Positions 1 to 64,000 of a stretch of 64,000 nucleotides of DNA are shown here, one piece after another. The notes below the pieces were generated by a model, which did no database searches, had not been told where the DNA came from, and saw only the letters and a program-made list of their open reading frames with translations. How positions within the stretch are numbered: the stretch's first letter is position 1; every line of letters begins with the position of its first letter. The translations under genes were made by a program, and so were the position numbers. The stretch comes from Streptococcus mitis (GTDB taxonomy: Bacteria; Bacillota; Bacilli; Lactobacillales; Streptococcaceae): the NCBI RefSeq assembly GCF_901542415.1, contig NZ_CABEHV010000004.1, positions 372,001 to 436,000 of the forward strand, read 5' to 3'.

Positions 1-888
1 CAAGCGACTAAACGCTTGGTAAAAGAAACAGAAGTAATTCCTGTTTTGCTTGGAAATCCTGAAAAAATTAAAATTTATCTTGAAATCGAAGGTATTGAGA
101 ATGGTTATGAAGTCATCGACCCTCAACACTACGATAAATTTGAAGAAATGGTCGCTGCCTTGGTAGAACGTCGCAAGGGCAAAATGTCTGAAGAAGATGC
201 ACGCAAGGTTTTGGTTGAAGATGTCAACTATTTTGGTGTGATGTTGGTTTACTTGGGTTTGGTTGATGGAATGGTTTCAGGTGCGATTCACTCAACAGCT
301 TCAACAGTTCGTCCAGCTCTTCAAATCATCAAAACTCGTCCAAATGTAACGCGTACTTCAGGTGCCTTCCTCATGGTTCGTGGTACGGAACGTTACTTAT
401 TTGGAGACTGTGCCATTAATATCAATCCAGATGCAGAAGCTTTGGCTGAAATTGCGATCAACTCAGCAATCACAGCTAAGATGTTTGGAATCGAGCCTAA
501 AATTGCTATGCTAAGCTATTCTACTAAAGGTTCAGGTTTTGGTGAAAGTGTTGATAAGGTTGTTGAAGCAACTAAAATTGCTCACGACTTGCGTCCTGAC
601 CTTGAAATCGATGGGGAATTGCAATTTGATGCAGCCTTTGTTCCTGAAACTGCAGCTCTGAAAGCTCCGGGAAGTACAGTAGCTGGTCAAGCAAACGTCT
701 TCATCTTCCCAGGTATCGAGGCAGGAAATATCGGCTACAAGATGGCTGAACGTCTTGGTGGTTTTGCAGCTGTAGGACCTGTTTTGCAAGGTTTGAACAA
801 GCCAGTTAACGACCTTTCTCGTGGCTGTAATGCAGATGATGTTTACAAGTTGACCCTTATCACAGCAGCCCAAGCTGTTCATCAATAA
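1..888 (+). CDS. pta: Phosphate acetyltransferase, 5' truncated by window edge
   Basis: Interconverts acetyl-CoA and acetyl phosphate in the cytoplasm (Pta-AckA acetate/ATP pathway). The frame is open from base 1 (QATKR before LVKETEV), so the TTG at 16 is not the real start; 295 residues are visible and, from memory, streptococcal Pta has about 324, so roughly 29 are missing. Family landmarks seen: GMVSGAIHSTASTVRPAL substrate region, the TSGAFLM segment, and a C-terminal QGLNKPVNDLSRG segment typical of PTA_PTB enzymes. In streptococci acetyl phosphate also links pyruvate oxidase metabolism to ATP formation. A hairpin terminator follows directly. Confidence 0.95.
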   Translation, partial: QATKRLVKETEVIPVLLGNPEKIKIYLEIEGIENGYEVIDPQHYDKFEEMVAALVERRKGKMSEEDARKVLVEDVNYFGVMLVYLGLVDGMVSGAIHSTASTVRPALQIIKTRPNVTRTSGAFLMVRGTERYLFGDCAININPDAEALAEIAINSAITAKMFGIEPKIAMLSYSTKGSGFGESVDKVVEATKIAHDLRPDLEIDGELQFDAAFVPETAALKAPGSTVAGQANVFIFPGIEAGNIGYKMAERLGGFAAVGPVLQGLNKPVNDLSRGCNADDVYKLTLITAAQAVHQ

Positions 889-896
889 GATTTAGT

Positions 897-923
897 CCTC
901 TTTCCCTTGGGAAGAGGCTTTTT
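897..923 (+). terminator. Intrinsic terminator of pta
   Basis: Stem CCTCTTTCC / GGGAAGAGG with a short loop followed by CTTTTT, 9 nt after the pta stop codon. Confidence 0.85.
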
Positions 924-924
924 A

Positions 925-1027
925 TACTCAATGAAAATCAAAGAGCAAACTAGGAAACTAGCTGCAGGCTGTACTTGAGTACGGCAAGGCGACGTTGACG
1001 TGGTTTGAAGAGATTTTCGAAGAGTAT
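925..1027 (-). repeat. BOX element, boxA-boxC form without boxB
   Basis: Begins TACTCAATGAAAATCAAAG and ends GAGATTTTCGAAGAGTA, bounded by TA. The internal stretch TACGGCAAGGCGACGTTGACG matches the BOX-A1R primer target known from Streptococcus pneumoniae. About 103 bp is what boxA (~59) plus boxC (~50) would give, so the boxB repeat (with its CAAAACAGTGTTTTG core) is absent. Written in boxA-to-boxC order it lies on the minus strand. It sits between the pta terminator and the mutY promoter. Confidence 0.88.
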
Positions 1028-1060
1028 TAATACTAGGAAAAGGACAGTTAGAATCTTCTG

Positions 1061-1069
1061 TGCTATACT
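1061..1069 (+). promoter_or_regulatory. Extended -10 promoter of mutY, leaderless arrangement
   Basis: TGC TATACT at 1061-1069 is followed by 6 nt and the ATG at 1076, placing the expected transcription start on the start codon. No Shine-Dalgarno can precede this ATG in such an mRNA. The alternative start is Met11, whose upstream sequence also lacks a convincing SD. Confidence 0.65.
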
Positions 1070-1075
1070 AGAGAT

Positions 1076-2251
1076 ATGTTAGATTTGAAAGAATACGGTA
1101 TCGTCATGTGGCCGAAGGAGAAGATCATTTCTTTTCGTGAGAAACTTCTCAACTGGTATGATGAAAACAAAAGAGATTTACCATGGCGTAGGAGTAAGAA
1201 TCCTTATCATATCTGGGTCTCTGAAATTATGCTCCAGCAGACTAGGGTGGATACAGTTATTCCTTATTATGAACGATTCTTGGACTGGTTTCCAACAGTA
1301 GAAAGTTTGGCGAATGCGCCTGAAGAACGTTTGTTGAAAGCTTGGGAAGGTTTGGGTTATTATTCTCGAGTTCGTAATATGCAGGCTGCAGCCCAGCGGA
1401 TTATGTCTGATTTTGGTGGTCAATTTCCAAATACCTATGAAGGAATTTCTAGCTTGAAAGGAATTGGTCCTTACACAGCAGGAGCCATTTCCAGTATTGC
1501 TTTTAACTTGCCTGAGCCAGCTGTAGATGGTAATGTCATGCGGGTCTTGGCGCGTCTATTTGAAGTCAACTACGATATTGGAATTCCAAGTAATCGAAAA
1601 ATTTTTCAGGCAATGATGGAAATCCTGATTGACCCAGAACGGCCAGGTGACTTTAACCAAGCCTTGATGGACTTGGGCTCAGATATTGAGGCTCCTGTAA
1701 ATCCCAGACCAGAAGAAAGTCCAGTTAAGGACTTTAGTGCGGCATATCAGCATGGCACAATGAACCGTTATCCAATTAAGGCGCCTAAGAAAAAGCCTGT
1801 CCCAATTTATCTTAAAGCCTTGGTGGTCAAAAATACACAGGGACAATTTTTGCTTGAAAAAAATGAAAGTGAAAAGCTATTGGAAGGTTTTTGGCATTTC
1901 CCCTTGATAGAAGTTGATAACTTTTCGCAAGAAGAGCAGTTTGACCTCTTCCATCAGGTTGCAGAAGAAAGTGTGAACTTTGGTCCAAGTCCAGAGGAGA
2001 GTTTTCAGCAGGACTATGACTTAGATGTTGATTGGCTTGATATTTATTTTGAGACTGTCAAGCTAATCTTTAGCCATCGCAAGTGGCATGTTCAAATTGT
2101 AGCAGGTCAGGTGACTGACTTCCATGATTTTTCAGATAGAGAAGTTCGCTGGCTTTCACCAGAAGAGTTTAAGAATGTTCCACTTGCCAAACCCCAACAA
2201 AAAATCTGGCAGGCTTATGCACAAGCCAACTTAGGCAGTAGTAAAGACTAG
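1076..2251 (+). CDS. mutY: A/G-specific adenine glycosylase MutY lacking Fe-S ligands
   Basis: Removes adenine mispaired with 8-oxoguanine (GO base-excision repair). The N-terminal HhH-GPD domain (about 15-225) has E50 in SEIMLQQT, the GIGPYTAG hairpin near 129-136 and catalytic D151 in AVDGNVM. A NUDIX-like MutT recognition domain follows (about 240-385, WHFPLIEV to WHVQIVAG). Length 391 is normal. Oddity: the four cysteines of the usual [4Fe-4S] loop are E205, P212, S215 and S221 here, so this MutY should be iron-sulfur-free, as reported for some lactic acid bacteria. A BOX repeat and a leaderless-type promoter lie just upstream; vicR follows under its own promoter. Confidence 0.95.
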
Positions 2252-2254
2252 CTA

Positions 2255-2285
2255 TTGTGTCTTCTTTTTATTTTTTTGGTATAAT
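2255..2285 (+). promoter_or_regulatory. Promoter of vicRKX
   Basis: TTGTGT at 2255, a 19-nt T-rich spacer, and TGG TATAAT (extended -10) at 2277-2285. The leader is about 15 nt and includes an AAAGGTG RBS before the ATG at 2307. Confidence 0.6.
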
Positions 2286-2306
2286 AGTAGAGAAAAAGGT
2301 GAAGAA

Positions 2307-3014
2307 ATGAAAAAAATATTAATTGTAGATGATGAAAAACCAATCTCGGATATTATCAAGTTTAATATGACCAAGGAAGGTTACGAGGTTGTAACTGCTT
2401 TTAACGGTCGTGAAGCACTAGAGCAATTTGAAGCAGAGCAACCAGATATTATTATTCTGGATTTGATGCTTCCAGAAATCGATGGTTTAGAAGTTGCTAA
2501 GACAATTCGCAAGACAAGTAGTGTGCCTATTATCATGCTCTCTGCTAAAGACAGTGAATTTGATAAGGTTATCGGTTTAGAGCTTGGAGCGGATGACTAT
2601 GTAACCAAACCCTTCTCAAATCGTGAGTTGCAGGCGCGTGTTAAAGCTCTTCTTCGTCGCACGGACTTAGTTTCTGTAGATAATCAAGATTCAGATGAAA
2701 AGAAAACCCAACCTTTGCAAATTGGGGACTTGGAGATTGTTCCAGATGCCTACGTGGCTAAAAAATATGGTGAAGAACTAGACTTAACTCACCGTGAATT
2801 TGAGCTTTTGTACCACTTTGCTTCTCATATCGGTCAAGTGATTACGCGTGAACACTTGCTTGAAACGGTCTGGGGTTATGATTATTTTGGAGATGTTCGG
2901 ACTGTTGACGTAACCATCAGACGTTTACGTGAGAAGATTGAAGATACACCAAGTCGTCCAGAGTATATCCTAACACGTCGCGGTGTTGGTTATTATATGA
3001 GAAATAATGATTGA
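2307..3014 (+). CDS. vicR: Response regulator VicR (WalR)
   Basis: OmpR/PhoB-class regulator of cell-wall hydrolases and envelope genes; essential in pneumococcus. Receiver domain 1-118 with D8-D9, phosphoacceptor D52 ([10 protein letters not shown]) and K101 (TKPFSN); winged-helix DNA-binding domain about 135-232 ([24 protein letters not shown]). Length 235 is typical. First gene of vicR-vicK-vicX; its end overlaps vicK by 8 bp, implying coupled translation. Confidence 0.97.
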
Positions 3015-4356
3015 ATTTATTAGAAAAAATATTCTTACTAGTGATTTTATCTTCATTTTAATTTTATTGGGTTTTATCTTGATTGTTACCTTGCTTTTGC
3101 TAGAAAATCGGCGAGATAATATTCGGTTGAAGCAAATCAATCAAAAGGTAAAAGACTTGATTGCAGGAGATTATTCTCAGGTATTGGATATGCAGGGAAG
3201 TTCTGAAATCACTAATATTACCAATAATCTCAATGATTTATCAGAAGTAATCCGCTTGACTCAAGAAAATCTGGAACAAGAGAGTAAACGATTACACAGT
3301 ATCCTCTCTTACATGACAGATGGTGTCCTTGCGACCAATCGTCGTGGCAAGATTACTATGATTAATGACATAGCTAAGAAACAGCTAGGTGTTCAGAAGG
3401 AAGAAGTTCTCAATAAAAGTATTCTAGAATTGCTTAGGATTGAAGATGAGTATGAACTTCGTGATTTGATTACCCAAATTCCTGAACTCATGATTGATTC
3501 CCAGGATGCCAATGGTGAGTATCTGAGCCTTCGTGTACGCTTCGCCTTGATTCGTCGAGAGTCTGGCTTTATCTCAGGTTTAGTTGCTGTTTTACACGAT
3601 ACTACGGAGCAGGAGAAGGAAGAACGCGAACGAAGACTCTTTGTTTCTAACGTTAGTCATGAGCTGCGAACTCCTCTGACCAGCGTAAAATCCTATCTTG
3701 AAGCCTTGGATGAAGGTGCCTTGTCAGAACCTGTGGCACCAGACTTTATCAAGGTATCTCTAGACGAAACCAACCGTATGATGCGGATGGTGACAGATCT
3801 TCTCCATCTTTCACGTATTGATAATGCAACCAGTCATCTAGATGTCGAACTGATTAACTTTACTGCCTTTATTACCTTTATCCTTAACCGTTTTGATAAG
3901 ATGAGGGGATCAGATGAAGAGAAGAAATACGAATTGGTTAGAGATTATCCGATTACCTCTGTCTGGATTGAAATTGATACAGACAAGATGACGCAGGTGA
4001 TTGATAATATTCTCAATAATGCCATTAAATATTCTCCAGATGGTGGAAAAATCACAGTGACCATGAAGACGACTGATGATCAGATGATTTTGTCTATCTC
4101 AGACCAAGGATTGGGTATTCCTAAGCAGGATTTGCCACGTATTTTTGACCGTTTCTACCGTGTGGATCGTGCTAGAAGTCGTGCTCAAGGTGGTACCGGT
4201 CTAGGACTGTCTATTGCCAAAGAAATTATCAAACAACATAAGGGCTTTATTTGGGCCAAGAGTATATATGGTAAGGGATCAACCTTCACCATTGTGCTCC
4301 CTTATGATAAGGATGCAGTGAAGGAAGAAGTATGGGAGGACGAAGTAGAAGACTAG
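3007..4356 (+). CDS. vicK: Sensor histidine kinase VicK (WalK)
   Basis: Membrane sensor kinase that phosphorylates and dephosphorylates VicR. One transmembrane helix (about 12-33), a HAMP linker, a PAS domain (about 95-200), then HisKA with phosphorylated H218 (VSHELRTP) and the HATPase core ([28 protein letters not shown]). The single membrane span without a large extracellular domain is the streptococcal WalK type, unlike the two-span kinase of Bacillus. Length 449. Overlaps vicR by 8 bp and ends 1 nt before vicX. Confidence 0.97.
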
Positions 4357-4357
4357 A

Positions 4358-5167
4358 ATGAGTGAAACAGGCTTTAAATACAGTATTTTAGCATCGGGTT
4401 CCAGTGGAAATTCCTTTTATCTGGAAACCCCAAAAAAGAAACTTTTAGTGGATGCAGGCTTGTCTGGGAAAAAAATTACCAGCCTACTTGCTGAAATTAA
4501 TCGCAAGCCAGAAGATTTGGATGCCATCCTGATTACGCATGAGCATTCTGACCATATTCATGGAGTGGGTGTTTTGGCACGCAAGTATGGTATGGATCTT
4601 TACGCCAATGAAAAGACCTGGCAGGCTATGGAAAATAGCAAGTATCTTGGCAAGGTGGATGCCTCGCAAAAGCATATTTTTGAAATGGGCAAAACTAAAA
4701 CATTTGGAGATATTGATATTGAGAGTTTTGGTGTTAGCCATGATGCAGTCGCACCGCAGTTCTATCGATTTATGAAGGATGATAAGAGTTTTGTCATACT
4801 GACTGATACAGGTTATGTTAGTGATAGAATGGCAGGAATTGTCGAAAATGCAGATGGCTATCTTATCGAGTCCAATCATGATGTAGAGATTTTGCGAGCA
4901 GGTTCCTATGCTTGGCGACTCAAACAACGAATCCTATCGGATCTGGGTCACCTTTCTAACGAGGATGGTGCTGAAGCTATGATTCGTACCTTGGGAAACC
5001 GCACTAAGAGGATCTACCTTGGGCATTTATCTAAGGAAAACAATATCAAGGAACTGGCTCACATGACCATGGTTAATCAGCTAGCACAAGCTGATTTAGG
5101 TGTAGGAGTAGACTTTAAGGTTTACGATACCTCACCGGATACCGCAACACCATTGACAGACATATAG
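4358..5167 (+). CDS. vicX: Metallo-beta-lactamase-fold protein VicX (WalJ/YycJ)
   Basis: Third member of the vic operon. MBL-fold hydrolase with the metal-binding motif H61-x-H63-x-D65-H66 (THEHSDHIHG), further ligands in SHDAVAP and ILTDTGYVSD, and a late GHLS. WalJ proteins are proposed dsDNA exonucleases; the substrate here is not shown by sequence. Length 269 is normal. Located 1 nt after vicK, so it is surely co-transcribed; the terminator that follows closes the operon. Confidence 0.93.
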   Translation: MSETGFKYSILASGSSGNSFYLETPKKKLLVDAGLSGKKITSLLAEINRKPEDLDAILITHEHSDHIHGVGVLARKYGMDLYANEKTWQAMENSKYLGKVDASQKHIFEMGKTKTFGDIDIESFGVSHDAVAPQFYRFMKDDKSFVILTDTGYVSDRMAGIVENADGYLIESNHDVEILRAGSYAWRLKQRILSDLGHLSNEDGAEAMIRTLGNRTKRIYLGHLSKENNIKELAHMTMVNQLAQADLGVGVDFKVYDTSPDTATPLTDI

Positions 5168-5169
5168 AA

Positions 5170-5195
5170 AGAACGCTGAGAAGGTGTTCTTTTTA
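5170..5195 (+). terminator. Terminator of the vic operon
   Basis: GAACGC / GTGTTC stem with a 7-nt loop followed by TTTTT. Confidence 0.75.
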
Positions 5196-5197
5196 TA

Positions 5198-5226
5198 TTG
5201 ACTGAACACCTAAAAAGTAATACAAT
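5198..5226 (+). promoter_or_regulatory. Promoter of the relBE pair
   Basis: TTGACT, an exact 17-nt spacer, TACAAT. It lies just past the vic terminator, so the toxin-antitoxin pair is an independent transcription unit. Confidence 0.8.
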
Positions 5227-5257
5227 GGTGTTACTATTAAAAAAGGGAGTGCAAAAG

Positions 5258-5500
5258 ATGACTACTATTACATTAAAAGTTTCTGAAGCTGATAAAACAT
5301 TTATGAAAGCAATGGCTAAGTTTGAAGGAGTTTCCCTGTCGGAACTTATCCGCACCAAAACTCTTGAAGCTCTAGAAGATGAATACGATGCTCGTGTGGC
5401 AGATTTAGCCTATCAAGAGTATTTAGAAGACTTGGAAAAAGGAGTTGAACCCATTACTTGGGAAGAAATGATGCATGATTTAGGCTTGGAGGATGAATAA
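5258..5500 (+). CDS. relB: RelB-type antitoxin
   Basis: 80 residues. I start at the ATG at 5258 because GGGAG lies 8 nt upstream; the in-frame TTG at 5198 is the promoter -35 itself. The N-terminus (TLKVSEADKTFMKAMAKF) looks like a ribbon-helix-helix DNA-binding domain, and the acidic C-terminus (about 45-80) is the usual toxin-binding tail. It should neutralise the next gene's product and autorepress the promoter. Overlaps the toxin gene by 8 bp. Closely resembles the pneumococcal RelB2 antitoxin as I remember it. Confidence 0.9.
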   Translation: MTTITLKVSEADKTFMKAMAKFEGVSLSELIRTKTLEALEDEYDARVADLAYQEYLEDLEKGVEPITWEEMMHDLGLEDE

Positions 5501-5756
5501 TTTGTATAAATTAGTTCCAACAAGACGTTTCATCAAGCAATTGAAAAAATTGGATCGTTATACGCAGAAGATAATTACAAACTATTTACAAACCAATGTT
5601 TTGGAAGACCCAAGACGACACGGAAAGGCTTTGGTTGGTAATCGCGTTGGTCAGTGGCGCTATAGAATTGGTAATTATCGAGTTATCGTACAAATTGTAG
5701 ATGATGAATTAGTCATTGCTACTTTAGAAGTTGGTCATCGGAGAGATATTTATTGA
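5493..5756 (+). CDS. relE: RelE/YafQ-family mRNA interferase toxin
   Basis: 87-residue basic protein of the RelE/ParE superfamily, expected to cleave mRNA at the ribosome when the antitoxin is degraded. Visible: helices at 8-35, then the beta-sheet core with HGKALVGNRVGQWRYRIGNYR and the C-terminal VGHRRDIY, which carries the family's conserved basic and tyrosine residues. Intact length, no frameshift. Translationally coupled to relB by an 8-bp overlap. Confidence 0.9.
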   Translation: MNNLYKLVPTRRFIKQLKKLDRYTQKIITNYLQTNVLEDPRRHGKALVGNRVGQWRYRIGNYRVIVQIVDDELVIATLEVGHRRDIY

Positions 5757-5801
5757 ATTAAAGTTGAGTAATAACAGTATAGAAAGTGAGGAGTGTAAAA
5801 T

Positions 5802-6575
5802 TTGAAGAAAAAATGGTTTTTTGCAGATTATTATGATACAACAATTATTTTACTTGCTTTAATCTCTGTTATTCTGGTATTACTTGGATTTGCTGAGATG
5901 ATTGATTTAGACAGTCCTCCATACAGTATTATTGACTTGCTACTTTGGTTTGTGTTTGTGGTAGATTATGGTTGGCGGTTCTTTTCAAGTAAAGCAAAAT
6001 GGAGGTTTATACTTGAAAATATCTTTGACTTGTTAGCTATCCTTCCTTTAAATGCTATTTTTACAGTATTGCGATTAGGGCGTATCTTCCGCTTAGCAAG
6101 GCTGACAAAATTACTGAAACTGACTCGTTTACTTAGAATAATTGGACTTACAGGTAAATTAGAAACAAAAATTAGTAGATTCTTACGGACAAATGGCCTG
6201 ATTTATATCTTGTATGTTAATATTTTTATTGTTCTAGTAGGAAGTTCAATTTTATCTGTAGTTGAAGAAAAATCTTTCTCAGATAGTCTTTGGTGGGCTC
6301 TTGTGACAGTAACCACTGTTGGTTATGGTGATATTGTTCCAGTTTCCCTTTTTGGGAAATGGCTAGCTGTTTTATTAATGTTGGTAGGGATTAGTACAAT
6401 AGGAATGTTAACAAGTGCCTTGACGAACTTTTTTGTAAAAGATAATCCAGATGAACAGATAAAACTTGATAAACTCCAAGACGAATTATCGAGCCAAAGA
6501 ATATTAATAGAGAAGCAATCTGAGAAAATCGAAGAACTGCATCGGATGATACAAGATTTGCTTGAAAAAACGTAA
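5802..6575 (+). CDS. Voltage-gated-type potassium channel
   Basis: 257 residues. Starts at TTG 5802, with GTGAGGAG 7 nt upstream; the nearby ATG is out of frame. Six hydrophobic segments are suggested: S1 about 15-35, S2 about 44-60, S3 about 72-88, an arginine/lysine-rich S4 about 88-115 (RLGRIFRLARLTKLLKL), S5 about 130-152 and S6 about 185-208. The K+ filter TVTTVGYGDIVP lies at G174-Y175-G176-D177. The charged C-terminus (about 215-257) looks like a coiled coil. Family: Ion_trans / Kch. It has no metabolic link to its neighbours; transcription may continue from relBE, as no terminator separates them. Confidence 0.88.
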   Translation: MKKKWFFADYYDTTIILLALISVILVLLGFAEMIDLDSPPYSIIDLLLWFVFVVDYGWRFFSSKAKWRFILENIFDLLAILPLNAIFTVLRLGRIFRLARLTKLLKLTRLLRIIGLTGKLETKISRFLRTNGLIYILYVNIFIVLVGSSILSVVEEKSFSDSLWWALVTVTTVGYGDIVPVSLFGKWLAVLLMLVGISTIGMLTSALTNFFVKDNPDEQIKLDKLQDELSSQRILIEKQSEKIEELHRMIQDLLEKT

Positions 6576-6587
6576 TTTTGACCATTT

Positions 6588-6614
6588 AAAAACCACTCGA
6601 TGAGTGGCTTTTTT
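6588..6614. terminator. Bidirectional terminator between K+ channel and thioredoxin-like gene
   Basis: AAAAACCACTC GAT GAGTGGCTTTTTT: 6-bp GC-rich stem with an A-tract on one side and a T-tract on the other, between convergent genes. Confidence 0.8.
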
Positions 6615-6960
6615 ACAATCCTGCAAATTCTTTGATTTCTTGTGCTGACATTGAAGAGTCGCAACGGACATTGATTTGTCCATCCGCAATGTGAACGAAG
6701 CCTGGTACAGTTGGGATTCCGTAGCGTGAGCGGAATTCTTGCAACTCATTGAGTTGGCTTGGTTCTTCACTGTTGATGAAGTAGATGTGGGCTTTAGTTT
6801 CAGCTACGACACCTGCCAAGGTACCAGCAAATTTACGGCAGTAAGGGCAAGTTTTGCGACCGATAAAGAAGGTTGCAGTTTCTTTTTTATCAAGAGCTTC
6901 TTGCGCACGCGCAACTGTAGTGACTTCAAGGTCTTTGATATTATCTAAAAATTGTTCCAT
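6613..6960 (-). CDS. Thioredoxin-like protein (bacteriocin transport accessory type)
   Basis: 115 residues with a thioredoxin fold and a CPYC redox motif (RKTCPYCRKFAG, about 36-47), and the cis-proline segment GIPTVPGFVHI near 80-90. No signal peptide, so probably cytoplasmic. Resembles the streptococcal Bta family; its actual partner is unknown, and no bacteriocin gene is nearby. Upstream on the minus strand are a weak -10 (CATACT, 6991-6996) and a GCGAGG RBS. Confidence 0.8.
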   Translation of the reverse strand: MEQFLDNIKDLEVTTVARAQEALDKKETATFFIGRKTCPYCRKFAGTLAGVVAETKAHIYFINSEEPSQLNELQEFRSRYGIPTVPGFVHIADGQINVRCDSSMSAQEIKEFAGL

Positions 6961-7030
6961 GAGATTACCTCGCTTTCATTTATAAGTCTAGTATGCCATA
7001 AAGTTTCTAAAATTGCTTAGATTTGATACG

Positions 7031-7064
7031 AAAAAAAGATGAGATTGCTTGGTCTCATCTTTTA
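7031..7064 (-). terminator. Terminator of pgm (possibly bidirectional)
   Basis: AGATGAGA / TCTCATCT stem with an 8-nt loop. On the minus strand it ends in seven T's; the plus strand has a shorter T-run. Confidence 0.8.
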
Positions 7065-7071
7065 TAGGATT

Positions 7072-8790
7072 TTATTTTACAAAAGCATTGATTTCTGCTT
7101 CGATGTTAGCAATTTTAGCTTGTGATTCTTCGTTGGTTTCACCTACAACTGCAATGTAGAACTTGATTTTTGGTTCTGTACCTGAAGGGCGAACAGCAAT
7201 CCATGAACCGTCAGCAAGTGTGTATTTCAACACATCACTTGGAGGAGTTGTTAAGTTTGTAACAGTTCCGTCAGCAGCAGTAGCTGTTTGAGCCTTGAAG
7301 TCTTCTACGACAGTGATAGCTGTTGCATTCCATTCTTTTGGAGCATTGTTGCGGAATTTAGCCATAATCGCTTTGATTTGTTCAGCACCATCGACACCTG
7401 AAAGGGTAACAGAGATAGTTTTTTCTGCGTAGTAACCGTACTCTTTGTAGATTTCTTCGATACCGTCAGCAAGAGTCAAACCACGTGAACGGTAGTAGGC
7501 AGCAAGTTCAGCAACGACAAGAACAGCTTGGATAGCGTCTTTATCACGTACGAATGGTTTAATCAAGTAACCGAAGCTTTCTTCAAATCCCATCATGTAA
7601 GTGTGATTGTGTTTTTCTTCGAATTCTTGGATTTTCTCAGCGATAAATTTGAAACCTGTCAAAACGTTGAACATGGTTGCGCCGTAGCTTTCAGCAATCT
7701 TCGTTACCAAATCAGTTGATACGATAGATTTGCAGAGAGCCGCATTTTCAGGAAGAGTTCCTGCGTTTTTGTGGGCTTCCAAGATGTATTTAGCCATGAT
7801 AGCACCGATTTGGTTACCTGAAAGGTTGAGGTAGCTACCATCTTTTTGAAGAACTTCAACACCAACACGGTCTGCGTCTGGGTCAGTTGCCACAAGAACA
7901 TCTGCACCAACTTGACGACCAAGTTCTTCAGCAAGAGCAAAGGCTGCTTGGCTTTCTGGGTTCGGAGATTTTACAGTTGAGAAGTCTGGGTCAGCAGTTG
8001 CTTGCGCTTCAACAACTTGAACAGAGTCAAATCCTGCTTGGGCAAGAGCACGACGAGCCAACATTTCACCAGTACCATGAAGTGGTGTGTAGACAATCTT
8101 CATATCTTTACCAAATTCTTCAATCAAGGCTGGGTTGATGTTAACGTCCTTAACTTCTTTGAGGTATTCTACATCGACAGCTTCACCGATGACTTCAATC
8201 AAGCCAGAAGCTTTTTCAGCTTCTACATCAGCAACTTCTACCGCAAATGGATTTTCGATTGCACGGATATAAGTAGTCAAAGCGTCTGCATCGTGTGGAG
8301 GCATTTGTCCACCGTCTTCACCGTAAACCTTGTAACCGTTAAATGGAGCAGGGTTGTGGCTTGCTGTGACCATGATACCTGCGAAACAGTTGAGATGACG
8401 AACTGCAAATGATAGTTCTGGAGTTGGACGAAGGCTTTCAAATACGTAAGATTTGATGCCGTGTTTAGCAAGAACTGCCGCAGATTCAAAGGCAAACTCA
8501 GGCGAGAAGTGACGGCTATCGTAGGCAATCGCCACACCGCGTTCTTTTTCGTTTCCACCTTTTGACTCAATCAAACGAGCCAATCCTTCAGTAGCTTGGC
8601 GAACAACGTAGATATTGATGCGGTTTGTACCAGCACCAATCAAGCCACGCATACCTGCAGTACCAAATTCAAGATTTGTATAGAAGGCATCTTCCTTAGT
8701 TTTTTCGTCCATATTTTCCAAATCTTGGCGAAGGTAGTCAGGAAGCTCCGCAAAATCAACCCATTTCTGGTAATTTTCTTGGTAAGACAT
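7072..8790 (-). CDS. pgm: Phosphoglucomutase
   Basis: Interconverts glucose-6-P and glucose-1-P, feeding UDP-glucose (capsule, glycolipids) and ADP-glucose (the glycogen genes 7 kb downstream). 572 residues, alpha-D-phosphohexomutase superfamily: phosphoserine S144 in TASHNPAPFNGYKVYG, Mg2+ loop DPDADRVGV, sugar-binding GFEESFGY, and phosphate-binding RPSGTEPKIKFY near the C-terminus. Full length. RBS AAGGAG precedes the ATG. Reads convergent with the vic/relBE side and divergent from the ABC-F gene. Confidence 0.96.
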   Translation of the reverse strand: MSYQENYQKWVDFAELPDYLRQDLENMDEKTKEDAFYTNLEFGTAGMRGLIGAGTNRINIYVVRQATEGLARLIESKGGNEKERGVAIAYDSRHFSPEFAFESAAVLAKHGIKSYVFESLRPTPELSFAVRHLNCFAGIMVTASHNPAPFNGYKVYGEDGGQMPPHDADALTTYIRAIENPFAVEVADVEAEKASGLIEVIGEAVDVEYLKEVKDVNINPALIEEFGKDMKIVYTPLHGTGEMLARRALAQAGFDSVQVVEAQATADPDFSTVKSPNPESQAAFALAEELGRQVGADVLVATDPDADRVGVEVLQKDGSYLNLSGNQIGAIMAKYILEAHKNAGTLPENAALCKSIVSTDLVTKIAESYGATMFNVLTGFKFIAEKIQEFEEKHNHTYMMGFEESFGYLIKPFVRDKDAIQAVLVVAELAAYYRSRGLTLADGIEEIYKEYGYYAEKTISVTLSGVDGAEQIKAIMAKFRNNAPKEWNATAITVVEDFKAQTATAADGTVTNLTTPPSDVLKYTLADGSWIAVRPSGTEPKIKFYIAVVGETNEESQAKIANIEAEINAFVK

Positions 8791-8828
8791 TGAAATTCTC
8801 CTTTTTGTAAATTGTTTTAACCGTTCAC

Positions 8829-8857
8829 ATTATAGCACTTTTTAGCGTTTTAGTAAA
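8829..8857 (-). promoter_or_regulatory. Promoter of pgm
   Basis: On the minus strand: TTTACT, 17-nt spacer ending in TGC, TATAAT. Confidence 0.7.
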
Positions 8858-8908
8858 ACGGTAGCATAATTTTCAGAAAAGTAGTGACTTATGCCTGTTT
8901 ATCGAGTC

Positions 8909-8937
8909 TTGAATGCCTTAGAGAAACATGCTATACT
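8909..8937 (+). promoter_or_regulatory. Promoter of the ABC-F gene, leaderless arrangement
   Basis: TTGAAT, 17-nt spacer ending in TGC, TATACT at 8932-8937, then 6 nt and the ATG at 8944. The transcription start should coincide with the start codon; no SD is present. Confidence 0.75.
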
Positions 8938-8943
8938 ACTTGT

Positions 8944-10845
8944 ATGATTATTTTACAAGCTAATAAAATTGAACGTTCTTTTGCAGGAGAAGTTCTTTTT
9001 GATAATATCAACCTGCAGGTTGATGAACGAGACAGGATTGCTCTTGTTGGGAAAAACGGGGCAGGTAAGTCTACTCTTTTGAAGATTTTGGTTGGAGAAG
9101 AGGAGCCAACTAGTGGAGAAATCAATAAGAAAAAAGATATTTCTCTGTCTTACCTAGCTCAAGATAGCCGTTTTGAGTCTGAAAATACCATCTACGATGA
9201 GATGCTTCATGTCTTTGATGACTTACGTCGGACTGAGAAACAACTTCGTCAGATGGAGTTGGAGATGGGTGAAAAGTCTGGTGAGGATTTGAATAAACTG
9301 ATGTCAGATTACGATCGCTTATCTGAGAATTTTCGTCAAGCAGGTGGCTTTACCTATGAAGCTGATATTCGAGCGATTTTAAATGGATTCAAGTTTGACG
9401 AATCTATGTGGCAGATGAAAATTGCCGAGCTTTCTGGTGGTCAAAACACTCGTCTAGCACTAGCTAAAATGCTCCTTGAAAAGCCAAATCTCTTGGTTTT
9501 GGACGAGCCAACCAACCACTTGGATATTGAAACCATAGCCTGGCTAGAGAATTACTTGGTAAACTATAGCGGTGCCCTCATCATTGTTAGCCATGACCGT
9601 TATTTCTTGGACAAGGTTGCGACAATTACGCTGGATTTGACCAAGCATTCCTTGGATCGTTATGTTGGCAATTACTCTCGTTTTGTCGAGTTGAAAGAAC
9701 AAAAACTAGCTACTGAGGCAAAAAACTATGAAAAGCAACAGAAGGAAATTGCCGCTCTGGAAGACTTTGTCAACCGCAATCTAGTCCGAGCTTCAACGAC
9801 TAAACGTGCCCAATCTCGACGTAAACAACTGGAAAAAATGGACCGCTTAGACAAGCCTGAAGCTGGCAAGAAATCAGCCAACATGACCTTCCAGTCTGAA
9901 AAAACGTCTGGTAATGTTGTATTGACTGTTGAAAATGCGGCTGTTGGCTATGATGGGGAAGTATTGTCAGAGCCTATTAACCTAGACCTTCGTAAGATGA
10001 ACGCTATTGCCATTGTTGGTCCTAACGGTATTGGTAAATCAACCTTTATTAAGTCCATTGTGGATCAGATTCCGCTTATCAAGGGAGAAAAGCGCTTTGG
10101 CGCCAATGTTGAGGTTGGTTACTATGACCAAACCCAAAGCAAGCTGACACCAAGTAATACGGTACTGGATGAACTCTGGAATGATTTCAAATTGACACCG
10201 GAAGTTGAAATCCGTAACCGTTTAGGGGCCTTTCTTTTTTCTGGAGATGATGTTAAAAAATCAGTTGGCATGTTGTCAGGTGGAGAGAAAGCTCGTTTGC
10301 TTTTGGCTAAATTGTCTATGGAGAACAACAACTTCTTGATTCTGGACGAGCCAACCAATCACTTGGATATTGATAGCAAGGAAGTGTTGGAAAATGCCTT
10401 GATTGACTTCGATGGAACTCTTCTATTCGTCAGCCACGACCGTTACTTTATCAATCGTGTGGCTACCCATGTTCTAGAATTGTCTGAGAATGGCTCGACT
10501 CTTTACTTGGGAGATTATGACTACTATGTTGAGAAGAAAGCAGAAGTAGAAATGATTCAAAGTGAGGAAGCTTCAACTAATAATCAAGTAAAAGAATCAA
10601 GTCCAGTTAATGACTACCAAGCCCAGAAAGAAAGTCAAAAAGAAGTTCGCAAACTCATGCGACAAATTGAAAATCTAGAAGCTGAAATTGAAGAGTTAGA
10701 AAGTCAAAGCCAAGTCATTTCTGAACAAATGTTGGAAACAAATGATGCCGGCAAACTCATGGAATTGCAGGCTGAGCTGGACAAAATCAGCCACCGTCAG
10801 GAAGAAGCGATGATTGAATGGGAAGAATTATCAGAGCAGGTGTAA
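8944..10845 (+). CDS. ABC-F family ATPase (ribosome-associated type)
   Basis: 633 residues from the ATG at 8944; the longer frame from 8884 would start inside the promoter. Two ABC domains without membrane segments: Walker A GKNGAGKST (about 37-45) and GPNGIGKST (about 360), signatures LSGGQNTRLALAK and LSGGEKARLLLAK, Walker B LLVLDEPTNHLDIE and FLILDEPTNHLDID. A charged linker (about 240-300) separates them and a coiled-coil tail follows (about 555-633). This is the YdiF/Uup-like architecture; ABC-F proteins act on ribosomes in translation or antibiotic protection. Overlap-free but only 2 nt from rgg, so likely co-transcribed with it. Confidence 0.92.
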   Translation: MIILQANKIERSFAGEVLFDNINLQVDERDRIALVGKNGAGKSTLLKILVGEEEPTSGEINKKKDISLSYLAQDSRFESENTIYDEMLHVFDDLRRTEKQLRQMELEMGEKSGEDLNKLMSDYDRLSENFRQAGGFTYEADIRAILNGFKFDESMWQMKIAELSGGQNTRLALAKMLLEKPNLLVLDEPTNHLDIETIAWLENYLVNYSGALIIVSHDRYFLDKVATITLDLTKHSLDRYVGNYSRFVELKEQKLATEAKNYEKQQKEIAALEDFVNRNLVRASTTKRAQSRRKQLEKMDRLDKPEAGKKSANMTFQSEKTSGNVVLTVENAAVGYDGEVLSEPINLDLRKMNAIAIVGPNGIGKSTFIKSIVDQIPLIKGEKRFGANVEVGYYDQTQSKLTPSNTVLDELWNDFKLTPEVEIRNRLGAFLFSGDDVKKSVGMLSGGEKARLLLAKLSMENNNFLILDEPTNHLDIDSKEVLENALIDFDGTLLFVSHDRYFINRVATHVLELSENGSTLYLGDYDYYVEKKAEVEMIQSEEASTNNQVKESSPVNDYQAQKESQKEVRKLMRQIENLEAEIEELESQSQVISEQMLETNDAGKLMELQAELDKISHRQEEAMIEWEELSEQV

Positions 10846-10847
10846 AG

Positions 10848-11711
10848 ATGGAAAATCTAGGAAAAGTATTTCGTGAATTTCGGACAAGTGGAAATTATTC
10901 TTTAAAGGAGGCGGCAGGCGAGTCCTGTTCAACTTCTCAGTTATCTCGCTTTGAGCTTGGGGAGTCTGACCTAGCAGTCTCACGTTTCTTTGAGCTTTTG
11001 GATAACATTCATGTAACAATCGAAAATTTTATGGATAAGGCAAGGAATTTTCACAATCATGAACATGTTGCCATGATGGGACAAATTGTACCCCTTTATT
11101 ATTCAAATGATATTGCAGGTTTTCAAAAGCTGCAAAGTGAACAACTTGAAAAGGCTAAGAGTTCGACAAATCCTCTCTATTTTGAGCTGAACTGGATTTT
11201 GCTACAGGGTCTGATTTGTCAAAGAGATTCGAGTTATGATATGAAGCAGGATGATTTGGATAAGGTAGCAGATTATCTCTTCAAAACAGAAGAATGGACC
11301 ATGTATGAGTTGATTCTTTTCGGGAACCTCTATAGTTTCTACGATGTGGACTATGTCACACGGATTGGTAGAGAAGTTATGGAGAGGGAAGAATTTTACC
11401 AAGAGATTGGGCGTCATAAGAGATTAGTGTTGATTTTGGCTCTCAATTGTTACCAGCATTGTTTAGAGCATATTTCTTTTGACAATGCAAGCTATTTTGA
11501 GACTTATACAGAGAAGATTATTGGCAAAAACATTAGTCTGTATGAACGAAATATTTTACATTACCTCAAAGGCTTTTCCTTGTACCAAAAAGGACAGTGT
11601 AAAGAAGGCTGTAAGCAGATGAAAGAGGCCATGCGTATTTTTGACCTACTAGGTCTTCCAGAGCAAGTAGCCTACTATCAGGGACACTACGAGAAATTTG
11701 TCAAAGATTAA
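10848..11711 (+). CDS. Rgg/MutR-family transcriptional regulator
   Basis: 287 residues, started at the ATG at 10848, 2 nt after the ABC-F stop. N-terminal HTH (about 5-62: EFRTSGNYSLKEAA, STSQLSRFELGESDLAVSRF) and a long all-helical TPR-like C-terminal domain, the usual Rgg plan that binds short hydrophobic peptides or ligands. I found no adjacent SHP-like small peptide gene. The neighbouring MFS gene, with a palindrome around its -10, is the obvious candidate target. Confidence 0.88.
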   Translation: MENLGKVFREFRTSGNYSLKEAAGESCSTSQLSRFELGESDLAVSRFFELLDNIHVTIENFMDKARNFHNHEHVAMMGQIVPLYYSNDIAGFQKLQSEQLEKAKSSTNPLYFELNWILLQGLICQRDSSYDMKQDDLDKVADYLFKTEEWTMYELILFGNLYSFYDVDYVTRIGREVMEREEFYQEIGRHKRLVLILALNCYQHCLEHISFDNASYFETYTEKIIGKNISLYERNILHYLKGFSLYQKGQCKEGCKQMKEAMRIFDLLGLPEQVAYYQGHYEKFVKD

Positions 11712-11736
11712 TTTTCCTGAATATGGGAAAAATGAG

Positions 11737-11787
11737 AAACTCCTCCAAATTTTGATACAATAGTTTCAAAATTTGAGAGGAGTTTTT
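11737..11787 (+). promoter_or_regulatory. Palindrome carrying terminator, -10 box and RBS before the MFS gene
   Basis: Arms AAACTCCTC+AAATTTTGA (11737-11755, one unpaired C) and TCAAAATTT+GAGGAGTTT (11766-11785, 2-nt bulge) form an 18-bp stem around a 10-nt loop, followed by TT before the ATG at 11788. The extended -10 TGA TACAAT (11753-11761) overlaps the loop. A transcript from this promoter would begin near 11768 and carry a free GAGAGGAG RBS. A transcript reading through from rgg would fold the whole hairpin, pairing the RBS and placing U's after the stem. Confidence 0.75.
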
Positions 11788-12966
11788 ATGAATCGATACG
11801 CAGTACAGTTGATTAGTCGAGGAGCTATAAACAAGATAGGAAATATGCTCTATGATTATGGAAACAGTGTTTGGTTGGCATCAATGGGAACGATAGGACA
11901 GACAGTTCTAGGGATTTATCAGATTTCTGAACTCGTCACATCCATTCTAGTCAATCCCTTTGGTGGAGTTATATCAGACCGATTTTCTCGTCGTAAGATT
12001 TTAATGGTGACAGACCTTGTTTGTGGGATTCTTTGTCTGGCTATTTCTTTTATAAGGAATGACAGCTGGATGATTGGAGCTTTGATTTTTGCCAATATTG
12101 TTCAGGCTATTGCTTTTGCCTTTTCTCGTACAGCTAATAAAGCCATTATAACTGAGGTTGTTGAGAAAGATGAGATTGTGATCTATAACTCTCGCTTAGA
12201 GCTGGTTTTGCAGGTTGTAGGTGTTAGCTCTCCTGTTCTTTCCTTCCTTGTTTTACAATTTGCAAGTCTCCACATGACGCTACTGCTAGACTCGCTGACT
12301 TTTTTCATTGCTTTTATTCTAGTGGCTTTCCTTCCAAAAGAGGAAGCAAAAGTTCAAGAGAAAAAGGCTTTTACTGGGAGAGATATTTTTGTAGATATCA
12401 AGGATGGGTTACACTATATCTGGCATCAGCAAGAAATTTTCTTCCTTTTGCTAGTAGCTTCCAGCGTTAATTTCTTTTTTGCCGCTTTTGAATTTCTCCT
12501 CCCCTTTTCGAATCAGCTTTACGGGTCAGAAGGAGCGTATGCAAGTATTTTAACTATGGGGGCTATTGGTTCCATCATTGGGGCTCTTCTAGCTAGTAAA
12601 ATTAAAGCTAATGTTTATAATCTTTTGATTTTACTAGCTTTGACAGATGTCGGAGTTTTTATAATGGGATTACCACTTCCAAATTTGCTTTCCTTTTCTG
12701 GAAATTTAGTTTGTGAATTGTTTATGACGATTTTTAATATTCACTTTTTTACTCGAGTACAAACCAAGGTTGAGAGCGAATTTCTTGGGAGAGTACTAAG
12801 TACAATTTTTACCTTAGCTATTCTATTTATGCCTATTGCAAAAGGATTTATGACAGTCCTGCCAAGTGTACATCTCTCTTCTTTCCTGATAATTGGAAGT
12901 GGTGTTATCATCTTGTCTTGTATATCGTTTATTTATGTTCGAACTCATTTTGAAAAAGAGACATAA
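11788..12966 (+). CDS. MFS transporter, probable drug/macrolide-type exporter
   Basis: 392 residues from the ATG at 11788 (GAGAGGAG RBS; the TTG at 11773 is inside the RBS hairpin). About 10-12 hydrophobic helices; the loop motif FGGVISDRFSRRKILMVTD (about 60-78) is the MFS signature between helices 2 and 3. Resembles the MFS_3 / enterobactin-exporter / Mef-type group. Substrate unknown. Its position next to an Rgg regulator and an ABC-F protein would fit an efflux or stress role, but that is inference from context. Confidence 0.82.
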   Translation: MNRYAVQLISRGAINKIGNMLYDYGNSVWLASMGTIGQTVLGIYQISELVTSILVNPFGGVISDRFSRRKILMVTDLVCGILCLAISFIRNDSWMIGALIFANIVQAIAFAFSRTANKAIITEVVEKDEIVIYNSRLELVLQVVGVSSPVLSFLVLQFASLHMTLLLDSLTFFIAFILVAFLPKEEAKVQEKKAFTGRDIFVDIKDGLHYIWHQQEIFFLLLVASSVNFFFAAFEFLLPFSNQLYGSEGAYASILTMGAIGSIIGALLASKIKANVYNLLILLALTDVGVFIMGLPLPNLLSFSGNLVCELFMTIFNIHFFTRVQTKVESEFLGRVLSTIFTLAILFMPIAKGFMTVLPSVHLSSFLIIGSGVIILSCISFIYVRTHFEKET

Positions 12967-13021
12967 GTTTACTTGGACTTCAAAATAATTCCAATCTAAG
13001 TGTTTTTTCCGCCCTTCTCGT

Positions 13022-15016
<1,995 letters not shown>

Positions 15017-15073
15017 TGATCGTTTAAAAACAGAGTTTAGATAATATGACTATGTTTATTAATTGAGACGAGA

Positions 15074-15102
15074 TTGACAAAAAATTATTAGTGAAATAGA
15101 AA
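15074..15102 (+). promoter_or_regulatory. Possible promoter of pulA
   Basis: TTGACA with a 17-nt spacer to TAGAAA, a poor -10. RBS AAAGGAAAA lies before the ATG at 15133. Confidence 0.4.
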
Positions 15103-15132
15103 GAAAATAGAAGTAAAAAGGAAAAATAAACA

Positions 15133-17412
15133 ATGTATAACTACCCTATGCGCATTCATTACCATCGCAAGAATGGAGAATATGACACTTGCTCTTTTGT
15201 AAAAAGTCAGGACCAGCGAATTGATTTGCTGACCTACAAAGAAGATTATTTTGGTGCCTTATTTAGTTTTGAACACCCAAGTGCTTATGCCCTAGAAAGC
15301 TTGAATTTTGTGGTTCATACAGGTCAAACCAGTAAGGAATATGCTATCCGTTTTAATCACTATCCTCTTTTAACAGAGGTCTGGATTTTGGAAGGGGATG
15401 ATAGGATTTATTATTCTGAAAATCCTGCTATTGCAAGTCCTTTCTATAAAAATCAAAATCCTTTTGCCTTTGATAAGGCTATTAACAGTGCCAGTTTTGA
15501 CCATCATTGGGGTTACCAAGGGGAATTGGGGTGCCATGTAGAGGATAATCAAGCTCATTTTGCTCTCTGGGCTCCAACAGCGACAGAAGTGCAGGTTGTC
15601 GTTTATGAATCAGCCGCTAATGATGCTCCTGTTTGGAAGACATTTGAGATGGAGAGAGGCAATAGCTATTCCTATAATCATAAGGACAATACAATCGGTG
15701 TCTGGAGTTTGGATGTTGAGGAAGATTTGACTGGAAAAACTTATCAGTATCAGGTCCAATTCCCTCACCACCAAACACTGACACGCGATCCTTATACCAT
15801 CGCGACCAGTCCTGATGGCAAACGTTCAGCTATTCTGAGTCATGAAGAGAAGCAAGTTGCAAACTTCGAGGTTAAGCATGGTTCTGATGCTACTTGGCGC
15901 TTGGCAAATCCATGTAAGGCAGTTATTTGTGAAATGCACATTCGTGATTTGACCAAATCACCGACCTCGGGTGTAGATGAACATCTTAGAGGAACTTTCT
16001 TGGGTGCTGCTCAGACTGGAACGGTTAACCAGTACGGTCAGTCAACTGCTTTTGATTACATCAAGAAGATAGGCTACAATTATGTTCAATTGCAACCAAT
16101 TGCAGACCGTCATAAAGAATATGATGAGGACGGGAAAGTAACCTATAACTGGGGGTATGATCCACAAAACTATAACGCACCAGAGACGAGCCTTTCTACT
16201 AATCCAAATGATCCAGCTCAGGTTATTCGCGATTTGAAGACCATGGTTCAAGCTTACCACGATGCGGGAATTGGTGTTATTATGGATGTGGTCTATAACC
16301 ATACCTTCTCAGTTGTTGATGCACCTTTCCAAACAACAGTCCCTGATTACTATTATCGTATGAATCCAGACGGTACCTTCCAGAATGGAACGGGTGTTGG
16401 AAATGAAACTGCCAGCGAACATGAAATGTTCCGCAAGTATATGATTGATTCTCTTCTATACTGGGTGCAGGAATACAATATTGACGGCTTCCGTTTTGAC
16501 TTAATGGGGATTCATGATGTCAAGACCATGCAGATGATTCGTCAGAGCTTGGATGAAATCGACCCTAACATTATCCTTTATGGAGAAGGATGGGATATGG
16601 GAACAGGTCTTGCGCCTTATGATAAGGCCAAGAAAGACAATGCCTACCAGATGCCAAATATTGGTTTCTTTAATGACAATCAGCGTGATGCTGTAAAAGG
16701 TGGAGAAGTTTATGGTGCTATCAAGTCAGGTTTTGTTAGTGGTGCTGCGACAGAGCCAATTCTAGCCAAAGCAATCCTAGGAAGTCGTGAATTAGGAACC
16801 TATACACATCCAAATCAAGTGCTTAACTATGTAGAGGCCCATGACAATTACAATCTTCACGATTTGTTGGCAACCCTACATCCAGACCAAAGTTCAGAGC
16901 AAATCATGCGCAAGGTTGAGACAGCCACAGCTATGAACCTACTCATGCAAGGGATGGCCTTTATGGAAATCGGTCAAGAATTTGGTCGTACCAAACTGGT
17001 TGCGACTGGTGAAAATGGTGAACTGACCCATGATGATAGAGAACGTGCTATGAATAGCTATAATGCTCCAGACAGTGTGAACCAAGTGAACTGGGACTTG
17101 ATTAATGAGCGTCAAGATAGTATTGCATTTATCCGTCAGATGATTCGATTGAAGACAGAAAGCAGTGCCTTTTCTTACCCAACTTATGATGAAATTTACC
17201 ATCATGTTTTTGTTCATTCAGCAAATGAACATAGTGGTTTGATTGTCTATGAGATTCAAGGGGAAGACCATTTACTGGTTGTATTTAATGCTAAAGGGCA
17301 AGACTTCCAGTTTGAAAATGCTGGAAATCTAGAACTATTAGTGACCAATAGCCATTTAAGTGATAAAGACATGGTTGGTGGCGTCAGTGCCAGCGTCTTT
17401 AAAGTTTTGTAG
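15133..17412 (+). CDS. pulA: Type I pullulanase, intracellular
   Basis: Hydrolyses alpha-1,6 branches of glycogen, pullulan and limit dextrins. 759 residues, no signal peptide or LPXTG, so cytoplasmic and distinct from the surface pullulanase SpuA. N-terminal modules including a CBM48-like domain (about 130-235, GCHVEDNQAHFALWAP), then a GH13 barrel with the type I motif YNWGYDP, DVVYNH, GFRFDLMG (nucleophile Asp), YGEGWD (acid Glu) and NYVEAHDN. Lies upstream of glgBCDA but separated by a terminator and a second promoter. Confidence 0.95.
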   Translation: MYNYPMRIHYHRKNGEYDTCSFVKSQDQRIDLLTYKEDYFGALFSFEHPSAYALESLNFVVHTGQTSKEYAIRFNHYPLLTEVWILEGDDRIYYSENPAIASPFYKNQNPFAFDKAINSASFDHHWGYQGELGCHVEDNQAHFALWAPTATEVQVVVYESAANDAPVWKTFEMERGNSYSYNHKDNTIGVWSLDVEEDLTGKTYQYQVQFPHHQTLTRDPYTIATSPDGKRSAILSHEEKQVANFEVKHGSDATWRLANPCKAVICEMHIRDLTKSPTSGVDEHLRGTFLGAAQTGTVNQYGQSTAFDYIKKIGYNYVQLQPIADRHKEYDEDGKVTYNWGYDPQNYNAPETSLSTNPNDPAQVIRDLKTMVQAYHDAGIGVIMDVVYNHTFSVVDAPFQTTVPDYYYRMNPDGTFQNGTGVGNETASEHEMFRKYMIDSLLYWVQEYNIDGFRFDLMGIHDVKTMQMIRQSLDEIDPNIILYGEGWDMGTGLAPYDKAKKDNAYQMPNIGFFNDNQRDAVKGGEVYGAIKSGFVSGAATEPILAKAILGSRELGTYTHPNQVLNYVEAHDNYNLHDLLATLHPDQSSEQIMRKVETATAMNLLMQGMAFMEIGQEFGRTKLVATGENGELTHDDRERAMNSYNAPDSVNQVNWDLINERQDSIAFIRQMIRLKTESSAFSYPTYDEIYHHVFVHSANEHSGLIVYEIQGEDHLLVVFNAKGQDFQFENAGNLELLVTNSHLSDKDMVGGVSASVFKVL

Positions 17413-17459
17413 AATAGATTTACAATTTAAATTCATTTATGGTGCTTTATCTGTTAATA

Positions 17460-17493
17460 AAATCAGGAGATTCGTTTCCTGATTTATTTTTTT
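17460..17493 (+). terminator. Terminator of pulA
   Basis: AAATCAGGA / TTCCTGATTT stem followed by ATTTTTTT. Confidence 0.85.
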
Positions 17494-17564
17494 ACTTAAA
17501 ATTATATTTTTGTTAGCTAAATAACGAACTTTATGATAGTATTATAAAAAAACAATTCGTTTTC

Positions 17565-17579
17565 AAAGCGTTTCTGAAA
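17565..17579 (+). promoter_or_regulatory. Second, weaker cre-like site upstream of glgB
   Basis: TCAAAGCGTTTCTGA differs from the cre consensus (WGAAARCGYTTWCW) at about two positions but keeps the central AAAGCGTTT. Confidence 0.4.
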
Positions 17580-17659
17580 ATTTCTTGATTTACAAGTGAA
17601 CACATCAGTGAATTTGTTGAAGACTTTCAAAAGATTTTTTTGCAAATTCCGTAATTTAC

Positions 17660-17688
17660 TTGAATCTTCCCTAAAAAGGTAGTATAAT
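17660..17688 (+). promoter_or_regulatory. Promoter of the glgBCDA operon
   Basis: TTGAAT, exact 17-nt spacer, TATAAT. Transcription should start near 17695. Confidence 0.8.
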
Positions 17689-17696
17689 AAATCTAT

Positions 17697-17710
17697 AGAA
17701 AACGCTTACA
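17697..17710 (+). promoter_or_regulatory. CcpA cre site at glgBCDA
   Basis: AGAAAACGCTTACA matches WGAAARCGYTTWCW at essentially every position and covers the predicted transcription start, a position that would give CcpA repression when preferred sugar is plentiful. Confidence 0.75.
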
Positions 17711-17725
17711 GAAATAGGAGGGTGT

Positions 17726-19654
17726 ATGGATAAGAATAATGCTTTAAAAACCTTTATGACAGGTGAAAATTTTCACCTCCAGCACTATCTGGGAGCTCAT
17801 AGGGAAGAAAAAAATGGAGAGTATGGCTATACTTTTCGTGTGTGGGCGCCTAATGCTCAGGCTGTTCACTTGGTAGGGGATTTCACCAATTGGGTTGAAC
17901 ATCAAATTCCGATGGAACGGAATGAATTTGGAGTCTGGGAAGTCTTTACCAGTCTTGCTCAAGAAGGCCAAATTTATAAGTACCATATCACACGTTCAAA
18001 TGGTCATCAGCTGATGAAGATTGACCCTTTGGCTGTACGATATGAGGCACGACCTGGGACTGGTGCTATTTTAACAGATATTCCAGAAAAGAAATGGAAG
18101 GACGGTCTCTGGCTAGCTCGTAGAAAACGTTTGAGCTTTGAAGAGCGTCCTGTCAATATTTACGAGGCTCATGCTGGCTCTTGGAAGAGGAATCCTGATG
18201 GCAGCCCCTATAGTTTTGCTCAATTGAAAGATGAACTCATTCCTTACTTGGTTGAGATGAATTATACTCACATTGAGTTTATGCCCCTGATGTCTCACCC
18301 ACTAGGTTTGAGTTGGGGCTATCAGCTTATGGGTTACTTTGCTTTAGAGCATGCCTATGGTCGTCCTGAAGAGTTTCAAGATTTTGTTGAGGAATGTCAC
18401 TTAAACAATATAGGCGTTATCGTAGACTGGGTACCTGGTCACTTTACTATTAATGATGATGCCTTGGCTTATTATGATGGAACACCGACTTTTGAATACC
18501 AAGACCATAATAAGGCTCATAACTACGGTTGGGGAGCTCTCAATTTTGACCTTGGAAAGAATGAAGTCCAGTCTTTCTTGATTTCTAGTATTAAGTTTTG
18601 GATTGACTTTTACCATTTGGACGGTATTCGCGTGGATGCAGTTAGCAACATGCTCTATCTTGACTACGATGATGCTCCATGGACACCTAATAAAGATGGT
18701 GGCAATCTCAACTATGAAGGATATTATTTCCTTCAACGCTTGAATAATGTGATTAAACTAGTTCATCCAGACGTGATGATGATAGCTGAGGAAAGTTCAT
18801 CAGCTACTCAGATTACTGACACTAAGGATTCAGATGGTCTAGGATTTGACTACAAATGGAATATGGGTTGGATGAATGACATCCTCCGATTCTACGAAGA
18901 AGATCCGATTTATCGTAAATATGACTTTAACCTAGTGACTTTCAGCTTTATGTATGTCTTCAAGGAGAACTATCTCTTACCATTCTCACACGATGAAGTG
19001 GTTCATGGCAAGAAGAGTATGATGCACAAGATGTGGGGAGATCGTTATAATCAATTCGCAGGCTTGCGTAATCTCTACACTTACCAAATTTGTCACCCTG
19101 GTAAAAAATTGCTTTTCATGGGTAGTGAATATGGGCAATTCCTAGAATGGAAATCTGAAGAACAGTTGGAATGGTCTAATCTAGAAGATCCAATGAATGC
19201 TAAGATGAAGTATTTCACTTCTCAGCTAAACCAGTTTTACAAAGACCACCGCTGTCTGTGGGAAATTGATAACAGCTATGATGGTATTGAAATCATCGAT
19301 GCGGATAATAGAGACCAGAGTGTTCTTTCCTTCATCCGTAAGGGTAAGAAGGATGATATGTTAGTCTGTATCTTTAACATGGCACCTGTTGAACGAAAAG
19401 ATTTTACAATCGGACTTCCTGTTGCAGGGATTTACGAAGAGGTCTGGAATACTGAGTTAGAAGAGTGGGGAGGCGTTTGGAAAGAACATAATCAAACTGT
19501 GCAAACGCAAGAAGGGCTATGGAAAGATTATGAGCAGACCTTGACCTTTACCCTACCGGCTATGGGAGCAAGTGTTTGGAAAATCAAACGTCGCTTGAAA
19601 CCTACTAAAACCGTCACAAGTAAAAACCAAAAAGGAGTAGAAAATGAAGAATGA
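17726..19654 (+). CDS. glgB: 1,4-alpha-glucan branching enzyme GlgB
   Basis: Creates alpha-1,6 branches in glycogen. 642 residues: N-terminal CBM48 domain (about 30-115, [19 protein letters not shown]), GH13_9 barrel with [23 protein letters not shown] (nucleophile Asp), MMIAEESS (acid Glu) and [12 protein letters not shown], and a C-terminal beta domain. First gene of glgBCDA; its end overlaps glgC by 11 bp. Strong RBS AGGAGGGTG. Confidence 0.97.
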
Positions 19655-20786
19655 AATGTTAGCTTTGATTCTTGCTGGTGGGCAAGGAACTCGTCTCGGT
19701 AAACTCACTCAAAGCATTGCAAAACCAGCTGTGCAATTTGGTGGGCTCTACCGTATCATTGACTTTGCTCTTTCAAACTGTGCCAACTCAGGCATCAACA
19801 ATGTTGGAGTCATTACCCAGTACCAACCACTTGCTCTCAACAACCATATCGGGAATGGTTCAAGCTGGGGACTAGATGGTATCAATTCTGGTGTCTCTAT
19901 TCTTCAACCTTATTCTGCAAGTGAAGGAAATCGTTGGTTTGAGGGGACTAGCCACGCTATTTACCAAAATATCGACTATATCGACAGTGTCAACCCTGAG
20001 TATGTCTTGATTCTATCTGGGGACCACATCTATAAAATGGACTATGATGATATGCTCCAGTCTCACAAAGATAATAATGCTAGTTTGACAGTCGCAGTTC
20101 TTGATGTTCCTCTTAAAGAAGCTAGCCGTTTTGGTATCATGAACACAGATGCCAATAACCGCATTGTTGAATTTGAAGAAAAACCAGCTCAACCTAAATC
20201 GACCAAAGCTTCTATGGGGATCTATATCTTTGATTGGCAACGTCTCCGCAATATGCTTGTTGCTGCTGAAAAGAGCAATGTCGATATGTCAGACTTTGGT
20301 AAGAATGTCATTCCAAATTACCTTGAGTCAGGTGAAAGTGTCTATGCCTATGAATTTAATGGTTACTGGAAAGACGTTGGTACGATTGAATCGCTTTGGG
20401 AAGCTAACATGGAATATATTTCACCAGAAAATGCCTTGGATAGCCGTAACCGTCAATGGAAGATTTACTCAAGAAACTTAATTTCACCACCAAACTTCCT
20501 CGGGGCAAATGCTCACGTGGAAGATTCCTTGGTTGTTGATGGCTGTTTCGTAGATGGAACTGTTAAACATTCTATCCTCTCAACAGGTGCGCAAGTTCGC
20601 GAAGGGGCAGAAGTAGTAGATTCAGTTATCATGAGTGGTGCAATTGTTGGTCAGGGAGCTAAAATCAAACGTGCCATTATTGGTGAAGGCGCAGTTATTT
20701 CTGATGGTGTCGAAATTGATGGAACAGAAGAAGTACAAGTTGTAGGATATGATGAAGTAGTGGGGGTAGCAACAGATGAAGATTGA
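19644..20786 (+). CDS. glgC: Glucose-1-phosphate adenylyltransferase, catalytic subunit GlgC
   Basis: Makes ADP-glucose from glucose-1-P and ATP, the committed step. 380 residues: nucleotidyltransferase domain with [15 protein letters not shown] (about 8-22), [24 protein letters not shown] and a C-terminal left-handed beta-helix with hexapeptide repeats (about 285-370). Overlaps glgB by 11 bp and glgD by 11 bp. Confidence 0.96.
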
Positions 20787-21915
20787 TAAATATTCTGCCA
20801 TTTTAGGAAACACAGTTGGTTTTCATGATATGTCAACATTGACCGACCACCGTCCAGTAGCTAGTTTGCCATTTGGTGGTAAATATCGTTTGATTGACTT
20901 CCCGCTTTCAAGTCTTGCTAATGCTGGTGTCCGTAGTATTTTTGGTATTTTCCAACAAGACAATATCAGTTCAGTCTTTGACCATATCCGTTCTGGTCGT
21001 GAGTGGGGATTGTCAACTCTTCTTAGCCACTACTATCTAGGTATTTACAATACCCGTGTGGAAAGTAGTACAGTTGGAAAAGAATACTACCAACAGCTTC
21101 TTACTTATTTGAAACGTTCCGGCTCAAACCAAACAGTGTCACTTAACTGTGATGTTTTGATTAATATTGATCTGAACCAAGTATTCCACCTACACACTAC
21201 AACAAAAGGTCCAATCACTGTAGTTTATAAAAAACTACCTAAAAAAGATATTTCAGAAGTAAATGCAATCTTAGAAGTGGATGAAACAGACCATGTCCGT
21301 TCTCATAAACTCTTTGATAGTAAATCATCAGATGAAGTTTACAATATGTCCACAGATATCTTTGTCGTCGATACACCTTGGTTGATTGAACGCTTAGAAG
21401 AAGAAGCTAAGAAAGAACATCCAGAGAAATTGCGTTATGTTTTACGGGATTTGGCGGTAAAAGAAGGGGCTTTTGCCTACGAGTACACAGGTTATCTGGC
21501 AAATATTCATTCTGTAGAGTCTTATTACAAAGCTAATAAAGATATGCTTGAATCTCAAAAATTCTACTCTCTCTTCTCACCAAATCAAAAGATTTATACA
21601 AAGGTCAAAAACGAAGAACCAACTTATTATGCTAATACATCTAAGGTAAGCACTTCTCAGTTTGCCTCTGGTAGTATCATTGAAGGTCAAGTGGCTAATT
21701 CTGTTTTATCACGTAATATTCATGTCCATAAGGATAGCTTGGTTAAAGATAGCATCTTATTCCCTCGTGTTGTTATTGGAGAAGGTGCTCAGGTAGAATA
21801 TGCTATCTTGGACAAGGGTGTTGAAGTTGCGGATGGAGTTGTGATCCGTGGAACTGCAGAACATCCAGTCGTCGTTAAGAAAGGTGCTAAAGTAACAGAG
21901 GATATTCATTCATGA
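20776..21915 (+). CDS. glgD: ADP-glucose pyrophosphorylase regulatory subunit GlgD
   Basis: 379 residues, paralogous to GlgC (shared [17 protein letters not shown] and the hexapeptide C-terminus), but the nucleotide-binding GGxGTRL signature is replaced by [15 protein letters not shown], and the catalytic [10 protein letters not shown] becomes [10 protein letters not shown]. This is the Firmicutes GlgD type, which is not efficiently catalytic alone and modulates GlgC in a heteromer. Overlaps both neighbours. Confidence 0.95.
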
Positions 21916-23345
21916 AAATTTTATTTGTAGCAGCTGAGGGTGCGCCCTTTTCAAAAACAGGTGGTTTGGGAGACGTCATTGGCGCTCTTCCTAAATCACT
22001 GGTAAAAGCGGGCCATGAAGTTGCAGTAATTTTACCCTACTATGACATGGTAGAGGCTAAATTTGGAAATCAGATTGAAGATGTTCTTCATTTTGAGGTG
22101 AGTGTTGGTTGGCGCAGACAGTATTGTGGGATTAAGAAAACAGTCTTAAACGGTGTGACCTTCTACTTTATTGACAACCAATATTATTTCTTCCGTGGTC
22201 ATGTTTACGGCGATTTTGATGACGGAGAACGCTTTGCTTTCTTCCAACTAGCTGCCATTGAGGCTATGGAAAGGATTGACTTTATTCCTGATCTTCTCCA
22301 TGTTCATGACTACCATACAGCTATGATTCCTTTCTTGTTGAAGGAAAAATACCGTTGGATTCAAGCCTATGAGGGCATTAAAACAGTTTTAACCATTCAT
22401 AATTTAGAATTCCAGGGACAATTTTCAGAAGGAATGTTATGGGATTTGTTTGGAGTCGGCTTTGAACGTTACGCTGATGGCACCCTTCGCTGGAACAACT
22501 GTCTGAATTGGATGAAGGCTGGTATTCTTTATGCGGACCGTGTTTCAACCGTTTCACCTAGTTATGCTCATGAAATTATGACCAGTCAGTTCGGATGTAA
22601 CTTGGATCAGATTCTTCGAATGGAGTCTGGCAAGGTGTCTGGTATCGTGAATGGGATTGATGCTGACCTTTATAATCCTCAGACGGATGCTCTTTTAGAT
22701 TATCATTTTAATCAGGAAGATTTGTCTGGTAAAGCCCAAAACAAGGCAAAATTGCAAGAAAGAGTTGGCTTGCCAGTTAGAGCTGACGTTCCTCTGGTGG
22801 GAATTGTTTCTCGTTTGACACGTCAAAAAGGTTTTGATGTGGTGGTGGAAAGTCTTCACCATATCTTGCAAAATGATGTTCAGATTGTTCTTTTGGGAAC
22901 TGGAGATCCAGCCTTTGAAGGAGCTTTCTCGTGGTTTGCTCAGATTTACCCAGACAAGCTATCAGCAAATATCACTTTTGATGTCAAACTTGCTCAAGAA
23001 ATCTACGCTGCTTGTGACCTCTTCCTCATGCCGAGTCGTTTTGAACCGTGTGGCTTGTCTCAGATGATGGCTATGCGTTACGGAACCTTGCCATTGGTCC
23101 ATGAAGTTGGTGGCTTGCGAGATACCGTTAAAGCCTTCAATCCAATTGAAGGAAGCGGTACTGGCTTTAGCTTTGACAATTTATCTCCTTACTGGTTAAA
23201 TTGGACTTTCCAAACAGCTTTGGACTTGTATAGAAACCATCCTGATGTTTGGAGAAATCTACAAAAACAAGCTATGGAGTGTGATTTCTCGTTGGATACA
23301 GCCTGCAGGTCATACCTTGAGTTGTACCATAGTTTAGTTAATTAA
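21912..23345 (+). CDS. glgA: Glycogen synthase GlgA
   Basis: Transfers glucose from ADP-glucose to the growing alpha-1,4 chain. 477 residues, GT5 family: N-terminal [13 protein letters not shown] (about 15-27) for ADP-glucose binding, [16 protein letters not shown], then the second Rossmann domain with [11 protein letters not shown] and the conserved FEPCGLSQM motif. Overlaps glgD by 4 bp (ATGA). Last gene of the glg operon, with a terminator 6 nt downstream. Confidence 0.97.
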
Positions 23346-23350
23346 TAGAT

Positions 23351-23380
23351 AAAATCGTATGATGACTTCATACGATTTTT
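23351..23380 (+). terminator. Terminator of glgBCDA
   Basis: AAAATCGTATGA / TTCATACGATTTTT hairpin with a 4-nt loop. Confidence 0.85.
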
Positions 23381-23403
23381 GGGCTGTTTAGAGAGGAGAA
23401 CTG

Positions 23404-24048
23404 ATGTCTCAAGTAAAAGGTTTGTGTGTTATGGATGTTGATGGAACCTTAATCCTAGAAGAAGTGATTGATCTTTTGGGTAGAGAGGCAGGTCGTGAGG
23501 AGGAAATTTCACAGATTACAAGTCGGGCAATGCGAGGAGAGTTAGACTTTGAAAGCAGTTTAAGAAAAAGAGTGTCCTTGCTGGAAGGTCTTCCTGTTTC
23601 GGTTTTTGATAAAGTCTTCAACACTATTCATCTAACGCCAAATGCCCAGAAATTTATCTCTATTCTCCAAAAGAATGGCATCCTAGTTGGTCTGGTGTCC
23701 GGTGGTTTTACTCCAATAGTTGAGAGATTAGCAAAATCTCTTGGAATTGCCTATTTCTCTGCCAACCAACTGGAAGTCAAAGGTGGCTTTCTAACAGGGA
23801 AATTAGTTGGACAAATTATCAGTCCCCAGGTCAAAAAAGAGACTCTGGAAAAATGGAGAGAGAAACTGAAACTTACTAGAGAAAGAACAGTTGCAATCGG
23901 TGATGGAGCCAATGATTTATTGATGTTGAAGGCGGCGGGACTTGGAATCGCCTTTTGTGCCAAAGAAGTGCTCAAAAAAGAAATACCGAATCATGTTGAC
24001 AAGAGGGATTTTTTAGAAGTTCTACCTTTGATTGACTTTTTAGAATGA
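23404..24048 (+). CDS. serB: HAD-family phosphoserine phosphatase
   Basis: Last step of serine synthesis, O-phosphoserine to serine. 214 residues with HAD motifs: D11-x-D13-GT (MDVDGTL), SGGF around 103-106, a lysine region and [10 protein letters not shown] (about 163-172). The cap domain is short, as in SerB. RBS GAGAGGAG. Other HAD hydrolases share these motifs, so substrate is inferred from overall similarity. Followed after 8 nt by a glycerate kinase gene, which fits shared three-carbon metabolism. Confidence 0.85.
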
Positions 24049-24056
24049 GGGAAAAT

Positions 24057-25172
24057 ATGAAGATTGTAATTGCACCGGATTCGTTTAAGGAAAGCTTGTC
24101 CGCTCAACAGGTAGCTGAAGCAATAAAAAGAGGCTTCCAACAATCGATAGCAGATGTAGAATGTCTCCTCTACCCTGTTGGTGATGGTGGGGAAGGTACA
24201 GTAGATGCTATTCGGCATTCTATTGACCTTGAAGAAAAATGGATCAAAGTGACAGGATCTTTTGGACAAAAAGAAGCCATGCGCTATTTTCAAAAAGGGG
24301 AACTGGCTCTATTTGAAGTAGCTGATTTGGTTGGCCTTGGAAAAATTCCGCTAGAGAAACGAAATCCACTTCAAATCCAAACTTGTGGTATTGGAGAGTT
24401 GATTCGTCATCTCATTGCTAAAGGGATTACAGAAATCTATATCGGCGTTGGTGGCACGGCCAGTAATGATGGAGGACTGGGGATTGCTGCTGGTTTAGGT
24501 TATCAATTTTATGATAGGGATGGAAATGTCTTGCCGGCTTGCGGTCAATCCTTATTAAACTTAGGTTCTGTTTCAATAGAAAATCGTTATGAAATTCCTG
24601 AAGATGTTCAAATTCGTATTTTAGCAGATGTCGTGAGTCCCTTATGTGGATATCAAGGTGCGACCTACACGTTTGGCAAGCAAAAATGCCTAGATCCTAC
24701 TATGTTTGAGGCCGTAGATCAAGCGATCCAAGATTTTTATGAAAAATTCTCACCTGTAACATTGGAAATTAAAGGAGCAGGAGCTGGTGGAGGCATTGCT
24801 GGCGGTTTGTGTGCCTTTGCTCAGGCAAATATCGTGTCTGGAATTGATACCTGCTTGAACTTAGTCAACTTTGATAAGAAAGTTTCACATGCTGACTTGG
24901 TTGTTGTTGGAGAAGGAAGGCTAGATCGTCAAAGCCTAGCAGGTAAAGCTCCTATTGGTGTTGCAAAAAGAACCCCTGTCGGAGTTCCTGTCATTGCTAT
25001 TTGTGGTAGTCTTGCTGAAGATTTACCTTCCTTACCATTTGAGAATATCCAAGCGGCTTTTTCAATTTTGGAGAAAAGTGAACCTCTAGAAGATAGTTTG
25101 AAAAATGCCAGTCTCTATCTGGAGCACACGTCTGCCAATATTGGGCGTTTATTAAGTATGTGCAATATTTAG
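24057..25172 (+). CDS. glxK: Glycerate kinase (GlxK/GarK family)
   Basis: Phosphorylates glycerate with ATP, feeding glycolysis. 371 residues from the ATG at 24057 (GAGGG RBS). Family landmarks: [12 protein letters not shown] at the N-terminus, [23 protein letters not shown], and [17 protein letters not shown] near 280. Its 3' end overlaps the convergent DUF1694 gene by 4 bp. Confidence 0.92.
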
Positions 25173-25615
25173 CCAAACCATTTTTTCCAGAAGGATGTTT
25201 TGGCTGGTTCTTCCTTTTTAACTTCCCAAAGTTTTGCAAAAGCAAGTCGAAGGTTCTTTTCTTCTACTTGAACTGGTGCATTGGTGTGGATAATAAGGCC
25301 AAAAGGAGAAGAAGTATGCTCTTCAGATACAATGGTAGCTTGACTATCAGTTTCTTTTGCTTCTTTTAAGTAGAAAACTTGTTTGTCAAATTCGATATTT
25401 GGTGAAATCTTCACAAATAGTGGTTCTGCTTTTTCCTGAAGATTTTCTAAAATAGATAAAAAGCCTTTTTCTAACTGAGGGCTATTTGCTGTGTCAATAT
25501 CTGCATATCCAAGAACTCTTTCCTCAAAAGTGCCAAGATAGCGTCTTTGCTCATCTGGATTTAATTTTGGCCCACCATGAGCTTTTTCAAGTAATTGTTT
25601 TGATAAATCTGTCAT
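25169..25615 (-). CDS. DUF1694 (YueI-like) cytoplasmic protein
   Basis: 148 residues, no signal peptide or membrane helix. Resembles the YueI/DUF1694 family, widespread in Firmicutes and of unknown function: [22 protein letters not shown] near the N-terminus (about 13-34) and a central beta-rich part. Convergent with glxK, overlapping by 4 bp, and divergent from eno. Confidence 0.8.
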
Positions 25616-25655
25616 GAAAACAGTATATCATAAAAGTTAGAATAAAACAGATAAA

Positions 25656-25669
25656 AGAAAGCGATTACT
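25656..25669 (+). promoter_or_regulatory. Candidate cre site upstream of the eno promoter
   Basis: AGAAAGCGATTACT has one clear mismatch to WGAAARCGYTTWCW (A at the Y position). It is centred about 85 nt upstream of the predicted eno start, an upstream position at which CcpA often activates. Confidence 0.5.
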
Positions 25670-25711
25670 TTATAAAGTTAAGGAAAATTTGCACAAAGAT
25701 AACGTTTTTTC

Positions 25712-25740
25712 TTGAAAAAGGAGGGTTTTTAATGTATTAT
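25712..25740 (+). promoter_or_regulatory. Promoter of eno
   Basis: TTGAAA, exact 17-nt spacer, TATTAT. A 30-nt leader carries AAGGAGAG before the ATG. Confidence 0.75.
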
Positions 25741-25775
25741 AGAGGTGTAAAAAATTTAACTCATAAGGAGAGTAA

Positions 25776-27080
<1,305 letters not shown>

Positions 27081-27083
<3 letters not shown>

Positions 27084-27105
27084 AATAGTCCAGTGAACTA
27101 TTTTA
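27081..27105 (+). terminator. First hairpin after eno
   Basis: TAAAATAGT / ACTATTTTA inverted repeat whose left arm contains the eno stop codon. No long T-tract, so perhaps mainly an mRNA-stabilising 3' hairpin. Confidence 0.5.
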
Positions 27106-27154
27106 TCCCGAACCTTGAAATTCAAAAGTTCGGCCGTTGATTTAACAACGTTTC

Positions 27155-27188
27155 TAGCCCCTCGGATTTTATCCGAAGGGCTATTTTT
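27155..27188 (+). terminator. Main terminator of eno
   Basis: TAGCCCCTCGGAT / ATCCGAAGGGCTA stem followed by TTTTTCT. A further small hairpin (CGTTG / CAACG) lies just upstream. Confidence 0.85.
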
Positions 27189-27194
27189 CTATTT

Positions 27195-27217
27195 AGGGGG
27201 CAAAAAAGGGGCAAAAC
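27195..27217 (+). repeat. AGGGGGCAAAAAAGGGGCA motif past the eno terminator, attachment-site-like
   Basis: Two GGGGCAAAA-type units in tandem. The first 14 bases (AGGGGGCAAAAAAG) recur past the hup terminator at 34858. Tandem GGGGGCAAA-like units resemble integrase arm sequences near prophage attachment sites as I recall them; no integrase is present here. Confidence 0.45.
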
Positions 27218-27352
27218 ATTTCAAGACAGCTCATTTACCAATAAATCCTATTCAGCTAATATAATTGAAAATGATGGAAAAAAGGGTGAATTTATGATAT
27301 ACTTTAATGTAGGACCTTTTTAGAAATTTTGAAAGAGTATTAAAAATTTAAA

Positions 27353-28612
27353 ATGAGAAAAATTGTTATCAATGGTGGCTTGCCCCTGCAAGGTGAGATT
27401 ACCATTAGTGGTGCAAAAAATAGTGTAGTAGCTTTGATTCCAGCTATTATTTTGGCAGATGATGTTGTAACTTTGGATTGTGTGCCAGATATTTCCGATG
27501 TGGCAAGTCTTGTCGAAATCATGGAATTAATGGGTGCTACTGTTAAGAGATATGATGATGTGTTAGAAATTGATCCAAGAGGTGTTCAGAATATTCCAAT
27601 GCCTTATGGGAAAATCAATAGTCTTCGTGCATCTTATTATTTTTATGGAAGTCTTTTAGGTCGCTTTGGTGAAGCTACTGTTGGTTTACCTGGTGGATGT
27701 GATTTGGGACCTCGCCCTATTGACTTACACCTTAAGGCTTTTGAAGCTATGGGAGCAACTGTTAGCTACGAGGGAGATAACATGAAGTTATCTGCTAAAG
27801 AAACAGGACTTCACGGCGCAAGTATCTACATGGATACGGTTAGTGTGGGTGCGACGATTAATACGATGATTGCTGCGGTTAAAGCAAATGGTCGTACTAT
27901 TATTGAAAATGCAGCCCGTGAACCTGAGATTATTGACGTTGCTACTCTATTGAATAACATGGGTGCCCATATCCGTGGTGCTGGAACCAATATCATCATT
28001 ATTGATGGTGTTGAAAGATTACATGGAACGCGTCATCAGGTGATTCCAGATCGTATCGAAGCGGGAACATACATTTCCTTAGCTGCAGCAGTTGGTAAGG
28101 GAATTCGTATTAACAATGTATTATACGAACACCTAGAAGGATTTATTGCTAAGTTAGAGGAAATGGGAGTTCGAATGACTGTATCCGAGGATAGTATTTT
28201 TGTCGAAGAACAGTCTAATTTGAAAGCAATTAATATTAAGACGGCTCCTTATCCAGGCTTTGCAACTGATTTGCAACAACCGATTACTCCTCTTTTGCTA
28301 ACAGCTAATGGTCGTGGTACAATTGTTGATACGATTTACGAAAAACGTGTAAACCATGTTTTTGAATTAGCTAAAATGGACGCAGATATATCAACAACAA
28401 ATGGTCATATTTTATACACAGGTGGACGTGGTTTACGTGGAGCAAGTGTTAAAGCGACTGACCTGAGAGCTGGTGCAGCTTTAGTTATTGCTGGTTTGAT
28501 GGCCGAGGGACAAACTGAAATTACCAATATCGAGTTTATCTTACGTGGTTATTCTGATATTATCGAAAAATTACGTAATCTAGGAGCGGATATTAGACTT
28601 GTTGAGGATTAA
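27353..28612 (+). CDS. murZ: UDP-N-acetylglucosamine 1-carboxyvinyltransferase (MurA/MurZ paralogue)
   Basis: First committed step of peptidoglycan synthesis: PEP enolpyruvyl transfer to UDP-GlcNAc; the fosfomycin target. 419 residues: [12 protein letters not shown] at the N-terminus (Lys22-Asn23-type), catalytic Cys near residue 116 in [13 protein letters not shown], and [12 protein letters not shown] near 300. Streptococci carry two copies; which is called MurA or MurZ varies. Weak SD before the ATG; possible -10 TATACT near 27297-27302 gives a leader of about 45 nt. Confidence 0.94.
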
Positions 28613-28627
28613 ACCGTAGAGGTGTTT

Positions 28628-29179
28628 ATGAATATTTGGACCAAATTAGCAATGTTTTCTTTTTTTGAAACGGATCGCTTGTATTTGCGTCCTTTCTTTT
28701 TTAGTGATAGTAAGGACTTCCATGAGATAGCTTCAAATCCAGAAAATCTCCAATTTATTTTCCCGACTCAGGCAAGTTTGGAAGAAAGTCAATATGCAAT
28801 GGCCAATTATTTTATGAAATCTCCATTAGGAGTATGGGCTATTTGTGACAAGAAAACTGAAAAAATGATTGGTTCAATTAAGTTTGAAAAGCTAGATGAA
28901 ATTAAAAAAGAAGCAGAACTTGGTTATTTTTTGAGAAAAGATGTGTGGTGTCAAGGTTTTATGACTGAAGTTGTAAAAAAACTTTGCCAACTTTCTTTTG
29001 AGGAATTTGGCTTAAAACAATTATCCATCATTACCCACCTTGAAAATGAAGCTAGTCAACGGGTTGCTCTTAAGTCTGGATTTCGTTTGTTCCGTCAGTT
29101 TAAAGGAAGTGATCGCTATACAAGAAAAATGCGAGATTATCTTGAGTTTCGCTTTGTAAAGGGAGAAATTAATGAGTAA
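28628..29179 (+). CDS. GNAT acetyltransferase (RimJ/RimL-like)
   Basis: 183 residues from the ATG at 28628; GAGGTG just upstream serves as RBS, so the GTG at 28622 is unlikely to be the start. GNAT fold of the Acetyltransf_3 type: ETDRLYLRPFFFSD near 15-28, LGYFLRKDVWCQGFMTEVV (acetyl-CoA motif A) near 102-120. Acceptor unknown. Between murZ and the YtoI-like gene, overlapping the latter by 8 bp. Confidence 0.83.
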   Translation: MNIWTKLAMFSFFETDRLYLRPFFFSDSKDFHEIASNPENLQFIFPTQASLEESQYAMANYFMKSPLGVWAICDKKTEKMIGSIKFEKLDEIKKEAELGYFLRKDVWCQGFMTEVVKKLCQLSFEEFGLKQLSIITHLENEASQRVALKSGFRLFRQFKGSDRYTRKMRDYLEFRFVKGEINE

Positions 29180-30449
29180 ACACCAAGAAATTCTAAGTTA
29201 TTTGGAAGAATTACCTGTTGGTAAAAGAGTCAGTGTTCGAAGCATTTCCAACCATCTAGGAGTCAGTGATGGAACGGCCTATCGGGCCATTAAAGAAGCT
29301 GAAAACCGTGGAATTGTAGAGACTCGCCCAAGAAGTGGTACTATCCGTGTTAAATCTCAGAAAGTTGCTATAGAGAGATTAACTTTTGCTGAAATTGCAG
29401 AAGTGACTACTTCTGAAGTGTTAGCTGGACAGGAAGGACTTGATAGAGAATTTAGTAAGTTCTCAATCGGTGCCATGACCGAACAAAACATCTTATCTTA
29501 TCTCCATGATGGTGGGCTCCTGATTGTCGGAGATCGTACTCGTATCCAATTACTAGCACTTGAAAATGAAAATGCAGTTCTGGTTACAGGTGGATTTCAG
29601 GTTCATGATGATGTGCTTAAACTGGCCAATCAAAAAGGAATTCCAGTTCTGAGAAGCAAGAACGACACTTTTACCATTGCGACCATGATAAATAAAGCCC
29701 TGTCAAATGTACAAATCAAGACTGATATTCTGACAGTTGAGAAACTTTATCGCCCAAGTCATGAGTATGGTTTTCTGAGGGAAACAGACACAGTCAAAGA
29801 TTATTTGGACTTAGTTCGTAAGAATCGTAGCAGTCGTTTCCCAGTTATCAATCAGCACCAGGTCGTTGTTGGGGTTGTTACTATGAGAGATGCAGGTGAT
29901 AAGTCACCAAGTACTACAATTGATAAGGTCATGTCTCGTAGTCTATTTTTGGTTGGATTATCGACAAATATTGCCAATGTGAGTCAACGGATGATTGCTG
30001 AAGACTTTGAAATGGTACCGGTTGTTCGAAATAATCAAACATTGCTTGGGGTTGTAACCAGACGAGATGTCATGGAGAAGATGAGTCGTTCCCAAGTTTC
30101 TGCTCTACCGACTTTTTCTGAGCAGATTGGTCAAAAACTTTCTTATCATCATGATGAAGTAGTGATTACAGTGGAACCCTTTATGCTTGAGAAAAACGGA
30201 GTTTTAGCCAACGGTGTATTGTCAGAAATTCTGACCCACATGACTCAAGATTTAGTTGTAAATAGTGGGCGCAATCTCATCATTGAGCAGATGCTGATCT
30301 ACTTTTTGCAGGCTGTTCAGATAGATGATATACTGCGCATTCAAGCCCGTATTATCCATCATACGAGACGGTCAGCTATTATTGATTACGATATTTATCA
30401 TGGTCATCAGATTGTTTCAAAAGCAAATGTAACCGTTAAAATTAATTAG
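29172..30449 (+). CDS. YtoI-like regulator: HTH, DRTGG, paired CBS, hotdog
   Basis: 425 residues with four modules: N-terminal winged HTH (about 1-62, VSVRSISNHLGVSDGTAYRA), DRTGG domain (about 70-185), two CBS domains (about 195-310; SRFPVINQHQVVVGVVTMRD and MVPVVRNNQTLLGVVTRRD), and a C-terminal hotdog/thioesterase-like domain (about 320-425). CBS and DRTGG domains suggest nucleotide or acyl-CoA sensing; no target is shown. Overlaps the GNAT gene by 8 bp and precedes map by 15 nt, so it is operonic. Confidence 0.85.
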   Translation: MSKHQEILSYLEELPVGKRVSVRSISNHLGVSDGTAYRAIKEAENRGIVETRPRSGTIRVKSQKVAIERLTFAEIAEVTTSEVLAGQEGLDREFSKFSIGAMTEQNILSYLHDGGLLIVGDRTRIQLLALENENAVLVTGGFQVHDDVLKLANQKGIPVLRSKNDTFTIATMINKALSNVQIKTDILTVEKLYRPSHEYGFLRETDTVKDYLDLVRKNRSSRFPVINQHQVVVGVVTMRDAGDKSPSTTIDKVMSRSLFLVGLSTNIANVSQRMIAEDFEMVPVVRNNQTLLGVVTRRDVMEKMSRSQVSALPTFSEQIGQKLSYHHDEVVITVEPFMLEKNGVLANGVLSEILTHMTQDLVVNSGRNLIIEQMLIYFLQAVQIDDILRIQARIIHHTRRSAIIDYDIYHGHQIVSKANVTVKIN

Positions 30450-30464
30450 AAACTAGGAGAAAAG

Positions 30465-31325
30465 ATGATAACATTAAAATCAGCTCGTGAAATTGAAGCT
30501 ATGGATAAAGCCGGTGATTTCCTCGCAAGTATTCATATCGGCTTGCGTGATTTGATTAAGCCTGGCGTAGATATGTGGGAAGTAGAAGAGTATGTTCGTC
30601 GTCGTTGTAAGGAAGAAAATTTCCTTCCGCTTCAGATTGGAGTTGACGGTGCCATGATGGACTATCCTTATGCTACCTGCTGTTCTCTTAACGATGAAGT
30701 AGCTCACGCTTTCCCTCGTCATTATATCTTGAAAGATGGTGATTTGCTTAAGGTTGATATGGTTTTGGGCGGTCCAATTGCTAAATCTGACCTGAATGTC
30801 TCAAAATTAAACTTCAATAATGTTGAACAAATGAAGAAATACACTCAGAGCTATTCTGGTGGTCTTGCAGACTCATGTTGGGCTTATGCTGTCGGTACAC
30901 CTTCCGAAAAAGTGAAAAACTTGATGGATGTAACTAAAGAAGCCATGTATAAGGGGATTGAGCAAGCTGTTGTTGGGAACCGTATTGGTGATATTGGTGC
31001 AGCCATTCAAGAATACGCTGAAAGTCGTGGTTACGGTGTAGTGCGTGATTTGGTTGGTCATGGTGTTGGTCCAACTATGCATGAAGAACCAATGGTTCCT
31101 AACTATGGTATTGCTGGTCGTGGGCTTCGTCTCCGTGAAGGAATGGTTTTGACCATTGAACCGATGATCAATACAGGTGACTGGGAAATTGATACAGATA
31201 TGAAAACTGGTTGGGCGCATAAGACCATTGACGGTGGATTGTCATGTCAGTATGAACACCAATTTGTCATTACGAAAGATGGACCTGTTATCTTGACTAG
31301 CCAAGGTGAAGAAGGGACTTATTAA
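30465..31325 (+). CDS. map: Methionine aminopeptidase type I
   Basis: Removes initiator Met from nascent proteins. 286 residues, longer than the ~250 of E. coli because of a streptococcal insert (about residues 108-135, SKLNFNNVEQMKKYTQSYSG) beside the first metal-binding Asp (KVDMVLGG). Other ligands and landmarks: HAFPRHY, GHGVGPTMHEEP, EGMVLTIEPM, and the final QYEHQFVIT glutamate. RBS TAGGAGA. Confidence 0.95.
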   Translation: MITLKSAREIEAMDKAGDFLASIHIGLRDLIKPGVDMWEVEEYVRRRCKEENFLPLQIGVDGAMMDYPYATCCSLNDEVAHAFPRHYILKDGDLLKVDMVLGGPIAKSDLNVSKLNFNNVEQMKKYTQSYSGGLADSCWAYAVGTPSEKVKNLMDVTKEAMYKGIEQAVVGNRIGDIGAAIQEYAESRGYGVVRDLVGHGVGPTMHEEPMVPNYGIAGRGLRLREGMVLTIEPMINTGDWEIDTDMKTGWAHKTIDGGLSCQYEHQFVITKDGPVILTSQGEEGTY

Positions 31326-31385
31326 TAAAAAGTGAAAAGACTGCTGGAAGTTCGTTTTGAAAAAATCCAGTATATTTTCTCATAT

Positions 31386-31432
31386 TAAAACGCATTGTAT
31401 CAAGTTTTAAGGGCTGATGTGATGCGTTTTTC
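31386..31432 (+). terminator. Probable terminator of map
   Basis: AAAACGCAT / ATGCGTTTTT outer stem with an imperfect continuation (TGTATCAAG / CTGATGTG) and a T-tract. The rest of the 31326-31561 gap shows nothing I recognise. Confidence 0.65.
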
Positions 31433-31561
31433 TGATTTCAAGACTCTTCCCTCAATCTCTTGTTATTTATTAAGATATTAAAAAAAATTCTTATAAAATG
31501 GTACACTTCAGCTTAAAAAAACGACATTTCAGATTTTCTGTTCCAGAAATAGCTGTCACTA

Positions 31562-31570
31562 TGATATAAT
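31562..31570 (+). promoter_or_regulatory. Extended -10 promoter of ribF, leaderless arrangement
   Basis: TGA TATAAT, then 6 nt and the ATG at 31577; the -35 (TTCCAG) is poor and there is no SD. Confidence 0.65.
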
Positions 31571-31576
31571 TATTTT

Positions 31577-32494
31577 ATGATTATTACTATTCCTATAAAA
31601 AATCAAAAAGATATTGGCACACCATCCGATTCGGTCGTTGTTCTCGGCTATTTTGATGGTATACATAAGGGACATCAAGAACTATTTCGTGTTGCCAACA
31701 AGGCTGCGAGAAAGGATTTATTGCCTATCGTAGTTATGACCTTTAATGAATCTCCAAAGATTGCTTTAGAGCCTTATCATCCGGATTTGTTTTTGCATAT
31801 TTTGAACCCTGCTGAGCGTGAAAGAAAATTAAAGCGTGAAGGTGTAGAAGAATTATATCTCCTTGATTTTAGTAGCAAATTTGCTAGTCTCACAGCAGAA
31901 GAATTTTTTGCGACTTATATTAAGGCTATGAATGCTAAAATTATTGTTGCAGGTTTTGATTATACATTTGGTTCTGACAAAAAAACGGCAGAAGATTTAA
32001 AGAATTACTTTGATGGAGAAGTTATCATTGTTCCACCTGTAGAAGATGAGAAAGGAAAGATTAGTTCAACTCGTATCCGTCAAGCTATTTTAGACGGAAA
32101 TGTGAAAGAAGCAGGAGAACTTTTGGGGGCACCGCTTCCATCAAGAGGTATGGTGGTTCATGGCAATGCTCGTGGTCGTACGATTGGTTATCCAACAGCT
32201 AATTTGGTGCTTTTAGACCGTACTTATATGCCAGCAGATGGTGTTTATGTCGTTGATGTTGAGATTCAAAGACAGAAGTATCGTGCTATGGCTAGTGTTG
32301 GGAAAAATGTGACCTTTGATGGAGAAGAAGCACGTTTTGAAGTCAATATTTTTGATTTTAATCAAGATATTTATGGGGAAACAGTCATGGTTTATTGGCT
32401 TGATCACATTCGAGATATGACCAAATTTGACTCAGTTGACCAATTAGTGGATCAGTTAAAGGCTGATGAAGAAGTAGCTCGGAATTGGTCTTAA
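31577..32494 (+). CDS. ribF: Riboflavin kinase / FMN adenylyltransferase RibF
   Basis: Bifunctional enzyme converting riboflavin to FMN and FAD. 305 residues: N-terminal FAD synthetase with VVLGYFDGIHKGHQ (HxGH-like, about 21-34) and ISSTRIRQAI near 163-172; C-terminal riboflavin kinase with GRTIGYPTANL (about 196-206) and the later DFNQDIYGE. Full length. No FMN riboswitch upstream. Predicted leaderless mRNA. Confidence 0.95.
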   Translation: MIITIPIKNQKDIGTPSDSVVVLGYFDGIHKGHQELFRVANKAARKDLLPIVVMTFNESPKIALEPYHPDLFLHILNPAERERKLKREGVEELYLLDFSSKFASLTAEEFFATYIKAMNAKIIVAGFDYTFGSDKKTAEDLKNYFDGEVIIVPPVEDEKGKISSTRIRQAILDGNVKEAGELLGAPLPSRGMVVHGNARGRTIGYPTANLVLLDRTYMPADGVYVVDVEIQRQKYRAMASVGKNVTFDGEEARFEVNIFDFNQDIYGETVMVYWLDHIRDMTKFDSVDQLVDQLKADEEVARNWS

Positions 32495-32508
32495 GAGTTT
32501 GAGTAATT

Positions 32509-32583
32509 AAAAAAGAGGTTGTCTGTAACCCAAAAGATAGATGAATAAGTCTAACTTTTGAGGTCACTACATTACCTCTTTTT
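32509..32583. terminator. Bidirectional terminator between ribF and the YitT gene
   Basis: AAAAAAGAGGT / ACCTCTTTTT outer arms enclose a second palindrome. It has an A-tract on the left and a T-tract on the right, between convergent genes. Confidence 0.7.
32520..32571. mobile_element. 52-bp IS-end-like palindrome (possible MITE relic)
   Basis: The left end TGTCTGTAACCCAAAAGATA and the right end read in reverse, TGTAGTGACCTCAAAAGTTA, are imperfect inverted copies meeting in the middle. The pattern TG...ACC..AAAAGTTAGA resembles the tips of IS3-family elements as I remember them. No transposase and no clear target duplication is visible. Confidence 0.4.
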
Positions 32584-32584
32584 A

Positions 32585-33430
32585 TTATTTTTCAAAGGTG
32601 AATCCTTCTCCAAGGATTTCATGGGCTTCTGTAATGGTTATAAAGGCTTGAGGATCGATTCGATGAATCATTTCCTTCATTTTCACAATCTCATTTCTAC
32701 CGACAATACAGTAAATAATTTTCAAATCTTTTTGACTATAGTAGCCTTGACCAGAAATAAAAGTAACGCCTCTACCTAGGTCATCATTAATCGCCTTAGC
32801 AAGTTGGTCAGGACGTTCGGTAATAATCATAAAGCCTTTACCAGCATAGCCTCCTTCGCCAATCAAATCAATGACACGCGAAACGATAAAATCAAATAAG
32901 AGCGTGTAGGAAACCAATCTCAAGTCCTTGAAGATTAGGAGAATGAGCATGAGAATACAAAAATCTAAGATAAAGAGCAGTTTTCCCATTGATATATGAG
33001 TGTACTTGTTGAGAATACGAGCTACAATATCAGTACCACCAGTTGTACCTCCAGCATTAAAGATAATTCCAAGACCAATTCCCAATAGAATCCCAGCTAT
33101 AAGGGCAGTGATTAGTAAATCACCTTGAAGATCAATATGAAGGGGAATACGTTCAAAAAAGGCCAACCAGGCGGACAAGGCTAAGGTTCCTAGTAAACTA
33201 GAATAGAGGGACTTTGCTCCAAAAATCTTCCAAGCTAGGATGAAAAGGGGAATATTAATCAGCAAATTCATAAGAGAAACAGGGATTTTAAAAAGATAAA
33301 AGGTGATGAGGGTAATACCTGTCGCCCCTCCCTCAAAGAGATGATGAGGAACTACAAAATAAGTTAGACCAAAAGCATAGATAGCAGCACCTAGTAAAAT
33401 GGTTAAAATGGGATAAATTTTTTTAATCAT
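32585..33430 (-). CDS. YitT-family membrane protein (DUF161 + DUF2179)
   Basis: 281 residues. Five or six hydrophobic helices in 1-190 (ILTILLGAAIYAFGLTYFVV, GGATGITLITFYLFKI and the glycine-rich LGLGIIFNAGGTTGGTDIVAR), then a soluble C-terminal DUF2179 domain (about 195-281, GKGFMIITERPDQLAKAI). Family of predicted transporters with no established substrate. Minus strand, convergent with ribF and divergent from degV. Confidence 0.85.
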   Translation of the reverse strand: MIKKIYPILTILLGAAIYAFGLTYFVVPHHLFEGGATGITLITFYLFKIPVSLMNLLINIPLFILAWKIFGAKSLYSSLLGTLALSAWLAFFERIPLHIDLQGDLLITALIAGILLGIGLGIIFNAGGTTGGTDIVARILNKYTHISMGKLLFILDFCILMLILLIFKDLRLVSYTLLFDFIVSRVIDLIGEGGYAGKGFMIITERPDQLAKAINDDLGRGVTFISGQGYYSQKDLKIIYCIVGRNEIVKMKEMIHRIDPQAFITITEAHEILGEGFTFEK

Positions 33431-33570
33431 AGGGACCTCTTTTCTTATAAGTAGATTATATCAAATTTTTAAGGAAAATTTGAATGACTCCATTAGGATT
33501 TTTAATCTTTTTTTGATATAATTAAAAGTAAGAAAACCAATCTGAATCCTAAAATAGAAAGATTGATACT

Positions 33571-34410
33571 ATGACAAAAATTAAGATTGTAACAGATTCA
33601 TCTGTTACTATTGAACCTGAACTAGTAAAACAATTAGATATCACTGTTGTTCCGTTATCTGTAATGATTGATAATGTTGTTTATTCTGATGCGGATTTGA
33701 AAGAAGAAGGTAAATTTCTTCAGTTGATGCAATCAAGTAAGAATCTTCCGAAAACAAGTCAGCCACCTGTAGGTGTCTTTGCTGAAGTTTTTGAAGACCT
33801 ATGCAAAGATGGTAGCCAGATTCTTGCTATTCATATGTCTCACGCCCTTTCTGGCACTGTAGAAGCGGCACGTCAAGGTGCTAGCTTATCTACTGCCGAT
33901 GTAACAGTTATTGATAGTTCCTTCACTGACCAAGCCCTGAAATTCCAAGTTGTTGAGGCTGCGAAGTTAGCACAAGAAGGCAAAGATATGGAGGAAATTT
34001 TAACTCGCATAGAAGAGGTTAAAAACCACACAGAACTCTATATTGGCGTTTCGACTTTGGAAAATCTTGTTAAAGGTGGACGAATAGGGCGTGTAACTGG
34101 ATTGTTGAGCTCCCTTCTCAATATCCGTGTTGTCATGCAGATGAAAGACCATGAATTGCAGCCAATCGTTAAAGGTCGTGGAGCTAAGACCTTTAAAAAA
34201 TGGTTGGATGAACTGACAAGTTCGCTTTCTGGACGTTCTGTAGCAGAGATTGGAATTTCATATTCTGGTAGTGCTGATTGGGCAAAAGAGATGAAAGAAA
34301 GTTTACAAGCTTATGTTGAAAAGCCAATTTCTGTTTTGGAAACAGGCTCTATTATTCAAACTCACACGGGTGAGAATGCTTGGGCTATTTTAGTACGTTA
34401 CCATTACTAA
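33571..34410 (+). CDS. DegV-family fatty-acid-binding protein
   Basis: 279 residues. DegV/FakB family: N-terminal [14 protein letters not shown] (about 4-17), [10 protein letters not shown] near 64-73, HMSHALSGT near 90-98 contacting the fatty acid headgroup, and [11 protein letters not shown] near 170-180. These proteins present fatty acids to the kinase FakA; whether this copy does so cannot be told. Leader of about 45 nt from a -10 TATAAT near 33517. Confidence 0.9.
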
Positions 34411-34447
34411 AAAAATAAAGAAAATGGGAAGAAATAGCGTTTTTAAC

Positions 34448-34476
34448 TTGACCTAAAAGGGATTTTAGGATATGAT
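34448..34476 (+). promoter_or_regulatory. Promoter of hup
   Basis: TTGACC, exact 17-nt spacer, TATGAT. Confidence 0.75.
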
Positions 34477-34517
34477 TATATTTGTTAATTAGAAATAAAA
34501 TTGGAGGAATCATTAAC

Positions 34518-34793
34518 ATGGCAAACAAACAAGATTTGATCGCTAAAGTAGCAGAAGCTACAGAATTGACTAAGAAAGACTCAGCGGCAGCAGTTGAAGC
34601 TGTATTCGCAGCAGTAACTGAGTACCTTGCAGCTGGTGAAAAAGTTCAATTGATCGGTTTTGGTAACTTTGAAGTTCGTGAGCGTGCCGCACGTAAAGGT
34701 CGCAACCCACAAACTGGTAAAGAAATCAAAATTGCAGCTTCTAAAGTTCCAGCATTCAAAGCTGGTAAAGCTCTTAAAGACGCTGTTAAATAA
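34518..34793 (+). CDS. hup: Histone-like DNA-binding protein HU
   Basis: 91-residue nucleoid protein that bends and compacts DNA; the single, essential HU of streptococci. Start at the ATG at 34518 with GGAGG 12 nt upstream; the in-frame TTG at 34482 has no RBS. Signature [20 protein letters not shown] (about 46-65) and the C-terminal [15 protein letters not shown]. Codon use is strongly biased, like eno. Confidence 0.97.
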
Positions 34794-34803
34794 TCAACCT
34801 TCC

Positions 34804-34851
34804 AAAAGCCTATTGTATCAAGCTTTCTAGCTTGGGCAATAGGCTTTTTTT
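34804..34851 (+). terminator. Terminator of hup
   Basis: AAAAGCCTATTG / CAATAGGCTTTTTTT long stem, with an inner CAAGC / GCTTG extension, and a 7-T run. Confidence 0.88.
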
Positions 34852-34857
34852 GTGTAT

Positions 34858-34876
34858 AGGGGGCAAAAAAGAGACA
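34858..34876 (+). repeat. AGGGGGCAAAAAAG motif past the hup terminator
   Basis: Shares the first 14 bases of the motif at 27195 and lies in the same place relative to a strong terminator. The second unit is degenerate (AGACAGAA instead of GGGCAAAA). Confidence 0.4.
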
Positions 34877-35005
34877 GAATCTGAATGAACTAGTAGCGGA
34901 AAATCTTTCAAGTACAGACTAATTCAAATTGCGTAGCAGAAATCATACAAATGAAATTGATTATAGTAAAATAGGATTAGAATTATTAAGAAAGTTGGTT
35001 TTTTA

Positions 35006-35713
35006 TTGGAAACGATAGTATTTTCAATCTCCGTTTTTTTAGCAGGGATCTTGTCCTTCTTTTCCCCCTGCATTTTTCCTCTGTTACCTGTTTATACTGG
35101 AATTTTATTGGATGATCAGGAAAGTGCAAAAAGCTTTTCTTTGTTTGGGAGAAAGGTTTCCTGGTCAGGTCTGATTCGAACTCTTTGCTTTATCGCAGGT
35201 ATCTCTCTCATTTTCTTTATTTTAGGCTTTGGTGCTGGTTACTTTGGTAATATTCTCTATGCCAATTGGTTTCGTTACACCATGGGAACAATTATTATCA
35301 TTTTAGGCCTTCACCAGATGGAAATTTTTCATTTTAAGAAATTAGAGGTTCAAAAAAGCTTTACTTTTAAGAAATCAGAAGCCAATCGTTATTGGTCGGC
35401 CTTTTTACTCGGTATTACTTTTAGCTTTGGTTGGACGCCTTGTATTGGTCCAGTTTTAAGTTCTGTTTTAGCGCTTGCGGCTTCTGGAGGCAATGGTGCT
35501 TGGCAAGGTGCAATCTATACCTTAATTTACACTCTGGGGATGGCCATTCCTTTCTTGATCTTGGCCCTAGCTTCAGGAGTAGTGATGCCTTATTTTAGTA
35601 AAATTAAACGTCATATGATGCTACTGAAGAAAATTGGTGGTTTCCTCATTATTTTAATGGGAATTTTATTACTATTAGGACAAGTAAATGTTCTAGCTGG
35701 AATTTTTGAATAA
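35006..35713 (+). CDS. ccdA1: CcdA-family thiol-disulfide transporter
   Basis: Carries reducing equivalents from cytoplasmic thioredoxin across the membrane. 235 residues, six transmembrane helices. Redox cysteines in FFSPCIFPLLP (about C22) and GWTPCIGPV (about C148) lie in the two symmetric helix pairs. Start appears to be TTG at 35006, with no strong SD. Its end is 11 nt before the lipoprotein thioredoxin gene, its natural partner; matches the pneumococcal CcdA1-Etrx1 pair as I recall it. Confidence 0.9.
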   Translation: METIVFSISVFLAGILSFFSPCIFPLLPVYTGILLDDQESAKSFSLFGRKVSWSGLIRTLCFIAGISLIFFILGFGAGYFGNILYANWFRYTMGTIIIILGLHQMEIFHFKKLEVQKSFTFKKSEANRYWSAFLLGITFSFGWTPCIGPVLSSVLALAASGGNGAWQGAIYTLIYTLGMAIPFLILALASGVVMPYFSKIKRHMMLLKKIGGFLIILMGILLLLGQVNVLAGIFE

Positions 35714-35724
35714 AGGAGAAAAAG

Positions 35725-36291
35725 ATGAAAAAAGTAATGTTTGCTGGCTTAAGCCTCTTGTCATTAGTCGTATTGATGGCCTGTGGTGAGGAAGAGACTA
35801 AAAAGACTCAAGCTCCACAACAATCCCCAAAACAACAGCAACAAACGACTGTACAACAAATTGCTGTTGGGAAAGAGGCTCCAGACTTCACCTTGCAATC
35901 TATGGATGGTAAAGAAGTTAAGTTATCTGATTATAAGGGGAAAAAAGTCTACTTGAAGTTTTGGGCTTCATGGTGTGGTCCATGTAAGAAAAGTATGCCT
36001 GAGTTGATGGAATTAGCGGCGAAACCAGATCGTGATTTTGAAATTCTTAGTGTCATTGCACCAGGAATTCAAGGTGAAAAAACTGTCGAGCAATTCCCAC
36101 AATGGTTCCAAGATCAAGGATATAAAGATATCCCGGTTCTTTATGATACAAAAGCAACTACATTCCAAGCTTATCAAATTCGAAGTATTCCTACAGAATA
36201 TCTAATTGATAGTCAAGGAAAGATTGGAAAGATTCAATTTGGTGCTATCAGCAACGCAGATGCAGAAGCAGCCTTTAAAGAAATGAACTAG
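35725..36291 (+). CDS. etrx1: Surface lipoprotein thioredoxin (Etrx1 / TlpA-like)
   Basis: 188 residues. Lipoprotein signal with lipobox VLMAC20; a Gln/Lys-rich linker (about 25-48); then a TlpA/ResA-type AhpC-TSA thioredoxin domain with WASWC84GPC87 and the cis-Pro region RSIPTEYLID near 152-161. It should take electrons from CcdA1 and reduce exported proteins, in pneumococcus including methionine sulfoxide reductase. RBS AAAGGAG; terminator directly after. Confidence 0.93.
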   Translation: MKKVMFAGLSLLSLVVLMACGEEETKKTQAPQQSPKQQQQTTVQQIAVGKEAPDFTLQSMDGKEVKLSDYKGKKVYLKFWASWCGPCKKSMPELMELAAKPDRDFEILSVIAPGIQGEKTVEQFPQWFQDQGYKDIPVLYDTKATTFQAYQIRSIPTEYLIDSQGKIGKIQFGAISNADAEAAFKEMN

Positions 36292-36300
36292 AATAGATAA

Positions 36301-36334
36301 AAATCTGATTACAAGAGAGTAGTCAGATTTTTTT
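36301..36334 (+). terminator. Terminator of ccdA1-etrx1
   Basis: AAATCTGATTAC / GTAGTCAGATTTTTTT hairpin. Confidence 0.88.
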
Positions 36335-36413
36335 AGAAAATTATTTTATAAATATTCACAATTCTCCTATATTTATGGTAAAATAGAATCATCATTTTAT
36401 TTTGGAGTCAAAG

Positions 36414-37805
36414 ATGAATATATTTAGAACAAAAAATGTTAGTTTGGATAAAACGGAGATGCACAGGCATTTGAAGTTATGGGATTTGATTTTGCTGGGT
36501 ATCGGAGCCATGGTAGGGACAGGTGTCTTTACAATAACAGGTACTGCAGCCGCAACTCTAGCGGGTCCAGCCCTAGTGATTTCAATCGTCATTTCTGCCT
36601 TGTGTGTAGGATTATCAGCCCTCTTTTTTGCAGAATTTGCTTCACGAGTACCCGCTACAGGTGGTGCCTACAGCTATCTCTATGCTATTTTAGGAGAATT
36701 CCCAGCTTGGTTGGCTGGTTGGTTAACCATGATGGAATTCATGACAGCCATATCTGGTGTGGCTTCGGGTTGGGCAGCTTATTTTAAAGGCTTGCTCTCT
36801 CAATATGGGATAGCCCTTCCTCAGGCTTTAAATGGTACCTTTAATCCTCAAGCAGGGACATTTGTTGATTTATTGCCTATTCTTGTCTTGGTATTGGTGA
36901 CCTCACTTGTTTTACTCAATGCTAAAGCAGCATTACGTTTTAATTCTATTCTAGTGATTTTGAAATTTTCCGCTTTAGCTCTCTTTATTTTGGTGGGAAT
37001 TTGGCATATCAAGCTTGATAATTGGAGCAATTTTGCTCCTTATGGTTTTGGACAAATCTATGGTGCTAGTACTGGTATTATGGCTGGTGCGTCCTTAATG
37101 TTCTTTGGATTTTTAGGCTTCGAATCCATCTCTATGGCTGTAGATGAGGTCAAGACTCCTCAAAAAAATATTCCTAGAGGGATTGTCTTATCGCTTTCTA
37201 TCGTAACCATTCTTTATGCCTTGGTGACGCTTGTCTTAACTGGTGTGGTCCATTATAGCCATCTAAATGTCGACGATGCCGTTGCCTTTGCCCTTCGTAG
37301 CGTTGGGATCAGTTGGGCAGCCAACTATGTATCATTAGTTGCTATCTTAACCTTGATTACGGTTTGTATCTCAATGACTTATGCCCTATCTCGTATGATT
37401 TACAGTTTAGCGCGTGACGGATTGATGCCTGCCGCCTTTAAAGAATTAACAAAGACTAGCAAGGTACCAAAGAATGCTACTATCTTGACCGGTCTAGCTT
37501 CAGCAGTAGCAGCAGGAATGTTCCCTCTTGCTAGTATCGCAGCCTTCTTAAATATTTGTACCTTGGCCTACTTGATCATGCTGGCTTATGGTCTGATTCG
37601 CTTACGGAAAGAAAAAGGAATGCCCAAAGCTGGAGAATTTAAAACACCATTGGTACCTCTGTTACCGATTTTATCAATCATCATTTGTTTATCCTTTATG
37701 TTGCAGTATAATATGGAAACTTGGATTGCTTTCCTAGTTGCATTGTTAGTAGGAAGTATTATTTACTTTACTTATGGTTATAAGCATTCTACCATAGAAG
37801 AATAA
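36414..37805 (+). CDS. APC-superfamily amino acid permease (YfnA/CAT type)
   Basis: 463 residues from the ATG at 36414; TTGGAG at 36402 is the RBS and not a start. About 12-14 hydrophobic helices. N-terminal LGIGAMVGTGVFTITG (about 27-42) is the APC substrate-binding helix; FFGFLGFESISMAVDEVKTP near 225-245 is the family's helix 6 motif. Closest to cationic amino acid transporters, but specificity is not shown. Own promoter (TAAAAT near 36380) and terminator. Confidence 0.88.
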   Translation: MNIFRTKNVSLDKTEMHRHLKLWDLILLGIGAMVGTGVFTITGTAAATLAGPALVISIVISALCVGLSALFFAEFASRVPATGGAYSYLYAILGEFPAWLAGWLTMMEFMTAISGVASGWAAYFKGLLSQYGIALPQALNGTFNPQAGTFVDLLPILVLVLVTSLVLLNAKAALRFNSILVILKFSALALFILVGIWHIKLDNWSNFAPYGFGQIYGASTGIMAGASLMFFGFLGFESISMAVDEVKTPQKNIPRGIVLSLSIVTILYALVTLVLTGVVHYSHLNVDDAVAFALRSVGISWAANYVSLVAILTLITVCISMTYALSRMIYSLARDGLMPAAFKELTKTSKVPKNATILTGLASAVAAGMFPLASIAAFLNICTLAYLIMLAYGLIRLRKEKGMPKAGEFKTPLVPLLPILSIIICLSFMLQYNMETWIAFLVALLVGSIIYFTYGYKHSTIEE

Positions 37806-37811
37806 AGTGAG

Positions 37812-37846
37812 AATCTGTTGAGTTATTGGAACTTAGCAGATTTTTA
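37812..37846 (+). terminator. Terminator of the permease gene
   Basis: Imperfect AATCTGTTGAGTT / AACTTAGCAGATTTTT hairpin. Confidence 0.7.
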
Positions 37847-37883
37847 TATGTGAAAGAAATTTCAAATTTTTTCTAAAAATAGC

Positions 37884-37912
37884 TTGACAGATTAAATTTT
37901 TAGGAGTAGAAT
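37884..37912 (+). promoter_or_regulatory. Promoter of adcAII-phtD
   Basis: TTGACA, exact 17-nt spacer, TAGAAT, with the AdcR boxes immediately downstream over the start of transcription. Confidence 0.8.
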
Positions 37913-37913
37913 G

Positions 37914-37937
37914 TTTACCAGTTAATTAAATAGTTAA
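37914..37937 (+). promoter_or_regulatory. Two abutting AdcR zinc-repressor boxes
   Basis: TTTACCAGTTAA (37914-37925) and TTAAATAGTTAA (37926-37937) are each close to the streptococcal AdcR consensus TTAACYRGTTAA and touch end to end. AdcR with zinc should block this promoter. Confidence 0.78.
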
Positions 37938-37947
37938 GGGGTTGTTT

Positions 37948-38865
37948 ATGAAAAAACAGAGTTTATTTTTAGTATTGTTAAGTATCTTTCTTTTGTGTTT
38001 AGGGGCTTGTGGCCAAAAGGAAAGTCAGACTGGGAAAGGGATGAAAATTGTGACCAGTTTTTATCCTATCTACGCTATGGTCAAGGAAGTATCTGGTGAC
38101 TTGAATGATGTTCGGATGATTCAGTCAAGTAGTGGAATTCACTCCTTTGAACCTTCGGCAAATGATATCGCAGCTATCTATGATGCAGATGTCTTTGTTT
38201 ACCATTCTCATACGCTCGAATCTTGGGCAGGAAGTCTAGATCCCAATCTTAAAAAATCCAAAGTGAAGGTTTTAGAGGCTTCAGAGGGAATGACTTTAGA
38301 CCGCGTCCCAGGGCTAGAAGATGTGGAAGCAGGGGACGGAGTTGATGAAAAAACGCTCTATGATCCTCACACTTGGCTAGATCCTGAAAAAGCTGGTGAA
38401 GAAGCCCAGATTATCGCTGATAAACTTTCAGAGGTGGATAGTGAACATAAAGAAACTTATCAAAAAAATGCGGAAACCTTTATCAAAAAAGCTCAGGAAC
38501 TAACTAAGAAATTCCAACCTAAATTTGAAAAGGCGACTCAGAAAACCTTTGTAACACAACATACAGCCTTTTCTTATCTAGCGAAGCGATTTGGACTCAA
38601 TCAACTTGGTATTGCAGGTATCTCTCCAGAACAAGAACCAAGTCCAAGACAACTAACAGAAATTCAGGAATTTGTTAAAACCTATAAAGTTAAAACGATT
38701 TTTACAGAAAGTAACGCTTCTTCAAAAGTAGCTGAAACTCTTGTCAAATCAACAGGTGTGGGTCTTAAAACTCTGAATCCTTTAGAGGCAGACCCACAAA
38801 ATGACAAGACTTATCTAGAAAATCTTGAAGAAAATATGAGTGTTTTAGCAGAAGAATTGAAATGA
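37948..38865 (+). CDS. adcAII: Zinc-binding lipoprotein AdcAII (Lmb family)
   Basis: Substrate-binding protein of the Zn2+ ABC importer AdcCB (encoded elsewhere). 305 residues from the ATG at 37948, with AAGGGG as RBS. Lipobox LGAC21. Cluster A-I solute-binding fold with zinc ligands H65 (GIHSFEP), H141 (DPHTWLD), H205 (TQHTAFSY) and a late acidic residue near 280. It lacks the His-rich loop of AdcA. phtD begins 7 nt later, in line with the known hand-over of zinc from Pht proteins to AdcAII. Confidence 0.95.
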   Translation: MKKQSLFLVLLSIFLLCLGACGQKESQTGKGMKIVTSFYPIYAMVKEVSGDLNDVRMIQSSSGIHSFEPSANDIAAIYDADVFVYHSHTLESWAGSLDPNLKKSKVKVLEASEGMTLDRVPGLEDVEAGDGVDEKTLYDPHTWLDPEKAGEEAQIIADKLSEVDSEHKETYQKNAETFIKKAQELTKKFQPKFEKATQKTFVTQHTAFSYLAKRFGLNQLGIAGISPEQEPSPRQLTEIQEFVKTYKVKTIFTESNASSKVAETLVKSTGVGLKTLNPLEADPQNDKTYLENLEENMSVLAEELK

Positions 38866-38872
38866 GGAGATT

Positions 38873-41800
38873 ATGAAAATCAATAAAAAATATGTGGCGG
38901 GTTCGGTGGCAGTTCTTGCCCTAAGTGTTTGTTCCTATGAACTTGGTCGTTACCAAGCTGGTCAAGTTAAGAAAGATTCTAATCGAGTAGCTTATATAGA
39001 TGGTGATCAGGCTGGTCAAAAAGCAGAGAACTTGACACCAGATGAAGTCAGTAAGAGAGAGGGAATCAACGCAGAACAGATCGTCATCAAGATTACGGAT
39101 CAAGGTTATGTGACCTCTCATGGAGACCATTATCACTACTATAATGGGAAGGTTCCTTATGATGCTATCATCAGTGAAGAACTCCTCATGAAAGATCCGA
39201 ATTATCAGTTGAAGGATTCAGACATTGTCAATGAAATCAAGGGTGGCTATGTGATTAAGGTAGACGGGAAATACTATGTTTACCTTAAAGATGCGGCTCA
39301 TGCGGACAATATTCGGACAAAAGAAGAGATTAAACGTCAGAAGCAGGAACATAGTCATAATCATAATACAAGTACTGATAATGCTGTTGCTGCAGCCAGA
39401 GCTCAGGGCCGTTATACAACGGACGATGGGTATATCTTCAATGCATCTGATATCATAGAAGATACGGGTGATGCTTATATTGTACCTCACGGCAATCACT
39501 TCCACTATATTCCGAAGAGTGACTTGTCTGCCAGTGAATTAGCTGCTGCCCAAGCCTTCTTATCTGGAAAAGGCAGTCGATTAAGTACGGTTGAATATCG
39601 TTCGAGCAGGGGAGAAACAAGATCTAATGTGAGAACGAGTCAATCTGAAGCTCCTCAAAATCCTACAACAGCTCCGGAGAGCCAAAGTGAGGATTTAGCT
39701 AGTCTTCTTCAAGAATTGTACGCTTTGCCACTTAGCCAACGTCATGTGGAGTCTGATGGATTAGTATTTGACCCAGCACAGATTACAAAACGTACAGCAA
39801 ATGGTGTGGCAGTGCCTCACGGGGATCATTTCCATTTCATTCCTTATTCGCAAATGTCTGCCTTGGAAGAAAAATTGGCTCGAAATCTGCCAATTGGCGG
39901 TCAGCCAGTTCAAGGTCATTCTGATAATACGAAACCAAGCAGTACAGATAAACCAAGTTCAACACCAAGTTCACCGATTAAACCAAACTTTAATCTCAAT
40001 ACGCAGGCACCAAATCGAGGAACTGGGGGCGCTTATACAACGGATGATGGGTATGTCTTTAGTCCGACAGATGTGATTGAAGATACAGGTGACGCTTTTG
40101 TTGTACCGCATGGCAATCATTTCCACTATATACCTAAGAGTGATTTGTCAGCAGGAGAATTGGTTGCTGCCCAAGCTTATTGGAATGGTAAGCAGGGCTC
40201 ACATTCTGCTACAAGCTCAAGTAAACCAAGTAGTAACAATCCAAATCCGGCTCCAGCCCAACCAAGTTTGACAGAGACTCCAAACTTGACTGTCACCCCA
40301 ACTTATCATCAAGACCAAGGGGAAGATATCCCAACACTTTTAAGTGAATTGTATGCCAAACCTTTATCAGAACGACATGTGGAATCTGATGGCCTAGTCT
40401 TTGATCCGGCACAAATCATCAAACGTACAACTAACGGTGTCGCAGTGCCTCACGGAGACCATTATCACTTTATCCCTTACTCCCAAATGTCCCCTTTGGA
40501 AGAAAAATTAGCTCGTATGATAGCTGTCAAGGGACAAAATGGCAATGTTTTGCCAAGCGTCACTCCACTGAAGCCAGCGCCTACTACCAAACCTCAAGCG
40601 CCAGCGGAAAATAAAACGACTGAATTTGATGTCAAGCAGGTTGTTAGAAAAGTTGGCGACGGATATATTATAGAGGATAAGGGCGTTAGTCGTTATGTTC
40701 TTGCTAAAGATTTGGCCAAGGATAAGATTGATACTATTGAAAATCTCTTGTCTAAGAAAACTCAAGAGACACATGCGCTAGTTGCGAAGAAAGAAAATGT
40801 CGCTCCTCGTGACCAAGAATTTTATGATAAAGTATATAATTTATTGGCCAAGGCTCATAAAGCCTTATCTGAAAATAAAGGTCGCGTTTCTGATTTCCAA
40901 GCCCTAGACAAATTAGCGGAACGCTTGAACGATGAATCTTCTAATAAAGGAAAATTGGTAGATGATTTATTGGCATTCCTAGCACCAATTACCCATCCAG
41001 AGCGACTTGGCAAACCAAATGCTCAAATTGCTTATACAGACGATGAAATTAAATTAGCGAAAATAGCAGGCAAGTACACAACAGAAGATGGTTATATCTT
41101 TGACACTCGTGATATTACCAGTGATGAGGGAGATGCTTATGTAACTCCGCATATGACCCATAGTCATTGGATTAAGAAAGAGAGCTTGTCTGAAGCTGAA
41201 AGAGTGGCAGCTCAGGCTTATGCTAAAGAGAAAGGTTTGACACCTCCTTCAACAGAGAATCAGGGTTCAGGAAATACTGAGGTTAAAGGAGTAGAAGCAA
41301 TCTATAATAAAGTGAAAGCAGCTAAGAAGATCCCACTTGATCATATTCCTTACAATCTACAACATACTGTTGAAGTTAAAAATGGTAGCTTAATTATACC
41401 TCATTACGACCATTACCATAACATTAAATTTGGTTGGTTTGATGAAGGACTCTATGAAGCACCTAAGGGTTATAGCCTGGAGGATCTCTTTGCGACTGTA
41501 AAATATTACGTTGAACATCCTGAAGAACGTCCTCACTCAGATAATGGTTGGGGAAATGCCAGCGACCTTGTTCGTAAAAATAAGGCAGACCAAGACAGTA
41601 AATCTGATGAAGATAAGGAAGATCGTCATGAATCAGACGAGTCAACTCGTCCTGAATCCAATGAAAAAGAAAATCATACAGGTTCAACCCCTTCAGTAGA
41701 TAATCTTTATAAACCGAGCACTGATGAAGACGAGACAGAAGAAGTATCTAAAGATACAACAGACGAAGCTGAAGTACCTCAAGTAGAAACCGAAAAAGTA

Positions 41801-42004
41801 GAAGCCAAACTCAAAGAAGTAGAAGCTCTACTTGCTAAAGTAACGGATGCTAGTTTGAAAGACAATGTGACAGAGAGCCTATCTGGTTTACGAAATAATC
41901 TGAGTCTTCAAACCATGGATAATAATGGCATCATGGCAGAAGCAGAGAAACTACTTGCTTTGTTAAAAGGTAGTGAGTCAGTTACGACGAAACCAGAAGC
42001 ATAA
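38873..42004 (+). CDS. phtD: Histidine triad protein PhtD-like, expanded to seven triads
   Basis: Surface zinc-scavenging protein that also binds complement factor H in pneumococcus. 1043 residues: a short hydrophobic N-terminal export segment with a YxxG-containing early region (SYELGRYQ), then HxxHxH motifs starting at H83, H206, H316, H413, H527, H760 and H844, a helical stretch (about 640-720), and an acidic C-terminal tail with a coiled-coil-like end. Pneumococcal PhtD is about 840-850 residues with five triads, so this one is longer by one internal duplication of about 207 residues. Co-transcribed with adcAII (7-nt gap). Confidence 0.92.
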   Translation: MKINKKYVAGSVAVLALSVCSYELGRYQAGQVKKDSNRVAYIDGDQAGQKAENLTPDEVSKREGINAEQIVIKITDQGYVTSHGDHYHYYNGKVPYDAIISEELLMKDPNYQLKDSDIVNEIKGGYVIKVDGKYYVYLKDAAHADNIRTKEEIKRQKQEHSHNHNTSTDNAVAAARAQGRYTTDDGYIFNASDIIEDTGDAYIVPHGNHFHYIPKSDLSASELAAAQAFLSGKGSRLSTVEYRSSRGETRSNVRTSQSEAPQNPTTAPESQSEDLASLLQELYALPLSQRHVESDGLVFDPAQITKRTANGVAVPHGDHFHFIPYSQMSALEEKLARNLPIGGQPVQGHSDNTKPSSTDKPSSTPSSPIKPNFNLNTQAPNRGTGGAYTTDDGYVFSPTDVIEDTGDAFVVPHGNHFHYIPKSDLSAGELVAAQAYWNGKQGSHSATSSSKPSSNNPNPAPAQPSLTETPNLTVTPTYHQDQGEDIPTLLSELYAKPLSERHVESDGLVFDPAQIIKRTTNGVAVPHGDHYHFIPYSQMSPLEEKLARMIAVKGQNGNVLPSVTPLKPAPTTKPQAPAENKTTEFDVKQVVRKVGDGYIIEDKGVSRYVLAKDLAKDKIDTIENLLSKKTQETHALVAKKENVAPRDQEFYDKVYNLLAKAHKALSENKGRVSDFQALDKLAERLNDESSNKGKLVDDLLAFLAPITHPERLGKPNAQIAYTDDEIKLAKIAGKYTTEDGYIFDTRDITSDEGDAYVTPHMTHSHWIKKESLSEAERVAAQAYAKEKGLTPPSTENQGSGNTEVKGVEAIYNKVKAAKKIPLDHIPYNLQHTVEVKNGSLIIPHYDHYHNIKFGWFDEGLYEAPKGYSLEDLFATVKYYVEHPEERPHSDNGWGNASDLVRKNKADQDSKSDEDKEDRHESDESTRPESNEKENHTGSTPSVDNLYKPSTDEDETEEVSKDTTDEAEVPQVETEKVEAKLKEVEALLAKVTDASLKDNVTESLSGLRNNLSLQTMDNNGIMAEAEKLLALLKGSESVTTKPEA
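39410..40651 (+). repeat. Internal 621-bp duplication in phtD
   Basis: The segment beginning at TATACAACGG (39412) recurs at 40033, offset 621 bp (207 codons). Each copy carries an HGNHFHYI triad and an HGD-H-[FY]-HFI triad plus the ESDGLVFDPAQI stretch. The copies have diverged at synonymous and linker positions. Outer limits are approximate. Confidence 0.75.
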
Positions 42005-42082
42005 GTTTATCCTATTAAATCAATATGATGTAAGAGTCAGTAGCAATACTGGCTTTTATTTTTTTAAAATGACATAAAAATC

Positions 42083-42111
42083 TTGACAGATAAACTTAAA
42101 AAAGGTAAACT
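42083..42111 (+). promoter_or_regulatory. Promoter of phtE
   Basis: TTGACA, exact 17-nt spacer, TAAACT. It gives phtE its own start in addition to any read-through from phtD. Confidence 0.78.
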
Positions 42112-42112
42112 A

Positions 42113-42148
42113 TTTACTGGTTAATTAAATGGTTAAATAACCGGTTTA
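42113..42148 (+). promoter_or_regulatory. Three abutting AdcR boxes upstream of phtE
   Basis: TTTACTGGTTAA (42113-42124), TTAAATGGTTAA (42125-42136) and ATAACCGGTTTA (42137-42148) fit TTAACYRGTTAA to different degrees and are joined end to end from the -10 into the leader. A further half-match (CTGTTTAACC) follows about 10 nt on. Confidence 0.78.
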
Positions 42149-42215
42149 GAAAAACTGTTTAACCGATAAAAAGAAGTTAAGAAAAAGCTTCATCATTTAT
42201 TGAAATGAGGGATTT

Positions 42216-45200
42216 ATGAAATTCAGTAAAAAGTATATAGCAGCTGGATCAGCTGTTATCGTATCCTTGAGTCTTTGTGTCTATGCACTGAACCAGCATC
42301 GTTCGCAGGAAAATAAAGACAATAATCGTGTTTCTTATGTGGATGGCAGCCAGTCAAGTCAGAAAAGTGAAAACTTGACACCAGATCAGGTTAGCCAGAA
42401 AGAAGGAATTCAGGCTGAGCAAATTGTCATCAAAATTACAGATCAGGGCTATGTGACGTTACACGGTGATCACTATCATTACTATAATGGGAAAGTTCCT
42501 TATGATGCCCTCTTTAGTGAAGAACTTTTGATGAAGGATCCAAACTACCAACTTAAGGATGGAGATATTGTCAATGAGGTCAAGGGTGGTTATATCATCA
42601 AGGTCGATGGAAAATATTATGTTTACCTGAAAGATGCAGCTCATGCTGATAATGTTCGAACCAAAGATGAAATCAATCGTCAAAAACAAGAACACGTCAA
42701 AGATAATGAGAAGGTCAGCTCTGATGTTGCTATAGCAAGGTCTCAGGGACGCTATACGACAGATGATGGTTATGTCTTTAATCCAGCTGATATTATTGAA
42801 GATACTGGTGATGCTTATATCGTTCCTCACGGAGGACACTATCACTACATTCCAAAAAGTGATTTGTCTGCTAGTGAATTAGCAGCCGCTAAAGCTCATC
42901 TGGCTGGTAAAAATACGCAACCGAGCCAGTTAAGCTATTCTTCAGCAGTTAGTGACAATAACACGCAATCTGTAGCACAAGGCTCAACTAGCAAGCTAGA
43001 AAGCAAAGTTGAAAATCTCCAAAGTTTATTGAAAGAACTCTACGATTCACCTAGCGACAAACGTTACAGTGAATCAGATGGTCTGGTCTTTGACCCTGCT
43101 AAGATTATCAGTCGTACACCAAATGGAGTTGCGATTCCGCATGGTGACCATTATCACTTTATTCCTTACAGCAAGCTCTCTCCTTTAGAAGAAAAGATTG
43201 CTAGAATGGTGCCTATCGGTGGAACTGGTTCTACGATTTCTACAAATGAAAAACCTAATGAAGTAGCGTCTAGTCTAGGAAGTCTTCCAAGTAATCCATC
43301 TATATTGAATAATGCTTCTTCAACGTTAAATAAGGAAATTCCTTCAACATCTGATGGTTATATCTTTAATCCTAAAGATATTGTCGAAGAAACTGCTACA
43401 GCTTATATCGTCAGACATGGTGATCATTTCCATTACATTCCTAAGTCGAATCAAATTGGACAACCGACTCTTCCAAACAATGGTCTAACAACACCTTCTC
43501 CATCTCTTCCAATCAATCCTGGTGTTTCACATGAGGAACATGAAGAAGGTGGACACGGCTTTGATGCTAATCGTATTATTGCGGAAGATGAGTCAGGATT
43601 TATCATGTCACATGGTGACCATAATCATTACTTCTTCAAGAAGGACTTGACAGCAGACCAAATCAAGGCAGCGCAAGACCACTTGAAAGGGGTAAATGCA
43701 GCAACACCAAATCCAGTTCATGATGACGATCACGATGAAGATCATCATGGACATCATCATGATGAAGACCATGATCACGGTTTTGATGCCAATCGTGTCA
43801 TCAGTGAGGATGAACAAGGCTTTGTCATGAGTCACGGCGACCATAATCATTACTTCTTCAAGAAGGATTTGACAGCTGATCAAATCAAGGCAGCGCAAGA
43901 CCACTTGAAAGGGGTAAATGCAGCAACACCAAATCCAGTTCATGATGACGATCACGATGAAGATCATCATGGACACCATCATGATGAAGACCATGATCAC
44001 GGTTTTGATGCCAATCGTGTCATCAGTGAGGATGAACAAGGCTTTGTCATGTCACATGGAGATCACAATCATTACTTCTTCAAGAAAGATTTGACAGCAG
44101 AGCAAATTAAGGCAGCTCAGGATCATTTGAAAACACATCATGATGCAGAGCCTGTAAAACCTCTTGCTAAAACGGTAGAGTCTTTCTCAAAAGATGCTAG
44201 CGATGAAGAAAAGATTGCTTATATCTCTAAAACTTATGGTGTTCCACTTGAAGCGATTAGAATTTCAAACGGATTCTTTGTCTTTGGAAATCCAGACCAA
44301 GCCTACGATCCAACTCATATCCACCCATATGCTGTTCGTAAGGAACATGTTCGTTTGCCACTCCAAACTGGCAATCCAGAACTTGATTTCCTAAACGAAC
44401 TCTATACCACTGCTTTGCGAGATGGTGTGTCTCCTTATAGCTTACAGGTAGAAAATGGTAGTTTTGTGATTCCTCATGGCGACCATAATCACTACATCAA
44501 GGTTCAAACGAAGGGCTATGAAGTAGCTTTGAAAAACAAGATTCCAGCCCTACAATCCAATTATCAACCTGGAGCTTTTGATGAGAAGGCAGTCTTGGAA
44601 AAAGTAGATCAACTTCTAGCTGATAGCAGAAGTATCTACAAAGACAAGCCTATCGAACAAAGACAGATTGAGTTAGCCTTAGGTCAGTTTACTGAAAACA
44701 TGAAGAAACTGGCAACTAACTCTACAGCAGGTTATCTTGCAACACTGGATCTCTTTGATAAGCAATATATCCATATTGATGAAAGTGTCAAACCTGTTGA
44801 AACAAGCGCTCTAGATAAGAAATATCAGGCCTTGATTGATAAAATCAATACCTTGGATACAGACTCTTATGGACTTCCTAAGAAAGACCTTCTCGTTCGA
44901 CTCCAAGAAGCTAAATTGGCTAAAGATGAGGCTGCTTTAGTAGCGGTTGAATCACAACTTCAAGCTCTTCAAGACTTTAATGATCGAACAGGTGTTACAA
45001 CTGTAGAATACATCAAGTACTTCTACGAACACGTAAATGACGGTCGTTTGAGTGATGAACTTCGAAACAAAGTAGCTCAGTTGACTTGGACCTTGTATCA
45101 ATCTCAATCCTTCCTTAAGGCAGCAGAATTGAACAAATTATTCCCAAGTATCTATCAGGCAAAACAAGAAGTGGAAGAAGCTTTGAAAGCTCAGCCAACT

Positions 45201-45983
45201 ACTGCGAAATCAAGTCAGACAGTTCTAGATACTGAAAAAGTTGATAATCAAAGTGCCAAGACAGCTATTTATGGCTTCTTGAAAGAATTGTACGGAGACT
45301 TTATGCCTGAAGAGCATGTGAATCATGTCAGCAAGGAACAAGTAGAAAATCTCTTGAGCAAGGCAAATCAACTCTTGGAACAAATCCAAGAAGAAGGAAT
45401 CAGACAATCCTTGGCAGAAGAAGTAGAAAATCTCAAAGTTGCTACAAACAAGGCTGATGCAGACTTGGATGAAGTAAATAGTCAGGTAAAAGATGTATTG
45501 ACTCGTATCGCTAGCGCCCTTCAACAAGAGAAAGAAAATGCAGAGCAAGATCCTCAGACACTTGTACTCTATCAAAAACTTTACGATATCCTCATGTCAC
45601 TTCACGCTTACTTAGAAAACAATAAGGGTTCTGATGAGGACTTTGATAAGGTAGATGCTTTACTAGATCAACTTTCTGCTAAGAGTAAAGATAAGGCTGC
45701 TTTACTTGAATTGACAAAAGCTATTCTGATCTTGAATCAAGAAATCAAGTCAAAATCAAGCGCAAGTGAAGAAACAACTCCAGCAACAAATGCCGAGGCA
45801 AATGGTGATAAGACAAGTGCTGAGAACCAACCAAACGCAGCTGCAGAATCTAACAGTGAAACTGCCAGCGACGAAAACAAACCGAGCAACTCAACAGATT
45901 CTAAACCTGCTGAATCAACTTCAGAAAAGGAAACAACAGAATCTACAACAAGTACTGGAAATCAAGAAAAACCAGCAGAATAA
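42216..45983 (+). CDS. phtE: Histidine triad protein PhtE-like, expanded
   Basis: Surface zinc-binding protein, 1255 residues; pneumococcal PhtE is about 1039 with six triads. N-terminal export segment like phtD. HxxHxH motifs start at H83, H205, H309, H401, H466, H540, H614 and H754 (eight). Residues about 447-640 hold three 74-residue units separated by His/Asp-rich linkers (HDEDHHGHHHDEDHDHG). Long helical C-terminal half (about 780-1190) and a Ser/Glu/Thr-rich, low-complexity tail without LPXTG. Leader of about 98 nt with GAGGGA RBS. Last gene of the zinc locus. Confidence 0.92.
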   Translation: MKFSKKYIAAGSAVIVSLSLCVYALNQHRSQENKDNNRVSYVDGSQSSQKSENLTPDQVSQKEGIQAEQIVIKITDQGYVTLHGDHYHYYNGKVPYDALFSEELLMKDPNYQLKDGDIVNEVKGGYIIKVDGKYYVYLKDAAHADNVRTKDEINRQKQEHVKDNEKVSSDVAIARSQGRYTTDDGYVFNPADIIEDTGDAYIVPHGGHYHYIPKSDLSASELAAAKAHLAGKNTQPSQLSYSSAVSDNNTQSVAQGSTSKLESKVENLQSLLKELYDSPSDKRYSESDGLVFDPAKIISRTPNGVAIPHGDHYHFIPYSKLSPLEEKIARMVPIGGTGSTISTNEKPNEVASSLGSLPSNPSILNNASSTLNKEIPSTSDGYIFNPKDIVEETATAYIVRHGDHFHYIPKSNQIGQPTLPNNGLTTPSPSLPINPGVSHEEHEEGGHGFDANRIIAEDESGFIMSHGDHNHYFFKKDLTADQIKAAQDHLKGVNAATPNPVHDDDHDEDHHGHHHDEDHDHGFDANRVISEDEQGFVMSHGDHNHYFFKKDLTADQIKAAQDHLKGVNAATPNPVHDDDHDEDHHGHHHDEDHDHGFDANRVISEDEQGFVMSHGDHNHYFFKKDLTAEQIKAAQDHLKTHHDAEPVKPLAKTVESFSKDASDEEKIAYISKTYGVPLEAIRISNGFFVFGNPDQAYDPTHIHPYAVRKEHVRLPLQTGNPELDFLNELYTTALRDGVSPYSLQVENGSFVIPHGDHNHYIKVQTKGYEVALKNKIPALQSNYQPGAFDEKAVLEKVDQLLADSRSIYKDKPIEQRQIELALGQFTENMKKLATNSTAGYLATLDLFDKQYIHIDESVKPVETSALDKKYQALIDKINTLDTDSYGLPKKDLLVRLQEAKLAKDEAALVAVESQLQALQDFNDRTGVTTVEYIKYFYEHVNDGRLSDELRNKVAQLTWTLYQSQSFLKAAELNKLFPSIYQAKQEVEEALKAQPTTAKSSQTVLDTEKVDNQSAKTAIYGFLKELYGDFMPEEHVNHVSKEQVENLLSKANQLLEQIQEEGIRQSLAEEVENLKVATNKADADLDEVNSQVKDVLTRIASALQQEKENAEQDPQTLVLYQKLYDILMSLHAYLENNKGSDEDFDKVDALLDQLSAKSKDKAALLELTKAILILNQEIKSKSSASEETTPATNAEANGDKTSAENQPNAAAESNSETASDENKPSNSTDSKPAESTSEKETTESTTSTGNQEKPAE
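43554..44132 (+). repeat. Tandem 222-bp repeats in phtE (2.6 units)
   Basis: Units start at 43554, 43776 and 43998 (CACGG followed by TTTGATGC). Units 1 and 2 share long stretches of identical DNA, including the whole AAAGGGGTAAATGCAGCAAC linker part; units 2 and 3 share the GATGAACAAGGCTTTGTCAT part. In frame: 74 codons each. Confidence 0.9.
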
Positions 45984-45987
45984 AAAG

Positions 45988-46020
45988 AAAGGCGAAGTAG
46001 CTAAGCTACCTCGTCTTTTT
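45988..46020. terminator. Bidirectional terminator between phtE and pepT
   Basis: AAAGGCGAAGTAGC TAA GCTACCTCGTCTTTTT; A-tract and T-tract on opposite sides, between convergent genes. Confidence 0.85.
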
Positions 46021-47242
46021 AGTCTTTATAAGCTACGATACCAATGATGGTATCAACTGCACGTTCCATGGTCTGAAGACTGACGTATTCAAAACGTCCA
46101 TGCATATTTTCTCCTCCCGCAAAGATATTAGGAGTTGGGATTCCCATAAAGGAAATCTTAGAGCCGTCTGTCCCTCCACGGATTGGTTCGATTATAGGAG
46201 TAATCCCCAAATCTTCCATAACGGCTTTAGCAATGGTAATTGGAGTCATATCTTTTTCAATGACTTCTTTCATATTATAGTACTGATCTGTTAAGTTTAG
46301 GGTGACACGGTCGCTACCAAGTTCTTGATTCATCTTATCAGCGATAGACTGCATTGCTGCTTTACGAGCTTCAAAGGCATTTTTTTCAAAATCACGAATG
46401 ATGTAGTTTGCACTCGCCTCTTCGACACTACCTGTCACATCCATAAGATGATAGAAACCTTGGTAGCCATCAGTTAACTCAGGTCGGTCATTCTCTGGAA
46501 GTTGATTATGAAAATCAATTGCTAGCTGGAGGGCGTTGACCATTTGCCCTTTGGCAGTACCAGGGTGGACATTACGTCCTTGGAAATGCACTTCAGCCCC
46601 AGCTGCTGAGAAGGTCTCGTACTGAAGTTCGCCCAGTGGACCACCATCAACAGTGTAGGCAAAATCCACATCAAAATCATCTGCATCAAATTTATTAGCA
46701 CCAACACCGATTTCCTCATCTGGACCAAAACCAACACGAATCTCACAGTGTTTGATTTCAGGGTGAGCAGTTAGATATTCAATGGCTGTCATAATCTCAG
46801 CAATACCAGACTTGTCATCAGCCCCTAGCAAGGTTGTTCCGTCGGTTGTGATGAGCGTTTGTCCTGGATATTTTTCAAGACTCTTGAAGTCGGCTGGATC
46901 TAGTTTAAAACCAGAATTTCCTAGTTCAATCACACCACCATCGTAGTTTTCAATTACCTGGGGATTAACTCCTTCGGCATTAAAGTCAGCAGTATCCATG
47001 TGAGATATAAAGCCAATCTTACGTGTTAAAGATGGATCATTGGCTGGTAAGGTCCCAATTGCAAAACCATTTGGTAGATAATAAACATTTTGTAATCCAA
47101 CACGTTTCATTTCAGGAATAAGAACATTTGTAGCAAAATCTACCTGACTCTGCGTACTTGGAGTAGTAGTAGAGCGTTCATCAGAGCGCGTGTTGACCTT
47201 AACGTAGGTTAAGAAGCGGTCCAAGAGATTTGGATAAGTCAT
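46019..47242 (-). CDS. pepT: Peptidase T (aminotripeptidase)
   Basis: Zinc metallopeptidase (M20B) releasing N-terminal residues from tripeptides in the cytoplasm. 407 residues: SHMDTADF (about 77-84) and [12 protein letters not shown] with the metal-bridging Asp, GFGPDEEIG with catalytic Glu, [25 protein letters not shown] and a late GGTDGS. RBS AAGGAG. Minus-strand promoter TTGTTT-17-TACAAT lies at about 47270-47300. Confidence 0.95.
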
Positions 47243-47395
47243 AAAAAACTCCTTTTGAATTCATTTTTTCCATTGTATCATAGAAAAGAGAGAAAAACAA
47301 AAGACTGAAGTTAGGGAAATTCACTATGTTGGCGTTTACTTATTAATGAATTAATGATAAAATAAACTTGATAAAAATATCACAAGGAAGCAATT

Positions 47396-48490
47396 ATGAA
47401 AAAAGCAATTTTAATGATGACTTTCGGTTCGCCAGAAGAGATTACCTTTGAAGGTGTGGCTGATTTTTTCACAAATATTCGTCGTGGAGTGAGACCTCAA
47501 GACCACGAGATTCAAACTCTCTATGATAATTATGTACTAATTGGAGGGACGCCTCTGCAAAGAATTACGCGCGAAGAGGTTGCCTTGGTAGAAGCTAGGC
47601 TAGGAAATGAATATAGTGTCTATTTTGCCAATAAGTTTTCTAGACCCTTTATCCTAGACGTGATTGGTCAGATGGAAGCAGACGGAATCGAGCAATGTAT
47701 TTGTTTGATTTTGGAGCCTCATTATTCTTTTTACTCTGTCATGGGTTATGAGAAATTTTTAGAAAGCAAGCAAATTCAGTTTTTGGTCATTAAGGACTGG
47801 TATCAAGAAGAGGCCTTGCTAAACTATTGGGCAGATGAAATTACTAAGATTTTAAAAGATGAAGTGAAGCAAGATAGCTTTAAAGTCATCTTTTCAGCCC
47901 ATAGTGTACCTATTTTTGCCTTGGATTTTGGTGACCCCTATATCGACCAAATTTTTGAAAATAGCAAGTTAGTCGCTGAAAAACTAGGCTTGAGTTCAGA
48001 GCAATATACTAACACTTGGCAGAGTGAAAGTGATATCGGGATTCCATGGATTAAGCCAGATGTCTTGGAGTATCTCAGAGAACAGAAAGAACATCCAGAC
48101 CATTATATTTTTGTTCCCATCAGCTTCATTAGCGAGCATATTGAAGTCTTGTTTGACAATGATGTGGAATGTTATGACTTATGTCAGGAATTTGGGGTAA
48201 ACTACCATCGTCCACCAATGCCAAATACAGATTCTCGTTTGATTGATGCCTTGGTTAATACAGTCAGAGCTAATGAGGACAAAGAGTTTAAGGAATTTCT
48301 CCCAGAAGAAGAAACCTTTGATGAGTTAGTTCCTTCAGATGAGACTAAAAATATCTTGGCCGAATCTCAAGATTTACAAATGCCGGAATTTGTGAAAAAA
48401 CTGATTGAGAAAAAAGGTCGTGAAAATGTTAAGATGCCTTATCTTATTAAGAAAATGCTTGAGAAAGCAGGCAAGTTACCGAAAGAGTAA
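47396..48490 (+). CDS. hemH: Ferrochelatase-family protein HemH
   Basis: Inserts Fe2+ into a porphyrin. 364 residues, chelatase fold: N-terminal [34 protein letters not shown] and the conserved histidine H169 in FSAHSVP, then [15 protein letters not shown] and [12 protein letters not shown]. Residues after about 300 form an unusual charged extension. Streptococci lack the rest of the haem pathway, so its substrate must come from outside or its role differs. RBS CAAGGAAG. Confidence 0.9.
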
Positions 48491-48496
48491 AAAGAA

Positions 48497-48527
48497 AAAA
48501 GGATTTAGCTTTGTGCTAGATCCTTTT
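48497..48527. terminator. Bidirectional terminator between hemH and mscL
   Basis: AAAAGGATTTAGC / GCTAGATCCTTTT stem between convergent genes. Confidence 0.8.
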
Positions 48528-48533
48528 AATCGA

Positions 48534-48920
48534 TTATTTTTTCTCAAGAAGAGCTTTGATTTCTTGAAGTACTTCCAACTCAGTTGGACCAGCTGGAGCT
48601 TCCTCAGTAGCTTCTTCTTTCTTAGTAAGGCTTTGAGCTTTTTCAATACCTTTGATAACGAAGAAGAGAACAGTACCGATAACTAGGAAGTTGATCACAG
48701 CGCTCAAGAATTTACCATATGTAACACCATTCCAAGCAAGCTCAGCGATGTTTTGTACTTTCGCAGCTTCCAAGGCTGGATTCAAAATAAGTGGAGTGAT
48801 GATATCGTTAACAAGTGATGTAACGATTGCACCAAAAGCAGTGGCAATGATCACACCGACAGCAAGGTCAACAACGTTACCACGAAGCAAAAATGCTTTA
48901 AGATCTTTTAACATTTTCAT
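48534..48920 (-). CDS. mscL: Large-conductance mechanosensitive channel MscL
   Basis: Opens on membrane tension to protect against osmotic downshock. 128 residues from the ATG at 48920 (AAAGGAA RBS); Met3 is a possible alternative start. N-terminal amphipathic FLLRGNVVDLAVGVIIATAF (pore helix TM1), TSLVNDIITPLI, TM2 about 72-95 and a charged coiled-coil tail. Confidence 0.95.
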   Translation of the reverse strand: MKMLKDLKAFLLRGNVVDLAVGVIIATAFGAIVTSLVNDIITPLILNPALEAAKVQNIAELAWNGVTYGKFLSAVINFLVIGTVLFFVIKGIEKAQSLTKKEEATEEAPAGPTELEVLQEIKALLEKK

Positions 48921-48979
48921 AATTTCCTTTCAAAAAATTCTTACACTTAATTATATATTAATTAAGAAGTTCTTGCAAG

Positions 48980-49432
48980 CTATATGTTTAAATTTTTTCT
49001 TATTTTTTTAAAAATAAATACCTTACTAAAAATGTAATTGAGGATAATTATCAAGAATTGTGCAATAACTGTTTCAATACTGTTTACCCTATTAATATTA
49101 TTATTTACAAATTGCCCGATAATATTAGGAAACTGAGTTACAAAGAGAAAAGTTAAAAACAAGTCTAAAAGAAAAGTAGAAAGACGTGCTAGAGTAAATT
49201 TCACTAAACGGATTGGCCAATTCTGCCTAGCTTGCTTAAATACAATTGTATCATTTGTGATAAAAGCAAATAGGATACCGATACTATTTGCTAGTCCAGT
49301 TGCAAGGAGTTCTCTATGAGTTAGTTGATAAATGACTAATCGGGATAGAATCGAAACAAGAGTAGTTGCTATACCAAAAAAGAGGTAGGCAAAGAGTTCA
49401 TTATCCAAGAGAATTTGAATACATTTTTTCAT
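48980..49432 (-). CDS. GtrA-family membrane protein
   Basis: 150 residues with four hydrophobic helices. GtrA-like proteins are proposed flippases or accessory proteins for lipid-linked sugars; no glycosyltransferase gene is adjacent, so the function here is open. Landmarks: YLFFGIATTLVSILSRLVIY near 16-35, FAFITNDTIVFKQ near 55-67, ending NYIFSKVFIFKK. Predicted leaderless start at 49432. Confidence 0.85.
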   Translation of the reverse strand: MKKCIQILLDNELFAYLFFGIATTLVSILSRLVIYQLTHRELLATGLANSIGILFAFITNDTIVFKQARQNWPIRLVKFTLARLSTFLLDLFLTFLFVTQFPNIIGQFVNNNINRVNSIETVIAQFLIIILNYIFSKVFIFKKIRKNLNI

Positions 49433-49438
49433 GCTTTT

Positions 49439-49471
49439 AGTATAGCATAAAGCAGGCTATTGTGCTATACT
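49439..49471. promoter_or_regulatory. Divergent extended -10 pair for gtrA (-) and queT (+)
   Basis: AGTATAGCA ... TGCTATACT is a perfect 9-bp inverted repeat with a 15-bp gap. The left arm is the minus-strand -10 for gtrA (6 nt from its ATG, leaderless), the right arm (49463-49471) the plus-strand -10 for the preQ1 leader. Neither has a good -35. Confidence 0.7.
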
Positions 49472-49493
49472 AGTAAGGTTGATTCAAGCAACC

Positions 49494-49551
49494 CTTGGTG
49501 CTTAGCTTCTTTCACCAAGCATATTATACGCGGGAAACCGCCAAAGGAGAA
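49494..49551 (+). ncRNA. preQ1-II riboswitch (COG4708 motif)
   Basis: CTTGGTGCTTAGCTTCTTTC then ACCAAGC, ATATTATACGCGG and CCGCCAAAGGAGAA closely match the streptococcal preQ1 class II aptamer as I remember it. P2 is CTTGGTG / CACCAAG, and the small GCGG / CCGC hairpin follows. The 3' AAAGGAG is the queT RBS, so ligand binding should hide it and switch off translation. Confidence 0.9.
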
Positions 49552-49554
49552 GAG

Positions 49555-50064
49555 ATGAAAAAATTAACTATTCGTGACGTAGCAGATATTGCAATCGTCG
49601 CTGCTATCTATGTCGTTTTGACTGTTACACCGCCCCTAAATGCCATCAGCTATGGTGCTTATCAGTTTCGTATTTCAGAAATGATGAACTTTATGGCTTT
49701 TTACAATCCTAAGTACATCATCGGAGTTACCATTGGTTGTATGATTGCTAATTTCTTTAGCTTCGGACTCCTAGATGTTTTTGTTGGTGGTGGATCAACC
49801 TTAGTATTCCTCAGTCTAGGTGTTTGGCTTTTTGCAAAATACAGCAAGGATTATCTTTTTAATGGATTAATTCGAAAAGATCATTTCTTCTTTTCAATAT
49901 CCTTTTCAATTTCCATGTTTACCATCGCTGCAGAGTTGAATATCGTAGCGCAATTACCATTTTTCCTTACTTGGTTTACAACAGGAATTGGTGAATTTGT
50001 CTCATTGATTATTGGAGCGATTATTATCGGTAAAATTGGTCGTCGAATCGATTTAACTAAATAG
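49555..50064 (+). CDS. queT: Queuosine precursor transporter QueT
   Basis: 169 residues, five or six transmembrane helices. ECF-type S-component of the QueT family (COG4708/DUF988): LTIRDVADIAIVAAIYVVL, a PPLNAISYGAYQFRISEMMN motif near 33-52 and a GGGSTLVF turn. Takes up preQ1 or a relative for tRNA queuosine synthesis. Start at the ATG at 49555, since the earlier GTG at 49495 lies within the riboswitch. Confidence 0.93.
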   Translation: MKKLTIRDVADIAIVAAIYVVLTVTPPLNAISYGAYQFRISEMMNFMAFYNPKYIIGVTIGCMIANFFSFGLLDVFVGGGSTLVFLSLGVWLFAKYSKDYLFNGLIRKDHFFFSISFSISMFTIAAELNIVAQLPFFLTWFTTGIGEFVSLIIGAIIIGKIGRRIDLTK

Positions 50065-50072
50065 AAGAAGAC

Positions 50073-50101
50073 AAGCTAGGTAACTCTTACCTGGCTTTTC
50101 T
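50073..50101 (+). terminator. Terminator of queT
   Basis: AAGCTAGGTAA / TTACCTGGCTTTTCTT hairpin. Confidence 0.75.
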
Positions 50102-50123
50102 TATGGAAAATTTCTAAGGAAAC

Positions 50124-50152
50124 TTGACAAGTTTTTCTAACTATAGTATACT
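50124..50152 (+). promoter_or_regulatory. Promoter of tRNA-Thr
   Basis: TTGACA, exact 17-nt spacer, TATACT, ending 11 nt before the mature tRNA. Confidence 0.85.
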
Positions 50153-50162
50153 TTTTAAGTAA

Positions 50163-50235
50163 GCTGATTTAGCTCAGTTGGCAGAGCGCATCCATGGTAA
50201 GGATGAGGTCGCCGGTTCAATCCCGGCAATTAGCA
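50163..50235 (+). tRNA. tRNA-Thr, anticodon GGT
   Basis: 73-nt cloverleaf: acceptor GCTGATT / AATTAGC with discriminator A, D-arm GCTC/GAGC, anticodon arm CATCC-ATGGTAA-GGATG (anticodon GGT, reading ACC and ACU), T-arm GCCGG-TTCAATC-CCGGC. CCA is not encoded. Solitary gene with its own promoter and terminator. Confidence 0.96.
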
Positions 50236-50250
50236 TGAAATTTACAGGGA

Positions 50251-50276
50251 AACTCTTGAGTACAAGAGTTTTTTTC
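50251..50276 (+). terminator. Terminator of tRNA-Thr
   Basis: AACTCTTG AGTA CAAGAGTT followed by TTTTTT. Confidence 0.9.
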
Positions 50277-50339
50277 TTATGCTCGCGAGAAAAAATTCTG
50301 ACTTTTGTATAATAAAAGTCATCCTGCAAAAATTTCTTA

Positions 50340-50371
50340 TTGACAAAACCACTTATTTCTAGTAATATAAT
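50340..50371 (+). promoter_or_regulatory. Promoter of the asd RNA
   Basis: TTGACA at 50340-50345; TAATAT at 17-nt spacing or TATAAT at 20-nt spacing (50366-50371). Confidence 0.7.
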
Positions 50372-50376
50372 AGATG

Positions 50377-50518
50377 CGATGAGTCGATAGGTAGTCTTCG
50401 GATTACTATTGAGCATAAGGAGGTCATAACGCAGGAGCGGACCTTGATGAGTTGTGTGAACCTGCTCATCACATGAAGATGCCTCTTAGTCCCTAGTCTA
50501 GCGACTGGGGATTTTTAT
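50377..50518 (+). ncRNA. asd RNA motif
   Basis: About 140 nt with its own promoter and terminator, just upstream of asd. Hairpins: GTAGTC-TTCG-GATTAC; AAGGAGGTC ... GGACCTT; GATGAG ... CTCATC; and the terminal TCCCTAGTC / GACTGGGGA with T-tract (50490-50518). Position and structure fit the conserved asd motif described in Streptococcus and relatives by comparative genomics; its function is unknown. Since it ends in a terminator before the asd promoter, it may act as a free small RNA or an attenuator. Limits approximate. Confidence 0.82.
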
Positions 50519-50542
50519 TTTCCAAAAAATGATGAAAAAGCT

Positions 50543-50570
50543 TTGCAATTCATGGAAAAAGTAGTATAAT
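50543..50570 (+). promoter_or_regulatory. Promoter of asd
   Basis: TTGCAA, 16-nt spacer, TATAAT; leader of about 40 nt with GAAAGAGG RBS. Confidence 0.75.
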
Positions 50571-50615
50571 ACATCTATTATAGAAATTTTTAGAAAATTC
50601 CGAAAGAGGTTATTT

Positions 50616-51692
50616 ATGGGATATACAGTTGCTGTAGTCGGCGCGACAGGTGCTGTCGGAGCTCAGATGATAAAAATGTTGGAAGAATCAACACTTCCAA
50701 TCGATAAAATTCGTTTACTTGCTTCTGCACGTTCAGCAGGCAAGACTTTGAAATTTAAAGACCAAGATATTACGATTGAAGAAACGACTGAAACAGCTTT
50801 TGAAGGAGTTGATATTGCTCTCTTTTCAGCAGGTGGTTCTACATCAGCTAAATATGCACCATACGCAGTTAAAGCTGGAGCGGTAGTAGTAGATAATACA
50901 TCTTACTTCCGTCAAAATCCAGATGTTCCTTTGGTTGTTCCAGAGGTCAATGCTCATGCACTTGATGCCCACAACGGGATTATTGCCTGCCCTAACTGTT
51001 CAACAATCCAAATGATGGTAGCTCTTGAGCCAGTTCGCCAAAAATGGGGCTTGGACCGTATCATTGTTTCAACTTACCAAGCAGTTTCAGGTGCTGGTAT
51101 GGGAGCAATTCTTGAGACACAACGTGAACTTCGTGAAGTCTTGAATGATGGTGTAACCCCACGTGATTTGCATGCGGAAATCTTGCCTTCAGGTGGTGAT
51201 AAGAAACATTATCCTATCGCTTTTAATGCTCTTCCACAAATCGATGTCTTCACTGACAATGATTACACTTACGAAGAGATGAAGATGACTAAGGAAACTA
51301 AGAAAATCATGGAAGATGATAGCATTGCAGTATCTGCAACATGTGTGCGTATTCCAGTCTTGTCAGCTCACTCTGAGTCTGTTTACATCGAAACAAAAGA
51401 AGTGGCTCCAATCGAAGAAGTAAAAGCAGCTATCGCAGCTTTCCCAGGTGCTGTTCTCGAAGATGATGTAGCTCATCAAATTTATCCGCAAGCCATCAAT
51501 GCAGTGGGTTCACGTGATACCTTTGTTGGTCGTATCCGTAAAGACTTGGATGCTGAAAAAGGAATCCACATGTGGGTTGTTTCAGATAACCTTCTCAAAG
51601 GTGCTGCTTGGAACTCAGTTCAGATTGCTGAAACTTTGCACGAACGTGGCTTGGTTCGTCCAACAGCTGAATTGAAATTTGAATTAAAATAG
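50616..51692 (+). CDS. asd: Aspartate-semialdehyde dehydrogenase
   Basis: Reduces aspartyl phosphate to the semialdehyde, the branch point to lysine/DAP, threonine and methionine. 358 residues: NADP-binding [12 protein letters not shown] (about 5-16), catalytic cysteine near residue 128 in CPNCSTIQ, and [10 protein letters not shown] with the substrate-binding region. Followed by dapA, the next step towards lysine, after a partial terminator. Confidence 0.96.
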
Positions 51693-51703
51693 TCATATCG
51701 TTT

Positions 51704-51728
51704 AGGAGTTCAGTTGAACTCCTTCTTT
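51704..51728 (+). terminator. Hairpin between asd and dapA
   Basis: AGGAGTTC / GAACTCCT with a short loop and TCTTT; T-tract is weak, so partial read-through into dapA is likely. Confidence 0.5.
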
Positions 51729-51748
51729 GAAATAGAGAGGTGTTTCTC

Positions 51749-52684
51749 ATGTCTTATCAGGATTTAAAAGAGTGTAAAATCATCACAGCCTTTATTACCC
51801 CCTTCCATGAGGATGGTTCTATCAACTTTGATGCCATTCCAGCCTTGATTGAGCATTTATTGGATCATCATACGGATGGAATTCTTCTCGCAGGGACGAC
51901 TGCTGAAAGTCCAACCTTGACCCACGATGAAGAGTTGGAACTCTTTGAGGCAGTTCAAAAAGTTGTCAATGGACGTGTTCCTTTGATTGCGGGTGTGGGT
52001 ACCAATGATACGCGAGACTCGATCGAGTTTGTCAAAGAAGTAGCAGAATTTGGTGGTTTTGCTGCTGGGCTTGCTATTGTTCCTTACTACAACAAACCTT
52101 CGCAAGAAGGAATGTACCAGCACTTTAAAGCCATTGCGGATGCTTCTGACTTACCTATTATTATCTATAATATTCCAGGTCGTGTGGTTGTCGAATTAAC
52201 TCCAGAAACTATGCTTCGTTTGGCTGACCATCCAAATATTATTGGTGTCAAAGAATGTACGAGTTTGGCAAATATGGCTTACTTGATTGAGCACAAGCCA
52301 GAAGAGTTCTTGGTCTATACTGGTGAAGATGGAGATGCTTTCCATGCCATGAACCTTGGTGCGGATGGGGTTATTTCTGTTGCCTCTCATACAAATGGGG
52401 ATGAGATGCACGAGATGTTTACGGCCATTGCAGAAAGCGATATGAAGAAAGCCGCAGCAATTCAGCGTAAATTCATTCCTAAAGTCAATGCCCTCTTCTC
52501 TTATCCAAGTCCTGCTCCAGTTAAGGCCGTTCTTAACTATATGGGATTTGAAGCTGGCCCAACTCGTCTACCTCTTGTTCCAGCACCAGAAGAAGATGCC
52601 AAACGTATTATCAAGGTTGTCGTAGATGGCGACTACGAAGCAACTAAGGCAACCGTAACAGGGGTCTTAAGACCAGATTACTAA
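51749..52684 (+). CDS. dapA: 4-hydroxy-tetrahydrodipicolinate synthase
   Basis: Condenses aspartate semialdehyde with pyruvate, first step of the lysine branch. 311 residues from the ATG at 51749 (GAGAGG RBS; the GTG at 51740 overlaps it). Aldolase barrel: [14 protein letters not shown] near 49-62, [20 protein letters not shown] and Schiff-base K168 in GVKECTS. Directly downstream of asd. Confidence 0.95.
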
Positions 52685-52695
52685 TAAAGACAATA

Positions 52696-52729
52696 AAATC
52701 CATGACCGAAACAACGATCATGGATTTTT
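52696..52729. terminator. Bidirectional terminator between dapA and mnmE
   Basis: AAAATCCATGA / TCATGGATTTTTC hairpin between convergent genes. Confidence 0.85.
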
Positions 52730-52730
52730 C

Positions 52731-54104
52731 TTATTTTCCTAAACAGAATTGGCTAAAGAGCTGTGTAATGAGTTCATCTGGAGCAGCATCTCCAGTGATT
52801 TCTCCGAGAATTTCCCAAGTACGGGTCAAGTCAACTTGAAGCAAGTCAACTGGCATTCCCAGTTCAAGACCTTCATTAACAGCTTGTAGGCTTTCAACAG
52901 CCTTCTCAATCAAGGAAATGTGACGGGCATTTGACAAGTAAGTAGCATCTTGTTCAACAAAACCAGCATTTTCAAAGAAGAGGTTGTTGATTCTCTCTTC
53001 AATCTTATCGATGTTTTGGTTTTTAAGGACTGAAATACGAATAACGTCTTCAGGTAGTTCCGAAGTTTCAATCGCTTCAGGCAGGTCGGTTTTATTAAGT
53101 AAAATAATGCGGTTGGTTTCTTGACTAATTTCAAGCAGTTGTCTGTCTTGCGCAGTCAGTGGTTCACTGGCATTTAGCACTAGTAGAACTAAGTCGGCTT
53201 CCTTAAGGGCTTTTTTCGAACGCTCAACTCCAATTTGTTCCACGATGTCATCCGTTTCACGGATACCAGCTGTATCAATCAATTTGAGAGGAACACCATT
53301 GATGTTGACGTATTCTTCGATGACATCTCGAGTAGTACCAGCGATATCAGTGACGATTGCCTTGTCCTCGCGTAAGAGGTTGTTGAGAAGGCTTGATTTC
53401 CCAACGTTGGGACGTCCGATGATGGCAGTGGAAATTCCTTCACGAAGGATTTTACCGCGACGGGCTGTCCTAAGGAGATTGGTTAGCAATTGCTCAAACT
53501 CCATAGTCTTCTCACGGACAACAGCAGTAGTGGCTTCTTCAACATCGTCGTACTCAGGATAATCAATATTGACCTCGACTTGGGCAAGTGTATTGAGGAT
53601 TTCTTGACGGGTATTGTTAATCAGGTCAGAAAGTGAGCCGTCTAACTGTTTAACTGCAATGTTCATAGCCTTGTCTGTCTTGGCGCGGATGATATCCATG
53701 ACCGCCTCAGCCTGAGTCAAGTCCACACGTCCATTTAGGAAGGCACGTTTGGTAAATTCACCAGGTTCAGCCAATCGAGCCCCTTCACGAATCGCTAGTT
53801 GTAATATTTCATTAGTGACTGCAATCCCACCGTGAGTGTTAATCTCGATAATATCCTCACGAGTGAAGGTTTTTGGAGATTTCATGGCTCCCACTATGAC
53901 CTCGTCCATGACTTTACCAGTCAGAGGATCAACAATGTGACCGTAGTTGAGAGTGTGGCTAGCAACCTTGCTCAAGTCTTTTCCTTTAAAAATCTTTTGC
54001 GCAATAGCAAAACTTTCTGTTCCGCTCAGGCGGACAATACCAATAGCCCCTTCACCTAGTGGAGTAGAGATAGCAGCGATGGTATCAAATTCACGTGTAA
54101 TCAT
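52731..54104 (-). CDS. mnmE: tRNA modification GTPase MnmE (TrmE)
   Basis: With MnmG makes 5-carboxymethylaminomethyluridine at wobble U34. 457 residues; start at 54104 ([11 protein letters not shown]), preceded by AAAGGAA, rather than 54161. N-terminal tetrahydrofolate-binding domain, helical domain, and inserted G domain with [28 protein letters not shown] and NKTD; C-terminal CLGK carries the conserved cysteine. Confidence 0.95.
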
Positions 54105-54210
54105 AATATTTCCTTTAATAAATAGTTCTTTTCTTGGGAATTTTTCCAAGTCTCTTTTCAAATTGTAACAAATTTGAACTATTTCTTCAATGGATGCTAC
54201 TTGGAGATTG

Positions 54211-54237
54211 AAAAAGCCTAAGCAATTCTGCTTAAGC
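54211..54237 (-). terminator. Terminator of the 4-OT tautomerase gene
   Basis: On the minus strand: GCTTAAGCA GAAT TGCTTAGGC followed by TTTTTC. Confidence 0.75.
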
Positions 54238-54241
54238 TAGC

Positions 54242-54424
54242 TTATTTGGTGCGCATTTCCCCTTGTGGGAAGTAAGTTCCTTCTGGCATGTCGTTGATGA
54301 TGACATGGACAGCAGATTGAGGGGATCCAGTGTTACGAACAACAGCTTCCGTTACTTCCTTAGCAAGAGCTTTCTTTTGCTCGAGCGTGCGTCCTTCAAA
54401 TAAATCGATGCGTACAAATGGCAT
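54242..54424 (-). CDS. 4-oxalocrotonate tautomerase family protein
   Basis: 60 residues, started at 54424 so that Pro follows Met (MPFVRIDLFEGRT): Pro1 is the catalytic base after Met removal. GGAGGAAG RBS; the longer frame from 54439 would bury the proline. Tautomerase superfamily (DmpI/XylH-like); Arg11-type residue present. Physiological substrate in streptococci is unknown. Confidence 0.9.
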   Translation of the reverse strand: MPFVRIDLFEGRTLEQKKALAKEVTEAVVRNTGSPQSAVHVIINDMPEGTYFPQGEMRTK

Positions 54425-54498
54425 AATAGCTTCCTCCACTAGTTTTGATTTCTTCTATTTTACCACATTTTGCCGTTTAAAGCTTAAGAAAATTATGA

Positions 54499-54504
54499 TA
54501 TACT
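54499..54504 (+). promoter_or_regulatory. Likely -10 of the tdk operon
   Basis: TGA TATACT extended -10 about 43 nt upstream of tdk; no clear -35. Confidence 0.5.
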
Positions 54505-54546
54505 AGAATGTAGCAAAAATTTAGAAATGGACGTGAAGTAAGAAAC

Positions 54547-55146
54547 ATGGCACAGTTGTATTATCGTTATGGGACCATGAACTCTGGTAAAACGATTGAG
54601 ATTCTCAAGGTGGCCTATAACTATGAGGAGCAAGGAAAAGGTGTTGTGATTATGACCTCAGCTCTTGATACTCGTGATGGTGTTGGCTATGTGTCGAGTC
54701 GTATTGGCATGAAACGCCCTGCCATTGCGATTGAGGAAACAACTGATATCTTCGGCTATATCCGAGACCTATCTGAAAAACCATATTGTGTGTTAGTTGA
54801 TGAGGCCCAGTTTCTAAAGCGTCACCATGTTTACGACCTAGCTCGTGTTGTTGATGAGTTAGATATACCCGTCATGGTTTTTGGTTTGAAAAATGATTTT
54901 CGCAATGAACTGTTCGAAGGTTCCAAGTATCTCTTGCTTTTAGCAGACAAGATTGATGAGATTAAGACCATCTGTCAGTATTGTAAGAAAAAGGCGACTA
55001 TGGTCTTACGTACGCAGGATTGTGTGCCAGTATATGATGGTGAGCAGATTCAGATTGGTGGCAATGAAACCTATATCTCGGTTTGCCGTAAACATTATTT
55101 TGCGCCAATGATAACCTCTAACAAGGAGCAAAACTATGACAATTGA
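54547..55146 (+). CDS. tdk: Thymidine kinase
   Basis: Salvages thymidine to dTMP. 199 residues, type II Tdk: P-loop GTMNSGKT (9-16), LVDEAQFL with the catalytic Glu (about 88-95), zinc cysteines CQYCKKK (about 143-149) and the late VCRKHY pair. First gene of a compact cluster; overlaps the next GNAT gene by 11 bp. Confidence 0.95.
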
Positions 55147-55615
55147 ACTAAGAGATGTTACAATGGAAAATTATTTTGATGTTTTGAATTTGGATGTCAA
55201 GGAATATCAAAAACAATTCATTGCAACCAACGCAATTAGTTTAGCTGAAGCATACGTCTACACTAAAAATGGAGATTTTGTAGCTCCATTGGCAGTTTAT
55301 GATAATGATGCAATTATAGGTTTTGTGATGATAGCTTATGATAAAAAGATCGGAATTAGTAGTGGAAATTATTTACTATTTCGTTTTATGATTGATAAGA
55401 ATTTTCAAAATCAAGGATATTTTAAACCAATTATGGATAAAGTACTAGACTATGTTCGGACAGCGCCAGCAGGTTTAAGCAATAAACTTTGGTTGTCTTA
55501 TGAACAAGAAAATGAACATGCAAGATCTTGTTACCTCAGTTATGGATTTAAAGAAACTGGGGAAATATTTGAGAACGAAGTGGTAGCAATCTATGATTTA
55601 ACAATTGAGAAATAA
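55136..55615 (+). CDS. GNAT acetyltransferase
   Basis: 159 residues of the Acetyltransf_1 fold: beta strands with [18 protein letters not shown] (about 44-61), [12 protein letters not shown] (acetyl-CoA loop, degenerate Q-x-x-G) near 85-96, and [13 protein letters not shown] near 126-138. Acceptor unknown. Translationally coupled to tdk and 9 nt from prfA. Its AT content is higher than its neighbours, which might mark later acquisition. Confidence 0.82.
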
Positions 55616-55624
55616 GGAGAAAAA

Positions 55625-56704
55625 ATGAACATTTATGATCAACTACAAGCTGTAGAAGACCGTTATGAAGAATTAGGAGAATTACTGAGTGACCCTGATG
55701 TCGTTTCTGACACCAAGCGTTTCATGGAACTTTCAAAAGAAGAGGCTTCAACTCGTGACACAGTAACAGCCTACCGTGAGTACAAACAAGTCCTTCAAAA
55801 CATCGTTGATGCCGAAGAGATGATTAAGGAATCGGGCGGAGATGCGGATTTGGAAGAAATGGCTAAGCAAGAACTCAAAGATGCCAAGGCTGAAAAAGAA
55901 GAATACGAAGAAAAACTGAAAATCTTGCTCCTTCCAAAGGATCCAAACGATGACAAGAATATCATCCTTGAAATCCGTGGAGCAGCTGGTGGAGATGAAG
56001 CAGCACTTTTCGCTGGTGATTTGCTAACCATGTACCAAAAATATGCGGAAGCCCAAGGATGGCGCTTTGAAGTCATGGAAGCCTCTATGAATGGTGTCGG
56101 TGGTTTTAAAGAAGTGGTTGCCATGGTTTCGGGTCAATCTGTATATTCTAAGCTTAAGTACGAATCAGGTGCTCACCGTGTGCAACGTGTCCCTGTGACA
56201 GAAAGCCAAGGTCGTGTTCATACTTCGACAGCAACAGTTCTTGTCATGCCTGAAGTCGAAGAAGTAGAATACGATATTGATCCAAAAGACCTTCGTGTTG
56301 ACATCTATCACGCCTCTGGTGCTGGTGGACAGAATGTCAATAAGGTTGCTACTGCCGTTCGTATCGTTCACTTGCCAACCAATATCAAGGTTGAGATGCA
56401 GGAAGAACGTACTCAGCAGAAAAACCGTGAAAAAGCCATGAAAATCATTCGTGCGCGTGTTGCTGACCACTTTGCACAAATTGCACAAGATGAACAAGAT
56501 GCCGAGCGTAAGTCAACAATCGGTACTGGTGACCGTTCAGAACGAATTCGTACTTATAATTTCCCACAAAACCGTGTTACAGACCACCGTATCGGCTTGA
56601 CCCTCCAAAAACTAGATACTATCTTATCTGGAAAATTGGATGAAGTTGTGGATGCCTTGGTTCTTTATGACCAAACACAAAAATTAGAAGAATTAAACAA
56701 ATAA
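55625..56704 (+). CDS. prfA: Peptide chain release factor 1
   Basis: Terminates translation at UAA and UAG. 359 residues: helical domain 1, anticodon-like [16 protein letters not shown] segment (PVT in place of PAT, about 188-203) and G234-G235-Q236 ([15 protein letters not shown]), the glutamine being methylated by PrmC, the next gene. RBS AAGGAG; the TAATG overlap joins it to prmC. Confidence 0.96.
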
Positions 56705-57540
56705 TGAAATTAGCTCAATTATTTTCAGATTTTGAAGAAGAGTTGGTTAGACAAGGAGAGGAAGCTGAAAGCCTCTCTTTTGTCTATCGTAGCCTGAAAA
56801 ATCTCTCTTTTACTGACTTTGTCTTTGCCCTCCAGCAGGAAGTGACGAAAGAGGAAGAAGTTTTTGTTAAAGGAATTTTCCAACAGTTAGCAGCTCATAA
56901 ACCGCCACAGTACATCATTGGACAGGCAGATTTTTATGGAATGCAGTTAACAGTTGATGAGCGAGTATTGATCCCTCGTCCAGAGACAGAGGAGTTAGTG
57001 GAGCTTATTCTGGCTGAAAATCCTGAGACGAATCTGTCAGTTCTGGATATTGGAACAGGTAGTGGAGCTATTGCTCTCGCTCTAGCAAAAAACAGACCAG
57101 CTTGGTCGGTGACGGCAGCAGATATTTCCCAAGAGGCTCTTAACCTTGCTTCCGAGAATGCTAAAAATCAAAAACTTAATATATTTTTTAAAAAATCTGA
57201 TTGTTTTGCAGAAATTTCTGAAAAATATGATATAATTGTTTCCAATCCACCCTATATCTCTCGTGAAGATGCGTCAGAGGTCGGCTTGAATGTTTTGCAT
57301 TCGGAGCCTCATCTAGCTCTCTTTGCAGCCGAGGATGGCCTAGCTATTTACCGTAGAATTGCGGAAGATGCAAAAGACTATCTCAAAGATGGTGGTAAGA
57401 TTTACCTTGAAATTGGATACAAGCAAGGTCAAAGTGTTCCTGAACTTTTTAGAAAGCATCTTCCTGAAAAACGAGTACGAACACTTAAGGACCAATTTGG
57501 TCAAGATAGGATGGTTGTGGTTGATGATGGACAGGATTAG
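56704..57540 (+). CDS. prmC: Release-factor glutamine methyltransferase PrmC (HemK)
   Basis: Methylates the GGQ glutamine of release factors. 278 residues: N-terminal helical domain, LIPRPETEELVE near 94-105, SAM-binding LDIGTGSGAIALALA (about 115-129) and the N-glutamine signature SNPPYIS (about 179-185). Overlaps prfA by 1 nt and the Sua5 gene by 17 nt. Confidence 0.95.
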   Translation: MKLAQLFSDFEEELVRQGEEAESLSFVYRSLKNLSFTDFVFALQQEVTKEEEVFVKGIFQQLAAHKPPQYIIGQADFYGMQLTVDERVLIPRPETEELVELILAENPETNLSVLDIGTGSGAIALALAKNRPAWSVTAADISQEALNLASENAKNQKLNIFFKKSDCFAEISEKYDIIVSNPPYISREDASEVGLNVLHSEPHLALFAAEDGLAIYRRIAEDAKDYLKDGGKIYLEIGYKQGQSVPELFRKHLPEKRVRTLKDQFGQDRMVVVDDGQD

Positions 57541-58126
57541 ACAAGAGTTGGAAAATGGTGGAGCTGTCGTTCTGCCTACAGAGACAGTTTACGGTCTTTT
57601 TGCTAAGGCCTTAGATGAAAAAGCAGTTGACCATGTTTACCAACTCAAACGTCGTCCAAGAGACAAGGCGCTTAATCTCAATATCGCTTCTTTAGAGGAT
57701 ATCTTGCACTTTTCTAAGAATCAGCCAACTTATCTTCAAAAACTTGTAGAGACCTTTTTACCAGGTCCCTTGACCATTATCCTTGAAGCCAATGACCGCG
57801 TTCCCTATTGGGTCAATTCTGGTCTTGCAACTGTTGGATTTCGGATGCCGAGTCATCCCATTACCCTTGATTTGATTCGAGAGATAGGTCCCTTGATTGG
57901 GCCATCTGCCAATATTTCAGGTCAGGCAAGTGGAGTGACCTTTAACCAAATTCTAGAGGATTTTGACCAAGAGGTTCTGGGTCTGGAAGACGATGCTTTT
58001 CTAACTGGACAGGATTCGACTATTTTGGATTTGTCTGGAGACAAGGTGAAAATCTTACGCCAAGGGGCGATTAAGCGAGAAGATATTCTTGCTCGGTTGC
58101 CAGAGATTTCTTTTGAGGAGGAATGA
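57524..58126 (+). CDS. Sua5/YciO/YrdC threonylcarbamoyl-AMP synthase
   Basis: Makes threonylcarbamoyl-AMP for t6A37 of tRNAs reading ANN codons. 200 residues. I start at the ATG at 57524 (or the next codon, 57527), within the prmC end; the longer frame from 57359 lies in prmC and has no homology-like content. Motifs: VVLPTETVYGLFAKA, KRRPRDKALNLNI, PLTIILEAN and GPSANISGQASG. Lacks the C-terminal Sua5 domain, so it is a TsaC-like short form. Confidence 0.9.
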   Translation: MMDRIRQELENGGAVVLPTETVYGLFAKALDEKAVDHVYQLKRRPRDKALNLNIASLEDILHFSKNQPTYLQKLVETFLPGPLTIILEANDRVPYWVNSGLATVGFRMPSHPITLDLIREIGPLIGPSANISGQASGVTFNQILEDFDQEVLGLEDDAFLTGQDSTILDLSGDKVKILRQGAIKREDILARLPEISFEEE

Positions 58127-58127
58127 G

Positions 58128-58559
58128 ATGTTAAGAGACTTAAGAGAAACTGATGTGAAAGCTATATGTGACATTAACCAAGAAGCTTTGGGTTATTCTT
58201 TTAGTCCAGAGGAAACGGCTAGTCAATTAGCTAGACTATCTCAGGATTCCCATCATTTCCTTCTTGGCTATGAGGATGCAGCTAGTCATGTCTTACTTGG
58301 ATATGTCCACGCTGAGGTCTATGAATCACTTTATTCTAAAGCAGGATTTAATATTTTAGCTTTAGCAGTTTCACCTCAAGCACAAGGGCAAGGTATTGGT
58401 AAAAGCTTATTACAAGGGTTGGAAGAAGAAGCAAAAAGCCGTGGTTATGGGTTTATCCGCTTAAACTCTGCCGATCATCGTCTGGGTGCTCATGCATTTT
58501 ATGAAAAAGTCGGTTATACTTGTGATAAAGTGCAGAAACGATTTATTCGCATCTTTTAG
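58128..58559 (+). CDS. GNAT acetyltransferase (RimI-like)
   Basis: 143 residues from the ATG at 58128 (GAGGAGG RBS). Motif A ALAVSPQAQGQGIGKSLLQG (about 83-102) is a textbook Q-x-x-G-x-G/A acetyl-CoA site, followed by AHAFYEKVGY. Adjacent to a t6A biosynthesis gene, where RimI is often found, but ribosomal protein S18 acetylation is not shown by sequence. Confidence 0.85.
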   Translation: MLRDLRETDVKAICDINQEALGYSFSPEETASQLARLSQDSHHFLLGYEDAASHVLLGYVHAEVYESLYSKAGFNILALAVSPQAQGQGIGKSLLQGLEEEAKSRGYGFIRLNSADHRLGAHAFYEKVGYTCDKVQKRFIRIF

Positions 58560-58618
58560 TTTATTTTCTTATTGTAAAACAAACTAAAGGACCAGTCACA
58601 CTATAAAGGAGAAGACCT

Positions 58619-59875
58619 ATGATTTTTGACAAAGACGATTTTAAAGCATATGATGCTGATCTCTGGAATTCTATTGCCAAAGAAGAAGAACGACAACAAA
58701 ACAACATTGAGTTGATTGCTTCGGAAAACGTAGTTTCCAAGGCTGTTATGGCAGCTCAAGGGTCTATCTTGACGAATAAATACGCCGAAGGCTACCCAGG
58801 CCGCCGTTATTATGGTGGAACTGATGTGGTAGACGTGGTAGAAAGTCTAGCTATTGAACGTGCAAAAGAAATTTTCGGTGCAAAATTTGCCAATGTCCAA
58901 CCACACTCAGGAAGCCAAGCCAACTGCGCAGCTTACATGGCCTTGATTGAGCCTGGCGATACGGTTATGGGAATGGATTTGGCTGCAGGTGGTCACTTGA
59001 CTCATGGGGCTCCTGTTAGCTTCTCTGGTCAAACCTACAACTTTGTTTCTTACAGTGTGGATCCTGAAACAGAACTCTTGGACTTTGATGCTATCTTGAA
59101 ACAAGCCCAAGAAGTAAAACCAAAATTGATTGTAGCAGGTGCTTCAGCCTATTCTCAAATTATCGATTTTTCAAAATTCCGTGAAATTGCGGATGCTGTT
59201 GGGGCTAAACTTATGGTAGATATGGCTCATATCGCTGGTTTGGTTGCTGCTGGTCTTCACCCAAGTCCAGTACCATACGCTCATATCACTACAACAACGA
59301 CTCACAAATCACTTCGTGGACCTCGTGGTGGTTTGATTTTGACTAATGACGAAGAACTTGCTAAGAAAATCAATTCAGCTATTTTCCCTGGTATTCAGGG
59401 TGGTCCTTTGGAGCATGTTGTGGCAGCTAAAGCTGTTTCTTTCAAAGAAGTTTTGGATCCAGCCTTCAAGGAATATGCTGCTAATGTTATCAAGAACAGC
59501 AAGACTATGGCGGATGTCTTCTTGCAAGACCCTAATTTCCGTATTATTTCTGGCGGGACTGAAAACCATCTCTTCCTAGTGGATGTGACTAAGGTTGTAG
59601 AAAACGGAAAAGTTGCTCAAAACTTGCTGGATGAAGTCAATATTACCCTAAATAAAAACTCAATCCCTTACGAAAGCTTGTCACCATTCAAGACAAGTGG
59701 GATTCGTATCGGAGCAGCAGCCATTACTGCACGTGGATTTGGTGAAGCAGAAAGTCGCAAAGTGGCTGAACTCATCATTAAAACCCTTAAGAATGCAGAA
59801 AATGAGGCTGTATTAGAAGAAGTGAGAAGTGCAGTCAAAGAATTAACAGATGCCTTCCCATTATACGAGGACTAA
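58619..59875 (+). CDS. glyA: Serine hydroxymethyltransferase
   Basis: Interconverts serine and glycine and loads one-carbon units on tetrahydrofolate. 418 residues, PLP fold type [41 protein letters not shown] and PLP lysine K230 in [24 protein letters not shown]. The 59-nt gap upstream has an inverted repeat (AGTTTATTTTC ... AACAAACT) of unclear role. Confidence 0.97.
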
Positions 59876-59882
59876 AACTTTT

Positions 59883-60857
59883 ATGGACATTTATATTAAG
59901 AAAGCCATTATCCATCAGTTTAGCCCGGATGATACCGAGCTGTTTCTAGCGGATAAGTTTCTCAATATCACTCCAAAAATCGAAGAATACCTGCGGAAAA
60001 AAATTGAACGTGTGTATTCAGATGAAGCCAAGACTGGGATTTTCGAGGAAGAAAATCCCTTCTTCAATCACATCACAGACGATTTGTTGGAGACATCAGT
60101 AACACTGGCTAATCTCTGGAAAGAGGAGTTCAGCATTTCCGAAAATCTCAAGACCAATGACTTGATTTTTGTGCAATTTTCTAAAGAAGGTGTAGAACAT
60201 TTTGCTTTCTTACGAATTTCCCTGAGGGAGACTTTGACCCACCTCGGAGGAGAGGTTGATAATCCAATCAAGTTGACTCAGAATAACCTGCCGGGATTTG
60301 GAACAGGGGCTGATGAGGCCTTGGTGGTTAATCTTCAGAGTCGCAAGTATCATCTGATTGAAAAACGAATCAAGTACAACGGGGCTTTCTTGAACTATTT
60401 TTCAGAAAATCTTCTTGCTGTTGCTCCTAAGATTTCACCCAAGAAATCTATCAAAGAACTGGAAAAAACGGCCCAGAGAATTGCTGAATCTTTTAACACA
60501 GATGACTTTCAATTTCAATCCAAGGTCAAATCAGCTATTTTTAACAATCTGGAAGAAAGCAATGAATTATCGCCAGAAAAATTGGCCAACGACCTTTTTG
60601 ACAACAATCTGACGGCTCGTTTGAGCTTTATTGACCAAGTCAAGGAAGCCGTACCAGAGCCTGTTCAGTTTGATGAAATTGATGCCAGTCGTCAGCTTAA
60701 AAAATTTGAAAACCAAAAACTCTCCTTGTCAAATGGAATTGAGCTCATTGTTCCTAATAACGTCTATCAAGACGCCGAGTCTGTTGAGTTTATCCAAAAC
60801 GACAACGGAACCTACTCTATCTTAATCAAAAATATCGAGGATATCCAAAGTAAATAA
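59883..60857 (+). CDS. Nucleoid-associated protein (NdpA/YejK family)
   Basis: 324 residues from the ATG at 59883, 7 nt after glyA; an earlier in-frame start would be inside glyA. Resembles the 37-kDa nucleoid-associated protein family (PF04245): [13 protein letters not shown] at the N-terminus, [12 protein letters not shown] near 50 and the [17 protein letters not shown] centre. Function in Gram-positives unknown. Overlaps the next gene in a TAATG. Confidence 0.83.
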
Positions 60858-61471
60858 TGTTTAAACGAATTCGAAGAGTGCTTGTACTAGCAGTCTTCCT
60901 TTTTGCTGGCTATAAAGCTTACCGCGTTCACCAGGATGTCAAGCAAGTCATGACCTATCAACCCATGGTGCGAGAAATCTTGAGTGAAAAAGACACCCCA
61001 GCAAACGAAGAGCTTGTGCTCGCTATGATTTATACTGAAACAAAAGGAAAAGAAGGCGATGTTATGCAGTCTAGTGAGTCTGCAAGTGGTTCCACCAACA
61101 CCATCAATGATAATGCTTCTAGCATTCGGCAAGGCGTTCAAACTCTGACAGACAATCTCTATCTGGCCCAGAAGAAGGGGGTGGATGTCTGGACGGCTGT
61201 TCAAGCCTACAATTTTGGACCTGCCTATATCGATTTTATCGCCCAAAATGGCAAGGAAAACACCTTGGCTCTGGCCAAACAGTACTCTCGTGATACTGTA
61301 GCTCCCCTGCTGGGTAATACCACTGGAAAGACTTATAGTTATATTCACCCCATTTCCATTTTTCATGGAGCCGAACTCTATGTAAATGGAGGAAACTATT
61401 ACTATTCTAGACAGGTGCAACTCAACCTTTATATCATCAAATGTTTCACTCTCTTTTCAACATCTGGTTAG
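60857..61471 (+). CDS. PvaA-like lysozyme-fold surface protein
   Basis: 204 residues. N-terminal hydrophobic anchor (about 8-20) and a lytic transglycosylase/lysozyme-like domain with a candidate catalytic Glu in [12 protein letters not shown] (about 59-70), [12 protein letters not shown] and [15 protein letters not shown]. Resembles the pneumococcal vaccine antigen A (PvaA) and the Slt-type accessory enzymes. Coupled to the nucleoid-protein gene by TAATG. The stop codon lies inside the terminator hairpin. Confidence 0.85.
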
Positions 61472-61484
61472 ACCAGGTGTTTTT
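61462..61484 (+). terminator. Terminator overlapping the PvaA gene stop codon
   Basis: CATCTGG TTAGA CCAGGTG followed by TTTTTG; the TAG stop (61469-61471) is in the loop. Confidence 0.7.
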
Positions 61485-61544
61485 GTTATAAGTTTTTTTT
61501 AAGATAGATATATTACTCTAGAAAGGTAAAGGAGGAAATTCCCT

Positions 61545-62519
61545 ATGAGAAAGAAACTCTTTCTGACCAGTGCTGCGGTCTTGTGGGCAGTAACAGCTAT
61601 GAATAGTGTCCAAGCAGCAACAGATGTTCAAAAAGTCATCGATGAAACCTATGTCCAACCTGAATATGTCCTAGGTTCATCATTGTCTGAAGATCAAAAA
61701 AATCAAACCCTAAAAAAACTAGGCTACAATGCCTCAACAGACACCAAAGAACTCAAGACCATGACACCTGATGTCTATTCTAAGATTATGAATGTTGCCA
61801 ATGACTCAAGTTTACAGTTGTATTCATCAGCCAAGATTCAAAAACTAGGTGACAAGTCGCCACTTGAGGTCAAGATTGAAACACCAGAAAACATCACTAA
61901 GGTGACTCAGGATATGTACCGCAATGCGGCCGTAACTTTGGGTGTGGAACACGCTAAAATCACTGTAGCAGCACCTATTCCAGTTACAGGTGAGAGTGCC
62001 TTAGCCGGGATTTACTATTCACTTGAAGCTAATGGAGCCAAGGTGCCACAGGCCAACAAAGACTTGGCTCAAGAAGAGTTGAAGGCTTTGTCCGATATCA
62101 ATGCTGAAAACAAAGACAAGTCAGGCTATGACGCTAATAAATTAAACGTTGCCCTAGCAGATATCAAGTCAGGACTAGCCAAAGCTAAAGAAAGCAAGGG
62201 AAATCTGACAGAAGAAGATGTCCGTAAAATTGTTGAAGATACCTTGAAAAATTACAAACTCGATCAGGTCATAACAGGAAACCAGATCAATATCATCATC
62301 AATTTTGCTTTGAATCTCTCAAAGAGTGATATCCTCAGCAATGCAGACTTCACTAAAACCCTAAATGACCTTAAACAAAGTATCGTATCACAAGCTGGAG
62401 ACAGTTTTAAAAATATCAACCTTAACTTTGATGCGGATAAGGCACTAGAGGACGGGGGTAACTTCTTAAGTTCCCTCTGGCAAGCCATTGCCAACTTCTT
62501 CAAGAGTTTTGGTTCTTAA
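61545..62519 (+). CDS. Secreted DUF1002 protein
   Basis: 324 residues with a Sec signal peptide (cleavage about 24/25, SVQA|A). Then a globular domain matching DUF1002 in my recollection: repeated helix-rich units, EVKIETPENITKVTQDMY near 106-123 and AAPIPVTGESALAGIYYSLE near 144-163. Extracellular; no enzymatic motif recognised. RBS AAAGGAGG. Preceded by a terminator, so transcribed from an unidentified promoter, perhaps TTTAAG-N-TATATT near 61497-61512. Confidence 0.82.
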   Translation: MRKKLFLTSAAVLWAVTAMNSVQAATDVQKVIDETYVQPEYVLGSSLSEDQKNQTLKKLGYNASTDTKELKTMTPDVYSKIMNVANDSSLQLYSSAKIQKLGDKSPLEVKIETPENITKVTQDMYRNAAVTLGVEHAKITVAAPIPVTGESALAGIYYSLEANGAKVPQANKDLAQEELKALSDINAENKDKSGYDANKLNVALADIKSGLAKAKESKGNLTEEDVRKIVEDTLKNYKLDQVITGNQINIIINFALNLSKSDILSNADFTKTLNDLKQSIVSQAGDSFKNINLNFDADKALEDGGNFLSSLWQAIANFFKSFGS

Positions 62520-62530
62520 GAAATTTCATG

Positions 62531-62536
62531 GTATAA
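62531..62536 (+). promoter_or_regulatory. -10 box of the RlmD-like gene
   Basis: TATAAT preceded by TGG (extended -10), about 56 nt upstream of the ATG at 62593. The leader contains an AGAGAAGAG RBS. Confidence 0.55.
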
Positions 62537-62580
62537 TAGATGGTAACCGTAACGTTGCCGTCTTTTTTGTCGGCCAATAG

Positions 62581-63954
<1,374 letters not shown>

Positions 63955-64000
63955 AAATCCTTGATTTTAAGCTATTTTACAAGCATTTTGTATTTGTAGA

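Follow-up and report, generated by a model that had tools for sequence, protein, structure and literature searches.

Six genes in the window analysed here, a 64,000-nt stretch of a Streptococcus mitis-group genome, are predicted to be transcribed into leaderless mRNAs. Each is preceded by an extended -10 promoter of the sigma-A type, placed such that transcription would start on the A of the ATG start codon, and the resulting message, lacking a Shine-Dalgarno (SD) sequence, would most likely be translated by 70S or IF2-assisted initiation. Based on promoter geometry and its conservation, we assign this reading a probability of about 0.88. The window corresponds to C4:372001-436000 of the 2.155-Mb genome and has a GC content of 39.7%. 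The ligA gene places the genome in the S. mitis group, the best named relatives, at 97%, being Streptococcus sp. M334 and S. mitis strains. The relevant features are listed in Table 1.

Table 1. Promoter elements, genes and neighboring features at the six predicted leaderless starts (window coordinates).
Feature	Position	Strand	Details
mutY extended -10, TGC-TATACT	1061..1069	+	spacer AGAGAT; predicted +1 = 1076
mutY, A/G-specific adenine glycosylase, 391 aa	1076..2251	+	TIGR01084, 324.6 bits (cut-off 286.5)
abcF extended -10, TGC-TATACT	8929..8937	+	spacer ACTTGT; predicted +1 = 8944
abcF, ABC-F family ATPase, 633 aa	8944..10845	+	NF000355, 463 bits (cut-off 380)
Terminator-like hairpin, T-rich tail entering ligA promoter	13011..13034	+	sequence
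ligA extended -10, TGG-TAAAAT	13043..13051	+	spacer GGTTTT; predicted +1 = 13058
ligA, NAD-dependent DNA ligase, 652 aa	13058..15016	+	NF005932, 879.9 bits (cut-off 369)
DUF1694 gene extended -10, TGA-TATACT	25622..25630	-	spacer GTTTTC; predicted +1 = 25615
DUF1694 protein, 148 aa, divergent from enolase	25169..25615	-	PF07997, 100.4 bits (cut-off 25)
ribF extended -10, TGA-TATAAT	31562..31570	+	spacer TATTTT; predicted +1 = 31577
ribF, riboflavin kinase/FAD synthetase, 305 aa	31577..32494	+	NF004158, 524 bits (cut-off 396)
gtrA extended -10, TGC-TATACT	49439..49447	-	spacer AAAAGC; predicted +1 = 49432
gtrA, GtrA-family membrane protein, 150 aa	48980..49432	-	PF04138, 62.4 bits (cut-off 26.1)
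queT extended -10, TGC-TATACT, back to back with gtrA promoter	49463..49471	+	sequence
preQ1-II riboswitch in long queT leader	49461-49557		RF01054

An earlier note on this DNA had described five sites, at mutY, abcF, ligA, ribF, and gtrA, where TGn and a TATACT, TATAAT, or TAAAAT hexamer are followed by exactly 6 nt and an ATG (hereafter N6 geometry), and had stated that these genes lack an SD sequence. Re-reading of the sequence confirmed this arrangement at all five sites, and no AGGA/GGAG/GAGG-class string occurs within 20 nt upstream of these starts. The observation was correct and even understated: a pattern search of the window revealed a sixth exact case that had been overlooked, the DUF1694 gene (minus strand, 25630-25613, start at 25615), which likewise has no SD-like string within 20 nt upstream. 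All six genes start with ATG and carry TGn immediately 5' of the hexamer, as in an extended -10 promoter, with the box located exactly 6 nt 5' of the start codon; in streptococcal leaderless mRNAs this distance is about 6-7 nt. The best -35 candidate of each gene matches TTGACA at 2 to 4 of six positions, as expected of extended -10 promoters. As to the statement that most other genes have an SD, a permissive test, free to choose among start codons, found one for 43 of the 56 genes called in the window. Regarding the identity of abcF, its scores against Uup, EttA, and the listed named resistance models were all below the cut-offs.

Comparison of orthologue starts within one draw of 40 Streptococcus genomes revealed that the geometry is conserved to different degrees. 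N6 spacing is present at abcF in 39/39 genomes, 31 of them with TG, and the hexamers TATACT, TAAAAT, TATAAT, TACAAT, and TAGAAT replace each other across genomes while the spacing stays unchanged. For ligA, N6 together with TG was found in 39 of 40 genomes, the remaining one (G035) having N9, and the geometry recurs in 80/80 named loci with 39 distinct upstream sequences. At the starts chosen, the corresponding values are 32/40 for mutY (N5 or N7 in three genomes, neither box nor SD in five), 32/38 for gtrA (N5 or N7 in two, no box in four), and 30/39 for DUF1694. In each of the nine remaining DUF1694 orthologues, the start is SD-led and a TATAAT-like hexamer lies 24 to 40 nt upstream of the ATG. 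The ribF gene represents the weakest of the six cases: at the start chosen, N6 is found in 23/40 genomes, of which 16 also have TG, N5 or N7 in eight, and no box in nine. The SD-led control walR showed the N6 geometry in 0/40 genomes.

The TG and box columns hold 1.59 (abcF), 1.78 (ligA), and 1.18 (mutY) bits, whereas the 27 columns from -45 to -19 hold 0.27, 0.22, and 0.24 bits, respectively, suggesting that it is mainly the box, its spacing, and the ATG that are constrained at these three genes. Conservation of the TG and box columns is weaker at DUF1694 (1.06 bits), gtrA (1.11), and ribF (0.82), compared to 0.54 in the control. A shared -35 element or operator was rejected, since the columns from -45 to -19 contain no common signal, except at gtrA, where a block mirrors the queT promoter.

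The claim that such an arrangement is unlikely to be chance is supported, in addition to this conservation, by an excess that is specific for the spacing. In the same draw of 40 Streptococcus genomes, TGNTATAAT-N6-ATG occurs 950 times, versus 211 times with a 12-nt gap (N12), which keeps the same reading phase; the reversed patterns occur 23 (N6) and 37 (N12) times. Allowing up to one mismatch, TGNTATAMT-N6-ATG has eight matches in the window against a shuffle mean of 2.93, and two of 100 shuffles reach eight. When the distance from TGn-TAWAHT to an in-frame ATG was surveyed for 385 genes in 464 kb (the window and 20 spaced stretches), using a simple home-made gene caller that missed gtrA, seven sites fell at N6, of which five lie in the window, and each of the remaining gaps between 0 and 18 accounted for 0-2 sites. 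A genome-wide search yielded 37 matches to TGNTAWAHT-N6-ATG in the own genome, compared to 20 for the reversed pattern. The window, which makes up 3% of the genome, holds six of these 37 (Poisson P of about 0.001); it is locally rich in N6 sites and was brought forward for that richness.

Furthermore, the position just before the predicted start carries a signature. Transcription usually starts at a purine preceded by a pyrimidine. Among the sites listed, a pyrimidine occupies -1 in 94 of 121 distinct N6 sites versus 39 of 118 N12 sites (Fisher P 3e-12), and an earlier subset of the listed strings gave 82/104 and 19/58, respectively. This preference fits a transcription start on the A of the ATG.

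The 37 own-genome matches include 27 that open ORFs of at least 60 aa, six in the window and 21 outside. Predicted leaderless genes outside the window include pbp2a, ruvB, uvrC, rlmB, tsaE, murT, pabB, ftsK, and tex as well as genes for a SpoU-family methyltransferase and an RsuA-type pseudouridine synthase; another one (L388) we take, from its sequence, to be plsY. Recovery of pbp2a (L396) by the own-genome search served as a positive control, as did recovery of holA (L452) by the pattern in a second genome, G011. We also inspected 40 further N6 sites, comprising 23 of 25 in the genome G012 (the abcF and gtrA sites were left out) and the first 17 of 25 in G011 other than abcF. Thirty of them open ORFs of at least 60 aa, and 13 of these 30 are homologous to the own-genome set (blastp E ≤1e-8).

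By a narrow count, which left out FtsK, Tex, and three unspecified methyltransferases and treated the own-genome gene L377 as other, DNA replication/repair and RNA modification account for 8 of the 27 own-genome genes and for 6 of the 17 new genes in G011 and G012, compared with 2 of 41 genes that have this promoter type but a leader (Fisher P 0.011 and 0.006, respectively), with the functional class having been chosen after the own-genome list was seen. The six new genes encode an RlmH-type SPOUT methyltransferase, a PseudoU_synth_2 protein, DNA polymerase I, DNA polymerase III delta, RecX, and TatD; TatD was counted on both sides, being SD-led in the own genome and leaderless in G011. The leadered set of 41 was taken from 57 genes by a stricter box and a length of at least 90 aa, whereas 60 aa sufficed for leaderless genes; Pfam thresholds varied (1e-5, 1e-6, and 1e-10), and 3 of the 41 leadered and 2 of the 17 new genes had no family match. 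The functional bias is thus suggestive and post hoc, a lead and not a result. In the literature searched, whose supplements were beyond reach, we found no report of a functional bias of streptococcal leaderless genes, which does not prove its absence. In one control gene, RexB/AddB-like (L006:6793), a box lies 8 nt 5' of an upstream ATG; this gene may be close to leaderless as well.

Conserved membership and the lean toward repair and modification enzymes would both be in line with the proposal of the earlier note that a set of low-level housekeeping genes perhaps responds together to ribosome state or initiation factors. In its wider form, this would make the leaderless genes a co-regulated group with translation shifting jointly as the ribosome pool or initiation factors change, e.g., under stress, kasugamycin, or cold; a similar speculation on a joint response was voiced for streptococci (PMC6431027). 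However, apart from the late choice of the functional class, leaderless pbp2a of S. pneumoniae gave the same output after an RBS had been introduced (PMC6212727), and DUF1694 is SD-led in nine of 39 genomes. We consider joint regulation unlikely. Similarly doubtful is the broader view that leaderless initiation is a gene-specific, genus-wide Streptococcus trait which is concentrated in DNA-repair and RNA-modification enzymes and provides a shared translation route that could be shifted when 30S-dependent initiation is impaired.

A very improbable alternative is that the ATG behind the box is unused and that translation begins elsewhere, either further downstream at an in-frame codon preceded by an SD or at a start upstream of the ATG. 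A second in-frame ATG is present at codon 5 of ligA and kept in 77 of 80 named loci, but it is GTG or ATA in the other three, whereas the first ATG is kept in 80/80, and in the own genome no SD-like string precedes it. Similarly, the own genome has an in-frame GTG 20 codons upstream of abcF; in five relatives, however, the frame reaches only three codons upstream (open frame 636 aa), and the longer frame would include the promoter. Alignments begin at residue 1 in 39/39 genomes for abcF, 39/40 for mutY, 37/40 for ligA, and 34/39 for DUF1694, in contrast to just 14/40 for ribF and 26/38 for gtrA. Later or upstream starts were accordingly rejected for the former four genes and less firmly for the latter two.

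That the boxes are chance TA-rich strings, with the genes transcribed from promoters further upstream, is also highly improbable: the window is AT-rich and 10 of the 37 own-genome matches open ORFs of less than 60 aa, so that single matches can be chance, but the six window matches are all longer, AT-richness alone is rejected as the cause by the comparison of N6 with N12 and by the conserved island amid divergent upstream sequence, and the pyrimidine at -1 and the missing SD-like strings argue in the same direction.

The reading as leaderless genes, as put forward in the earlier note, is thus well supported by the conserved geometry, the pyrimidine at -1, and the recovery of pbp2a by the same pattern, and holds least well for ribF. 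We infer that RNA polymerase, bound at each of the six extended -10 sigma-A promoters, would start on the A of the ATG, producing an mRNA with neither leader nor SD. The 5'-terminal AUG would then most likely be bound directly by the 70S ribosome, or with the help of IF2; for the 70S route at leaderless mRNAs, PMC6431027 cites earlier work. The distance between box and ATG is probably fixed because other short distances would give a leader of a few nucleotides, too small to accommodate an SD. A gene can leave the leaderless state with a promoter placed further back and the gain of an SD, an arrangement seen at DUF1694 in nine of 39 genomes. A point against the leaderless reading is that transcription reading through from genes upstream could supply additional messages with a leader at the six genes.

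Two of the loci illustrate how such promoters are embedded. The ligA gene lies directly 3' of a terminator-like hairpin. As an outgroup, we used 20 genomes fetched from 69 non-Streptococcus genomes of the same order. None of these 20 has the box at ligA, 19 have an SD-like string within 60 nt before the aligned ligA start, and 19 have an upstream frame ending in API-x-K/Q and a stop codon, presumably the end of pcrA. This suggests that Streptococcus ligA left an operon and took up a minimal promoter. At gtrA, a mirrored block TATAGCA precedes the gene in 29 of 38 genomes, with queT as the neighbor shown for the window alone. The near-identical gtrA and queT promoters, arranged back to back, are predicted to produce one leaderless message and one with a long leader.

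Since leaderless mRNAs are established in streptococci, the six genes would belong to a known kind, either as new instances or perhaps as entries already contained in published transcription start site (TSS) tables. The extended -10 of the DpnII operon promoter of S. pneumoniae, in work attributed to Sabelnikov in 1995, reportedly directs transcription on its own, starting on the first codon; it differs from the present cases in serving a restriction-modification operon. According to the accessible texts, S. pneumoniae, S. agalactiae, and S. pyogenes each have 8-9% leaderless operons or mRNAs, and 39 are common to the three species, which the authors read as selection (PMC6212727; PMC4448216; PMC6431027). 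In S. pneumoniae D39, transcription begins precisely at the first base for 70 of 768 operons, and a fusion of leaderless pbp2a to a reporter was translated without an RBS (PMC6212727). The leaderless mRNAs of S. agalactiae NEM316, which include holA, all start with AUG, 90% of them on the A (PMC4448216). Leaderless transcription of S. pneumoniae cpoA was established by RACE and fusions, and its -10 region is kept in S. mitis and S. oralis (PMC3901891). For both pbp2a and cpoA, these studies showed that the 5'-terminal AUG is used for translation.

As far as these texts describe them, the D39 operons resemble the six genes in having a -10 or extended -10, a start on the start codon, and no room for an SD, and pbp2a occurs in both sets. 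They differ in that their TSSs were mapped, whereas the six genes, from another mitis-group genome, are predicted from sequence and conservation (PMC6212727). Likewise, TSS data exist for S. agalactiae NEM316 and S. pyogenes S119 (PMC4448216; PMC6431027), and the present analysis provides a 40-genome view of spacing at six genes. The TA-led genes of the Lactococcus-Streptococcus clade are similar in that a Pribnow-like box lies some 12 bp ahead of the start codon, and in Lactococcus a TG peak precedes this box; they were called statistically at genome scale, in contrast to our gene-by-gene comparison of orthologues (Zheng et al., 2011; PMC3160421). Published leaderless genes of streptococci have, in the texts available, mostly been counted, whereas the present comparison shows single promoters that keep their exact spacing, nucleotide for nucleotide (abcF 39/39, ligA 39/40), while the upstream sequence turns over. 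DUF1694 occurs in both the leaderless and the SD-led state within one genus and, together with the fixity of abcF and ligA, offers a natural series in which to ask what keeps a gene leaderless. The N6 geometry furthermore supplies firm start codons for annotation.

At ligA, the predicted start type differs between Streptococcus and other families of the same order. The Streptococcus gene (window position 13058) has a predicted leaderless promoter, i.e., an extended -10 element exactly 6 nt before the ATG (N6 box), whereas no such box was found at ligA in any of 20 genomes from the other families (loci L408-L427; 0/20). An SD-like string is present at ligA in 19 of these 20 genomes, and the frame upstream of the gene ends in API-x-K/Q, likewise in 19/20. 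Leaderless promoters may have originated by operon breakage.

Among the orthologues of the DUF1694 gene (window start 25615), 9 of 39 Streptococcus genomes (G004, G011, G012, G015, G018, G020, G032, G035, and G036) lack the N6 box; in these nine, an SD precedes the start and a TATAAT-like hexamer lies 24 to 40 nt upstream of the ATG instead. DUF1694 is a single gene at which leaderless and SD-led starts can be compared as they occur in nature.

In the window sequence, gtrA and queT are divergent; gtrA looks leaderless, while queT instead carries a riboswitch leader. The mirrored block TATAGCA was detected upstream of gtrA in 29 of 38 genomes. Two small RNA matches in the window are also listed.

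Features of the window, by position
Feature	Position	Strand	Remark
SpF36 sRNA	36295-36344	+	Rfam RF02433
gtrA extended -10 promoter	49439-49447	-	near-identical to queT extended -10 promoter, back-to-back
queT riboswitch	49461-49557	+	preQ1-II, in the queT leader; divergent from gtrA
asd/MarS sRNA	50374-50516	+	Rfam RF01732

Genome G012 contains two N6 sites in divergent orientation, separated by 13 nt (L429/L430, C1:166586-166634). One opens the gene for a PseudoU_synth_2 protein and the other pbp2a, which is reported to be leaderless in S. pneumoniae, and the two genes possibly form a divergent leaderless pair.
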